Below the pieces are notes generated by a model. That model had not been told where the DNA came from and searched no databases. It saw only the letters and a program-made list of their open reading frames with translations. This document shows positions 1 through 64,000 of a DNA stretch of 64,000 bases, one piece after another. The stretch's first letter is position 1. Every line of letters starts with the position of its first letter. Source of the DNA: Quercus robur (taxonomy: Eukaryota > Streptophyta > Magnoliopsida > Fagales > Fagaceae); assembly GCF_932294415.1 (NCBI RefSeq), contig NC_065541.1, positions 30,240,790 through 30,304,789 of the forward strand, in the 5' to 3' direction. The translations under genes and the position numbers were made by a program.

Positions 1-692
1 GGATTTTGTTCCACGCCCCGCAAGCTTATTGTCCTCTTTGGGGAGCCAAGCCCGCAAGGTTTTGGTTCTCGGCCCCGAGAATGGAAGTCCAGGATTTTCA
101 CCTCAGGCCAAGGGCTTTGCCTTGTAGCCATTTTGGCTTGACACCTTTGTCCCACATCGGTTGGAGATGCGCCCCACTCATGGCTTATAAGCCCTTGGAG
201 CAACCATAAGATTAGGCTTGAGCCTATGCTATTGGACTATTATATTTCAAAGTCTAACAGTTATATTTCTAACAATTAGGATGCCCGACTTTCAAACACA
301 ACAAAGTAAGCATATAGAACTGATTTCTTTGAGTGTGAGAGAGGGAGTGAGGCACATTGCTTGTACGAAAGTGACTTCAGAAAAACACTAAAAATCAGTT
401 GTCTGATCAGAATTATAGTAATCACATATATCCAATGGAAACAGCCACTGTTCAGAGAAAACTTTTCACCCAAAATTTGGATAAAATACATCATCCGCAA
501 TCACAAGTGGAAGGTGCTTATCAATATTTGCAACTCAGGCAATGCTTATTAGACCCTTAAAACTGATACAAGGCCATGTTGGTAGGTTGAAACATTTGTA
601 GAAGTTTGATACAATCATGCTATTAAGCAAACTAAGATAAGACAGAAAAATAAAACTCTATATATCTAATATATCCACACTTTAGATGCTCT
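1..692. other. Intergenic, no gene seen
   Basis: I see no coding region here. The first ~240 bases (CCCACATCGGTTGGAGATG, then GGCTTATAAGCCC) resemble plant retroelement LTR sequence, but no ends or target duplication could be fixed. The remainder is AT-rich 3' flank of the dioxygenase gene. Confidence 0.4.
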
Positions 693-698
693 TTTATT
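693..698 (-). terminator. Candidate poly(A) signal of homogentisate dioxygenase gene
   Basis: AATAAA read on the minus strand, about 100 bases after the HGO stop codon (801-803), at a normal spacing for a plant 3' UTR. Confidence 0.4.
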
Positions 699-800
699 GT
701 ATTATATACATGCTGGATTGACTTATGGTTGCTTCAAGCTGATAATGTTTGTTCTATATATTAACACGATAGACTCGCCTCCACTTTCAGTATCATCATG

Positions 801-3800
801 TCAATTCTGTATGTTTAAACTTTTCATATCTGTCCCTTCGCCTGTAAAATGGGATCTCAGGCCTATCCAACAATGGTAATAATCATGATCCATTAAGGGA
901 GACTCAAGAGCCCAAGAGCAGACGCGGGGTATTAAACACGATTCAAACATAAAAGCCATGGTATCAGTTATTTTATGCGGCCCTGCCTCATTTCCACTTG
1001 CAATTGTTGTCTGTGCATCAAAATGAGCGATATGGTTAGATCAGGACTATTCATTGACTCTAACCCTAATGAACAAGATTATATGATATGGTTAGATCAG
1101 GACTATTCATTGAATCTAACCCTAATGAACAAGATTATATCATTGGCCGGTAAAGGGACTCCCCAGGAGTTGACTCAAGGTTTGAAGTGTTCAACATTAG
1201 ATCCACTCAAGGTTTCAAGTTCTGGAAATGGAGCCGATATATGACCCTCTATGTTTCAGATTGCCATTAATTTGATCTCTCTTTCGAATTTAAACAATTT
1301 TATTGAACTTTCAGATTGCTATCAATATGATCCTTCCATCTAGCTGTTAAATGCCATGTCACCCACACATAACCGTCAAACTGATGAAGTATTGGTGAAA
1401 AAATGAGAGGGAGAGTGTTGGGAGAAAGAAAAAACATAAAAGAGGTAAATAATGAAGAAATAGATTAGGAAGAGAAACATGGAGAGGGGTTAGGGTAATT
1501 AGTGAGGGGAGAGTAGAGCGGAAAGCAAATCTGGGTGAAAAAAAAAATCAAAGACATAAAGTGAAAAACAAAAGATGAATTTGGGATTGTTTGCTTCATT
1601 GAATTCATTTTGGGGGATTTATTTTTCCTCTTGTTTATCAGATTTGAATACTAAGGTAGTTTAGGAGAAGATGGGGAATCTCTTCTAGATCTACTTTAAC
1701 TAGGTCTGGTATGACGATGATAATTTTTACATATCTGAATTGAAGAAGAACTTGAAGGAGGACAAGAAGAATAAGAAAAGGAAAGAAGGATGATGATGAG
1801 GTGAGCAAGAGCTATCCTACCCCATCCACCACACAGCACCTGCTCTCTCTTTTTTTTTTTCTCAATTTTTTGCACTAAAAGGATACTGTTTTGGTCAGCA
1901 CCTTTAACTCACATGAAAATTAACAGCATTAATGGATATGGATGGAAGACCAAACTGACCTCAATATGGAAGTTTAGGTATTAAATTAAATGCAGAGGGA
2001 TCAGATTGACAGCAGATATAATCTTGAAAGGAGTAATTTATATTTTAACCAAAAAAATAAAACGTAGCCATCATCTTTTTCTTTGGGTTGCTTATAAAAT
2101 ACATACCTCATATGTCTTGGTATCAGGCCCATGGGGAGTCATGCAGTTATGAAGACTTGCACCACCAGGGAGAAACCCGTCAGCTTTCGCCTGAAAACAA
2201 GATTATGAAATAAATTGTATAATAGAATGAAGAACAAAGCTGAATTAAAGTATCCACTTCCTCATATGCCAAATTGTTCTGCACATGCATGCCTTATATA
2301 CACAGTATAATAGGCCAGAACTGGACAACATGATTTTCCCATCTGTTGCCAGGAAGACTTCAACATGTATATGACCCTAAAATATGATGATTCTACAAAG
2401 ACATCTTATGATATTAAATGACTAACATGCATTTAGAAGCCGCATGTTAATTATTTATTTTAAATATTAACAGCATAAAAAAGAAGTTTGGCATTTGAAT
2501 ATATGCAGCAACCACCTTCCCCAACAGTACAAAGAATTTTACATCCCATTCTCAGCCAATATATAATCCCCCAATATTAGGAAATTACTTTGTCCACCAC
2601 ATGTAACATTCACAACACGATGAGATAAGTAGTTTAAATTAGATTTTGAGAACAACCTCATATCCACCGTGAATGAGGCCCATAAATTCACTCATACAAT
2701 TGCGATGATAATATGGAGGCCGGAATGTATGCTCTGCAACCAACCATCGGGGAGGAAAAATGACAAAATCAAGCAGAGCAACGCCAGGTTTTTCAGTTGG
2801 TGCCGTCAATACTGCATAATAATTGCAAAATAATAAACTAAGATAATCAAACACACTTTATAAGTGAAAGCGAAAACCTCATTAACCCAAATTTGAAATA
2901 ATAAAAGCACACCATTAAGCATACCTGTATTTATTGATGGATCACTATGATCGATTAAAACTGTATTGTAAGGGCAGAACTTACTTAGATCATACTGCAA
3001 GCAAATCAGATATTAGATCAAATCAAGTCCCTTTATGGTTATCATAGTCATATCTAGAGAGTTTTAACAGTCCAAAATGTTATATAAACAGCTGAGAGAG
3101 AGAGAGAGAGAGAGCTGCCTATTCTTTTTATTTCATTCATGCAAAAAAGACGTTTTCTTAAAAGTAACACCCACCTTATACGGAGCATAGTTACCATGCC
3201 AAGCAACAACATTGAATGGAGAGAAATCTTGTCTAGCAGTAAAGAGTTCGCCACCAAACTTTTGTACAATAGTGAAGCCTGGATAGGAACTCTCTTCAAA
3301 CCAGGCTGTAGGCACAAGGAAATCCCTTGGAGCAGCAAGACCATTAGCACCTACATGCAATCAAATTAATAATATTCTCACTTTTGGAAGTATTGAAGTT
3401 TAACGATTGATCAATTAAGTACTCTAATGTCATATAATTTGAGACAAAAAAATAATCGCACTTGCTTTTTACTCAAACACCACCAGCTGAACAAGAGACT
3501 AGGTACCTATGGGTCCAAGATCAGGAAGTTGAAAATGGGTACCAAAAACCTCAGCAACATAACCACGTGATGGGCCATCAGGCAAATTAACAGCAAAACG
3601 AAATCCCTGAGGTAGAACGGCAATTTCACCCGGGGAAACTTGCAATCTTCCACATTCAGTAGTGATCCATAGCCCTGCACAACCAGCATAGAGTGTAAGA
3701 AAGAAAACTCCTATCAATTTAACACAGAATACCCTCACAAAAAGGGTTAGATTTTTTAAACAGTGTACTTGCAAAATTTCAATTACCTAGTAGCACAACG

Positions 3801-5005
3801 AGCCAACAATTAGATACAAGATCAGAATATAAGACTCTTGGAATGCCAATCCTCCAGCAGGAGGGCACTATGGGTATGTGTTTCACATCAAAGAGCTCAT
3901 TCAAAGGTGAATTCGTTCATCACCCTCTAAAATTAAGCAATCAGTGTCTAAAAATCTCCATTTATTAAGGGAAATTGTCTTTCATATGTGTACATAAATA
4001 GAAAGACATCTGCAGACTTTATCCCTTTCCAATTTTTAACAAAGTATGGCCTTCTAACAGGATATCAGGGGGGGAAATCCCTATTTAAGAGAAACCAAAA
4101 TTAAAATCAACCTTTAAGATAGAAACATCACTTACTTCCCTGTTGAGGCACTATCAAGAAGTCACCATCAGCATTGCAAAAGGCACAGTTAGTCATAGAT
4201 TTGTTGGCCGTGTACCTACAAATTTAATTCCTCAATCTATCAAGGTGTACATAAAACCTTCATAATTTCATTCATGTGTTAACATAAACAAAGAAGATTT
4301 GGGATCTAGGAATTCATTAATCTCTTTGGAAAATATTTCTACTGAAGAAATTTTGCAAACTTGAAAATGAAAGCAGGACAGCAACAAAAATTGTGTGAAA
4401 GATATAAAAATGAGGTCGTACCCAGTGCACAAGTCTTCCCCTTATGCAGTAAAAATAAATAACTAAGTAAAAAGACAACTGCTTGTTAGCATTTCTTATA
4501 TCACTTTCACACATTGAACTATGAACCAGTTATTTAGTTGCCACTGAGCATATAAAGAAAAAATGAATAAACGGAACACTCTTAAGTAACACTAGCTCCA
4601 GTTCACTACATTTTAGCAAACCATTGGCAGTCAAGAGAAACTATTTAGCTTTGAAATAGTGAATAAATTAAGTTAATTTATTATAACATCACAGCTTTTT
4701 TAAACCTTGACTTTAGCTGTTTCTCCAACACTAAAGGTCAGCCATTTGACAGCTGTAAAACTCAAAACAAAAAAATCCAAAGTTTCTTTAACTGGTATTT
4801 CTGAGCAATTAAACACAGTTTAAACTTTAAAGTTTTCTTCTTTCTTTCTTTCTTTCTATTTATTAAAATAATAATAATAATCATAATCATAAGATAAGAT
4901 AAAACTCGGACTTCATCTAACAATAAAGTTCGCATAGCTTATTTTTTAACTTTTTGAAATTGAGATTGTTTGAAAAAAGCTGCACCTTAGAAAAAAGTGA
5001 ATTTT

Positions 5006-5048
<43 letters not shown>

Positions 5049-5935
5049 ATACTGTGTTATTTGATAACACGTTACCAAACTGGTAGGTCCATATTCTATC
5101 TTTTAATAATAATAATAAACCTGATAGGTCCATATATGATATTTGTGGAAGTGGAAGAACTGGGTGTCCTTACCTTAATACCTGATAATCAATTCATACA
5201 TAACAAATAAATAAAAAAACTAAGTTCTAAAAGAATTTGAGGCAGAATGCAAATTAACTAATAATTACCAAACAAAGTAGGGAAATAATAGTGAGGAATA
5301 CAGTAATTAATGTCATACTCACATGAATATATATGGTATGGCTAATGGCGTAAATGTAGTCGTAAAAAAAGAAAGAAAGAATGAAATAGGGAAATTAGTT
5401 ACATGTGAATAGCAAATCCATGGCGTAGGAATGAGCTGCCAGCCCCGCACACGGTGTATAAGCCATCGATAAAATCCGTGGGTTGATCGGGAATATGAGG
5501 GGGGTTCCATCGTAGCTGAGTTGGGGTGGTAGAAGCTTTGGACTGGTTGTTGAATTCACTAACCAGCTTCTCATGACCTGCTTCCCGACGTTTAAACGGT
5601 TCATGTGTAACTGATGGTTTTATCCGATATAGCCAACTGCAGCCCACATATTCATATTCAAAAGTAACGAAACTAGCAGCTATGCAATTATATTGAAAGT
5701 AAAGCAAGGCAATCAGCAATTAATTATTAATTCAATCAGACCTGCGAAGATTGAGCTTGCGAGGAGAGGTGAAGGGGGTGCCAGAGATCTGTTCGGCGTA
5801 GAGGCCGAAAGGGCAGATAAGAGGGCTGTTTTGACCTTTGGGAAGAGCTCCTGGGATTGCCTCCGAAGCAAAGTGGTTTCCGAACCCAGATTGGTACTCC
5901 ACCTCTTCTGCTTCTTCTGCCCTCTTATTCTCCAT
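801..5935 (-). CDS. HGO: Homogentisate 1,2-dioxygenase, nine exons, complete
   Basis: Encodes the cytosolic non-haem iron enzyme that opens the ring of homogentisate to maleylacetoacetate in tyrosine degradation. Exons in transcript order: 5742-5935, 5403-5636, 4136-4215, 3507-3674, 3175-3350, 2925-2994, 2657-2811, 2107-2190, 801-1010. All introns are GT-AG and all phases match, giving 1371 nt and 456 residues, close to the plant family length (about 460). The start is the ATG at 5935, beginning [20 protein letters not shown]; the Y-SGFGN-F motif is the conserved N-terminus. Fe ligands correspond to human H335, E341 and H371 and lie at H343 and E349 (YYHRNCMSE) and H379 (MTPHGPD), all present. 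Exon 9 carries the conserved [15 protein letters not shown] stretch. No frameshift or stop was seen, so it is presumably functional. It is the only clear host gene in the window. Confidence 0.96.
1029..1140. repeat. 56-bp tandem duplication in HGO intron 8
   Basis: Two near-identical 56-base copies (1029-1084 and 1085-1140) starting GATATGGTTAGATCAGGAC lie just inside the 3' end of the ~1.1-kb last intron. The rest of that intron (1141-2106) is AT/purine-rich with no other signal. Confidence 0.75.
3091..3114. repeat. (AG)n microsatellite in an HGO intron
   Basis: A simple GA repeat in the intron between HGO exons 5 and 6, probably length-polymorphic. Confidence 0.7.
5011..5046. repeat. Poly(A) tract in HGO intron 2
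   Basis: About 36 A bases in the ~1.2-kb intron between exons 2 and 3. It may be the tail of an old retroposed sequence; no element body was recognised. Confidence 0.6.
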
Positions 5936-6062
5936 TTATTATGTTTATGTTTATCTATAGAAGAAGAAGAAGTACAAGAGAAGGTTCAAGGCCAGGGTGA
6001 AGGTGAAGGTGGGTATTATCTTATATTTTATTATTTGCATGTTGAAGGAGTCACTGAATCAC

Positions 6063-6074
6063 CATTTTATAAAG
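6063..6074 (-). promoter_or_regulatory. Candidate TATA box of HGO
   Basis: CTTTATAAAATG on the minus strand, ~130 bases upstream of the HGO start codon, which is a plausible core-promoter spacing. Confidence 0.45.
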
Positions 6075-6112
6075 GAGAGAAAGGGAGGATTAGCAGGAAA
6101 ATTGAGAAATGA

Positions 6113-6889
6113 GAAAGATGTCATAATCATGCTGTCGTGGCGATATTGTCCGTTACAAGAGACGTAGGCCTATTAATGAGATATACCAAAACTACATTTT
6201 TCACGCAAATTTATTGAATATTTAATAATCATAAATGCGTGCATTCTCATTTTACATAAATTTTAGATCTTATCATAAATCTAATCAGAAAGATCCATAA
6301 TTGTATGTGAGATAAGGGTACACATTTATAGTACTTTGAAAATACTTATTAATTACTCATTTTTCACTACATTGTTTTGTTACAATTAAATTCATTTATG
6401 GGGTTCTCCTCTTGGCCCACAACTCCTTTTCCTCTCCATTGTTGTCAAATATTTAATGGGAACTAAATTGACTCTAAACTTATTGTGAGGAACTTGTATG
6501 TCTTGATTAGAGTAAGCCTAAAGAATTTTTATTTTAATGATTTGCCTAGACTTTCTACCAATAATAACAAATTTTGCAACTAATTAAGAAAGTAAGGCAG
6601 TATTGAGAGATGTCACAGTTGGATTTACCTTCACGTGAGAAGTCTGTTACTTTTTTAACAAAAATATTAATTTGGCACATTTGCAAAGTTCGTGGAGTTA
6701 ATTGGCCAAAACAAAAATTTAGGGAGTGTAATGGCCACTACTCTAAAGTTCAGAGGGTGTGTGAGTATTTTTCCCATTATAATTTGTGTAACATTACTTT
6801 TGTATAGGACCATTATGAATATAAATCCTCTGTACAATTTTTTGTGTACCATTTTATATTCCACAAAATGGTACAACTAACATCACTTT
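6113..6889. other. AT-rich intergenic DNA, no gene seen
   Basis: Upstream flank of HGO. Only short chance ORFs; no domain, RNA gene or element end was recognised. Confidence 0.5.
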
Positions 6890-6899
6890 TGCATTGTCA

Positions 6900-7440
6900 C
6901 TCAAAGTAAAGCTAAATCCTACCTGCGGGGGTGGATTGACGACCAAAGACACCGACAGGTGTATGGTCATTCAAAATAAAGCCAAATCCTACCTATGGGG
7001 TGATCGACAACCAAAGACATTGACGGGTGCAAGATCACTTAAGATAAAGATAAGTCCTACCTACGGGATGAATCAACGACCAAAACATCGATGGGTGCTT
7101 GGTCCTTCATTCAATCTAATTCCTACCTAAGGGATGGACTAACGACCAAAATATTGATGGGTACTTGGTCCTTTATACAATCTAAGTCCTACCTACGGGA
7201 TGGACTGACGACCAAAAATATCGACGGTTGCTTACTCTTTCATTCAATCTAAAGTCCTACCTAAGGGATGGATCGACGACCAAAATACTAACGGGTACTT
7301 GGTCCTTTATACAATCTAAATCCTACCAACGGGATGGATCGGCGACCAAAAATACCGACACGTACTTGGTCCTTCACTCAATCTAAGTCTTACCTAAGGA
7401 ATGGACAGACGACTAAAATATCGACGAGCACTAACACTTG
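6900..7440. repeat. Tandem array, ~67-bp unit, about 8 copies
   Basis: The phrase TCCTACCT recurs near 6917, 6987, 7055, 7121, 7187, 7255, 7321 and (diverged) 7388, a 66-70 base period. Each unit also carries GGATGGAT-GACGACCAAA and CTTGGTCCTT. Such arrays are typical of the 3' untranslated region of plant Ty3/gypsy elements. It probably belongs to the same old element as the gag-like remnant on the minus strand further right. Confidence 0.85.
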
Positions 7441-7882
7441 GCCTATTTTAGTGAAACACATGTTCTCATTTGGTCTAACGGAGTAAACCCGATGAACGTG
7501 TACATAGCCAACCATTAAACTTGACTAAAGGTACCTTCGAGAAGGTCGGCAAGAATATTCTACAAGCAAATTATATATTAACAGAAAACAAAAGATGCAT
7601 TCAAGACTGATGGAAGCATAAAAATGTTCGGTAAGCATAAACAACAAACATATCCAGGGAGCATGTGAAAATAGAAAGGACATTATAGATATAAAAGTAT
7701 GTGTTCAAGCTCGATGAGGGCATAAAAATGTTAACTTGTGCCAAAACAAGGCACCCCGAATAGTTATGAACTTATTTGTACCCAAAACAAGGCACCCAAA
7801 TTTTTTTCAACTTACTTAAAATATAAAAGAAACAATCAATTTTAAGGATTACAAAAATCAAGTTGGAGGATCGTCGGGCACT

Positions 7883-9966
7883 TGTAGACACCATATTTTG
7901 TACTCGGTTTATAAACTTTAGTCCCCGGTCCCAATAATGAGCTTTACATAGGTAATTGAAGTTATTTTGATAGTTTAGAAGTAATTACAACTCAAAAGTG
8001 CTCAAATTGCTTTGAAAACATTGTTAAAAAATGATCTTTGCTTATTGTTTTGACCATAACTTTTGATCCACAAATACTTTTTGAGTTCAGTTTGTTTCAT
8101 TGGAAAGTAGACATACTGGGCTTTAATTTGAATACAAAATTTGCCTAATTTGGACTTACATCGAGTGAGTTATGACCGTTTGAAGTCGAGCCATCAGAGT
8201 TGTATGTATGCATGAAACTTCATGTGTACGCATGCACGAACTTGCATATGCATACACAAACTTGTGTACACAGGGCCCATTCTAGAACCTCAGAACTTCA
8301 TGTTTTAGGGCCCAAAGCCTCCCTCTTTGATGGGGCCCGGCCCCTAGACCCTTTGGAATGTCCAAAACCCTAAAAATAAGCCTGAAAACCCTAGTTTTAA
8401 CATATAAATACATTCTTATACCTCTAAACTCAAACCCTAGCTAGAGAGAGTTGATTTTTGACCTAAAATTCTCCAAAACACTTTTCTAACTCTGATTTTT
8501 TGCACACACAGCCACCATGAACGTTTTTTGGTTCTTCCAAACCTCTCTCTAGTAATCTTAAGTTAGAAACTACTTTCTAAATTCTTTCAAAAACCTTTTT
8601 CAAAACAACCTTTTGAATAACATCATTTTTTTTTTTTTTTTTGAGTTATGATAACTATGAACTATTGGAAATCTTCTTTTACCTTGATATCTCATTGAAT
8701 CTTATTATGTAGGCACTAAAGGGCCGGTTAAATATCAATCAAGTTTGTATTCCATAGCAAGGTGAGTCTCTCTTCATGGCTTTTCCTTGATTTGGTTCTT
8801 TTATCATTTGTGTTTTTGTTGTTCTTAGTTAATTTATATGTTATTCATGCTTAGAAATATGTTTTGTTTTGTTTTATTTTATTTTGTTTTGTCTCATCAT
8901 GTTTTGATTGGAAAGTTGATATAATTTGATATATTGATGAATATGTTTTGATGTGTTAAGTGTTGCTCTTGTTTGTTGTTAGATCCAATGCATGTTTAGG
9001 AATAGATTTTGTTTTGTTTATCTTTGATATCTTTGTTGTTAGTTTAGGTTGCTTAGTTTTATATTAGAAGCATGTTAGGTTTGTTTTAATTATTGTTTTG
9101 TTGCTTGCTTTAAAATTGTGTTTCTGGGCGTGTATGCGTGCACATACTTATGTATACGTACGCATACTAGAGGCATGTGTACACATACTCATGTATGCGT
9201 ACGCATACTCGTGCCCAAAAATGCAGATTTAGGGTTCTTGCAATTTTGTTTGTTTTGCTTAGTTTTAATCTTTTGTTTAAGTCTTGTTAAGTCTAATTTT
9301 CACAGGTTTAGGTCTAGGGTTAGTAGAATAACATGTTTCACATGCCTTGATTGTTGAATTAGTAATTAGGGTTTATATCTTGGTTGAATCACATGAACAT
9401 GCATTGATGCATAGGTGCTGTGGTGCTATGAGGTAAGTCATGCATAATTACATGAACATGGATTTGATTGGGATGATGGGCATGACATGGTTTATGAACA
9501 TGATGAATATGCTTGGTTAATACCATGATGCTATGCTTGGATGTTTGGGATATGCTTGATGTTAATGCCTTGTTGATGCTACCGTATTATGATATGCTTG
9601 TTGCCTTGAATGAGATGAGATAGATGTGTGCTTGGGTTATGATATGCCATGATAGGTGAGTGATTAGGTTTTGGGATGTTTGATGCCATATTGATTGTTA
9701 GATGTATGATGGCGTGTGTGTGAGTATAGATGCAAAGTTAAATGTGCCTTTAATAGGGTTAAGACATAAGACACAATGAGATGAAACTAACCTTAGGGTT
9801 GGACGATTTTGGGTGCCTAACACCTTCCCAAGACTGTACCTTAACTCTGAACCCATATCTCTGGTAGTAAGATCAATGGTTCTTTCTCGAGAGGACGCTA
9901 TATATATATATATGGTTCTTAGACCATTGCAAAAATTAGGTGGCAACTCCATCCGTTGTGTCCACA
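7883..9966 (+). mobile_element. Solo LTR (Ty3/gypsy-like), 2.08 kb
   Basis: Starts TGTAGACACC and ends TGTCCACA. The 3' part has the phrase GGTGCCTAACACCTTCCC and a GGTGGCAACTCC segment, seen near the 3' end of many plant gypsy LTRs. It is flanked by GCACT (7878-7882) and GCACC (9967-9971), a 4/5 match to a target duplication. The flanks read as continuous 3' sequence of the minus-strand gag-like remnant, which fits insertion into that older element. No internal domain is present. Confidence 0.65.
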
Positions 9967-11961
9967 GCACCACCTAGCCTTCATCTGTAGTCTGCCCGTC
10001 ATTCTCCACTGGCCCATCTCCATCACTCACCTCTAGGTCAACCACGTTATCTACAATCACCTCACCACCTCCTAGGGTCGTCGAGGGAACTGAAAGATTA
10101 ATTTGGACCAGATGGAAGTCCAAGCCAGAGTTTGGGAAGAAAAGAATGGCTTGCTCGTGGAAGTGTTTAAAGCCTTTAAGCAAACTGATCACCCAACTCA
10201 TCAAAGTAAGGTTGGGACGTTTGAAACTCAGCGATGGCATCGGCCTTAATCCTTTCCACATGCTCACAAAGAGCAACTAGTTCAGTCACCAGGTTGGAAT
10301 TTTCCTTTGTCAATTCCTCAACCTGACGAGCATTCTTCTCAAGCTTGGTGATCCTGGCCTTCTGAGCCGATCTTAGCATTCAGAGTCCTCATGGCCTCTT
10401 TTATACTGAGTGATCTTCTCCCTATCAGAGGCCTGATAGGCCTTTAACTGACCAACGGACGCTTCCTATGATATACACCTAATCTGGAGGGCCCTCATCC
10501 TCACCAAAGCCTGAAAAAAGGGACAAACGGTTAGACTTGAAAAACAAACTTAAAAAGGAAAAAAAGAAGCCTGTAAACAAAGATTAAACTTACCCTTGTC
10601 AAGTCAAAAAGACCCGAGTCACCTAAGGCCTCAGTCTCATGCTTCAAGGACTTGTCAATGTCTTCATTTTGGATGAGAGATCGAGCAATACCAACAGCGT
10701 GCTACTTATTCCTCACCAACAGGGGGATGGGAGGCTAGGCGTTGAGGCCTTGAGAGGTCATAAGACCCTTGCTCTTGCCATGACAAGGAGGCTCAAGCGT
10801 TTTCTGGACCGTCTCCACTTGATCCTGATGGTCAACCGGGTCAGAAAGTTTCTTGCTTGGATGATTCCCATCACTTGAAGGTTTTTTCTTCTGGCCCACG
10901 TTCATTGGAGGAATCGACGATCCCTTAGACTACTGAGCTCGAGCCACAACCACTTTCTTCACCTCCGAGGCTTTCCTCTTTCCAACATCCATTTCTAAAA
11001 GAACACAAAAGGCAGACAGGTTAGGTTTTTCAAATCAACAATTAAAGAACAAGTCAATGGAGAGAAGACTTACGATTTCGGTATAAAGTTTCTATCCATG
11101 CTTCGTCAGAAGGTTCAAGTTCGCCACAAAAAGCGTGCAATTTGTCAAATGTGACAAGATCCTTCCACCCCCTCTCCACTATGCAGATATCAAGTGTATG
11201 GTTGATGAAATTTTCCTGCTCAAGAGATATCATCGGGCGGATTTGGGCTATAGAAATACCAAAACATATAGGTTAAAGATAAGGTAAAAGTCGACAGACG
11301 ATATAAGAAAAGCTTCCTAACGACTCACCAGACTTATCCATTATCCCCCAAGTATGGTCGTAACCTTCCCCTATATTTTTCCATTCGTCAGGTCTACATA
11401 CCCAGTTGGTGCCATTGACAAAGAAATACCTGCTTTTCCAATCATGATTGGAATCAGGCATGTTAGACACAAGCTTTAATGCAACCTTATGACACACAAA
11501 GTTATAGAAACCCTGTGATGCCAAAATCTACTGGGGTTTATAGCAGTAGAAGAAATTGTTGAGAGTAATGCCCCAACGGCCTCCACTCACCTAGCCCCAA
11601 AGCACCTTCACTCCAAGAAATATCCTCTATGCATTAGGAGATATTTGGCAGATGAATATCCCAAGATAGTCCGCTAGCCGATGGTGGATCTCGGTGAGAG
11701 GTAACCTCAACACTGCGATAAAGGTGACCTCATAGAACCCAATGTCCTCATTCTTGCTTGAGTAACACTTCTCCCCTATACATGCCCTTCTTATAGGGAT
11801 GTCTTCAGGAATTTGAAAGCCCAGGGCGAAGCCTTCCAAAGACATACTTTATCATTCTAGGAGGGAAATTATTCACCACCCAGATCTTCGAAAGGACAAA
11901 CTCCCTACAATTTTGCCCCGATGGACTGGCTACCTCCTCGTCCTCCGCAAAAAAATTAGCC
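9967..11961 (-). pseudogene. Decayed retroelement gag-like ORF, C-terminal part
   Basis: Minus-strand frames with several stops and frameshifts read as one decayed protein. Segments in order: a LRLPLTEIHHRLADYLGI segment (11627-11845), then MPDSNHDWKSRYFFVNGTNW with WVCRPDEW (11273-11524), then a coiled coil with KIEELTKEN-like heptads (10176-10379), then a C-terminal FPNSGLDFHLVQINLSVP tail ending near 9993. This is the layout of plant retroelement gag-like proteins. The N-terminus lies beyond the inserted solo LTR, at 15970-16098. Confidence 0.7.
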
Positions 11962-11999
11962 GACGGTGTAACGCCCTAGGTTAAAAAGAAAGAAAAGAA

Positions 12000-13360
12000 G
12001 GTGTAAATGCACTTTTAGTCCCTATATTTTGACTTTTTTCCATTTTAGTCCCTACATTTTATTTTTACCACTTTTAGTCCCTAAACCAATTAACGCGGGA
12101 CATTTAAGTCCTTGAAGCACCATTCCATCACCAAACTAATGGGGAAACTGACAGATTAATAAAATAATAATAAAATTTCTAACCTTCTTATTTTTTAAAA
12201 AAGAAAAGAAAAGATTTTCAATTAATTTTGTTTCTCTTTTTATGGGAAGAACATGAAGAACATGTTCATGTTCTTTGTGTTCTTCCCTATAATCAATCTC
12301 TAGCAAAAAACAAACCCTAAACCTAGATCCTAACCAAACCCCAAACCCATATCCCCAGTAAAGCAAACCTTAGCCTTCAAATCCATAAATTTTCTTGGCA
12401 AACAAACAAAAAAAAAAAAAACCCACTAAAAAAAAAAAAAAAAAAAAAAAAAACCCAAATCACCATGACCGAATCAAAGAACATGAAGATCAAACCCAAG
12501 CAAAAAAATAGAAACAATTGAAATCTGCCACTAAAAAGAAAGGTTAAGACCCATGAAAAACAACCCACCCACGCTATCCATCAAGTCACCAAATCAAACA
12601 ACTAAGATCCAAAATCCATCAACCAAAAATTGTACAATCTTGATCACCAAATCCACCTCCAACCCACTAAAAGCAAGTCCCACCGACTAGCGGTTGAACG
12701 GAACCCAAAAAAAAAAAAAAAAAACCCTTTTCGTTCATTGGCCTTGGCTCGTACAACTACAAACTACAAAACCTTACAAAACGACATAGACAAAGGAAAG
12801 CAAATAGTCTTAATCGCCCTCAGGCGACCAATTCAATTCCAAAAAAAAAAAAAGAAACCCAAACAGGCAGCTCTCCTCCACGAATGACAAATTTGATTTG
12901 ATTTGATCTGATCTGGAAATGGAGTCGTTGACGTCGTCGATGTTTGTGGAACTGGAAGACTACGGTCAGAAGGTAGACCGACTCGGCGGATCTGTGAGGT
13001 TTTGTTGAACTACCCGGAGGGTACAACGATGCTAAAGGAGCTCATTCAGAATTACGTTTTTAACGAAATGAACACATGTTCTAGATTCTTTATGTTCTTC
13101 AAAAAAAAAAAAAAAAGAAACAAAATTAATTGAAAATCTTTTCTTTTCTTTTTAAAAAAATAAGAAGGTTAGAAATTTTATTATTATTTTATTAATTCGT
13201 CAGTTTTCCCGTTAGTTTGGTGACAAAATGGTGCTTCAAGGACTTAAATGTCTCGCGTTAATTGGTTTAGGGACTAAAATTGGTAAAAATAAAATGTAGA
13301 AACTAAAATGGAAAAAAAAAAAAAAAGTCAAAATTTAAGGACTAAAAGTACATTTACGCC
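12000..13360. mobile_element. Long-TIR Mutator/Foldback-like element carrying a host gene piece
   Basis: The left end (GGTGTAAATGCACTTTTAG) and the reverse complement of the right end (GGCGTAAATGTACTTTTAG) match, and similarity continues for about 270 bases (12000-12270 against 13080-13360). Flanks AGAAAAGAA and AATAAAGAA match at 7 of 9 positions, compatible with a Mutator-type 9-bp target duplication. The interior holds poly(A) runs and a sacsin-like fragment. No transposase is encoded, so it is non-autonomous. Confidence 0.8.
12919..13053 (+). pseudogene. Captured sacsin-like gene fragment (N-terminus)
   Basis: From the ATG at 12919 the frame reads MESLTSSMFVELEDYGQKVD. After a one-base deletion near 12980 it continues RRICEVLLNYPEGTTMLKEL and IQN. 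This matches the start of plant sacsin-like proteins, where an HSP90-type ATPase fold begins with QKVDLTRRI and YPEGTT-LKELIQNADDA. Homology stops at about 13053, before the ADDAGA motif, and TIR sequence begins soon after. It lies between the TIRs, so it is a Pack-MULE-style capture. It cannot encode a functional protein. Confidence 0.82.
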
Positions 13361-14904
13361 AATAAAGAAAGAATGTGGTCAAATTTTGAGACCTATGTGA
13401 GCCTTCACCTACCCCCCTTATTTCCCAACCACTCATTCTCACAAAATATCTCACCCTCTCCCTTGGCTGGCTAGTGAAGGGGCTGCCTTCATTTTCTTTT
13501 ATTGTCACACTCAAGCATAAACACACCCACATACACTACTCTCTACATCTCTCTTTCATTCTTTCACTGGTGCACATCTCATAGCCACCTCCACCATTTT
13601 TTCGACAAGGTTTACCAGAAAACTCCATAGGAAAAAGTTAAGGCTCACTCATACCTTTTATTTGAGGTAAAAATTTCTAATCTTTTTGGTGGGTTTTATA
13701 CTTTTGCATGAGGTTCTTTTAATCTAAGTTTTGGAAATGATATTCATGTGATTTTTGAGCTTCTTGGGTGATATTCTTGTGATTGTGTATATGGGTTTTT
13801 GATTTGGTGGACTTATTTGATGAGTGGGTTTATGGTTTTAACAAATGGTATCTATCTAAGGTTTATTTATGGTGGAAATTTATGGGTTTTGAACTATATC
13901 ATATGATAGTTGGTAAATCAAAATTTTCCATTGCTATTGGGTTTATTTGGAGCTAGTTAAAGATTTATATTGTTTGTCCTGGAGGATATTGTGATTTTGG
14001 TTTCATGGGTCTCTTGATGATGTTGTGTAAACCTTGTGGGAACTACTTATTAAGTGTTGAAGTTTTAATGTTAGGGAGAATACCTTAAATGATTTAAGTC
14101 TATAAATTAGAGTCTATGCCTTGTAAATTAAATTGTTGAGAAACTTTGGAAGTGGAATACATTATTTGTGAGGTTAAATACTTAGGCTTGCCTAATTAAT
14201 TTCTTATTTAGTGATTTCTAATTTGTAGCTAGATGCAATATCAAGCCTTGTGCTTATCGTGATAGTTTTGCTTGATATTGTTTAAGTTCTAACTAATCTC
14301 CTTTGGAGCTTGAGGAATTAGGCTTTGCGGGGTGCGAGGTAAGTAGCTTTTTAATGAGATTTTTGGAAAATAACCTTGTTGCATAAACGTTGTTTTTGGG
14401 TCAAACATATTTTGGAAAATTATTTGTGGGATTATGTTTTCTTAAAAAATGTTGTGTTATGACCCTGTTATATATGATTACATATGAAAAGTTCATCATG
14501 TTTAATATTACATATGGGGAAATGCATGAATATTTGACTTGGAAAAAAAAAGTATATTTGAATTCATTTGATAGTGGATTTCATGGATTTATGGTATTAC
14601 TTTGGAAATACTAAAGATGTTTTGTCTTAAATTGTATTATTTGGGAAATTGATGCAAAATATTTTTGACAAAAAATGATTTTGAGGACTTTGAGAATATT
14701 GTGGATATTTGGTTATTGAAATATCTTATGAAACTACTTGGAAGTAAACTATATAGTTTGAATACATTTAACTTGTGAGCTTTTGATGTGGGTTTGCCCT
14801 TGTGCTATGATGTTGGTGATTACCCCGTCTTTGTGATGACATCTTGGTGACGTGTGATTACTTCGTCTTTGTGATGACAAGTCAGGTTGGAAGCTCCCAC
14901 TTTG

Positions 14905-15200
14905 CATGACATGGGTAAATCCTTAAGTGTATGAGTGAGGTTGCTGCCCATAAGGCCAAAAAGACCACATGCAAAAGGGGTATTGTGTGATGCATCATTC
15001 CCTACTGCATATAAGGGGAAGTGGTAAATCCTTGTGTGTGTGGGTGAGGCTAGGCAAGGCCAAGAGGCCATCTGCAAAAGAGGTACTACATGACATGTTA
15101 TCCCCTGCTGCCAATGAGAGGATAGGTAAATCCTTGAAGGTGTGGGTGAGGCTAGACAAGGCCGTTAGACCACATGCCAAAAGAGATACGTATCATGCTA
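14905..15200. repeat. Tandem repeat inside the 4-kb LTR, ~105-110 bp x 2.7
   Basis: The segment starting GGTAAATCCTT followed by GTGAGGCTAGRCAAGGCC recurs at about 14914, 15024 and 15127. It lies within the solo LTR and accounts for the short ORFs there. Confidence 0.75.
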
Positions 15201-15969
15201 GTGTGTTTGGGTTCTGAATAGTCTGTGGCGGTATGATGTCTTAGTAACATTTCCGTCTTTGTGGCACCTTGGGTGAGGTTTTTGGTTTTGAAATAATATT
15301 GGATATTTTGGGAAACTTGGTACTCAATTATTTCTATTATTCTTGTCATGTTGTTAATGAATTGTTTTTGCATAAATAAAATGGAAATTCCCAAATTATA
15401 GCATGTTTTGTAAAATGCTCATTATTATGAAACTTGCATTTCCCCCGCCCCCATTAATTATGTTACTTATTGGGTTTTAGCTCATCCCACACTCTAACAG
15501 CTTTTTAGATCAATTAGTTATACATGGGGTATGCAATTTGCTTTATTTGGTGGTAATTGGAGTGCTATATTAAATTGGGAGACTTTTTCTGTAAATCGTT
15601 GGTGACTCAATTATTCTATGTTCAACAAGGCCTTAATAAATTCCATGGGAGGTTGGGCACTTGAGGTATGTTAGCCTTAGGCGTGGTAGGCCCAGATTTG
15701 ATGTTGAGATTGTCTATTCTTGATAAAATTGTGACCTTGTGTAATCTATTTGGAGTTTTGTAATATATTCATGTATCATATGGAGGCATATGATTTTTAG
15801 TCATTATTTGTAAATGTGTTACAGAACTCTGACTTGTAATGTGGAGATTTCAGTATATATATTCTAATCATGTGGAAAAGAAAAGAAAAGAAAAATCTCT
15901 TACAGTTTCTTTCTTGATGGTTCTTTTCTCATACTTTGGACCCATTTGGGTTCGGGACGTGACAGACGG

Positions 15970-16098
15970 CTCCCTTTCAAAGGAACCAACTAAGTCATCA
16001 ACCATGGACTCATACCCCAATGGAGAGACCTTGTCGTTACCCTACTCCAAACGGACATACGACAAATATTCACTTATCACGTCATTATTACTTGACAT
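15970..16098 (-). pseudogene. N-terminal part of the gag-like ORF, cut off by the solo LTR
   Basis: From an ATG at 16098 (minus) the frame reads MSSNNDVISEYLSYVRLE, hits a stop, then continues in frame NDKVSPLGYESMVDDLVGSF up to the target duplication of the solo LTR. It resumes across the LTR as an acidic segment (FFAEDEE) at ~11955, which shows the LTR inserted into this frame. Confidence 0.6.
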
Positions 16099-16109
16099 CT
16101 TTTCACCTA

Positions 16110-16785
16110 CAAGCGACGAATGAAAAAATTACTCACATGACAACCAAACACTGGACCAACGACCATCCCAACTACAAATAAATAAATGAAAAAGATTTGA
16201 GGAATAGAAACTTACCCGATAGAAGTGACAATTGAAGAGCAACAAACGAAATGTTGAAACAGCCAGCTCTAAAATCGACGAATGATCTCAAAGACCGACG
16301 AAAGAACGAGTAAATAAAAAGAAATTACTCAAAAAAGGTGAAAAAGAAAAAAAAAAAAAATCAAAAGCAAGTTCACATCAATCTATTGTATGATTGCTTA
16401 GATACATCATAATAATGTCGAGTGAAACATGCATAAAGCATAATTTGGTGACGTAAAAAATCACCTTTTATCGAATAGCTTTTGTTGTTAGTGTTGGATC
16501 CGCCATAATACAAACAAAAAAAGATATTCGATAATTTGTTTACTGTCTTAAGTTTTTCATGAAAGAAGTTTACTGTCTTAAGTTTTTCATGAAAGAAGAT
16601 TCGAATTTATGATATCTACTTTATAATAATTGTTTTTTTTATTATTAAATCAAAACATCAATTAATTCTTTTACACGGATAAAAGTGATTAAAACTATTT
16701 CCCATACCTCCCTTTATTCTGACATTAAAATTTATAAAAAAATGAATGATTATCTAAAAAAAACATTTTTTAGAAAATTATTTTA
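16110..16785. other. Element flank, no gene seen
   Basis: AT-rich DNA upstream of the gag-like remnant. A 30-base direct repeat containing TTTACTGTCTTAAGTTTTTC lies at ~16538-16597. Nothing else was recognised. Confidence 0.4.
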
Positions 16786-16883
16786 TCTATATATGTAAAA
16801 CCGAAAGCTTTGAAATTCTCATAAATTTTTACGTTAGCACAATATTTAAATAAAATTATTTTTGTTTAGTTCAAACGTAATAA

Positions 16884-17035
16884 GGCCAAAATGGGCAAAT
16901 GCCCTTTTTTCGGAAATTAAACATCTTTGTGCCCTCATTCTGAAACTAAATAGGGAAATGCCCCTCTTTTGTAACTCGATAATGCTAAAATCGAGTTATA
17001 TGAAATACTCGATACTATAATAATCGAGTTATACA
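16884..17035 (+). repeat. Left terminal inverted repeat of the giant MULE
   Basis: Pairs with 52390-52541. The outer ~90 bases are unique-looking. The inner part has the inverted motif pairs AACTCGAT ... ATCGAGTT, which continue to about 17226. Confidence 0.85.
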
Positions 17036-17226
17036 CAGGTTTTTCCCGCACTGCTGGCATTTTTTTTTTTGAATCTCTACATAACTCGATTATTTAAAAA
17101 TCGAGTTAGTTATACTGTTATAAACCCTGATTTCGTACTGTCTTTGTGTCAGGTGGAGTGTTTCAATGTAACTCGATTACTGTAATATCGAGTTATAAAG
17201 TATACTTGATATCCGTAAAGTCGAGT
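16975..17226. repeat. Subterminal AACTCGAT/ATCGAGTT motif cluster 1
   Basis: At least four inverted motif pairs separated by short spacers. Each pair can form a small hairpin or a two-sided protein-binding site. Because the motif also recurs at the other end and in internal clusters of the element, transposase binding or promoter function is a reasonable inference. Confidence 0.75.
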
Positions 17227-17809
17227 TATTCTCTTATAATTTCTGCACACCTTCTCCCACTCAGTGTGCCTTGCTCTCTGCTGAACTGAGGACTTTCTGC
17301 TGAACTGAGTTGGAACTCCTCCACGGATCAACAGCGGCTTTCTTCAAACTCAATTGAAATTTGTATCACCTTAGGTAAAAAATTCACATCACAATTTTAG
17401 GGCAATGTTATTTTCATTTGATATTGTACTAAATTTTGATTTTTTAGGTTGAATGAATGTGAAGTAAGTACATTGGTGTGATTTTGGTTATTTGTTGTAG
17501 TAAACGTTGGTGAGAAGAGAATGAAATAATTTCTTTACTATAGCAACATTTTGTATTGCACATAATCATCATTGGTCAGACATTTACAACAACATTTAGT
17601 GTTGAAGACAATGTGTAGACATTACCAACAATGTCTATTGTTTATGGTCAAATGTTGGTGTTAGTGTTAGTATTTCATTTTTAGCATGCAATAGTACACA
17701 ATTTTATGAATGTCTTTGCTGTGTACCATTCTATGCAGGATTACATTATTTAGCAACAGTTGATACACACTGTTAACTTGATCATTTGGTGTTATTGTAT
17801 TCAGTGTCA

Positions 17810-18259
17810 ATGTCTGGTTTTGGCAACCCACAACTCTATAGGCCTCATGATGTGTTCACTGCTATGGGTCGTTGTTGGGTATTGGAAGATGAGTTCAGCT
17901 ATCCAATCAATCCGAATTTGCGAAATAGTGCTTACGTTCACAATACCATGAGACAGGAGTGGGCTTGGTTATTTCGTGAACAACAAATGTTTTATGATGA
18001 GTTGGTTGGTTTTAAGTTGCCAGTGCCTCGGCGACTCGCATCACAAATGCCCAGAGACAGCATCGACGAACTTCGTAAAGCATTGAACCGCATAAGAGAA
18101 GAAAATAATCGAATGAAGATACGTCTTAATCGATATCGGACCTAAGTCGAGATTCGAGAGTCAGTGCAGGAAGGGTGGTACGAGCATGCACAGTTCATGC
18201 AATCACTTCTTGCTGATCCCATTTATCAGTCAGACGTGGAGATGTCAGATGAAGAGTAA
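17810..18259 (+). pseudogene. Small coiled-coil protein A of the giant MULE (one in-frame stop)
   Basis: Family not recognised. The likely start is the ATG at 17810 (MSGFGNPQLYRPHDVF); an upstream in-frame ATG exists at 17786. The protein has an LPVPRR-LASQMPRD segment, then a basic coiled-coil region with RIREENNRMKIRLNRYR. A TAA at 18143-18145 interrupts it, but the same frame runs on 37 codons (VEIRESVQEGWYEHAQFMQS) to an acidic end DVEMSDEE and stop at 18257-18259, about 149 residues in all. It is related to the proteins at 18554-18934 and 21905-22519 through the LPR-x(n)-ENN-M-RR-RYR core. The cluster-1 motif array lies ~580 bases upstream. Confidence 0.6.
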
Positions 18260-18519
18260 TCGTGTCGTGTCGTGGTGTAATTAGATTTTGTTGGAGAACT
18301 ATTTTGCTTAACTATGTGTTATATGTATGGTTGCATTTGTAATATGTAAACCTTATTATTGATTATGAGAAGCATGCACGTTATTCGTAATGTAGATTAT
18401 TCTCACATAAGTCATAAAAGTCAAATATTCTCACACATGATGTTTTTCAATAAGCACGTACGACATAACACAGAAAACATAAAATAACTTACACTAACAT
18501 TATTAACTTAACCATAGAC

Positions 18520-18541
18520 ATAACACACACACACACACACA
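18520..18541. repeat. (AC)n microsatellite
   Basis: A short CA repeat just 3' of the convergent small gene. Confidence 0.7.
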
Positions 18542-18553
18542 CCACAGTGGCAT

Positions 18554-18934
18554 TCATTCTGATAGGTAGTACTCGTAGTTGAGGACATTGTTACGTTCTG
18601 CCGGAGTGAGTTGCCTGTTTGTTGCAACGGCTTGCTCCTCCGCCAATTGTAGCATATGATACCTGGACCTACGAAGTATCATAAGATTGTTCTCTTTTTT
18701 TATTTTCGTCACTGCACGCTCATATTGGTGCATGTTTTGTCGTGGCAGTGTGAGCGAGCTTCGCTCGACAAGAGGCGCTCCGATTTGCAGGAGATCATTG
18801 TGCAGAGCGTTGGACTCGTTCACGCGAAAGTCCCACTCCTGTTGCAATCCGGCATAGTATTCCCTCTCGTCAGAATCTCTTTGCGTTCTATAGTTATTTG
18901 GAAAATGAGGTAGCATCCAATTACGCATTGACAT
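18554..18934 (-). CDS. Small coiled-coil protein B of the giant MULE
   Basis: 126 residues, intact, from ATG 18934. Family not recognised. It shows aromatic/acidic N-terminal sequence (NWMLPHFPNNYRTQRDSDER), then LTLPRQNMHQYERAVTKIKK and ENNLMILRRSRYHM, a predicted coiled coil. It is convergent with protein A and shares its core motif, so the two probably arose by duplication and inversion inside the element. No catalytic motif or membrane segment is visible. It could be an accessory or DNA-binding partner, but that is a guess. Confidence 0.55.
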   Translation of the reverse strand: MSMRNWMLPHFPNNYRTQRDSDEREYYAGLQQEWDFRVNESNALHNDLLQIGAPLVERSSLTLPRQNMHQYERAVTKIKKENNLMILRRSRYHMLQLAEEQAVATNRQLTPAERNNVLNYEYYLSE

Positions 18935-19639
18935 TGGAAAATGTGACTTTAGATCGGTATGTGTAGAAGTTTTGCAAGGGTAGATGTATGTAAATGGGAC
19001 TTCGGTATGTGTAGATGTTTTGCAAGGGTAGATGTAAATGGGACTTTATATAGGGGTTTTGCAAGAGCAAGTATTCAGGTGGATGTGAGTATAAGTATTC
19101 ACGTGAATAAAGATGATATGAGTTGACAGTATATTGTTCAGTGGCGTCTGTTGGTGCATGTGATTCGTTGAGGTAGCTGTTTCATATGGCTATAGCTTGT
19201 GCTACAGTAGCGGGCTGGTGATGTGTACTGCAAAAGAGGTTGCGTATTTATTCACGTGAAGACTATTCAACATTGATGTGCTTCATCTGACATGATTTGA
19301 CGAGACAATGTTGAGCTGTGTTAAATGTATCATAAACTTCTCAGGGATGCTATAGGTACATCCTTTAAAAATGTTGCATTGCAAAAGGATGCATAGCTGT
19401 GTATTGACGTGCGTCTAGGTGATATGACTGGATAGGGTTCAACAGTGCAAAGCTATTGAGCAGCACTACAAACATCAATGTAGCAATAGGACCAATAACA
19501 CTCGAAATTGATGCACAAAATTTTCTGCGTTGCTATGTGTATTGACGTGAGTGTGGATGGGTACTTCTGGTCAGGGTTCAACAATACTGAGCTATCCACC
19601 GTAGCTACAGTCATTGCTCCCTATGGTGGAATTTGGCAA

Positions 19640-20358
19640 GTGTGATTGAAGAAAGCTGATAACAACATTAGGTTTTGTAATGGTTGGCAGGATTTCGCTG
19701 AATACCATTCTATCTGTTATGGTTATTTTTTAGTCTTCAGATATGAAGGAAATTCAAGCTTCCATATTGTTATATTTGATAAGACTGCCACTGAGATTCA
19801 ATATCCACGTAGGAAGAATTGTAAATTGGAAGATCATCAGGTAAAAATATCAAAAACTTAGATGAAGATGATACAAACATTTCTTCCTTAATGTACAAAC
19901 CCATAAAACATGAAGTCAGAGAAAAGTTTGTTCTTAAAAAATTACAGATTATGTCCAGAGGAAGAGAGAGAGAGCAATCCAAGCAGCCAAAAAATTGAAG
20001 CCTAAAAATCCTTCTTTCATGGGTATCTCGTGGCCACATAATATGGTGAGCCTTTATACATAATGTGATTATGATGTTCTCTTAAATATGGCTTGGAAAC
20101 ATATATGAGAAGCAAGTATATTATTGGGAAGCAATTTGTCACACATCAATGTCTTGTGCTATTACCCTCCATCAAAACATATTAAGCAATGAGATTCGGG
20201 GAAGGCTGGGTTGCATTTTTGAAAGACAATAATTTAGAAAAAGGAGATGTCACTGCCAATGAGGTGATCGAAAGGACTCCTGTTGTGATTAGTGTCTCAA
20301 TATTTCACTTGGTTGACCATCAGAGTTTGGACAAGGATAACCTATTTAAAATTTAAAC
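19640..20358 (+). pseudogene. Decayed B3-domain gene copy
   Basis: Frame pieces read NGWQDFAEYHSICYGYFLVF then YEGNSSFHIVIFDKTATEIQ (19680-19800), the C-terminal half of a first B3 domain. An acidic/basic linker follows (DEDDTNISSLMYKP, 19860-19990). After a break, GEGWVAFLKDNNLEKGDV and a VISVSIFHLV end appear (20195-20320), the second B3 domain. Stops and frame changes interrupt it and the 5' part is missing. It resembles but is not identical to the intact gene at 28360-30686, so the element holds two B3 copies of different age or origin. Confidence 0.75.
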
Positions 20359-21904
20359 TAGTGATGTTTATGCTTATATTTAATTAGGGACTTTGATCAG
20401 TACTATGGTTTATTTCTCTGACCAGTTTGGTATGTCTTGTTCAAAACTATTCAGAATTCCTGTGCTTCATCTGACATGACTTGTTGAGACAGTACTGAGC
20501 TGTGTTCAATGTATCATAAACTTTTCAGCCATGCTCTGCATCCTTGAAAACAGTGCATTGCAAAAGAAGGCATATCTGTGTATTGACTGGACAGGGTTGA
20601 ACAGTGCGAAGCTGTTAAGCAGCACATGTAGCACTACGAACAACATCTGTGTACCAATGGTGGGCAGCTCACACCCAAAATTGATGCATAGCCAATTCAG
20701 GGATGCTCTGCCTCTTCGAAAACGGTGCATTGCAAAGGGTTGCACATATGTGTATTCACGTGAGTGGGGATGGTTACGTGTGGTCAGGGTTCAATAGTTT
20801 CGAGATGTTGAGTATCACATGCAGAACTACATCAATCAAGTGTAGCAATGATGGACAGCTTACCCCCAAAAATTTGCTTACACTTTTGAAGGGTCCTCTG
20901 CATCCTTGAAAATAGTGCATTGCAAAATGTTGCATATCTGTTTATTCACGTGAGCATGGATGATATGACTGGACAGGGTTCAATAGTGTCGAGTTGTTGA
21001 GCAGCACATGCAGAACTGCGAACATGACTTCGCCGAACAGTGCCGAGCTGTGTTAGCCTTTTCCAACCTCACTTGCCAAATGCTAGTATTACGAGCAGTG
21101 AGTGTAGCAACAGTAGAGAGTTTTATCCCCCTGTTTCCCTACAAACTTTTCAGGGAGTATTTGCAGGTAGAAAATGTAGTTACATTTTCTCAACATCAAT
21201 GTAAAATTACATGAAGAAAACTATGCTTCCAAGTTTTACATCAATGGCTTCCGATCATCACAATTGCAATATTAGGGAGCTTTCAAGCAATGCTACAACA
21301 AACCAATAACTTGAATGAAACATTTCAAAGGCTAATCAGGCTTTTAGGCCTTTACTCTATTTTTAAGCAAACCAAATATCGTTGTGAGAGGGTGTTGGGT
21401 GAGCCATATGGATTTTCAGTGAGTGAGTGGTTAGTCTGGTTTGGACGAGTCTTTATGTAATGTATCTATATAAAGTAGGACACTATTACAACTAAGATAC
21501 ACAGATACGTGCATATTATATCGTGACTCAAACAAATCATATAAAAGAATTATTCGAATTATTGAATCATATGCGCGGTTGATCTATGTGGTTTGGATCA
21601 GTCTGTATGTATTGAATCTATTAAATTTTCCTACAAGTAATGTGCAATAAATATAATTTGGAGGCATTTCACTTCCTAAGGTTTTCCCTACATTACAAAG
21701 CAAAGGACATTGTTCGTCCATGACCCACATTACTTGAATGTAGCAACAAAGAACACGTATGAAAAAAATGAGAAAGTGATTTCACATAAACTTAGCCAAA
21801 AGTAATAAACAGTTAATCTTTAGAGTTGCAAAAGTTGAACATACATAATCATCATTTGTCACACATTAACAATAACATCATGTATTGCACATAATGTGTA
21901 GACA

Positions 21905-22519
21905 TTAACAACAACGTCTAATGTTCGTAGGTAGAAATTTTTGGAAATCATCATTGCTTGAATCTGAGAAGTCTGAAATATCTGTTTCATCATCTAACGC
22001 AGTAATTTCATTAATAGACTTCATGGCTCGCTCTTGCGCCTTCCCCTTTAGATGCTTCCTAGCCTTTTGGATTGCGTGAAAACGGTCTAGTCGCCTTTGC
22101 ATTTGATTGTTCTCTTGTTCAAGACGAGCAAGTATGTTGGCAGGTTCATCTCTAGGTAACTCGGCAGAGCGTGCCTTAGGAACTCGTAACCCGTGCCATC
22201 GACAATACACCTCTAACTCACACCTCTTCTCGTATAGGGTTGACCATGGTGGTTCTGCTATAGTGAACTCTATTGCGGTGGTATCTGTACTTAGTTTTGT
22301 AGGTTTGCCGACCATGATGTGTCCGACGCTTCCAAGATTCTCATACGTGTATATTGGCATATTAACGAAATCTCTCTTCTTTCCAACCCATTTTCCTCCA
22401 TAGTGGTCTGTGTATGTATGTAGTTGTTGATCTGTTGGAACTTGTGATGATGCATTTGTTGAAGTAGGTCCAAACTTGTTTCGCATTGTACGATTTGATG
22501 TTGACGCATTGCGACTCAT
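21905..22519 (-). CDS. Small coiled-coil protein C of the giant MULE
   Basis: 204 residues, intact, ATG at 22519. Family not recognised. It has a Ser/Thr-rich N-terminus, a middle GKWVGKKRDFVNMPIYTYEN region, then RVPKARSAELPRDEP and LARLEQENNQMQRRLDRFH (coiled coil) and an acidic tail (DDETDISDFSDSSNDD). The LPR...ENN.M.RRL.R core aligns with proteins A and B, and protein A also ends in an acidic tail. It is the longest family member and may be closest to the ancestral form. No enzyme motif is seen. Confidence 0.6.
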   Translation of the reverse strand: MSRNASTSNRTMRNKFGPTSTNASSQVPTDQQLHTYTDHYGGKWVGKKRDFVNMPIYTYENLGSVGHIMVGKPTKLSTDTTAIEFTIAEPPWSTLYEKRCELEVYCRWHGLRVPKARSAELPRDEPANILARLEQENNQMQRRLDRFHAIQKARKHLKGKAQERAMKSINEITALDDETDISDFSDSSNDDFQKFLPTNIRRCC

Positions 22520-22549
22520 AGCTTAATCAATCTACGAAGTTAGCGGGGT

Positions 22550-24480
22550 AGAAAGTTAACATTATATCACTGGTGCATTTATAACCTCATTTCACGGTCT
22601 AGGCATTACAATTTCACTTATTAGGGCCTGTCATGTCAAACCCTTCAGGAAAAACACTATATGAACAGGATTTTAAATATTCCTAATGTCACATCAAAGG
22701 TGGGCAGTAGTTGCAACAGTAGATGTAAATGAGACATCTGTGCATCCAATTTCACAATTCTGTATTCACGTGAGTGTGGGTGTGAAACAGTGTCGACTTG
22801 GGTATCCACATCGTGTAGAGCACCGAACATGACTTGACTAAGCAGCAGCGTCTGTTGGCACATGTGCTGCGATTGAAGGAGTTTGATATGACTACAGTTG
22901 GTGCTACAGAAACAGGCTGGTGACGTGTGTTTAGAGTTGGAACTTGGACACCTTCAAACTTCGCTATATTAATTGTGTTTTGTCTTTCACCAGCAAGTTC
23001 GCAATATTAATTTATTAATTATGTTTGGTCTTTCACAAAATAAATTACGAAGATCACAGTGTTTTCTGTGATTTGGTCATTTTGAATGTCTGTAAATATC
23101 ATGGTGTGTAAATATGACGGTGTTCATTATCTTTGGTCATTAAACATTTACAGGTTAAAAGCATCACTTTGGTCTCAGAACCATCACTCTTACAAATTAC
23201 GTAGCGCCATAGGCTGAAACACTGAAATTTCTCTTGTAATCGTAGCCAATTGATGTGAGACTGCATTTGAGGGAATACCTACTTACTCGACTATTCGATC
23301 AAACATCGTGGTCAAAGACTTGTCGGTTTGAAGCGAGGCCCAATTTGGTCTGAATACCACATCTGTTATACCGTAGATGTTGGTGGTGGCTTAAGCTCCT
23401 GGTTATATCTGTTTAATTGTGGACTTTACCTTTACAAAATCTTAAACATCAGGGTGTTTATTATCGTTGGTCATTTTCAAGGATGGTAGTCAAAACGCTC
23501 TTCCCATAATTCGTGACTGTTGGTTAGAAGAGATTGCACATAGGTAAAACCATGTTCAACCCTGAAACTAAGCTCTCAAACAAACGCGTGCCATAATAAT
23601 TTACAGGTTGAAAGCACCACTTTGCTCTTAGAACTTTGATGTTAGTGGCTTGAGGTCACTGTTATATCTGTTTAATCGTGTTTGGTCCTTCACAACATAC
23701 TTAAACTTCACGATGTTTATTATCTTCAGCTCACAGTTATCTAATATATTATGTAAGGGGCCACCACTTCAGGTTTGGATTCCTCATATTTGATTAAAAA
23801 AAAATCCGTTAGACCTAATGCTAGAGTGAATGAGGTCATGCCAAGTGTCGCTTTTATCTTTTTCGACGAGTCTGCACTGCAAGGTTTCATCAATAAATTT
23901 TATAATGAAAATATGATGCATGAGGAATAGTCCAGGCGAGGATCAAATTCAGAATAATATAATTGCTGATTTAAGATCGACAAAAATATCCAATTAGTGG
24001 AAAATACATGTAAGCTCAGCAAAACCTCCAATAAAAATAGTTGCCTGAAGTCAAGATATAGCTTCAGCCATTGTTCCAAGGAAAATCTCCTAGGTGGTTC
24101 ATCGTTAATATCAAAACCTGTAAACGAATTGTGCTTTCACAAAACCTTCCATTTGTATTAATAATTACTATAATCTAAAAACACGTGAGCGTCGTACAGA
24201 ATTATGAAATAAATGTTATTTACACACAGACTTGGATCTACTTGATATTATATAGAATCACATAATAACATAAAAAATTCTTAGACCATTACATCCATTT
24301 CAATAATACTAATGATAGTAACGATGGGCATGAAACTAACCATCATATTAATATATCAAATTACTTTCAACGGATACCATGTTCTTCAAATTTCCACTAA
24401 AATAAAAAAATATAAAACTGTCATACAATTCTCCAAATATGTTATAGCAACCATGAACTGAAAATCGTCCCCCCCTTGGG
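22550..24480. other. Non-coding interior of the giant MULE
   Basis: About 1.9 kb with only short chance ORFs. Phrases such as CAGGTTRAAAGCA-CACTTTG (23153, 23605) and TTTATTATC-TTGGTCATT recur, indicating degenerate internal duplications. Confidence 0.5.
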
Positions 24481-24501
24481 TACAATACCCAATGGGAATC
24501 A

Positions 24502-25635
24502 TCAAGAGTCAGATGGTGTAGAAGGTGGAACAGGACGTCTATAGTGAGCTAAGTCCGCTCGCATAGCTCGAACCTCGGCAAGAAGACCATGTAGAAGCTG
24601 ACCATGGGCTGCCTGAGTCGTCATAATGGTCTCCATCATAGCATGAAGAGAGGGAGGAAGAGGGCATGTATGCGCTGCATCAACAGTGTCAACATCTATC
24701 TCATCATCACCATCCTCGGCAACAACAGATGTGGGATCCCCATGCATGTCCTCATCTTGAACATCTCTAGTAGTAGACCGTACTCGTGGTCTGTTGGATG
24801 GACCAACACTGAGGTCGACAACCTTCTTTTGGGCAGTTCGCTGTTTCAGAAATTTGGCTCCTATAGGGGCTTGGATGTGAACCAACTCGTGGGAAGGAAA
24901 GTTCTTTAATCCTAAATATTTGAGGACCCTATGGATGAGAACTGGGAAAAACAAAGCATGCCTCTTATACTTGCTCCTACGCACCTTGACAATGGTTTCG
25001 ATGAAAAGGGAAGGAAAACAAATGGAACTATTGGTGACAAGGGCGTAAAGCAAGATACACCTGTTTACAGGGATTGTATGGATATGAGAGATAGGGAAAA
25101 TGTTGTGACAAGCTATCCTAAAGAAGATATAATTAAGCTCAGTCAACTCACTTGAGCTAATACTTCGGCCAGAATCCCGATTGTTTGATCGTCCACAAAG
25201 AACATCCATAACATCATCAATACGAGGAGACATAGAGTTTGGATAAGTAGGTGTACAAATTATAGGTACATCAAGGGCTTTAGATACGTGCTCCCTAGTT
25301 ATTGTAAACGGTACACCACGTATGGACGATGCCACCTTGTGACCACCAAGATCCTCATGCACCGATAGATTCGAATAGAATTCTCTAATCAAGTCAGCTG
25401 GAGGGGGTTGTATGTTTGTACATAGGGACAGCCAATGCCTAGACTGTAGATTCTCACGAACAAAAGGATGCAGTTCCTGTAAATTGATTTGCCTTTCTCC
25501 CCAAATACGCCTACGCTTAATCAAGGTTTCAAAGGTTTGCTCATTTTCTGGCATGAGGAACCTTAATTGATCAAACACCACTTCAGGTTCGGATGCAGCT
25601 TTGCATTTTCCCCTCTTAGTCCTCTTCGGACCCAT
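24502..25635 (-). CDS. Plant-transposon-type protein (377 aa)
   Basis: Intact single-exon ORF from ATG 25635. A basic N-terminus (MGPKRTKRGK) is followed by a globular region, residues ~20-240, with RRRIWGERQINLQELHPFV, LIREFYSNLSVHED, a VRGVPFTIT-like RGVPFTITREHVSKALDVP, and NRCILLYALVTNSSICFPSL. This pattern is that of the uncharacterised 'putative plant transposon protein' domain common in plant mobile elements. An acidic linker (EDGDDEIDVDTVD) and a C-terminal coiled coil (LLHGLLAEVRAMRADLAHYR) follow. It may act as a gag-like or accessory multimerising protein, which is inference. A motif cluster (26430-27010) lies ~0.8 kb upstream. No lesion was seen. Confidence 0.72.
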   Translation of the reverse strand: MGPKRTKRGKCKAASEPEVVFDQLRFLMPENEQTFETLIKRRRIWGERQINLQELHPFVRENLQSRHWLSLCTNIQPPPADLIREFYSNLSVHEDLGGHKVASSIRGVPFTITREHVSKALDVPIICTPTYPNSMSPRIDDVMDVLCGRSNNRDSGRSISSSELTELNYIFFRIACHNIFPISHIHTIPVNRCILLYALVTNSSICFPSLFIETIVKVRRSKYKRHALFFPVLIHRVLKYLGLKNFPSHELVHIQAPIGAKFLKQRTAQKKVVDLSVGPSNRPRVRSTTRDVQDEDMHGDPTSVVAEDGDDEIDVDTVDAAHTCPLPPSLHAMMETIMTTQAAHGQLLHGLLAEVRAMRADLAHYRRPVPPSTPSDS

Positions 25636-25649
25636 AACTAATCGATGGT

Positions 25650-26425
25650 CAGTAGTGCAAACACGATCAGCTCACACAAAAACAGAACCAAAATGAAGTT
25701 TGAAGCAGAGAACAAAAATTGAAGAGTAACCAGCTACCATGTGTAGAAAATCATGCACACAATATACTGTCTAGAGCAGTTTACAACAACACAATGAAAA
25801 CCAAATATTCTTATTCACGGGTTGTTTAGTTGGTGCAATAATTGTAATGCATTTTGGTCCGAGTCAATAATTTGAAGTTAGAGACCTAGAGTATATAACA
25901 GAAGTCTTATCATATAGGAAACATACAAGTGGATTTAGGAACTGACATATATCATACCATCGTAGCTACATGTACTAAGTTTCACCAGCTTCTATAAAAA
26001 ACAGAAAATAAATTGCACAATGTACAGTTCAGACATACAACCAGCATATATCTATACCACACACATATGGAGCCACTGGCAAGTTCATTTTGTGGAAGGA
26101 AGACAACCTATGACATAGGCAACCTTACTAACAACAATGCATTTGACTAGGCAAACACCCAATTTCATCACAATCTTCATAGACATAGACATAGAAGTGT
26201 GAAGCATCAAAATGCAAAATTTGAGAATAATGCACCAACAATGTGTAATTTCAAAGACAGCAACCGTTAAAAGAGTCTTACTATGTAAAATCCTCGACGA
26301 ATTTGCGCGGGAAATTGTGGGTTCTAGCCAGATGAAGCGAGAGCAATCGAAGATGTAATTTCGGACAGCTGCAAGTTCTGCAGAACTGGGGAAGAGTTAA
26401 TAAAAATGGGTAATAGATTGTAATG
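25650..26425. other. 5' flank of the 377-aa protein gene
   Basis: AT-rich non-coding DNA between the ORF and the motif cluster. No element or exon was recognised. Confidence 0.4.
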
Positions 26426-26429
26426 TCCA

Positions 26430-27015
26430 TATAACTCGATTTTCTGGAAATCGAGTTACATGCAATCAAATTTTCAGCACATAAACCGACTGTCCGTAAA
26501 TCGAGTTATGTGTAGCACAAATAACAAGAATCCAGTTAATGGTGGAACGGCTTTCTCATAACTCGATGTCGCAGACAACAAGTTAATTTCAAATAACTCG
26601 ATTATACATAACTCGAGTTATTTTTCTGGGCCCCCAGATATTTGGACTGGTCCAGATGCAGTCTAAGACGAATCGAAGTTTAATGGTAGGCCTGCCACAA
26701 TACTCGATTCTACGTGAATCGAGTTCTGCGCAGTGGACACTCACAAGAATTCAAATTCCTCGAGATTTAGAAAATCGAGTTACGTTGTACACATGCATCC
26801 ACCCAGCCCATATATTTGGACTGGTCCAGATGCGGTCCAAGAGGAATCCAACTGTATATGGCTACCTCGCACAAAACCGAACTCCGGTAAAATCGAGTTA
26901 TTTGCAGTAGAATATCTCAAGAATACAATTTCTATGTGTAATGGCTTGCATATAAATTGATACATCATAAAGCGAGTTATTTGCAGAGTTACTCAATTTT
27001 GTAGAACTTGAGTTA
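26430..27015. repeat. AACTCGAT/ATCGAGTT motif cluster 2 with old 154-bp-like units
   Basis: Several inverted motif pairs. The phrase TTTGGACTGGTCCAGATGC appears at ~26641 and ~26814, the same sequence that opens each unit of the 154-bp array at 30993-35690. This is a degenerate relative of that array. Confidence 0.75.
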
Positions 27016-28345
27016 TTTTCACTGGTCTCCCTTAATCTTCCTGTTAGGTGTAATCATTTCTCAACATTAATTGACAATAACAAGTAGTCTTCTAAGTTGT
27101 TCCAAAAATCATGCGGAGCCTTTTTATTTAATATTTTTTATTTACTTCTTTTTTAGTGGTACGATTCTCAATAAAATGTAAGTTTCACAGTTGAGTGAAA
27201 ATTTCTTTTTCATGAAAATTTCTTGAGAAAATGGATTTAGAAATAATCCAGACTCATGATTCCTTATGACAATGATAGAATTACTTGCATTTCTACCGTG
27301 TGGATGACCCACTTTCATAAGCAGTTAATGGCAGCAGTTATGATAGGAGTCTGACAGATGTTGTTTGCAGGTTTGTTTAGTTCAAAGATGATGTTTTTCT
27401 ATAAATTTTGGTGTTTTGAATGCTTCCGTGTATCCTAAATCTCTCTCCTTTTTTATTTTCCCCTTATATTCATCCTTGCGTTTGCAACACTACTGTTCTT
27501 TTGAAGGACTACTGCAACAAAAAAAAAAATATCATCCATTTTGTGTAGATTTGATTTCAATATAATTTAATTATCTTATCCAGAAGCATGAGTATGGTCT
27601 CTCGAATTTTAATGTTTTTGTACATGCAGGGAGCTTGGCATTGGAATACAAAGATTTTGTATTCATTTGTAAGATACAAAGATTTTTCAGGAAACAACGA
27701 TATTTTTCTTTGAGCAACGATTCATCAAGTTCATTGAATAAAACAGTACATATTTTAGTCCTCGCAGTTTACAAGAAGTTCCAACTTCATCTATAACATT
27801 TGAAAAATTGCTACCAAGTGAAATTTTGAAAATTTAGCTATCAAGCTTTTCAATTTGCCACATTATATTGATTGACACAATTGATGGATTAACTTCTCAC
27901 TTATTTTTTAAACATCTAAATTTGCAAACATCAAAAATAATGACTAAAAATTATTGCACATGGTGTTATTGTATTAAAGTGTTACAATATATACAAAACA
28001 TACAACAATGTCATCTGAAAAGAACAAAATCCTATAGCAATAACAATGTTGACCCCCCTAAAATAAAATCCAAGAGTCGCCATTCAATGTAATATAATTG
28101 AATGACATGCAAAAAAGGCCAAAATCCAAACAAAAGCGCATAAAAAAATACAGCATCACATTCAATTTAAAATACATATGAAAGTTCATCATAGTAATTA
28201 AAAATTTCCCAAGAGTGAAACTCTAAACATCACAAAAGTACCCAATCAATAAAGTTGCAAACTGGGATGAACAAAATAGGGATGAATAGTAAAGTTACAA
28301 AGTAAACACACTCTAAACATCACATAATATTATCATCACTTTGCA
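27016..28345. other. Non-coding interior of the giant MULE
   Basis: AT-rich DNA 3' of the B3 gene. It presumably includes that gene's 3' UTR. No coding match was seen. Confidence 0.4.
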
Positions 28346-28359
28346 TCCACCCTAACCAC

Positions 28360-30686
28360 TTAGTCTTGGCACTTGAAAATGTGGACGTTTAACACAACAC
28401 CGTCCCTCATAATCAGCTCAAATACGCAAACATCTCCTACTTGCAAACTATTTTCCCTCACAAACGCAGACCAACCAGCTGATACGACACATGATGAACC
28501 CCCACTTCGTTCATAAAGGTATAGCTTCACAGGCCATAATCGGTCCACAATCTGGAGCTTGACAGGGAGTATACTTGCTTTGGTGTAGTCCTTGGTAAAC
28601 CCGTCTCTTGGTAAGTAGTTGATAATGTGTTGGGGTAAACTCTGTACAAGGAACAATAATAGATATTTAACAAATATATTCCAGCAACAAGTATCTAATT
28701 GATCTACATCTTTTCACCTAAAAACACAAATAAGAAAAAATCATTACGAACAAAATGTCCAGCCACAAGTATCTAGTGTGACAATCTTTCTAATTGATCT
28801 ATGAAAAATGATAGTTAATGGGAGTTGCATTTCTAAATTACAAAAATATTCCATTTTAGTGAAGCTAAAAGCTTACCGCACGATCCTTGCCATTAACGTA
28901 GGATGGACGCATGATAACAGTGAAAAGGGGATTTTCTGATTTAAAAGCATTGGCTATAACAAGATTTTTAGCTACACCACCGTCTTTCTTAGGATGGGCT
29001 GATCCTGAAAGAAGTTGAAAATACGAAGTCATGCACATAAAATTAATAGAGCAGAAGCTAAACAAATCAACCAGTTGCTTACAAAAGTGTAACATTCAAA
29101 CCTGAACCCTCTCCCCTATAAAAGTGTTTGATGATTTCAACAGAGCTGTCATCACTCTCATCATCTTCGATCCTATGAACTTGGAGTTCGTCGTCTAAAG
29201 TATAGTCTATTTCTATTGCAGTGGCATAAAAAATGAGTACATGAAACTGTGAATTTCCTTCATATTTGAAAACCAGCAAGTGCCCCACTGCTACACCATG
29301 AGAGCTTGCAAATTCGGACCAACCATTTTGAAACCAAACCCCCCCAGCATGTTGTGTCAACTTGACTTTCCATTTTCTACCATTTGGAATAGTGAGAAAG
29401 GCCATATCTGACAGGTCCACTCCAAATTTCTGCACGAACTTATCTGGAATCCGCTGTAAAAAGAATCTCCATAATACTTCTTAGTTACAGCCCCCCACTC
29501 CCACACAAAAAAGAAAAGAAAATCAAACAAAATAAAATGTAATCCTGCAACATTGACGTTATATTTAATAGCTATAACAGTAACAAATCTTATGAATTTT
29601 GAAACCAAATTATACAACCTAATCTTATAGCTTCCCTTAATTTGACATCATTGGCTGTCAAAGTTGCAGAGTTCCATATAATACTATGCTACATTTACCA
29701 AAACAAAGAATCTAACTCTAGATATACAAGTATAAGTCCATCAGCTCCATTTTTTAGTAAAGCCACATTGTCTCAGCATATATATAAGGAAATTCCAATT
29801 GATGTAATCATGGGCCTCCTCTAAATCCAGCTTACATAATACTCCTGGTATGGCAAATTTCAAGGGAATCAGTTTGAGTAGTAGTCTAATTACATTGCAG
29901 GAAAAGAGTTAGTAGCCTTTTTATAAATATGAGAGCTCGAATTCAAACTAATCCTAATCCTTTTATTAAGTAAATTCTAACCCTGCATGTAAGTTTGTAA
30001 TTATTGTAATAAAACTTGAACCAGTGAGTGCCAAATGACTAAGATGGACTCTCAACTAAAATTATTTTTTCAATCCGAATGGGCCTTTTAATTGATGCAA
30101 GTCCTTAGGCATTAGTGGAGGTCTTCCAAAGACGCCCTGTATTCGAAGCAATGCAACTATTGTGTCACAATCATACTAATCTTTTGTTTCATAGTGCTTA
30201 CTAAGATTTCATGAAATTTCATACATGATATCATATTATCATGTAATATATAATATAAGATGTACTTTTATACATTGCGAAAAGTATAATCAAACTTAGC
30301 CCTCTGCTCTTGCTCTGTATTTATTTTTCCTCAATCTCTACCATGCGCTTATCCCTGTTTCATTTTTTGTTCATATAAAAGTGTACGATGCAAAAGTACT
30401 ATGTTATGTGACTGTGTTCTTCTTAAAGTGTAACCTACGTATTGCAAAATGAAAGTTTTTCTGACTACATGTAACAAATGTACATTTTTTCAAGAATCAC
30501 AAATAAAGAAGATGAAGTGTTCGAAGTGTATATTAGCATATGATTTTCAGAGGAATCTAGTTTATAAATGGAAAAAATACTTACAAGCTTTCCTTCCTGA
30601 ACAGCATTCGGCAGAATAATCTTGAAAAAGTGTGGGGACCGATCAGCAGGACCATCGTCGTTGTCTCGCCGCCATTGAGAAGCCAT
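28360..30686 (-). CDS. B3-domain protein, VRN1/REM-like, four exons, intact
   Basis: A DNA-binding protein of the REM class. Exons: 30585-30686, 29102-29453, 28877-29004, 28360-28641. All introns are GT-AG with matching phases, 864 nt and 287 residues, starting MASQWRRDNDDGP. The first B3 domain (residues ~20-115) shows HFFKIILP, RIPDKFVQKFG, GRKWKVKL, FQNGWSEFASSHGVAVGHLL and VFKYEGNSQFHVLIF. An acidic linker follows (RIEDDESDDSSVE). The second B3 (residues ~190-286) shows NPLFTVIMRPSYV, PVKLYLYER, AGWSAFVRENSLQVGDVCVF and a final HIFKCQD. VRN1-type proteins are nuclear and usually have two B3 domains, as here. It lies inside the giant transposon with the motif array starting ~90 bases upstream of the ATG, so element sequence probably supplies its promoter. 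Likely a captured host gene. Confidence 0.85.
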
Positions 30687-31271
30687 TGTTCTGGTTCTCC
30701 AAACTTTCGCTGAGAGGAAGTTGAACAGTTGCTGCTTCGTACGTTTGAGCACTAAATAGTGGGTTGGTCATACACATAACCCGATTATTAAGAAATCGAG
30801 TTATGTGTACTGGGACTAAAAGGAGTCCATGCTGTGCGCAGTGTATCTCAGAGGAATCCATGTTGTGTGTGGTGGTTTGGAAGTCCATTTGAAGTAACTC
30901 GATATCCTGAACATCAGGTTAATGTACAATTACTCGATACCCAAGAAATCGAGTTATATGCGAATAACTCGCTTATAGAGAAATCGAGTTAAGATAATTG
31001 GACTGGTCCCGAGGCAGTCCAAGAGGAATCTAAGGGTAGAAAATGGTGATCAATGTATCTCGATTCTAGAGATATCGAGTTTTGTTCAACATAACTCGGT
31101 AACACCTAAATCGAGTTAAGTTGACTGGGCTTCCTGACCCAGCCCAGATAATTGGACTGGTCCAGAGGCAGTCCAAGAGGAATCTAAGGGTAGACAATGG
31201 TGATCAACGTATCTCGATTCTATAGATATCGAGTTTTGTTCAACATAACTCGGTAACACCTAAATCGAGTT

Positions 31272-32293
31272 TGTAAGGTTTAATTTATTCAACCATCTAA
31301 TTGGCTTTATTCCGTGCCAAATTTGCTTGTAATTCAGCATTTAGTAACCCTGTATTTAGGTGGGATTGTTGTAAGGGTAGTGAGTGAGATAGTGTGAAGA
31401 TTGCTCAAGAGTGTGCAAGAAAACAGAGAGTCGCGGCTGGGACTCGCGACTGGACTCGCGGCTTCAACCCGCCAGAATCTGCACACGTGCCAAGCATGCT
31501 GGAAGATGAACAGTCATGCTAGCTGGAGCACTACAGGACAAAACAGGACAACTGGCCATACGGTTAACTCGCGACTGGAACTCGCGACTTAGTCAAGCCG
31601 CGAGGTCAAGCCGCGAGCCACCCCTGTTTTGGAAAAACCTGACGTTTCGCATTCCACTCCTCTTCAGTATAAATACCCTTTTAACCCACGATTGAAAGAG
31701 GGCTTCCAGAGAGAATTTTGAGAGAGAAACCCTAAAGAAAAACCAGATTGTTTTACCCACAATCTCTACCTTAGAGTCTCATCAAAATCCCTCACTCTCT
31801 TCCTCTCCATTGTCAAATCCTTGAGAGGCCTTTATACCAAACCTGGTTCTCACCATTATCATCTCTGTGAGACAGTCGTTTGGAGTTCTGGGAAGCAGTT
31901 AGGAAGGAGCCAATCTTTATTGGTTGATGCTACGGTGAAGTAGCGGAATCCGGAAAGCTAGAAAAGAAAAAGGTTCGGCGCAACCTCGTTGGAGCAAGAA
32001 GCTTGGAGGGCTTAGGTGCATTGGGTAGATTAGGCTTGGAGGGTCTATTGCTGTCCTTGTATCCCAACTGTATTTTCTAGTGGATTGATTACCGCTTGGA
32101 GGGCGGCGGAGAGGTTTTTCGCCGAGGTCTTCGGTTTCCTCTTCGATAACATATCTGGTGTTATCGCTGTGTTTGCATCTTCCTTCCTCTCTATCTCTGC
32201 CTTTACATTATCTGCTGTGGTTTATTTTGTTGTGGCTTAGATAGTTGTTTAATCAATACCATGTTATAGCATATGTTAAGTTTCCGCACACTC
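31272..32293 (+). repeat. 5' LTR, truncated at its 3' end
   Basis: Nearly identical to the 3' LTR over its length (only scattered differences over the first ~900 bases). It diverges right after CCGCACACT at ~32293, so the last ~85 bases of the LTR and the primer-binding site are deleted along with the coding region. Confidence 0.85.
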
Positions 32294-33461
32294 TAGAGTA
32301 TGTTTCGGAGTATTTTGTCATTTCTATATGACTCTTGTGCACATCCTTAGGGGGAGAAATTCTATTTCTCATGCACATTTGTAGGGGGAGAGATATTCCA
32401 TAGGGGAGATGCATATACCAAGGGGGAGAAGACATTGTGTTAACTAGAAAACCCTGTCCTGTTTGTTTTCTTGTTGGCTTTATGGTGCTTTGTGTTATGC
32501 TTTGGTGTTCTCATTGCATCATGTTTGTGCTTTGGACATGCATATTTCCCTATGCTATTGTGCTTCATTGAATGCATGTTCGAATGATCATTTGCTTTGC
32601 TATGTGATCATTGTAGTCATTTCTATATGACTGTTTTGGTGTATGATCTAGTTGCTCACATGTTTCACATCTTGTTTACTTGATCATAATTTGCTTGTTA
32701 CATTATACTTGTCCTTTTATTACTTGCTTTACCTTGAGGGTCTAATGTGTTTTGTGCAAGTGTTTCAGGTTACAAGTATATATGTTCCAAGTGCATCACA
32801 GCTTCTCATCACTTTGAAAGGGAGAAACTTTATTAACTTTTAGTTTATATTGTTTAAGTTTTTATTCAATATAATGTGTTTGTACCCATATGCTTTTGTA
32901 AGCTTTTAGGGTTATTGCTTTATGCATAGTTTGTAGGCCTTGTGGTATGTACCATGCTTAAGTGCAGCCTTTATGCTATGTGGAAATCAGTACTTTAATC
33001 TAAATGTTCTGCATTTTGGTTTATGTACTGTCACTCTTGTGCCCTTGTAGGATTGTTCCTAGATGCATATGCCTTGTGTGCTATGCATTGGTTGAGTGTT
33101 GTACATACAAGTGTCTTGCCTTGTGCTTGTTAACTTGTATGTCCTTGTGATTCATTCCAAGTGTGAATGAACACTGTGATCACTACCTTGTGGTGTTCAC
33201 TTGGTTGATCAAGCCATGGTTTGTTCATTAACTCCATCTTATGCTTGATCTCTTTTTGCCTGTTTCATATGCATTAATAATTTTCTGCTTACAATGATCA
33301 TGGTGTATTGTTGTGTTTCAGGAGTTTATGTTCATATGATTCAAGTGCTTCACAGCTTCTAGAATTAGGTGTGAGTGAGTTTTGATCAACTGTTCCCAAC
33401 TCACATGTTAAGTCTAGAGTCTGTTTTAGGGTTTTGTCACGGAATAGCCAAAGGGGGAGAT

Positions 33462-34574
33462 TGTAAGGTTGAATTTATTCAACCATCTAATTGGCTTTAT
33501 TCCGTGCCAAATTTGCTTGTAATTCAGCATTTAGTAACCCTGTATTTAGGTGGGATTGTTGTAAGGGTAGTGAGTGAGATAGTGTGAAGATTGCTCAAGA
33601 GTGTGCAAGAAAACAGAGAGTCGCGGCTGGGACTCGCGACTGGACTCGCGGCTTCAACCCGCCAGAATCTGCACACGTGCCAAGCATGCTGGAAGATGAA
33701 CAGTCATGCTAGCTGGAGCACTACAGGACAAAACAGGACAACTGGCCATACGGTTAACTCGCGACTGGAACTCGCGACTTAGTCAAGCCGCGAGGTCAAG
33801 CCGCGAGCCACCCCTGTTTTGGAAAAACCTGACGTTTCGCATTCCACTCCTCTTCAGTATAAATACCCTTTTAACCCACGATTGAAAGAGGGCTTCCAGA
33901 GAGAATTTTGAGAGAGAAACCCTAAAGAAAAACCAGATTGTTTTAACCCACAATCTCTACCTTAGAGTCTCATCAAAATCCCTCACTCTCTTCCTCTCCA
34001 TTGTCAAATCCTTGAGAGGCCTTTATACCAAACCTGGTTCTCACCATTATCATCTCTGTGAGACAGTCGTTTGGAGTTCTGGGAAGCAGTTAGGAAGGAG
34101 CCAATCTTTATTGGTTGATGCTACGGTGAAGTAGCGGAATCCGGAAAGCTAGAAAAGAAAAAGGTTCGGCGCAACCTCGTTGGAGCAAGAAGCTTGAAGG
34201 GCTTAGGTGCATTGGGTAGATTAGGCTTGGAGGGTCTATTGCTGTCCCTGTATCCCAACTGTATTTTCTAGTGGATTGATTACCGCTTGGAGGGCGGCGG
34301 AGAGGTTTTTCGCCGAGGTCTTCGGTTTCCTCTTCGATAACACATCGCGTGTTGTCTTTGTGTTTGCATCTTCCTTCCTCTCTATCTTTGCCTTTATTTT
34401 ATCTGCTGTGGATTTTATTCTGTTATGGCTTAGATAGTATTTAACCTATTTCACATTATAGCATATGTTAAGTTTCCGCACACTTGTTGTTTGACATATT
34501 GCTTGTGTTGGTTAGGTTAATTTTTGGGGGTCTAAACGTTCAAAAGTGTATTGGTACACGTTTTTAAACTTTCA
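33462..34574 (+). repeat. 3' LTR, complete, 1.11 kb
   Basis: TGTAAGGTT ... AACTTTCA. It contains the distinctive CTCGCGACTGGACTCGCGGC segment and a CAGTATAAATACCC TATA box at ~33856, the likely LTR promoter. The solo LTR at 59359-60447 belongs to the same family. Confidence 0.9.
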
Positions 34575-35770
34575 GAGTTAAGTTGACTGGGCTTCCTGAC
34601 CCAGCCCAGATATTTGGACTGGTCCCGAGGCAGTCCAAGAGGAATCTAAGGGTAGACAATGGTGATCAACGTATCTCGATTCTAGAGATATCGAGTTTTG
34701 TTCAACATAACTCGGTAACACCTAAATCGAGTTAAGTTGACTGGGCTTCCTGACCCAGCCCAGATAATTGGACTGGTCCAGAGGCAGTCCAAGAGGAATC
34801 TAAGGGTAGACAATGGTGATCAACGTATCTCGATTCTATAGATATCAAGTTTTGTTCAACATAACTCGGTAACACCTAAATCGAGTTAAGTTGACTGGGC
34901 TTCCTGACCCAGCCCAGATATTTGGATTGGTCCCGAGGCAGTCCAAGAGGAATCTAAGGGTAGACAATGGTGATCAACGTATCTCGATTCTACAGATATC
35001 GAGTTTTGTTCAACATAACTCGGTAACACCTAAATCGAGTTAAGTTGACTGGGCTTCCTGACCCAGCCCAGATAATTGGACTGGTCCAGAGGCAGTCCAA
35101 GAGGAATCTAAGTGTAGACAATGGTGATCAACGTATCTCGATTCTATAGATATCGAGTTTTGTTCAACATAACTCGGTAACAACTAAATCGAGTTAAGTT
35201 GACTGGGCTTCCTGACCCAGCCCAGATAATTGGACTGGTCCAGAGGCAGTCCAAGAGGAATCCAAGTGTAGAAAATGGTCTTCAACGTATCTCGATTCTA
35301 AATATATCGAGTTTTGTTCAACATAACTCGGTAACAACTAAATCGAGTTAAGTTGACTGGCTTCCCGACCCAGCCCAGATATTTGGACTGGTCCAGAGGC
35401 AGTCCAAGAGGAATCCAAGTGTGCACAATGGTCTTCAACGTATCTCGATTCTAAATATATCGAGTTTTGTTCAACATAACTCGGTAATAAGTAAATCGAG
35501 TTACCTTGACTGGGCTCAAACACCCAGTCCAGCTATTTGGACTGGTCCAGATACAGTCCAAGACGAATCTAGCTGTGTAGAGTGCTCTCCAACGTAACTC
35601 GGTACCCTATAAATCGAGTTATTTTGAACGTAACTCGGATATAGAGAAATCGAGTAACTTAGATACTTGACAATTGAGAATGGATACAGTCGAAGTGGAT
35701 TGAAAATGGACTGCAACGTAACTCGTTATCTTGAAAATCGAGTTTCATTTAGTATAACCTTGCTACTTGT

Positions 35771-36500
35771 AGTTTTGCTTGCGATTTGCACTGTTCACAC
35801 CCATTCAGTATCGTGCTTATTCATAGTAAAAGTGGACCTGCTGACAACCATGCTGTGAACAACAAGTCATCCATACAAATCATAACCAACCTCAAATATG
35901 AGTACATTCCCCCATTTGCATTACGCGAATAAAAAAATCATCCATATATACAAGCTTATTTGTAAGTAAAGAGCCTCTATGCATTTAAATCAGTTGATGT
36001 ACAAAAATAAAAAGTTCCATTTCTGCATTTTAAACATTCTTCACAATTGTATGTTGAAACTTGGACAGCATCCGCCAACAATGGTTTTCGGCAAACATGG
36101 AGTCATAGCATTTGAGTGACACCTTCTATTTGTTCTTTTCAGAAGTTGCCTCCTTTCTGAGGAGTAGCCAACACAGAAATTAGTATACAACCCATGGTAA
36201 TTAATAAATTGAATTGACAAATATATATATATATATATATATAAGCTTCAAGCTTGCCTGCTTAAATGAGGAGCATCTACAGTTACACCTTGGCAACAAT
36301 TACAAATCTGCAGCAAAACATATACAGTTAGGGAAATAGAGACCTCATGAATACTAGAATATGTACACCACAAACAATAAGATTGAAAGAATACTACAAA
36401 TTACTGCCCACATCTTAATTATAACTCATATAATGTAATATCTAAACATGTAAAGAAGAATAACTTATGATACCCCCTTGTTACTATGATTTGTAATTGT
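35771..36500. other. 3' flank of mudrA; (AT)n repeat
   Basis: Non-coding DNA between the array and the transposase stop codon, with an (AT)n microsatellite at ~36221-36243. Confidence 0.5.
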
Positions 36501-36506
36501 TACCTG

Positions 36507-39134
36507 CTACATAGCACCATGGCTTGTTGAAGCCACCTTTCGAGTTGGACATGTACGACGGTTATGACCCTCTTGGCGACACAACCCACACTTCAACTTT
36601 GGTCCATTCTCAATCCACAATGAGGTTGGCAACTCCCTATCCTCGTCATCCATCTCATTGCGGATTCTCGTGGACTTGGGCCGACCTTTTTCACGGATCA
36701 ACCGCTGGTTTGGCATCACGGTTCTCCTTTCTGCTGGCTCCGGCCATTCTAACCTATCTTTTAGTGGTTGGAATATAGGCTCATAGCTGTGATACCGTTC
36801 TTCAAGGCGGTAGAAATGATCCATATACTCAGTGGCATCATGGTTGTGTTTGGCACAAACTGCTATCAAGTGGGAACAAGGGATCTTGTTTGCTTCCCAT
36901 TTGCCGCACGTGCATGTCATGTCTATGAGGGAAACCCTATGGGTGTGATCTCCCCCGCCAGTGTTCAACAGTGAAGACTGTGTCTCCACTGTATATAACC
37001 GTTGTTGCGCACTCATCCTTCTAACAATATGGAGCTTCGCCTTCTCTTGATTTTCCTCGAACTTGTCATAGGCATATTTGCACCACACTTGCCCCTCTTC
37101 CAACTTCTCTAGGGTTTTGTTTCGACGTTCGTCAAAGTATGAGTTCACCTTGTAAAATGTAAACTTCACCATTGCAGTTATGGGCAAGCTACGTGCGCCC
37201 TTAAGTACCCCATTGAAGCACTCTGACAGGTTGGTTGTCATTGCCCCATATCGGTGCCCATGGTCATGTACAAGTGTCCACTTTTCTTGATTTACCTCCT
37301 TAAGATAGTCGTACGCAGCCGGGTTGACATTCTTGATGCAATCCATGGTGTTCTCAAACTTCCTAACTTGATTCGCAGTTGCTGCGTTCCATACCAAGTT
37401 CTTCAACGGCACACTATTGAAGTTAGTGTTAACATTGCTTACTAAATGGCGGAGGCAATACCGGTGATGGGTTAAGGGCGGTTGCAAGTAGCCCCTAGTG
37501 GTGTCATCGAAGCATGATTGTATCCCACGATGCCTGTCGGATATTATACACAAATTGGTGCGGTCTGTAACATAGGTCAACAGGCATGCCAAGAACCATC
37601 CCCATGTCTCCGTGCTCTCGCTTTCGACAACGGCAAATGCGAGTGGATAAACCTCGTTGTTACCATCTGTTGCCATTGCTATCAACAGCTTTCCTTTGTA
37701 CTTGCCATAAAGGTGCGTTGCATCTATGCTTATCACCGGCCTGCAATGCCTAAACCCTCTAATACACGGACCGAAAGCCCAAAACGCGGAGTTGAATATA
37801 CAAGTCCCCGGGACATTGGGGTCACACTTTAATGTGGTCACAGTATCCGGATCTGCATCAGACAATGCAGCTAGAAATCGTGGCAATTCTGCGTACGACT
37901 CGTCAAAATCCCCGTAAATACGTGCAACTGCCTTCTGTTTGGCTTCCCAAACCTTGTACATAGTTACATCATGCCCATGTCTTGCATGCAACATACTACG
38001 CAAGTCCCTTACCTTTCGGGTTAGGTCTTCCCGTACATACTTCTCAAGTGCAATGGAGATGAACTTTGAATCCATCATCCGCCCATCAGTTGGTAGCTGG
38101 AGGGATGAGCAACTATGGGGACCCTTACATGTACTGATAACCCACATCCCGTGCTTCTTGCTGCAATTGGCCCGAATTGACCACAAACATGCCTCATTCT
38201 TACACCGCACTACCAGCCTATTGGTGTCAAACTTGATGACCTTGTATTGCTTATTATGCTCCACAGAGTAGAGGGTCAACACATATTGAACAGAGGCTTT
38301 ATTCTTGAATAGCATCCCCCTTGCTGGGTGGTCATCTTTATGCCAACTTGTAAGATGTCCTGTACCCAATGCAAGTGATGGGTCATTAATATTGTCCCAT
38401 GTGTTTGATGTGAACCATTCTGGGATAGGAACTGTTGTAAGGCAATCCTCCTCGTTATTTTCGATCAGTGGTACATCTAAGACCTCCGCGTCGTCCACTG
38501 GTCCATCAGTATCAATGAACTCTTCATACACATCTCGGCTGGCATCAATATCAATTCCCCCGTCCATATCAGCTTGGACATGCTCATATGTGTGAGTAGA
38601 CCCTCCCACATCATGTGTATTGGTGGCGCCCACCACTTCAGTGTTGTCCAAATGATCAACCGCACTACATGGTTGAGTATTGTAGGGGAAAGGCGTGGCA
38701 TAGGCAAAGGGAGGATGCACGTCAACCGACAATGAGTGTGGCTCTTCCACCCCACTGGCATGCTGTGAACTTGCACTACCATGGAACCCAACAGCCTCAA
38801 CAGTTACATACAAGTCGGACGCTATGAACTGGGGGGTCCGCTTAATCACTGCCCACATCATGTCCACGTCAGCATCGCAACCCAACGGATTTGAGTTGTA
38901 GACAACCTGAGTACTCACAAGTATCTGGGGGGCATGGTACACAATGGATATCTTATGTGACTCCTTGTCCAACCGTAGAGCTTCCATTATCTTCCGGTGC
39001 ATTTTTCTCAAGTGTGTTCCCCATTTCAACTCAATGAACTTCTGCTTCACTGACTCGCCTTTATAGGACAGCCCATGCAAGTCATGGAAATACTGTTCCC
39101 CATCATAGTAAACGTAGAAACAGTGACGACCCAT
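36507..39134 (-). CDS. mudrA: MULE transposase (mudrA type), 875 aa, intact
   Basis: Cut-and-paste transposase of the Mutator superfamily, presumed to bind the terminal repeats and excise the element in the nucleus. The start chosen is the ATG at 39134 (MGRHCFYVYYDGEQY); the longer open frame begins with TTG. Domains: residues ~270-343, the Mutator N-terminal zinc-binding domain (VVRCKNEACLWSIRA ... HSC); residues ~440-640, the RNase H-fold MULE catalytic core with D471 (ISIDATHLYG), D533 (IISDRHRG) and E638 (TTNLSECFNGV), and CLRH before the third acid; residues 741-755, the SWIM finger CTCGKWEANKIPCSH; residues 849-862, a zinc knuckle CGLCRQEGHNRRTC. Length is normal for mudrA. No stop or frameshift, all three acids present. 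A splice acceptor-like CCAG just upstream of the ATG leaves room for a 5' exon. Confidence 0.95.
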   Translation of the reverse strand: MGRHCFYVYYDGEQYFHDLHGLSYKGESVKQKFIELKWGTHLRKMHRKIMEALRLDKESHKISIVYHAPQILVSTQVVYNSNPLGCDADVDMMWAVIKRTPQFIASDLYVTVEAVGFHGSASSQHASGVEEPHSLSVDVHPPFAYATPFPYNTQPCSAVDHLDNTEVVGATNTHDVGGSTHTYEHVQADMDGGIDIDASRDVYEEFIDTDGPVDDAEVLDVPLIENNEEDCLTTVPIPEWFTSNTWDNINDPSLALGTGHLTSWHKDDHPARGMLFKNKASVQYVLTLYSVEHNKQYKVIKFDTNRLVVRCKNEACLWSIRANCSKKHGMWVISTCKGPHSCSSLQLPTDGRMMDSKFISIALEKYVREDLTRKVRDLRSMLHARHGHDVTMYKVWEAKQKAVARIYGDFDESYAELPRFLAALSDADPDTVTTLKCDPNVPGTCIFNSAFWAFGPCIRGFRHCRPVISIDATHLYGKYKGKLLIAMATDGNNEVYPLAFAVVESESTETWGWFLACLLTYVTDRTNLCIISDRHRGIQSCFDDTTRGYLQPPLTHHRYCLRHLVSNVNTNFNSVPLKNLVWNAATANQVRKFENTMDCIKNVNPAAYDYLKEVNQEKWTLVHDHGHRYGAMTTNLSECFNGVLKGARSLPITAMVKFTFYKVNSYFDERRNKTLEKLEEGQVWCKYAYDKFEENQEKAKLHIVRRMSAQQRLYTVETQSSLLNTGGGDHTHRVSLIDMTCTCGKWEANKIPCSHLIAVCAKHNHDATEYMDHFYRLEERYHSYEPIFQPLKDRLEWPEPAERRTVMPNQRLIREKGRPKSTRIRNEMDDEDRELPTSLWIENGPKLKCGLCRQEGHNRRTCPTRKVASTSHGAM

Positions 39135-39284
39135 GCCAGACCTGGATAAGGACAATTAATTGTGGTTATCATGCAGAAGATAGGGGGTTATGTTAATGCA
39201 ACAGTAATTAATCTTTTACAGATGCACTATGATGCTATCCTAATTATAGGTGTACACACTTGATTCGTTTGGACACAAACATTG

Positions 39285-39861
39285 GCCTTTTAGGGGAGAC
39301 GTGCCACAACAAAGAATCAGGGTGTTTGTAATATCGCTTGGTAAGGATGCAATATGGAGTAGGAAAATGCAAACATGGTCAGCAAAACACTTTCACCTCG
39401 CAGGCTTTCTTTTTCAGAACCCACACAGTAAAGACTTTTAGAACTGAAAGAGCCATACAATTTAAACCTCAGTATACAGTACACATCATTGTTAATATGT
39501 ATGAATGAATGCATATGTCATCATATGAATTCACCGTACAATGTTTGTTTATATATATGTTTATTTAGAATGATTATATACATATTTCCCAAAATAATTC
39601 TCAAAAATAATTAGTATACACATTACTATATAAAACTCGACATATTTAGGAACAATATGTATACAATGTCACTATCACACACACACACACACATATAAGA
39701 TTATTCTCACATAAGTCATAAGAGCACACAATAATTAATCATTTCTTGGACAATTTTTTCTAGGATTTTCAATGCATTAACAGTTTTTGCAATTCCTAAC
39801 AAAAATGTTTCAAAAAATTGGTGCCCTAAGCACATACATTATATGTAAACATACCTATACA

Positions 39862-39893
<32 letters not shown>

Positions 39894-39956
39894 CATGTGA
39901 TCATATATGGGTAGGTAGCTTTGTTTATATTTACATATATTTGCATAGACATACAT

Positions 39957-40004
<48 letters not shown>

Positions 40005-40400
40005 ATATATATATACATATATTTGGGAATGCCACATATACATCTTATGATATGGGTAAGTACGTTTGTCTATATATACATATATCTATACATACATACA
40101 TTTATGTATATATATACACACACATAATGTCAGAATAAGACAGTTGTAGAAAGCAATCCAAATTATAAGTAGTTATGTAAGTCAATCCATTTATAAGTAG
40201 TTATGTAAGTGAATATATACCTGTCAGGGAAGATGTGCCAGAACAAAGAAGAAGGGGACCACAGCAACAGCACACCTGGTGAGGATGCAATAATGACAAG
40301 GAAAATGGCAGAAGAGTTAGCAAACTTTGTTCACCTCATAGGCTTTCTTTTTCAGAGACCAGACAGTGAAGGTTTTCAACACAGATAGAGCCAGACACGT
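39285..40400. repeat. ~170-bp direct repeat pair flanking microsatellites
   Basis: 39290-39455 and 40225-40395 share GGGAGACGTGCCA-AACAAAGAA-like sequence, GGTRAGGATGCAATA, and the phrase GGCTTTCTTTTTCAGA. They bracket ~770 bases rich in (TA)n and (TG)n between the divergent mudrA and hybrid-binding-domain genes. Each contains a TTTCAG that could act as a splice acceptor for transcripts on the + strand. Confidence 0.65.
39864..40128. repeat. (TG)n/(TA)n/(ACAT)n microsatellite cluster
   Basis: Several TATATA and GTGTGT runs and ACATACAT blocks. Overlapping ORFs here are only low-complexity translations. Confidence 0.85.
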
Positions 40401-40435
40401 GCATGGATTCTGAAATGTGGGGAGGGGGACAACAT

Positions 40436-40605
40436 GACTCGATATTAAAGAAATCGATTTTATATAAAACTCGATACCACATAAATCGAGTTACTGTTGA
40501 CAAGACGTATTGAAATGATGGCATTTCAGAAACTCGGTTAATTAGAAGTCGAGTTACATGTAACTCCACATGCTATAACTCGATTTCTATAGATTCGAGT
40601 TTTAG
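40436..40605. promoter_or_regulatory. AACTCGAT/ATCGAGTT motif cluster 4, upstream of the hybrid-binding gene
   Basis: Four inverted pairs, ending ~100 bases before the ATG at 40701 in the mudrA / hybrid-binding intergenic region. The position suggests promoter or transposase-binding function; this is inference. Confidence 0.6.
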
Positions 40606-40700
40606 CCCCATTTCCTCTACAAAAGCCCACTTCACACGTTAGAAGGTGCAACCACATTCTAGCGCAAAGAGTTCCCACCATTGCGTTTTTGTAGAGCAGG

Positions 40701-41138
40701 ATGGGACGAACCTATGTTGTGTTTAACGGTCGTGTTCCAGGCATATACGACAGTTGGCTAGATGCGAGTAGACAAGTTCATAAATTCCCAAACGCCAATC
40801 ACAAATCATATAAAGATCGAAGGGAAGCCGAAGCTGCATACATGGAGTATTTGCATGGTAATGGTATGGGCGTGCATGGTGGTGTGTCTACATCGTGGGA
40901 AACTCCAAACATATCAACCTCAACTCCTCCTAGCACTTCTCAAAGCGAAGGAACCAACTATGGCAGTGGAGACATTAGGCACACTTTGTTAAGGTATCAG
41001 TTGGAAGTTGCCATTGAGGAGCGTGACCACGCAAGGAGGATCGCAACGTTGAGTGCAAACATGTTGAATGAAGTGGTGGCTCATGTTGTGGGGGATGATG
41101 AAGTTGATGCACCCACGAGACAACGTACGGATGCATGA
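40701..41138 (+). CDS. RNase H1 N-terminal (hybrid-binding) domain protein, 145 aa
   Basis: Residues 3-50 (YVVFNGRVPGIYDSW, QVHKFPNANHKSYK, REAEAAY) match the small RNA:DNA-hybrid / dsRNA-binding domain found at the N-terminus of RNase H1 and in related plant proteins. The conserved VVF-GR-PGIY-SW, the K/Y pair of the SYKDR loop and EAEAAY are all visible. No RNase H catalytic domain follows. Instead there is a Ser/Thr-rich linker and a helical region (RYQLEVAIEERDHARRIATL), ending DAPTRQRTDA. The gene is complete, single exon, divergent from mudrA. A hybrid-binding protein beside a DNA transposase is unexpected; it might act on nucleic-acid intermediates or silencing RNAs, but this is speculation. 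Confidence 0.8.
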   Translation: MGRTYVVFNGRVPGIYDSWLDASRQVHKFPNANHKSYKDRREAEAAYMEYLHGNGMGVHGGVSTSWETPNISTSTPPSTSQSEGTNYGSGDIRHTLLRYQLEVAIEERDHARRIATLSANMLNEVVAHVVGDDEVDAPTRQRTDA

Positions 41139-41139
41139 A

Positions 41140-41970
41140 TGCAAAAGTACGACTTCTTGTTGTGGTATTTAGTAAGATATGTATACTTCCAAGTACCATC
41201 TGTTGTCATGTGTGCTTTAAGTAGAAGTGTCATCGTTTTCCAATTGTTTCACTGGCAGATATGTATATATGGAAAAATAACCTTATTATTTTTGTTTTTG
41301 GACTACTTTGGTCTTATTCGGTCCATTATATCTACTTTGGTCTTATTCGGTCAACTGTGGTTTCTAGGAAAATCGGTGTACTACATTCTATTTACTCTAT
41401 TTGATCCTATTCAGTCAGCTTTGGTCGTACCCCGTCTATTTGATTCATTGCAGTCCATTATTGTGTAGTTACAAAATACTACATCAGCCTATACACAATG
41501 AGCCACGATTAACGAATGTACATGACGTAAAAAACAACAATGAATTGCATAACCTCTACATGAACGATTTGGAAATCCTCCTCGTTGGAGGATTCACTGC
41601 AATCCATACCAATCAAAGAAAATTCAAAGTTTAAAAAAGATAGGATTGGAATTATTCATACATGATAAATCGTCCAACATTAGAAAATTATCTACATTCT
41701 TCAAGTCACTTCTGAAAATTTTAATAGCCACAATATAGAAAGTCCAGAACAAAATGACCATGAATAAAAATTGACACCAACCAACTAAAAAAACAAATAA
41801 CACAGCTATATAAAGGTTCTTGAATCCCAAACACAGTAAATAAAACCCTAAAATTATGATGTACCTTGTAATATTATTCTGAATTAGAAAAAAAATGAAC
41901 ACTTAAAATTTAAAAGTTACGTAATCTCGTGAACATTACATGGAATACTACAGGTTTCAATAGATACATT
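41140..41970. other. Non-coding interior of the giant MULE
   Basis: 3' flank of the hybrid-binding gene. The phrase TACTTTGGTCTTATTCGGTC repeats at ~41306 and ~41335. No exon was recognised. Confidence 0.45.
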
Positions 41971-41971
41971 A

Positions 41972-42118
41972 CTATATCTTCCCTCTAGCTAGCTCCACTG
42001 GACAAAACAGGTTCATCTCTATGAGAGTGGTCTTGCCACTGCCAATTCTGCCAACAATACGTATTTTGTGCCCTTCCTCAAATGTGCAACTGATCCCCCT
42101 CAGAACAAGTGCATCAGC
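41972..42118 (-). pseudogene. Captured ABCC-type transporter fragment (Walker A)
   Basis: The minus frame reads [20 protein letters not shown] then [20 protein letters not shown] and ends VELARGKI-stop. It matches the second nucleotide-binding domain of plant MRP/ABCC transporters, where the sequence is [28 protein letters not shown]. The Walker A P-loop is GRIGSGKTT. Only ~49 codons are present, with no other ABC motifs, so it is a non-functional captured piece inside the giant MULE. Confidence 0.82.
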
Positions 42119-42633
42119 CTATATTTGATCTGTTTTATCAATGATATATAAAGCCATATTATAAAGCCAAGTTTGAAGCAAATAACACAACTCTCAATCA
42201 TGTGAAGATAAATAGAAAACCAGTCAGATTGGTAATGAATGCCAAAGCATTAGTCCGCTTAGATAAAGTCCGGAAGAGCAACTTCAAATCAAGAATGCTT
42301 GCACTTCCGTCAAAAGTGCAAGCATTCCTTTCCCACTAAATACTCCACAGGAGACAAAGAGGTATCATCATGTCTAAATTTTTTAGCAATCAAACCATGT
42401 AAAGCACTAAACATATGACGATTACCCATGTCAACAGTTTGGTCAATTAATGCCAACTTATAGATCAAAAGTCTTATTAAATGCTTCTTCCACTTCTAAC
42501 TTATAGGAAGCTCAAAGAAAATATGTTTGATGATCACCAAACAGACATGTAAGAAGAAAATTTTACAGCATCGTTAGTTTGCAAAATCTACAATTATTTT
42601 CATTCCCACATGATTTCAACACATTGCAGATAA

Positions 42634-42635
<2 letters not shown>

Positions 42636-42670
<35 letters not shown>
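42636..42670. repeat. (TA)n microsatellite
   Basis: A pure TA run between the ABCC and PLAA fragments. Confidence 0.85.
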
Positions 42671-42675
<5 letters not shown>

Positions 42676-42704
42676 CAATGAAGGCAAATAAATGGAAAAA
42701 ATAC

Positions 42705-43032
42705 CTGTATGCCCAACAAAAGTATGTGTACATTTGCTTCCTCTCCAAAGTTTTAAAGTTGTATCACTTGAACCTAAAATCGTGGTAGCATAAAAATGAA
42801 CCCCATAAGTTCATAGTGAAAGACAAAGTAGTTGATAATGCATTCCAATCTGATGTAACCAGTTCCAACTACCAACAAAATCTAAAACAATATCTAGCAG
42901 AACAGTCATCTACTGAATCATATTATACCTGTAACAAGCTCGCCTGAAGGCAGCTTTATGAGTGCTTGGATTGCTGCCTTATGAGCCTCCCAGGATTCTG
43001 AAGGTTGGCCACTTCTCCAACGTCTTAATGTG
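42705..43032 (-). pseudogene. Captured PLAA/DOA1 WD40 gene fragment, two exons
   Basis: Exons 42929-43032 and 42705-42773 with intact splice sites and matching phase read TLRRWRSGQPSESWEAHKAA-IQALIKLPSGELVTG | SSDTTLKLWRGSKCTHTF-VGHT. This is a stretch of WD40 repeats characteristic of phospholipase A2-activating protein (DOA1/UFD3), a ubiquitin-binding Cdc48 cofactor. There are no stops within the two exons, but the 5' and 3' parts of the gene are missing. Retained introns show capture from genomic DNA rather than from mRNA. It lies beside the ABCC piece on the same strand. Confidence 0.85.
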
Positions 43033-43244
43033 CTGTGGTGAAGGAGACATTAGATACTAACCGAAAATTATTGAGAAAAATGCATATACCTTTGTAAGCA
43101 TAGATAATAATTCAGACCCAAAAAACGGCAATACACAAACAATAAAAGTAACATTCAAACAGTATGCAAATTTTTCATTAATGCCTCCATCAATTCATTA
43201 AAGCAAATGATGGACAAGATTTGATTCATTGGCCAATGACAGAC

Positions 43245-43287
<43 letters not shown>

Positions 43288-44347
43288 TGAAAATCATAAA
43301 ATAAGAAGGCTAATTGATGAAAAAATCAATAATCAATTAAATGTTTCTCATTGGGTTCCCAATTTGCTACCAAAATGAAAAGGTAATATATACAATGATA
43401 AATAACAATTACAAACCCCAAGAAGCGAAAGGAACAAAACATGCACACATAACTAAGATTTTTGCCGTTTTCAGCTTTGGGTAAGTTATATTGTGAGCTG
43501 CTCTAGAACAATGCTAGAAAAAAATATAAATTCTATTCTCCAAAGTTCCTACTAACGAACTTGTAATCAAATGTACACAGATCTAATCATTCTAGAGAGG
43601 AGGGGATTGAAAGGAGATTAAAAATAATAAAATGGGAAGGAGGATGTACCAATCTAGGAATTGTAGGGAAGGCGAATCAGAAAATTAGGAGAGAGACACA
43701 TACCTAGCCAAGCATTGTAGAGACTCGGATAAATGATTTGCTACAAAGGAGTTGGTTCTGCCATTGATCCGCATAAACTTCGTCATCAAACTCTTTTACA
43801 GAAAGTATCAAATTACTTCTTCTTGCTTATCAACAATACCACACATTTGTTTCTCACAAAAATAACAAAAATAAAAAAACAAATTACTCTCTTACAACCC
43901 ACTTTACTGTAGCTAACAACATACAAAAACACAAGAAAGTTTGGCTTCAAATGAATACCAATCCAGACATTTGTCAAATTGCAATCAAAACTCCAAGTGC
44001 AGAAAAACTTCCTAATACATCAATAAATACAATACGCCTTATGGGTTTTCTCCAAAATATCAATTTCTTGACAACAAACACATTGACAGCCAGTATTCTC
44101 CCCAAGCAATGATCCAGAAATAGATGCACAGCCACCAAGATTCTCCCCAATTAGTAGAACATTTTGCATGCTTATTCCAGTCACCTATACACATGAAGAA
44201 TAAGCACACAAGGACAATCCAGCTCAATGGCCTTTTCGTGTCCACCATTGCAGTTAGGTCTAAAAAAAAAATACGACTTTAGAAGAAAAGTGAAACGTAA
44301 CTATGCAGTCACCTATAGGCAGGAAGTATAAGCATACACTAAGGCAT
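43033..44347. other. Non-coding interior, with (TA)n and a short duplication
   Basis: A (TA)n run is at ~43251-43287. Two diverged ~120-base copies at ~44165-44260 and ~44308-44400 (GTCACCTATA ... CCTTTTCGTGTCC) give look-alike short ORFs. The second copy overlaps the last PMD exon. No further captured exon was recognised with confidence. Confidence 0.45.
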
Positions 44348-45182
44348 TTAATGATCTTTTCGTTTCCGCCCATATGCCCTGACAGGTCTAATCTTACCTG
44401 TTTCATCAGACACAACAGCATAATTAAATTAACATAATCAATCAAATGCACAGTACAAGTAGCTCAAGAAGATGGGAAGTGTAGACGAAGTACATACCAT
44501 CACCGGTCCCGCAATCGGGAGCATGCGCACGCGGGCGTCGCGATCTCCGCAAAGCCTCCACCGGCTCAATGTCCTCAGCTGGTATCTGCTCAATCTGTAC
44601 AGCCTCTCCGTGGGCGGTTTGAGATGGAGCTGACATGGTGGGGTCCACATGCACTAGAGGTGGGGTGGGCATGCCTGGTGTGGGGACAAATATGCATCCA
44701 CCATCATGGGCAGATCCACTGAAAACTGGGGGCGACATACGAGGAGGGCCCTCAAAGTCCGTGCTAGCACCATAGGATGTAGTGTGGGCTGGAACAGTGC
44801 CCTAATGATCAACGCTATGGGATGGCCCAGCACCATCGCCAGGCGTGCATCGCGGTGTCCTGCCGTCGTCATCAGACAGTACCCAATCAGTGCCAAGCCA
44901 TGCCTCTTCTACAACCTCCTCATTACCTTCCTCGTAGATGGGAGCCGACTCGTTCGTACGGCTGCGACCAGCTTGACCACCTCCACGATGTCCACCCCCA
45001 CGAGACCCACCACATTGCCCGCCACGAACTGGGGCCTGTGTATCAATGTCAACTGCTTCTGCAAGCGCATTCGCCAATTTAAGTCGGCCTAGCTCCTCCA
45101 CAAGCTCTAGTGTAAATGTAAGGTCAATGTGCATGTCAGAACCTTCATCGCACCTCGGTATAGACCTAATCATCGTCCGAAC

Positions 45183-46335
45183 CTACAAAACAAGGGCGTC
45201 ATAAAAGCAAGAACGCAAGTATGATGCAAAACTTGGATAAATCTGTTCCAAAATCAAAAGAAAAAGTAGCAAACATAGCTAATGAAATCCTTATATTACT
45301 TATAATTATGAAGCATCTTTAAAAAGACAGTGTATAAAAATAGGGGTTGGCCCCCCCTGTGCAAAAATTTATAGTTCCAACCCAACACTCAGGAGGTTGT
45401 ATGTTTCCTGTTATGTTTATCGCTACGCAATCTAAACATTGAGATAATACTTCTAAAAAACACGTATAGTTGGTTGTACATAAGTTCAATCTTAGCATAA
45501 GTGAAAATATCAGAATTTCACTTCTGTATCTAGGCTTCACGAGATTTACAACTCCATTAATATCACATTGCAATCAGGACACATATTTTGAAGTTATTAT
45601 TTCCTAACGTACACGCCCAAATCAAATGAATTGAAAATATCAAACGCAAGCTTCAAGTTTCAATTAAGGGAAGTACCAAAAACTTAGAACATATATCATA
45701 CTTGAATCTAGTATAAATGCACATCTCCTTGTTGCATACTTGCAAGATTTTAAATGACCTTTAAGCTGTTGGGAATTGCATTCTACCAACAGTTTAGTAA
45801 GGGACTTCCCAATCCTAGAGGTAATATCTATCAAGGAATATGTAATACATTAATCAGTCCTGGAGGAAAGGCTATCTAAACTATCATGAAATGTGAATTT
45901 ATCACTACTACACAGAGTTGCACCGTCCATTTTAAAGTAGTAGTCTGAATACCAAAAACAAAAAAAAAAAAAAAACAAAAAATAAAATAAAATACAATAA
46001 AACCCAACCCAACCTACCCTTTTTAAAAGTTGAATGTAATTATATGAACAAAGGTGTGGTCATCATTAGTCATTGCCCATTAACCATTCCTCATGCAAAC
46101 AAATTGGATCAAGACAAATTCAGTTTGTTATGAACAACTTAAATCATGCAGTATTTTGACTTTAAAACATAATGACATGTCATGCAGTATTTTTTCACTT
46201 TAAAACAAAATGACAGAGAAACTTATAGAGATGTAACAACAATAATTATTGTGGACTTTTGCATGCATGATAAAGCTGCTGAGGATATTTAATCCAACAA
46301 TGGTTTCATCCATAAAATAGGAATTGTTGCCTCAC
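45183..46335. other. Intron 4 of the PMD gene
   Basis: Non-coding. A poly(A)-like run at ~45961-45977 and degenerate short repeats (CATGCAGTATTTT-AC-TTAAAACA at ~46145 and ~46177). Nothing else was seen. Confidence 0.6.
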
Positions 46336-47473
46336 CATGAGTTCCCAATACGCAGACTCTAGTGTTATGTACCGCCTTGTGTGGCGATCGTACCACATCA
46401 TGTACTCAACGAGATACGTATCATCATCGTCTAGGAGATCGGACCCGCGAACTACATTCACTCGATTGGCCCATTGCCGAATAAAGGGATCATGTTCTAC
46501 CTCCCAGTTCTTCTCCCATTTACCCTAAAGGGATATCTTGTGAAGGGTAGTCGACGTATCCACGACACTTGGAACTGGTTGCTTCATCCCAAACTGACGG
46601 AGGACTCGCTCAGGATGATGCCACTCCACTATCCAAAAGAATATCAACGGCACCTCGGCCCTCCAAATATGCTGCCCAGCAGTGCAATACGCAGGTAGGG
46701 AGCCTAGCGTATGCGTGTACGGCTCCCATACAATCTGCATAAGTAGATTATGTTTGTGATAGTGAGACATCATACTGATTTAACATTATGTTTGTGATAT
46801 GTAATATGCAAAGCATGGAATTTCTAGCCTCTAGTCGTACACAAAATCTTCAGGGATTATTGGGCAGAAACTAAAAGAACAACAAAATTGACCTGCAAAA
46901 AATATTAAAAGATCTAGGTTGTTCATGTCCACCATTTTCAGCCCCATGTTCATATGCTGGACAGGGTTCAAAGCTAACTGACACCATCAAATACTAGGGT
47001 TTTCAATCTGAACCAAACTTAGAGGAGGGTACTACAGCATCCTTATGGCTGTAAGATGAATCCAAGTTGATGATTTCGCAAAATCTTTTTATCGTAATAG
47101 AAATATTGTGCTACATTAATTGCATTAGTCATTAACAATGTTTCAATGAATGAGAACAAAATGACTATTATAAGGTCTACTGAAGACATTGCATTTCAAG
47201 TACCACTTTATATTGCAAGAAATGGAAGCTATGTAAATTATTACATGGTATAATCCTCATCAAATATTGTTATTATATTTCTATGTAAATATATATTTCT
47301 TATAAATTTTAGTGTTGGAAATTACGTAAGCCTTTTAGTTATCTCAAACTAATCATGTCAATGTCTAAAATTACATTCCTCTTGAAGAATATGGTGAGCA
47401 GCATATTTTGCACGCTTCTAAAATTATATGAATAAAGTACTCGTTAATAATCCATAGCTTTTAATAATTTTAG

Positions 47474-50290
47474 GACTATTAAGGCAGCTAAAGTGGGGAC
47501 AACTTAAGGAGTTGCATGCTGCAATTAAATTGTGCTCTCCAACTTTGGTGCAAGGAGCACGAACTAACTTTTCATTTAGGTCAACAACAAGAGGTAATGT
47601 GTCAAGCGTCTTTATGTTTTCTCATATATCACTGATTAACAATTATTTGTTTCTTTAAACTTAGGCCATTGTTTTCCAAGAAGACAATCGAGGCTGTGCA
47701 TATTCAAAATATACCACTTGAATACGTAAATCGAAGCCAAACAGTATTCTACTAGACTGTATAAATATAACCTTCAATTCAGCAAAGGTAATTTATAACG
47801 TACAATGTAACAATGTTTTTTGCATCACAATAACAATGTTTGTAATCCTGGATACCCCTATGTTAGAAGAAGAAATACTAAATTGTCTACTTATTAGGCA
47901 GAGCAATAACTATGGTTTTAAGCTCATAACATTTTATTAATTAATTACAAGTGATTTCACAAGCTTAATTACAAACCGTACAAGCTTAAATTTTATTTGT
48001 TTAATCAAATTTGTAGCATATATTGAGACTATATGCAAAAACAACCGACTAAAGTAGAGCGTGATAGTAATCTGGTGCAATTGTACATATGAAACTTCTA
48101 GCCAAGAGAGTTCGATCGTACCTATGAAACTTATATCTATGCCCAAATGGAGCTCACACACTAAAACCACCTGCAGCACCAGTGGCACCAATGAATTGTA
48201 AAGAGCTTAGATTCACATTGACTACCTATGAAAACACCATCAACTAGAACATCCCAAACGGATGTTTAGATAACATAAAAGTTTATATTAACCTTAGATG
48301 GTCACTTAATACTAAATATTGCTATATTCTGTCACAGGGGTAGTGAAATGCATAAACTCCAAACATTAGTAAGTTTTTGAAGGCAAAGCAACAATTGAGA
48401 CTATCTTCGGTGCTCACTCTGGCATCCTAAACAACCCCAAATCTCACAAAGGGTTTAACCTATACCCTGGACTCTCGAGTTCCTAGTCGGGGGGCACTAA
48501 TGGCTTTGTATTTTGGAAATTTCACAGTGTGGACCCAAGCAATGACAACCATCCAGCATTGGACAAGGACAAGCTATGGCAATGGCTTAGCCTATGGTCA
48601 CTCTATGACATTCAAGGCAGAGTAACTCCATCCTTTAGTTTGCTTAATTTCAAATTTCAATGAAAGCCAGAGAAGTGATCATGTGTTTTACGGGCCAATG
48701 ATCAATAATGTCATCATTCCCTCTGTTTCTGTACTTAGGCCAAAAATACAAATTGGGGTTATATTTTTGCTCTCATGTCATGATTACATAATAATTAGAT
48801 AAAATTTTCGTAGTTTAATATTTGCAGCTTTCCCAACGTTCTAAATTTAAAGAATTTTATCATTTTATGAGATTTAACAGCCAACTATATTACAACAGTG
48901 AAGAGAAGCTCTAACTCAGCAAATTTAATTCAACGAAAATCTGGAATATAATTGTGGTAATATCTAAGTCAACCACCAAAACTATAGCGAATCGAGAAGG
49001 TGTGAAATATTAATAAGCTTCAACAGTTCTAAAAAAAATATCTATTTTAAAGCTTTAATATTGAAGTATAACAACTATCAAAGATTCAAACTCTCTCTAA
49101 AAGAATTATGAGCACAAGTCTGGGCTAACCTGTTGAGCAAGACTCCAAAACGCATGTAAAGAAGCAGAAAGTGCAAAAACAACGAAGAAGACAGTGAAGC
49201 AGAATTCACGCAAGGATTAGGGAAAGAAAAAAATTTGGACCATTTCTCGATTTATGCGTGTCATCCTTGCGCAGGGGCCATGCGTTTTGAAAATATCATT
49301 TGTATTCTAATATGCCTTGATTCCCTTGTTCTGAAAAGACCCATATTTGTCAAGTTTATAGTTAGAAATTTGTTGTTTAGAATTTAATTGATATCTTCTG
49401 CGTTTACAATCATTCGCCTTATATAAAGTCTTAAGAAATATTGTTTTGAAATTTTTTAGTTCATTTTCATAGCAGGCTAAAAGTTCTATTTTCTCACGTT
49501 AAGTAGGTTGAAACGGTGTATAATGACATAATCAGAAAATGAACACAAACTTTTGATTCAGTTAGTAGTTGGAAAGAATTTAAAGATGTCATCGTCAGTT
49601 TCGAAGATGCATCATTAAAATCAAATGAATTACTTGAGCACACAAATACAACCAAAGACAAATCTGATTATCTTTGGTATACTATTAGGTAAATTCATTT
49701 CTCATTGAATTATAACCAATTACATAATCCAATATGTGCGTCTTCTCTTCATTGCATCAGCTTAATGACATTTGTAACAATTGGTGGAGTTTTTGTTTTT
49801 TGGTTGCAACACAAGTTTGAACTCACTGCCTTGCACTAAACCAAGACTTCATGCTCAATCTTTTGCACATGTTGCACATGCTTCAAACATCTTGGAAAAG
49901 GGACAATTTATTCTGTGTTTTTTTTTTTTTTTCGGTGTAAATCACAAACGTTTCCGTACATAATGAAGAATATAGCCAAATTCTACTTTATATATATATG
50001 ACTAAATTTATATATAACCCATTGATTTAACCCAACTTAACCTGAGTCATGTTAGTTGGGTTGCATTGGAAAAAACCCTTCAATCCAACCCAATTTGGAA
50101 AAAACCCTTTGATTTAACATTCAATAATTTTTTACTTTTGTTTTACTTTATGTAAGGACGAGCAAGTATTCATGCAGGTGCTACAAATGGAAGTTCTAAT
50201 GTGAAGTACTTCACGATGGACATTCCAATTGAGTTAAATGATGGGATGGAAATCCAAGTATCAAACAAAATGATTGGATGGTATTATGAA
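47474..50290 (+). pseudogene. Captured beta-galactosidase (GH35) gene fragment
   Basis: Exon pieces in order: 47474-47593 (LLRQLKWGQLKELHAAIKLC, SPTLVQGA), 47665-47787 (IVFQEDNRGCA, then after a frame break SILLDCINITFNSAK), ~49546-49688 (FDSVSSWKEFKDVIVSFEDA then NTTKDKSDYLWYTIR), ~50155-50260 (VKYFTMDIPIELNDGM). These are the middle and C-terminal parts of plant BGAL enzymes, downstream of the catalytic glutamates. Several exon/intron borders are still GT-AG. Internal breaks and missing ends make it non-functional. It lies opposite to the PMD gene inside its 3.7-kb intron 3, so the capture or insertion happened within that gene. Confidence 0.82.
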
Positions 50291-52311
50291 ATCAACTCAT
50301 TCCTACAACAATCCAAGAATTCAAAATAAAATAAAAATTGAGCGAAACGAAAATAAAAGCATGTGCGGTGCATTTGAGGAAAACGTGCTCGGCCCGTAGT
50401 CATAAGAATTGAGGGAAACGTGGTCATAAGAATTCAAACTAAATTAACCGAATACCTGCTCGGCCCGTACTGTAGCCAGTGACGCCCGGTACGCAGCAAG
50501 GACATGTGTGGCATGCTCTGCGGTGCATTTTGGCCCGCTCCACCTACCAAACATGAGGTGTCGACAAATGCTCATTATTGAACCTTACATTTAACAAACT
50601 TTGCTTTTATATTTCACATCCATATACTAAGCATTGATAAGTTTCTTTCGTTTGTTAGTTTGGCATATTTTTAATTATATGAAAGAGACAAATAACGAGA
50701 ACTCAATGAACGTACCTAATGGCAAGGGGCCCTGAGTGCACTAGCGGTAGAGGCGGCCTCACAACAGGGCATAATTGTGGGAACCTTGAATAGGCCCATA
50801 GCTGCACCAACAAGAGTGCTCCTCCAATCTGCATCGCATCCTTCTTCGATGCACCACAAAGTTGCCTATACAGCCAGGCCAATGCTGCACTACCCCAGCT
50901 ATACCGTCTCGCATTGCTGACTGGGTTGAGCAACTGCAGAGGCAGCAGTGAGACCCGGTCCGCAGACCTGTCCATGAACAAGAGGCCCCCATCCGTACAA
51001 GTAGGTGGTAGCGGGCATGTTGCTGCACGACTTCGTCAGCAGCGTCCACAACTAAGGGAGCGGCAAACTGTGCATCAAGCCAGGTGTATCTTATCCTCGC
51101 CCCAGCAAGGGTAGACTTGTTTGAGTTTGGTATCGGGGGTGGAGGTTTATGGCCCAACAACTGTTCGCACAGCTCACTCCATTTGTAGTCTGTCTTCCCA
51201 GTGACAGGCAACCCATCCACCGGAAGCCCCAGCATCACCTCCATATCTTGCAAGGTGATACCCATTTCTCCATGGGGTAAGTGGAACGTGTGCGTCTCCG
51301 GACGCCACCGCTCAACCAACGCCGTGATCAAGGCGTGGTCGACCTCCATATCAGGAACCTTGAATAAACCAGTCAACCCTGCTGCATCTATGTGTTGCAT
51401 GATACGTGGATCTAACCCACCCTGTGGCAATACACATTTACGGCGTCGAACCTTTATCATGTCAGGCGCCTCCTGCACACGGACGAGTATTCTGTTAGGA
51501 GATTAAACACGAGGTAATTATAAAACAAACATGTATTAATAATACTACTACATACCTCGTCAGCGGCGCACCTCCAAAGTGGACTTGACCGATGATTCGG
51601 CTGCTGGGCCAACTGGGTATCCACATCGGGTCCAGGCCGCACTCTATCTGGTGCCTGCATATCTGACATGGCAGCAAATACATTGTTAGCAATTTTCTAA
51701 CAAGTAAACCACATTTAATATAAAATAAAAGCATAGATTCAGTAAGACATTATATTTTGAGCACAAGATTTTCAACATCACTTCTTAAATAAATAAGAAC
51801 TTGCCATAAAAAAAATTATTTCGGAACTATTTAAATCACTTCTTAAAGCTTCGGATAATTATTAATTAACTATTTATGAAAATATAAGTTATAACACCAC
51901 TCGATTTGCCAAAACCCCTCATCAAAACCCCAAGCACATTTAAACTCATTAATGAGAAAATCATCATTGCAGCATATAAAAGACAACAAAATTCTCATCT
52001 TCATTAGTAAATTTACTACTTCCTTAAGTTTCAACAAAATAATCAAAATCCCACACAAAACGCAACCTAACATTAACCAACATCAGAAAATATTTCAGAG
52101 GGAGAGGACCGTACCTGTAATCAGCGGCGGTGGGAACCAACAACGACTGATGGAGACTCGAGGAAGAGTGGGGAAGCCTGATCGCAGAGCGAGAGAGACA
52201 GAGTGTGGAGAGAGAGTGATGGCAGAGAGCGAGGGAAAGAGAGTGTACAGGGAGAGCGAGTGACTGAATAGCGTTGTGAGACGTTAGGGTCCTATTGATT
52301 CAAACCGCTGA

Positions 52312-52541
52312 AAATAACTCGATTTCCAGTTTCCCGAGTTATGACCGTCTACACAAACATTTTTTTATTGGGGAAAATTCGAAGGGTCAGACTAACTCGG
52401 CTATACAAATATCGAGTTATTCATTAAAACTCGATTTCTCTATTGTCGAGTTACAAAAGAGGGGCAATTCCCTATTTAGTTTCAGAAAGAGGGCAAACGA
52501 ATGTTTAATTTCCCAAAAAAGGGTATTTGCCCATTTTCTCC
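52312..52541 (-). repeat. Right terminal inverted repeat and motif cluster 5
   Basis: 52390-52541 pairs with the left end. Motif pairs AACTCGATTT ... CGAGTTA lie at ~52315-52455, ~650 bases upstream of the PMD start codon. Confidence 0.85.
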
Positions 52542-52559
52542 AACGTAATAAGGAGTGAA

Positions 52560-52900
52560 ACTCTATTTTTCTAATAAGTCCAACTTAAACTCAAACTCAT
52601 TATTGTTATTTTTTTAAACAAAATTATTTTTATTTAGTCCAAACTTAACAAGAAGTGAAACTCTATCTCTCTGACAAGTTTAACTTAAACTCAAACTCAT
52701 CATTTTTTTAAAACAATTTTTTTTTAATCCAAACTTAACAAGGAGTGAAACTCTATCTCTTTAAATTGAAACTTCTGAAACTCTTACAATTTTTCACGTC
52801 AGTACAATATTTAAATAAAATTATCATTTTATTTACATAAAATTATTTTTATTTAGTCCAAACTTAAAAAGAAGTAAAATTATCAAATTATTTACAAAAT
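52560..52900. repeat. Short tandem repeat in the right Helitron part
   Basis: AAGGAGTGAAACTCTAT-TCT followed by AACTTAAACTCAAACTCAT recurs at ~52552, ~52646 and ~52740, about a 94-base period. Confidence 0.6.
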
Positions 52901-53336
52901 TATTTTTGGTCTTTTAGAAATTTTAATATCTAAATTTTTGAGTTTTTTTTTTTTTTTTTTTAAATTGTCAAACAAATTTTTTGTAAGCCATTGCACGTTC
53001 AAGCAATGGCTTCTTCATCAATTTGTAACACAAATTGAAATTATACAAGAGAAAATCATGCAATGATATTGTTTCTTAATTAATTTAAGATTTTATAAAA
53101 TTATTTTAGTCTACCTCACAAGTAGGTAAGTTCCCGTGCATAGCACGGGTTGGCGACTAATTTTTCTATAATTGGTAACCTTAAAATGAATTAAAAAACT
53201 ATCTTTTAACTTTCTTTACTTAGCCATGAGATAGATTTTCTTTCACCATTTTATTCTGAAACTACCAAACACCCCAAAAAAAAAAAAAAAAAAAAAAGCA
53301 AGAAATTATCAGTCAAATCAAACCACAAGTCATACG

Positions 53337-53899
53337 AGGAATTCTAGCCTTTTGCCCTTAATTTTTAAAAAATTTAGCAATATGCCCCTATTTCGAAACT
53401 ATAGAGGGATATGCCCTTGTTTCGATACTCGATTACCTTAAAATCGAGTTTCAATGAAATACTCGATTCGTAGAAAATCGAGTTATGCCCAATAAAACTA
53501 TAAAAAAAAAAAAAAAAATGCATGGAACTCGATTTAGGGAAGTCGAGTTCCAAAACGCTGCTATAGGGCTTTAAAACGTCACTATAGGGCTTAAAAACGC
53601 CATTATAGGGTTCCCTGAACCTGGGTATAGGGCGATCACACTTATAAAAATTTTTTGTAGAAAAACGCCGCTATAGGGATTAAAATCGTCACTATAGGGC
53701 TTAAAAACGCCACTATAGAGCTCCTTGAACATGGGGCAATCACACTAATAAATAATTTGCATGAAAACGCCGCTATAGGGATTTAAAACGTCACTATAGG
53801 GCTTGAAAACACCACTATAGGGCTCCCTGAATATGTGGCGATCACACTTATGAAAATTTTCTTGCATGGAACTCGATTTCCTGAAAGTCGAGTTCCATG

Positions 53900-53934
<35 letters not shown>

Positions 53935-54095
53935 TTTGATCGGGCATAACTCGATTTTCTACGAATCGAGTATTTAATTAAACTCGATTTTAGGGTAATC
54001 TAGTATCGAAATAGGGGCACACTCTTATATAGTTTGCAAACAGGGGTATATTGCCAATTTTTAAAAAAATTAAGGGTAAAATGCCAGAATCTCCG
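53337..54095. mobile_element. Short non-autonomous MULE related to the giant element, 759 bp
   Basis: The ends pair as inverted repeats for ~180 bases. They share GCCC-TAATTTTT, GCAATATRCCCCT, then ACTCGATTACC-TAAAATCGAGT and ACTCGATTCGTAGAAAATCG motif pairs. A near-perfect 9-bp target duplication AGTCATA(C/A)G lies at 53328-53336 and 54096-54104. The interior has three ~105-base tandem units (CGCCGCTATAGGG ...) at ~53553-53860. The CTCGAT/ATCGAG pairs and the GCCC-rich ends link it to the giant MULE, so it could be mobilised by a related transposase. Confidence 0.8.
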
Positions 54096-54104
54096 AGTCA
54101 TAAG

Positions 54105-56080
54105 TGTGCGATTCCGAATTGGAAAAGGTTAGAGAGTTCATCAAAAAAGAAAAAAGAAAAGAAAAAAAAGCAAGATAGAGAATTTTGGACCCATACCTAA
54201 TTAATATTTCTTAAAAAAAAAAAAACTACTAATTAATTTAATATTGCTTTAAATATGTATGCTGCCAACCATGGAGGCATGGTGCTATAGGTACACTTTA
54301 CTTTTTGCCGAGGTCAAATCCTTTTTTTTTTGAGAAAATGCCGAGATCTAATCTGTACACTTCCTTTCTCTTTTTTGTCTGGTTTGTTGCTAATAGGCAC
54401 CACATCATTAAAATAGAAAATCGAAGGAGCAGGATAACATACACGCACAGCTAAGAAAATTTGACTTAAAAGGGCCTAATTAATTAAATCATGGGCCACA
54501 CCATTTTTAGATTTACATATCAAAAGAGCAAAGTAGTCAATATGTCTACAGGATAGTTGCCAACTGATAATCACTAGATGCTACTGCCAAAGCAAATTTC
54601 ATTATCATCTTCTATTGTAATTACCATACACATCCTCATGTTCTTTTCTATCTGCATTGCAGGACCCAAAAAATGCCTCTGACCTCCACTGCCTCAAGTT
54701 GCTCGCAAAGAATTGATTTCGCCTGAATCAATGCATAGGTTTCCCTTCATAATTCTAAGAATTAAGAACCATAGCAAAGCTATGTCGCAAGTTATTCTAG
54801 GATCATAAATTTGTTTGCCACTATTCTTATATTTTAGAATATTAGTAGTTATTTATCATTTTAGTATCAACTCATTATTTTTTCTACATACTTAAAGAGT
54901 TGTAATATCAGAGTTGTGACATATAAATTGTGGACCTCGATTTTCTCTTCTATTGACAGATGTTGCATCACAACTTAGTTTGTGTCTTCTAGCACCAGGA
55001 GCCTGCCAACATGAGAGTTAACTGTTTATTGTTATATTCGATTGCATCTCGCCTTTAATCGATTAGCTATCAAATATTTTTTTAACTTCATATGGAATTT
55101 TTTGGTAGTGACATACTTTTGTATCTAAAACATAAACTCTGTGTTTGAAATTTTGGAAGGAAAGGGTCAAGATATTTTTTTTTTTTTTTTTTTTTTTAAT
55201 ACTTGTTTTTATCTTTTTATTAAAATTTAGGCAAAAATGCAAATTTCACCCTCTAAGTTTGACTAAAATTCATTTCAGGCATTAATTATACTTTCATTTA
55301 ATTGAGTTCTCTAACTTTCAAATTTATTCAATCAAGGGTTTTGATTAGTCTATGTCAAAAATTCTATTGGTTTAGATTTTTTAATATTATTAAATTTTTA
55401 ATTACAATTGCTTGGTGAGAAATTGATGGCAATTAAATATGTTTGGCTCAATGACCATGGTCAGGTTAGCATTGGGGTATTTCGCTTTTCTTTTCTTTTT
55501 CTTTTTTTTCTTTTTTTTTTTTCTTTATTATGTTTGGGCGTTGATGGTGGGAAAGTGACCATTTTAGCATTTGATACCAATCGTTGGGGTTTTGGTAATA
55601 TTGGGGTGGTTGGTGTAGAGAAATATTTTGGTAGTCTGATTTAAGGGCAAAAGGGATCAAAGTTTTCTCTGATACCAAATTTGATGCAAGATTGGGAGGG
55701 TAGCAAATCGAAATAACTGGGAAGAAAGTAGATCAGGGGTAATCACAGGCTTCACCACCAAGAATATGCTTGAAATTTTAGGTTTGACCACATAAGGGTG
55801 CTTAGAATCACCACCAAATTAGAGAGAGAATATCTATAATCCATATTATATATCAAATTCAACATAAGAATTATGCTTAAACTAGGGCCTATTAAATAGG
55901 TTACCATATTAGATGAAACAAGGAATATAGATCATAATTAAGATAGCAATAAAATACCTTAACCCTTAAATAAAATTCAAATCCCATAATCTTAAATCCA
56001 ATCATCTGGACCAATTGAATCAATTGGCATTTATTTGGTGTCTATACCACTTGTTTAAACAATTTATTAAGTTATACGAT
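54105..56080. other. AT-rich intergenic DNA, no gene seen
   Basis: Contains homopolymer runs (e.g. poly(T) at ~55173-55197 and ~55497-55520) and chance ORFs. No domain, RNA gene or element end was identified. Confidence 0.5.
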
Positions 56081-56084
56081 TAAT

Positions 56085-56650
56085 GATCCGTTTGTTTTGA
56101 AATAAAATATTTTCAAACGTAAAATACTTTCAGATGTTTGGATGTCATGTAAAATTGTTCAAGCAAACCACCAAAACTAATGGCTCAAACATTAGAGTTG
56201 CTAGTGTTGAAGGTCTATGACCAAACCTCTCGAACTAGCAACTGAAATGATGGCTTTGACAATCGGACCGGTCCCTGGTGACTTGAATGGTAGCTCTAGC
56301 CACTAGACCGTTGGAAACTACCAAAACAACATCTTTGGTGACTAAATTGCTAGTATCAATCATTGTAACGGCGTCTCCAGCCACCTAATTGCCAGCACTA
56401 GTTGCCAAAACGGGTACACCAAACACTAGACTACTGACACCGGTGACCTAGCCACCAAATGAGGGAAAGGGAAGTCACCATGTGTTTTTGTAAAATGTTT
56501 TACCAAATTTTTAAAGGTAAAATGTTTTGTAACTTTTTATAAAGGATTTTAAGATCAATGGAAATATTTTACAAGTTTGACCATATTTTACATGCAAATA
56601 AACATCTAAAAATTAAAACATATTTTACTTCAAAATAAACTGAACGTAAT
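56085..56650. mobile_element. TIR element / MITE-like, ~0.56 kb
   Basis: The left end (CCGTTTGTTTTGAAATAAAA ... AGATGTTTGGATGTCATGTA) and the reverse complement of the right end (GTTTATTTTGAAGTAAAATA ... AGATGTTTATTTGCATGTA) match imperfectly over ~70 bases. The interior has GCCACTAGAC-type short repeats. No clear target duplication. Confidence 0.5.
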
Positions 56651-57022
56651 ATACATGAAAGCTCACTTAATTGTCAAGCTCTCAATTAGAGAAATTTAGA
56701 AGATAACTTTGATGAGAAATGTTATGTTTATAATATTTTTTATAACAAATCTTAGGTTGTAGGTTGTTACTAGTTGTTATTAGTGGGTAAAAAAGTAATT
56801 TCAGTAATGAGTTCAACTTAGATAAAATAACAATTGACCACCTAGAATTTGTTATGAAAATATTGTAGACATAGCACTTCTCTAAAATGAGGGGAGGGGA
56901 AGTCATCATGTGTTTTTGTAAAATGTTTTACCAAATTTTTAAAAATAAAATGTTTTACAACTTTTTATGAAGGATTTTAAGGTCAACAGAAATATTTTAC
57001 AAGTTTGACCATATTTTACATG

Positions 57023-57026
<4 letters not shown>
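56462..57026. repeat. ~140-bp direct duplication
   Basis: 56462-56601 and 56886-57026 are ~90% alike (CATGTGTTTTTGTAAAATG ... TTTGACCATATTTTACATGC). They lie on either side of a small MITE; a poly(A) run of ~40 bases follows the second copy. Confidence 0.7.
56713..56884. mobile_element. MITE, ~170 bp
   Basis: The left end GAGAAATGTTATGTTTATAA-TATTTTTTATAACAAAT and the reverse complement of the right end AGAGAAGTGCTATGTCTACA-ATATTTTCATAACAAAT form ~37-base inverted repeats. No coding capacity. Confidence 0.6.
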
Positions 57027-57068
<42 letters not shown>

Positions 57069-57449
57069 AGTTATACGACGAGACATCCTATGAAAGGTTT
57101 TTTTTTTTTTTTTTTTTTAGAGAAACAAACACACATATAAGAGAGTGAGAAATGAATTCTAAGAAGTACGTCCATTAGAGTTAAATAATCAATGAGAATT
57201 AATATATTCATCACTTATCTACTCAGTATAGTAAGAATTTGACGAAATATTTCTAAGGGATAAATTGATTAGAAATATCCATATATGAATTAGTGAGTAA
57301 ATGAAAAGCACTTACTCTCGACAGGTGAAAAAAAAAAAAAAAAAAAAGTAAATCAAAAGCAAGTTCACGACAATTTTATTCTATAGAACTATAGTAGATA
57401 CATCGTGATGTTGAGTGAGACATGCATCACAGGCCAATTATGAAGATAT

Positions 57450-57794
57450 CATAATCGAAGGTGACTCCCTCAGGCCTCAGCGCATTAAGGCCTTGAGAGA
57501 AGAACCTTGCGAGTTTCACTGGAGAATCAGAAACATCATAGCAGATAATATCATAATATAGAGTTGGCAGCTCTTTCTCCTAACCTTTCCTTCCATTGGA
57601 TAGCTAGGGTAGCAAATGTAGCTGCTCATACTTTGGCCAAGTGATCAATATGGAAAATAATTTGTAGGTTCTTTTGTTTATGGCAATTGGCCTCCCTGTC
57701 CGTGCGATATTCTCAGGGAGGAGGCTATTCTGTTCTCTCCTCTGTAATTTCCCTGCCTTTTAATAAATATTTTCCAGTTCATTAAAAAAAAAAA
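57450..57794 (+). pseudogene. LINE 3' end: RNase H-like domain remnant plus poly(A)
   Basis: The frame pieces IIEGDSLR, IKALREEP and (shifted) ALSPNLSFHWIARVANVAAH-TLAK match the C-terminal RNase H-like domain of plant LINEs, with its GDS and H-x-LA motifs. It ends with TTCATT and a 12-base poly(A) tract at 57783-57794, as expected of a 5'-truncated LINE insertion. Confidence 0.7.
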
Positions 57795-57944
57795 AGCAGT
57801 GAGGCATGCATGATTTTTTAAATCGATAGATCTTAAAGAAATTGGATTTATGATATCTGACGTATAATAATCTTTACTATTATTTAAGGGGTTTTCTCTG
57901 TTTGGTTTCCTCATTTTTTTAATTAAAAAATGCCCCTACACCTC

Positions 57945-58761
57945 TGTAGGGGTATTGGGCCTAGGAGCTCATTTTCCATGTATGTATTGGGCCTAAAGCC
58001 CAAGCCGAAGACTAGAGATCATCCAAGAAGAAGTAAACATTATCAAGGGAGTCCGTGTTAGTAGATGACGAGGTCAGTTTTGGTCATAATGGCATAAAAG
58101 GGTAGACCGAGGACAAATGTCACCTCGGCTAACCAAAGTCGAGGTTCGAATAGGTGATCTGCCGTCTAGGGGGATGTTCTAGGAAGTTTTGCTGGCACGG
58201 ATAAGCATTGTAAAAACAAAGTACAGAGGGGAGTCCTAAAATATCTAAGGTGAAAGCTGCTACCACCGCATTAATTGCTCTACAGCTAACTCTTTGGCCG
58301 CATTAATGTGAAGGTGATACCTGAACAGTGGCTTTCAACCTTACAGCTACTACCTAAAAACTTTAGGAAGGTATTGATGGGACAAGTATCAAGACTAACC
58401 ATCTGGCCTGCACGTGGAGGGTGGAGATGAAAAGAGAAAAGATTATAAAAGAAGAAGGAAGCAATGAGAGAGGGAGATCGGAAATTTGTAAGAGAAAACA
58501 TTATAGCAACTTGAACCATATCTGTAACCATTTTCAATCAATATATACTAGAATAGACCTCCTCGGATTGTGCCGAGGATGGATTTACTTAGATAACTCC
58601 GGTCCATTTCTATTTGATTATCTGTTAAAATTCATTCTAACTGTTATCCCATTCATTAAAACCTAGTTTTCCAACTCACTCTCTACAAAATCATTGTATT
58701 GGGCTTATTGGGCTTGGATCCAATCATACTTTGGATCTAGGGTCCAAAATGCATCCTTACA
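57945..58761 (+). mobile_element. Solo LTR, 817 bp
   Basis: Starts TGTAGGGGTATTGGGCC, ends GCATCCTTACA, and is flanked by a perfect 5-bp target duplication ACCTC (57940-57944, 58762-58766). It contains GATTATAAAAG (~58441), a likely TATA box, and CCTCGGAT/TGCCGAGGAT inverted phrases near 58560. No internal region. Confidence 0.88.
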
Positions 58762-58766
58762 ACCTC

Positions 58767-59353
58767 TATGTTTAAGTAGAGACAAAACTAAAAAACTATT
58801 CAGTAAAAATACAACTCTAACTCCTACCTAAAAAATAGGACCACTCTCCTGTTAATTTTCAAATTACTTTATCCACTTATAAATTAGATTCTTAAAATAA
58901 AAATTATATATATAAAATCAAAGCACAAAGTTTTTTTTTGCTAAAAAAAAAAGCCTCATCGCACGTGAGAAGCATGTTTGATGAGGCTAGTTTATAATAA
59001 TTGTTGTTTATCTATACTAGTACTATTTAAGGGGCTATTTCGAATATTCAATTTAGATGCCTAAAATACCCCTCAAATTCATCAGTTTCTAAGGCTTAAA
59101 TTATAAGGTTAAACATGTAAAATTAGTAATTTAAAAACTCCTAATTTTTAGCTAAATTAAAAAAAAAAAAAAATTTCTCCCACCTCTACATTTTTCTCTT
59201 ACATTAGTTGTCAAGTACTAATACAACTTCTTATTTTTGAAAAAAATAAAAATAAAACTTTTTTTTCCACAAATGTACCATTTTTTTTAATCACTAAACT
59301 GTTTTTTTCTCACCTCCACATTTCTCTCTCACATTAGTAGTCAAGTACTAATA
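58767..59353. other. AT-rich intergenic DNA with a short direct repeat
   Basis: The segment CACATTAGT-GTCAAGTACTAATACAACTT occurs at ~59203 and ~59331; the second copy borders the following solo LTR. No gene. Confidence 0.5.
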
Positions 59354-59358
59354 CAACT

Positions 59359-60447
59359 TGTAAGGTTGAATTTAATTAACCATCTTGTTAGCTTTATTCC
59401 GTGCCAAATTTGCTTGTATTTCAGCAATTAGTAACCCTGTATTTAGGTGGGTTTGTTGTAAGGGTAGTGAGTGAGATAGAGTGATTGAATGCTCAAGAGT
59501 GTGCAAGAAAATAGAATCTCGTGGCTTGATCTCGCAGGTGACTTGCGGCTGCAAGCTGCCAGAAGCAGCACACGTGCCAAGCATGCCAGAAGTTGAAGCG
59601 TCATGCTAGCTGGAGCACTACAGGACAAAATAGGACAACTGGCTGTTCTGTTATCGCGCGGTTGGATCTCGCGACTCAGTCAAGCCGCGAGCCACCCCTG
59701 TTTTGAAAAATCTGACGTTTCACATTTTTTTCTCACCCCAGTATAAATACCCCTTATACCCACAAAAGAAAGAGAGCTTCTAGAGAGAATTTTGAGAGAG
59801 AAACCCTAGAGTAAAACAAGATTGATTCATCTACAATCTTTACATAAAAGTCTCTTCAAATTCCTCAACTCTCTTCCTCTCCATTGTCAAATCCTTGAAA
59901 GGCATTTTACCAAAACCTTTTTCTCACCATATCCATTACTGTGAGAGGGCTGTTTGGTGTTCTAGGAAGCAGTTAGAAAGGAACCAATTTACATTGGTTG
60001 ATGCTATGGTCAAGTAGCGGAATCCGGGAAGCTAGAAAAGAAATAGGTTCGGCGCAATCTCGTTGGAGCAAGAAGGAGGGCTTAGGTGTACTAGGTAGAT
60101 TGGGCTTGAAGGGTCTATTGCTGTCCATGTATCTCAACTACATTTTCTAGTGGATTATTTACCACTTGGAGGGCGCCGGAGAGGTTTTACGCTAAGGGTT
60201 TCGGTTTCCTCTTCGATAACACATCGCGTGTTATCCTTGTGTTTGCATCTTCCTTCCCTTTAATCTTTGCCTTTTATTATCTGCTGTGGGTTGTGATTTT
60301 AATTTGGCTTAGATTGTTTTCCAATTCTATTTTATAGCTTTTGTTCATTTTCCGCACACTAATTGTTTGACATAAAGCTTGAATTGGTTAATTTGTAAAT
60401 TGGGGGTCTAAACGTTCAAGGGTGTTTTTACACTATTTGAACTTTCA
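59359..60447 (+). mobile_element. Solo LTR of the same family as the LTRs at 31272-34574
   Basis: TGTAAGGTTGAATTTAATTAA ... GAACTTTCA, 1089 bases. It shares GCTTTATTCCGTGCCAAATT and the GCACACGTGCCAAGCATGC segments. Flanks CAACT (59354-59358) and CAAAT (60448-60452) match at 4/5. More diverged from the two linked LTRs than they are from each other, so older. TATA box CAGTATAAATACCCC at ~59740. Confidence 0.88.
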
Positions 60448-60857
60448 CAAATTTTTAAAATAAAAAATAAAATAAAACTTAAATGAGCAAAACATGTAAA
60501 CCCAAAAAACTAAAAAATAAAATAGAACTTACATGAGCAAAACATGTAAGCCCAAAAAAATAAAAAATAAAAAATTAATTAGTTATTATGACAAAGATAT
60601 TAATTAGTTTTTTGTACCACTACTTTTCATTTGAACTATGAACCTATTTTTTTAAAAGAAAACCATGAACCATCTAGTTCAAAAAAAGTAAGAGAATTTT
60701 CGACACATACCTACTAAGAAACAGGGGGAAAAAATGAAATTACTTTTTGGACCCTACTCTTATTTATTTATTTAAAAAAAAAAGAAAAAAAAAAGAAAAA
60801 AAAAAAAAAAGAAGAAGAAGAAGAAGTATCTAAGAGTGCTTGATTTATATGTGCTAA

Positions 60858-61650
60858 GAGCATTTACATTAAGGATGCTAAAATGCTAAAATGCTATATC
60901 TAACAATCAACACACAAAAACATTTACTACATTAAAGCACTTAAATGTCAAAAATTTTGACATTCAGCTACAGTGAGCTGCCATCTCTAACAACACACTG
61001 TAGCTGAATGTTATAAGAAAATATTGTTTTTTAATCCCTCTCCCACGCTTGCTCTCTTCTTTCTCTCTTTCTTTCATATGTGTGCCTATCCTTTTTCTCT
61101 CTTTCTTCTCCACGTGAGGCTCTTTTCTCTTTCTTTTCATCTCTTCCCCCTTGTAATCACCCACACAACCAAGCCCTCTCTTCCCATGCTAGACCCAGCC
61201 AAGCCTTCTTCCTACGCCTGACCCACATCACCAAACCTTCTCACACGCTGCCAAGCCTTCTTCCCATGTTGCCCAACCTTCTTTCTCGCCTTGGGTTTTG
61301 ATTTGCAAGTTGTGGGTGGTGGGTTTGTGATTTAGTTTTGGGTGGGTATGGTTTGTGGTGGACCGGTGGTGGTGGGTATCCGTTTGATGGGATTTTGTGG
61401 TGGACTGGTGGTGGTTGATGGTCATGGTATGAGTTGTATGGTTTTTTTTTTTTTTTTTTTTTTTTGGGGTTTGTGATTTGGTTTTGGGTTTGTTTTTGTT
61501 TGTGATTTTGGTATTGGGGGTTGTGGTTATGGATGGTGGTGGCTGTGGTAGTGGGTTTGGGTGGTGGTGGGTAGTTGTGGTTGGTGGTAGTGGGTATGGG
61601 TAGTGACAGTGGGTTGGGTTTTGCAGTGGGTTTGAAAGAAGACGGATACA

Positions 61651-61685
<35 letters not shown>

Positions 61686-61849
61686 GATTGTGAATAAAAA
61701 AAATAAAGGAATAATATATTTAATGAAGTGGTAAAAATTATAAAACTTTTGATATTGAGTATATTATAAAGTGGGGTGTTAAAATAGATAAAGTAGTGTT
61801 TTAAGTTGCTAAATGCTATATTTCTTTAGCATTCTTGATGTGAATGCTC
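60858..61849. mobile_element. PIF/Harbinger-like MITE, ~1 kb
   Basis: The left end GAGCATTTACATTAAGGATG and the reverse complement of the right end GAGCATTCACATCAAGAATG form inverted repeats continuing with GCTAAA-TGCTATA motifs. The 3-bp duplication TAA (60855-60857, 61850-61852) fits PIF/Harbinger. The interior is G/T-rich low complexity with a poly(T) run (~61441-61465) and a (GA)n run (~61652-61682). No transposase. Confidence 0.72.
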
Positions 61850-61894
61850 TAAGGATGCTATCATAGACCTAAGTACACTTTACATATTTGCTAA

Positions 61895-62023
61895 GGGTGA
61901 GGCTTAGGTCCAATGCATCTAGTGCACTGGACCCGTTGAGATGGTGAAACGTGTCCAAAAGTGGACATGTGTCATTATCTTAATGGATCCAATGCAGCAG
62001 GGCACTGGACCCAAACCTTGCCC
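61895..62023. mobile_element. Small MITE, ~129 bp
   Basis: GGGTGAGGCTTAGGTCCAAT and the reverse complement of its end GGGCAAGGTTTGGGTCCAGT are imperfect inverted repeats. An 8-bp duplication TTTGCTAA (61887-61894, 62025-62032) suggests a hAT-type element. Confidence 0.65.
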
Positions 62024-62437
62024 TTTTGCTAAAACCTTAAAGGAGTATACTTAAAAACTTACTCTAAGTGCCCGTTTGGGATTTACTTATAAATTAGCTT
62101 ATTGCTTATTTTTCTTATTATTTGTAGGTTTTACTTGAGTCACCTACATATTTTATTTAACTTTTACCTTTTTTCTACAGTGCTTTCAGCTAAAAGTTTT
62201 CAACAAAAACCTAGACAAGTTATTCTCAAATAGACACTAAAAGCATTAATATCCAAGCTCCTAAAAAATTTTAGATTTCAGCATTTATGAATTTTAAAAC
62301 ACTATTTCACAACTCATCCTTCATCCCATCTTTTATTTTTCATATCACAACCAAAATTATTAATAAATTTATTCATTTATCTCTCTTCCTCTTCATCTAT
62401 TTCTCTCTCTTCCTCACTGTCTCTCTTAAGCAACTAG

Positions 62438-64000
62438 TGTTGATACTGTATTTTGTCTGCCCTCAATTTGCATGCTGGACCCGAAAAATCCAAAAATGTT
62501 ATTTTCTCTCCATGGGGCCTCAAGAACATCTAGAATGACGTGGCGCAACCCATTCGAGATATCGGAGCACCCAAAGTGCCTTTTTCAGCTAAAATGACCA
62601 AAATGCCCCTGATCAACTTAAGGTGACCGAAGGTCAAGCGAGGTCAAAATCCTCACAAAACAACACTTTTCATAGTTTTATACCAAACTCGAACTTTTCG
62701 GATATTTTTGGCAACTTTGACCAAGTTTGACCTAGTTGACCAGAAGTTGACTCTTAGCGGGCCCCAGAAACCCTAATTTTAATCCGGCCGTCAGAATGGG
62801 TTGAAAGTAATGTTATTGTGAAGATTATCAAATTCTCAGTTCAAAGACTATTCATGGGTTGAAATTGGAGTTAAAACGGCTGAGATATCATGAAAACCGG
62901 GATAATGCACTAATCGATGCACTACTAACTTCCGAGAGCCATAACTTTTGATCCGACTGTTGGATTTTCAAGTGCCATACCTTTTTAGAAATAGGTAGTC
63001 AGGATCTTTCTATGGGAGCCAAGATCAACCCAATCTGTGGCCATTTGAAGGTGGTGGCCCTACAAGGGCTGCCTCCTTGAAAAGCGTTTCGGGACTATAA
63101 AAGGCCCCAGGCACCCTCCAAACCTAAAAAGAGGAACTCTCTCTAGGTCCTGCTCTCTGCTTGGACGTTTTCTACACATTTTTCCTCTCTCACAAACACA
63201 AAAAATACACAAAAAACTCATCAAAGTTTCTTAATTTTTCTCTCTTCACCAAAAACACAAGGTATTGTTTTTATACCCAATGTTCTTCTCCTTGGTTCTA
63301 CACTTTGGATTTGGGGTTTAGGGGTGTGGATGTGGCTTTTTAGCTACTATCCACACCCCTTAACTTTCCAAATTTTTTCCTAGCCTTTATCTTGCTCTTT
63401 TTGCCTTAATAACATGATTTATTGTTTTCTTTAGCATGTTTCTTGCTTTATTTGCGTTTCTAGCTTAAATCTCCTTGATTTTTATGCCTTATGCCATGTT
63501 TCATGCTTAGACCTACGTCCTTACATGCTTATATGTTTAGATCTACATGTTTTATGCTATAAAGCCATGTTTTCCTATGCTTTGTTCCTCTTTTTGTTCT
63601 AGGTTGATGTTAGAGTTATATGCTCACATGCTTGTATGATGTTGTTGGCTATGCCTTGCTTGGATCTATGTGTCTATGTGTTTATTTCCATGCTATATGG
63701 TTAGATCCTTGTCTTCACATGCTTGAATGCTTAAATTTGTGTTCTTCCATGCTTTTATGCTCACATCCACATGCTTAGATGTACACTTACATGCCTACAT
63801 GCATATTTCCATGCTTATATGTGTAGGTCGGTGTGTTTACATGCTTAGATCGATGCTCTCTACATGCTTTATGCCATCATCTATGTGCTTGCGTGCTTCA
63901 CGCCATGTTTATGTGTTTAGGCCTAGACCTTGTTTGTCATGCCATGTGTTATTATAGTCCTTTTGTTCCTTTTATCGCATTTTCTTATGTTTTGGCCTAA
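62438..64000 (+). mobile_element. Probable LTR start (gypsy-like), runs off the window
   Basis: Begins TGTTGATACTGTATTTTGTC, similar in form to the TGTAGACACCATATTTTGTA start of the LTR at 7883. It includes a CCATAACTTTTGATCCGACT phrase also seen in that LTR type (CATAACTTTTGATCCACAAA near 8070). A possible TATA box (GGGACTATAAAAGGCCCC) is at ~63090, followed by a long ATGCTT-rich tract as in 8840-9660. The 3' end is outside the window, so this is provisional. Confidence 0.5.

Follow-up and report, generated by a model that had tools for sequence, protein, structure and literature searches.

The window analysed here is a stretch of 64,000 nucleotides of the oak Quercus robur, and positions 16884 to 52541 of it are a single insertion of a giant Mutator-like element (MULE), an identification that we regard as almost certain. 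Its features are collected in Table 1, in which gene starts are ORF or homology starts and not transcript starts. On comparison of the window with itself, 16888-17031 and 52393-52537 match as inverted repeats (84.1% over 145 bp, E 1e-37), in agreement with the inverted ends of about 150 bases that a sequence-only reading had described, and the same ends recur in 38 pairs in the genome. The exact duplication described for the flanks was found as well, reading AACGTAATAA on both sides, which does not match the "AACTGAATAA-type" label that had been given to them. When the flanks are re-joined, they align across the junction with a tandem repeat unit of the right flank at 82.9% over 158 bp, and therefore the pre-insertion site can be restored, as had been claimed. 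The duplication measures 10 bp in the window and 9-10 bp in 20 of 20 other copies, and the range given for MULEs in the excerpted text of PMC6446971 is 8-11 bp.

Table 1. Features of the giant element and its target site, in window positions.
Feature	Position	Strand	Remark
Target site duplication, left, AACGTAATAA	16874-16883		identical to 52542-52551
Left terminal inverted repeat	16884-17035	+	84% over 145 bp to right end
Palindrome cluster 1, 5 sites (<=4 mismatches)	16972-17228		left end
Second, diverged B3 gene	19586-20305	+	Pfam B3 and mapped relatives
Conserved uncharacterised 204-aa ORF	21908-22522	-	intact in 17/21 copies
Transposase_32 (PF20167) ORF	24505-25671	-	intact in 16/21 copies; region absent from L024, one of the 21
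Palindrome cluster 2, 8 sites	26432-27015		upstream of Transposase_32 ORF
B3-B3 DNA-binding protein gene	28369-30722	-	matched pieces 30722-30585, 29450-29091, 29017-28877, 28641-28369
Palindrome cluster 3, first part, 8 sites	30777-31272		upstream of B3-B3 gene; contains 154-bp tandem units
Nested LTR retrotransposon, no part of the family	31272-34574		LTRs 97.5% identical; absent from C38 copy
Palindrome cluster 3, second part, 15 sites	34672-35745		mostly inside 154-bp tandem array
mudrA transposase ORF, 875 aa from ATG	36507-39155	-	MULE, DBD_Tnp_Mut and SWIM domains
Palindrome cluster 4, 4 sites	40435-40602		between divergent mudrA and RNase H1-N ORFs
ORF with RNase H1 N-terminal (Cauli_VI) domain	40695-41135	+	domain at 40713-40838, E 1.1e-13
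ABC-transporter-like fragments (43793-43707, 42109-42017)	42017-43793	-	match Q. suber protein P0074; PF00005 below cut-off
Plant mobile domain (PMD) gene, in pieces	44499-51502	-	51502-50762, ~50987-50709, 46737-46390; 44777-44499 probably also part of it
Palindrome cluster 5, 3 sites	52315-52453		in/beside right terminal repeat, upstream of PMD
Right terminal inverted repeat	52390-52541	-	pairs with left end
Target site duplication, right, AACGTAATAA	52542-52551		exact 10-bp match to left copy

In order to identify the genes carried, whole frames of the element (with X at stops) were scanned against Pfam, save for one plus frame of 46884-52541. Above the cut-off were PMD, Transposase_32, the domains of mudrA, three B3 domains (two on the minus and one on the plus strand) and the N-terminal domain of RNase H1; an ABC transporter (PF00005), a channel helix and a dynein domain were found below it. 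The transposase is of MURA type, and mudrA is uninterrupted, as the sequence-only reading had stated: one open frame matches PF10551 (E 1.8e-19), PF03108 and PF04434, and its DDE acids, placed by motif, are those that we take to lie in SIDATHLYG, ISDRHRG and NLSECFNG. Its closest relative, in Q. lobata, is 95% identical. Among 13 other copies examined, 10 have the complete mudrA frame open (L029, L052, L054-L060, L062); in L063 the frame is open save its first base, which falls outside the sequence read, and in L053 and L061 it is broken. The presence of PMD was considered as a surprising content and rejected as such, PMD being common in plant MULE clades according to the available part of PMC6446971.

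The 204-aa protein has 242 relatives, and among the best 120 many are exactly 204 aa long at 75-99% identity (36-row alignment); Pfam gave no family for it, and a coiled coil near its middle is our guess from reading the sequence. The Transposase_32 protein P0123 and the 204-aa relative P0252 are each listed in ENA with an 18,934-base contig, which suggests that these two genes travel together in another element. A structure prediction for Transposase_32 was too poor for use (mean pLDDT 50.5), and ORF polymorphism within the family, over 21 copies, displayed no clear purifying selection. Furthermore, 14 mudrA relatives, of 210 proteins, were mapped back on the element. Some Q. suber gene models continue from a mudrA of this kind into the B3-B3 gene (P0008, P0054, P0077) and to the end of Transposase_32 (P0010, P0016, P0077), and P0074 joins the 44777-44499 sequence, the ABC-transporter-like pieces and mudrA. 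Given that these models combine the same genes, the gene set is common to another oak.

The host genome (785.7 Mb) was searched with the outer 152 bases of the left end and with the right end. These searches gave 1974 left and 1284 right candidates, of which the best 40 on each side were scored (94-100% and 95-100%, respectively), so that copy numbers and totals given here are lower bounds. Each left end was joined to the closest right end that faces it on its contig, up to a distance of 100 kb. Full-length copies had been proposed as a check by the sequence-only reading, and of the 40 left ends scored best, 38 have such a partner; two left and two right ends are unpaired. The 38 pairs are spaced at 10.6-42.8 kb (median 31.9 kb), with 21 of them at 31-33 kb, and together span 1.20 Mb. 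Twenty copies besides the window, drawn from the 39 other scored left ends, were read over their first 10 kb. They occupy different sites, and with the element ends fixed their target duplications of 9-10 bp are exact in 18 and carry one mismatch in two (L018, L022). Over these 10 kb, 19 of the 20 follow the window essentially throughout at about 98-99%, several with short indels. The copy L024 (C3:9371755-9388179) is 16.4 kb long, with an internal deletion that joins the equivalents of ~23452 and ~42439 and removes mudrA.

The copy at C38:20423242-20455073, read whole, is collinear with the window at ~99% for 31,832 bp and lacks the nested retrotransposon. The canonical length of the family is ~31.8 kb, and the window copy reaches 35.66 kb through a nested LTR retrotransposon of 3.3 kb. 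Hence, the 35.66 kb originally proposed holds for the window insertion and was rejected as the length of the family. The nested retrotransposon is flanked on both sides by GAGTT, at 31267-31271 and 34575-34579, and a relative of its long terminal repeat, 82-83% identical, is found outside the element at 59358-60447. Pairwise divergence among the 21 copies over the first 10 kb ranges from 0.08 to 1.65% (median 1.25%). A younger group of copies differs mostly by 0.1-0.8%, and an older one by about 0.7-1.1%. The element thus appears to have amplified recently into dozens of near-identical copies, and the recent activity that had been thought possible is consistent with this divergence and with the open mudrA of 10 of 13 other copies. 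A giant, multi-gene MULE lineage, as had been suggested, is borne out by the paired ends of 38 copies, the Pfam matches and the annotated oak gene models.

The element also carries a palindrome newly described here, TAACTCGAT-N9-ATCGAGTTA, of 27 bp with a rigid 9-bp spacer. Its 43 sites fall into five clusters, which occupy both ends and precede several of the ORFs. In the whole window AACTCGA occurs 18 times and TCGAGTT 43 times, with about 2 expected for each. When up to 3 mismatches are allowed, 45 window sites have a spacer of 9, and the other spacers between 0 and 30 yield 0-3 sites each. With up to 4 mismatches, the 9-bp spacer gives 48 window sites, against a mean of 0.235 and a maximum of 2 in 200 Markov sequences; 43 of these lie in the element, and five at 53.4-54.0 kb in a small relative. 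This relative, at 53341-54090 and 0.8 kb outside the giant element, is itself palindromic and non-autonomous; its arms are inverted repeats 81% identical. Sites are often paired, 32-36 bp apart.

Genome-wide, 368 exact palindromes were found with spacers of 4-16 allowed, while the reversed control gave none. The spacer is 9 in all 50 distinct places listed of the 368; 26 of these 50 fall inside the 38 paired elements, and four of the remaining 24 were read, all of which align with the family ends at 69-79%. One of these four, L065, is a complete palindromic element of ~470 bp. More generally, L064-L067 are diverged ends or short palindromic elements that share the layout of the terminal repeat and the palindrome. 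Both terminal repeats of the element have the palindrome at nearly corresponding positions. Nine terminal repeats were aligned, some with a mutual identity of just ~70%; all nine preserve the right half ATCGAGTT without change, and most of them the left half. Cluster 3 is 55 bp upstream of the first matched B3-B3 piece, cluster 2 is 0.76 kb upstream of the Transposase_32 ORF, cluster 4 is 1.3 kb from mudrA and 0.1 kb from the RNase H1-N ORF, and cluster 5 is 0.8 kb upstream of PMD. The B3 gene of the left end lies ~2.4 kb from its cluster, and no palindrome was found within ~3.9 kb upstream of the 204-aa ORF. Identity with the Arabidopsis "DOWN" motif of PMD mutants (CATGCAGTTT, as given in the accessible text of PMC9899485) was rejected, the sequence being different.

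Variation within the palindrome was then compared at the 11 sites of the first 10 kb in 21 copies (the window and L009-L028). Variable positions amount to 33/99 in spacers, compared to 12/198 in half-sites and 83/1547 in other non-coding, non-CpG sequence, and the variable CpGs are 3/40 in half-sites against 15/44 elsewhere in the same regions. The site is 27 bases long in all 225 readable site copies. At the seven sites with at most 2 arm mismatches, 28/63 spacer positions vary as compared to 15/210 flanking ones (P 8e-11), and at the four sites with 3-4 arm mismatches the figures are 5/36 and 14/120 (P 0.77). Among the latter, the site at 17202 is invariant, that at 26482 has one variant copy, and those at 26700 and 26756 have two variable positions each. 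Along 16972-26620 of the window, the spacers of the seven near-perfect palindromes are far more variable than their surroundings while the half-sites hardly vary. In a looser set of eight sites, picked by eye, variation peaks at the dyad centre in six. An inversion of the spacers was rejected, as no reverse-complement pairs exist among the spacers at any of the 11 sites.

The window and the C38 copy were also compared over the whole element. A spacer excess at first counted between them (10/333 against 197/30,992) was withdrawn as support, since the tandem array aligns out of register. With the array removed there is no spacer excess (2/234 against 191/30,459, P 0.66), the half-sites are no more conserved than the rest (4/467 variable), and inside the array the excess is not significant (5/18 against 9/50, P 0.50). 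The lack of an excess in this pair without the array therefore confines the spacer effect to seven palindromes, in two clusters, and mostly to differences between subfamilies.

Relaxed constraint alone would not raise the spacers above the neighbouring non-coding DNA. Diversifying selection in propagating lineages, for example through escape from small-RNA-directed silencing, looks at least as likely a cause as faster mutation of occupied or hairpin-forming sites, and we would give it an even chance. Indeed, variants shared by at least two copies show a far greater excess (19/63 in spacers against 28/1591 in other non-coding sequence, odds ratio 24) than private ones (11/63 against 70/1591, odds ratio 4.6), and the close pair of the window and C38 has none outside the array. 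A fast evolution of VANC target regions to escape RdDM has moreover been proposed, in the portion of PMC10398659 at hand. Against selection, the private variants are themselves in excess (P 2e-4), and the restriction of the effect to sites with near-perfect arms also fits a mutational cause.

Taken together, these results are best explained, in our judgement with good probability, by a giant autonomous-type MULE of ~31.8 kb with palindrome-based self-control. One mobile unit has inserted repeatedly; its transposase gene is open, and it carries a shared motif whose spacing is rigid. The ~31.8-kb element moves as one unit, its MURA-type transposase presumably acting on the ~145-bp terminal inverted repeats and leaving 9-10-bp duplications. 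A dimeric DNA-binding protein may bind the palindromes at both ends and in the internal clusters; the palindrome is quite probably a protein-binding site. The chances are somewhat better than even that its putative binder is encoded by the element, the most likely candidate being a B3 protein, followed by Transposase_32, PMD or MURA itself; we know of no B3 protein that prefers this palindrome. Binding would then switch on or de-silence the whole element, as VANC does for VANDAL21, and a role of the palindrome in activation or anti-silencing appears evenly poised. We advance only tentatively, with chances below even, that a ~32-kb transposon runs its own regulon, in which ends and promoters share a palindromic operator read by an element-encoded dimer (B3 or Transposase_32), de-silencing evolved independently of VANC, and spacers diversify several-fold faster than the DNA around them in propagating lineages, through occupancy or silencing escape.

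The palindrome of the terminal repeats could also be the transposase's own binding site. It is unlikely that the palindrome is solely a MURA site and that the internal clusters have no regulatory role, even though the motif is similarly placed in each of the nine aligned terminal repeats, some of which belong to short relatives with little else in common. Indeed, most element sites (35 of 43) belong to neither end cluster; around them, self-comparison (matches of at least 60 bp) found no internal duplicate of the outer terminal repeat; and each of the three internal clusters lies upstream of an ORF. Less probable still is that the element is a passenger mobilised by the transposase of a foreign family, its internal genes being captured cargo. 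It would then be a very large Pack-MULE, that is an element with captured host gene fragments and without a transposase. The ABC-transporter-like fragments are a likeness to such elements, and the ORFs without clear purifying selection within the family would agree with cargo; the oak element differs in that its transposase gene is open and that further genes accompany it as a shared set. Moreover, 10 of 13 other copies have an open mudrA, and the Q. suber models join B3 and Transposase_32 pieces to the same kind of mudrA, a set thus shared between oaks. Finally, although the nested retrotransposon and the tandem array make the locus complex, a chance pairing of ends or an assembly artefact, which the sequence-only reading had named with a lack of two-ended copies as what would speak against it, can be dismissed given 38 end pairs on many contigs, duplications in all 20 copies tested and one copy collinear over its full length.

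Giant DNA transposons are known mostly outside plants. A recently amplified MULE of ~32 kb indicates that this superfamily can insert such units dozens of times in one genome, and a multi-gene element with a repeated, switch-like motif makes it possible to investigate the self-control of such elements. With an operator-like palindrome it becomes testable whether one DNA-binding protein coordinates and protects the genes of a large transposon, and whether such anti-silencing has arisen more than once, while fast-changing spacers between frozen half-sites provide a natural test of mutation against selection.

In its excerpted text, a review of giant transposons sets the bar at 20 kb and names Pack-MULEs and red-algal CACTA elements of 16-20 kb, and no giant MULE (PMC6431247); the 31,832-bp copy without the nested insert and the 21 of 38 pairs at 31-33 kb lie above that bar. 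A search of the open-licence literature in PubMed Central on giant or large MULEs, oak MULEs and B3 domains in MULEs found no such element among the entries listed. In Q. virginiana, Mutator elements invade centromeric satellites, according to the part of PMC13042303 consulted. The grapevine elements Mutavine-1 (Mudravi1, 17.7 kb, the longest in the table seen of PMC2528002) and Mutavine-18 (16.2 kb) are likewise long MULEs of many copies, but have about half the length of the oak element. With the MUDRAVI2, MUDR and MDR clades that carry PMD, as described in the available sections of PMC6446971, the oak element shares a mudrA with SWIM, a PMD gene, terminal inverted repeats and a duplication near 9 bp. 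In those clades PMD is often antisense, whereas in the oak element it is on the strand of mudrA, and the oak element has B3 genes, while a term search of the text of PMC6446971 gave no "B3 domain".

The published parallel for the palindrome clusters is VANDAL21 of Arabidopsis. From the passages available of PMC5735166 and PMC10398659, its element-encoded anti-silencing protein VANC21 recognises a short motif that clusters, often in tandem repeats, in the non-coding regions of VANDAL21, and its binding causes methylation loss. In a search for vanC, the Pfam scan of the oak element gave no further family above the cut-off in the frames covered (all except one plus frame of 46884-52541). The oak element, like VANDAL21, is a MULE whose non-coding regions hold a clustered short motif, often in tandem repeats, but the VANC21 motif in those passages is YAGTATTAY while that of the oak element, a putative binding site, is a 27-bp palindrome with a rigid spacer.
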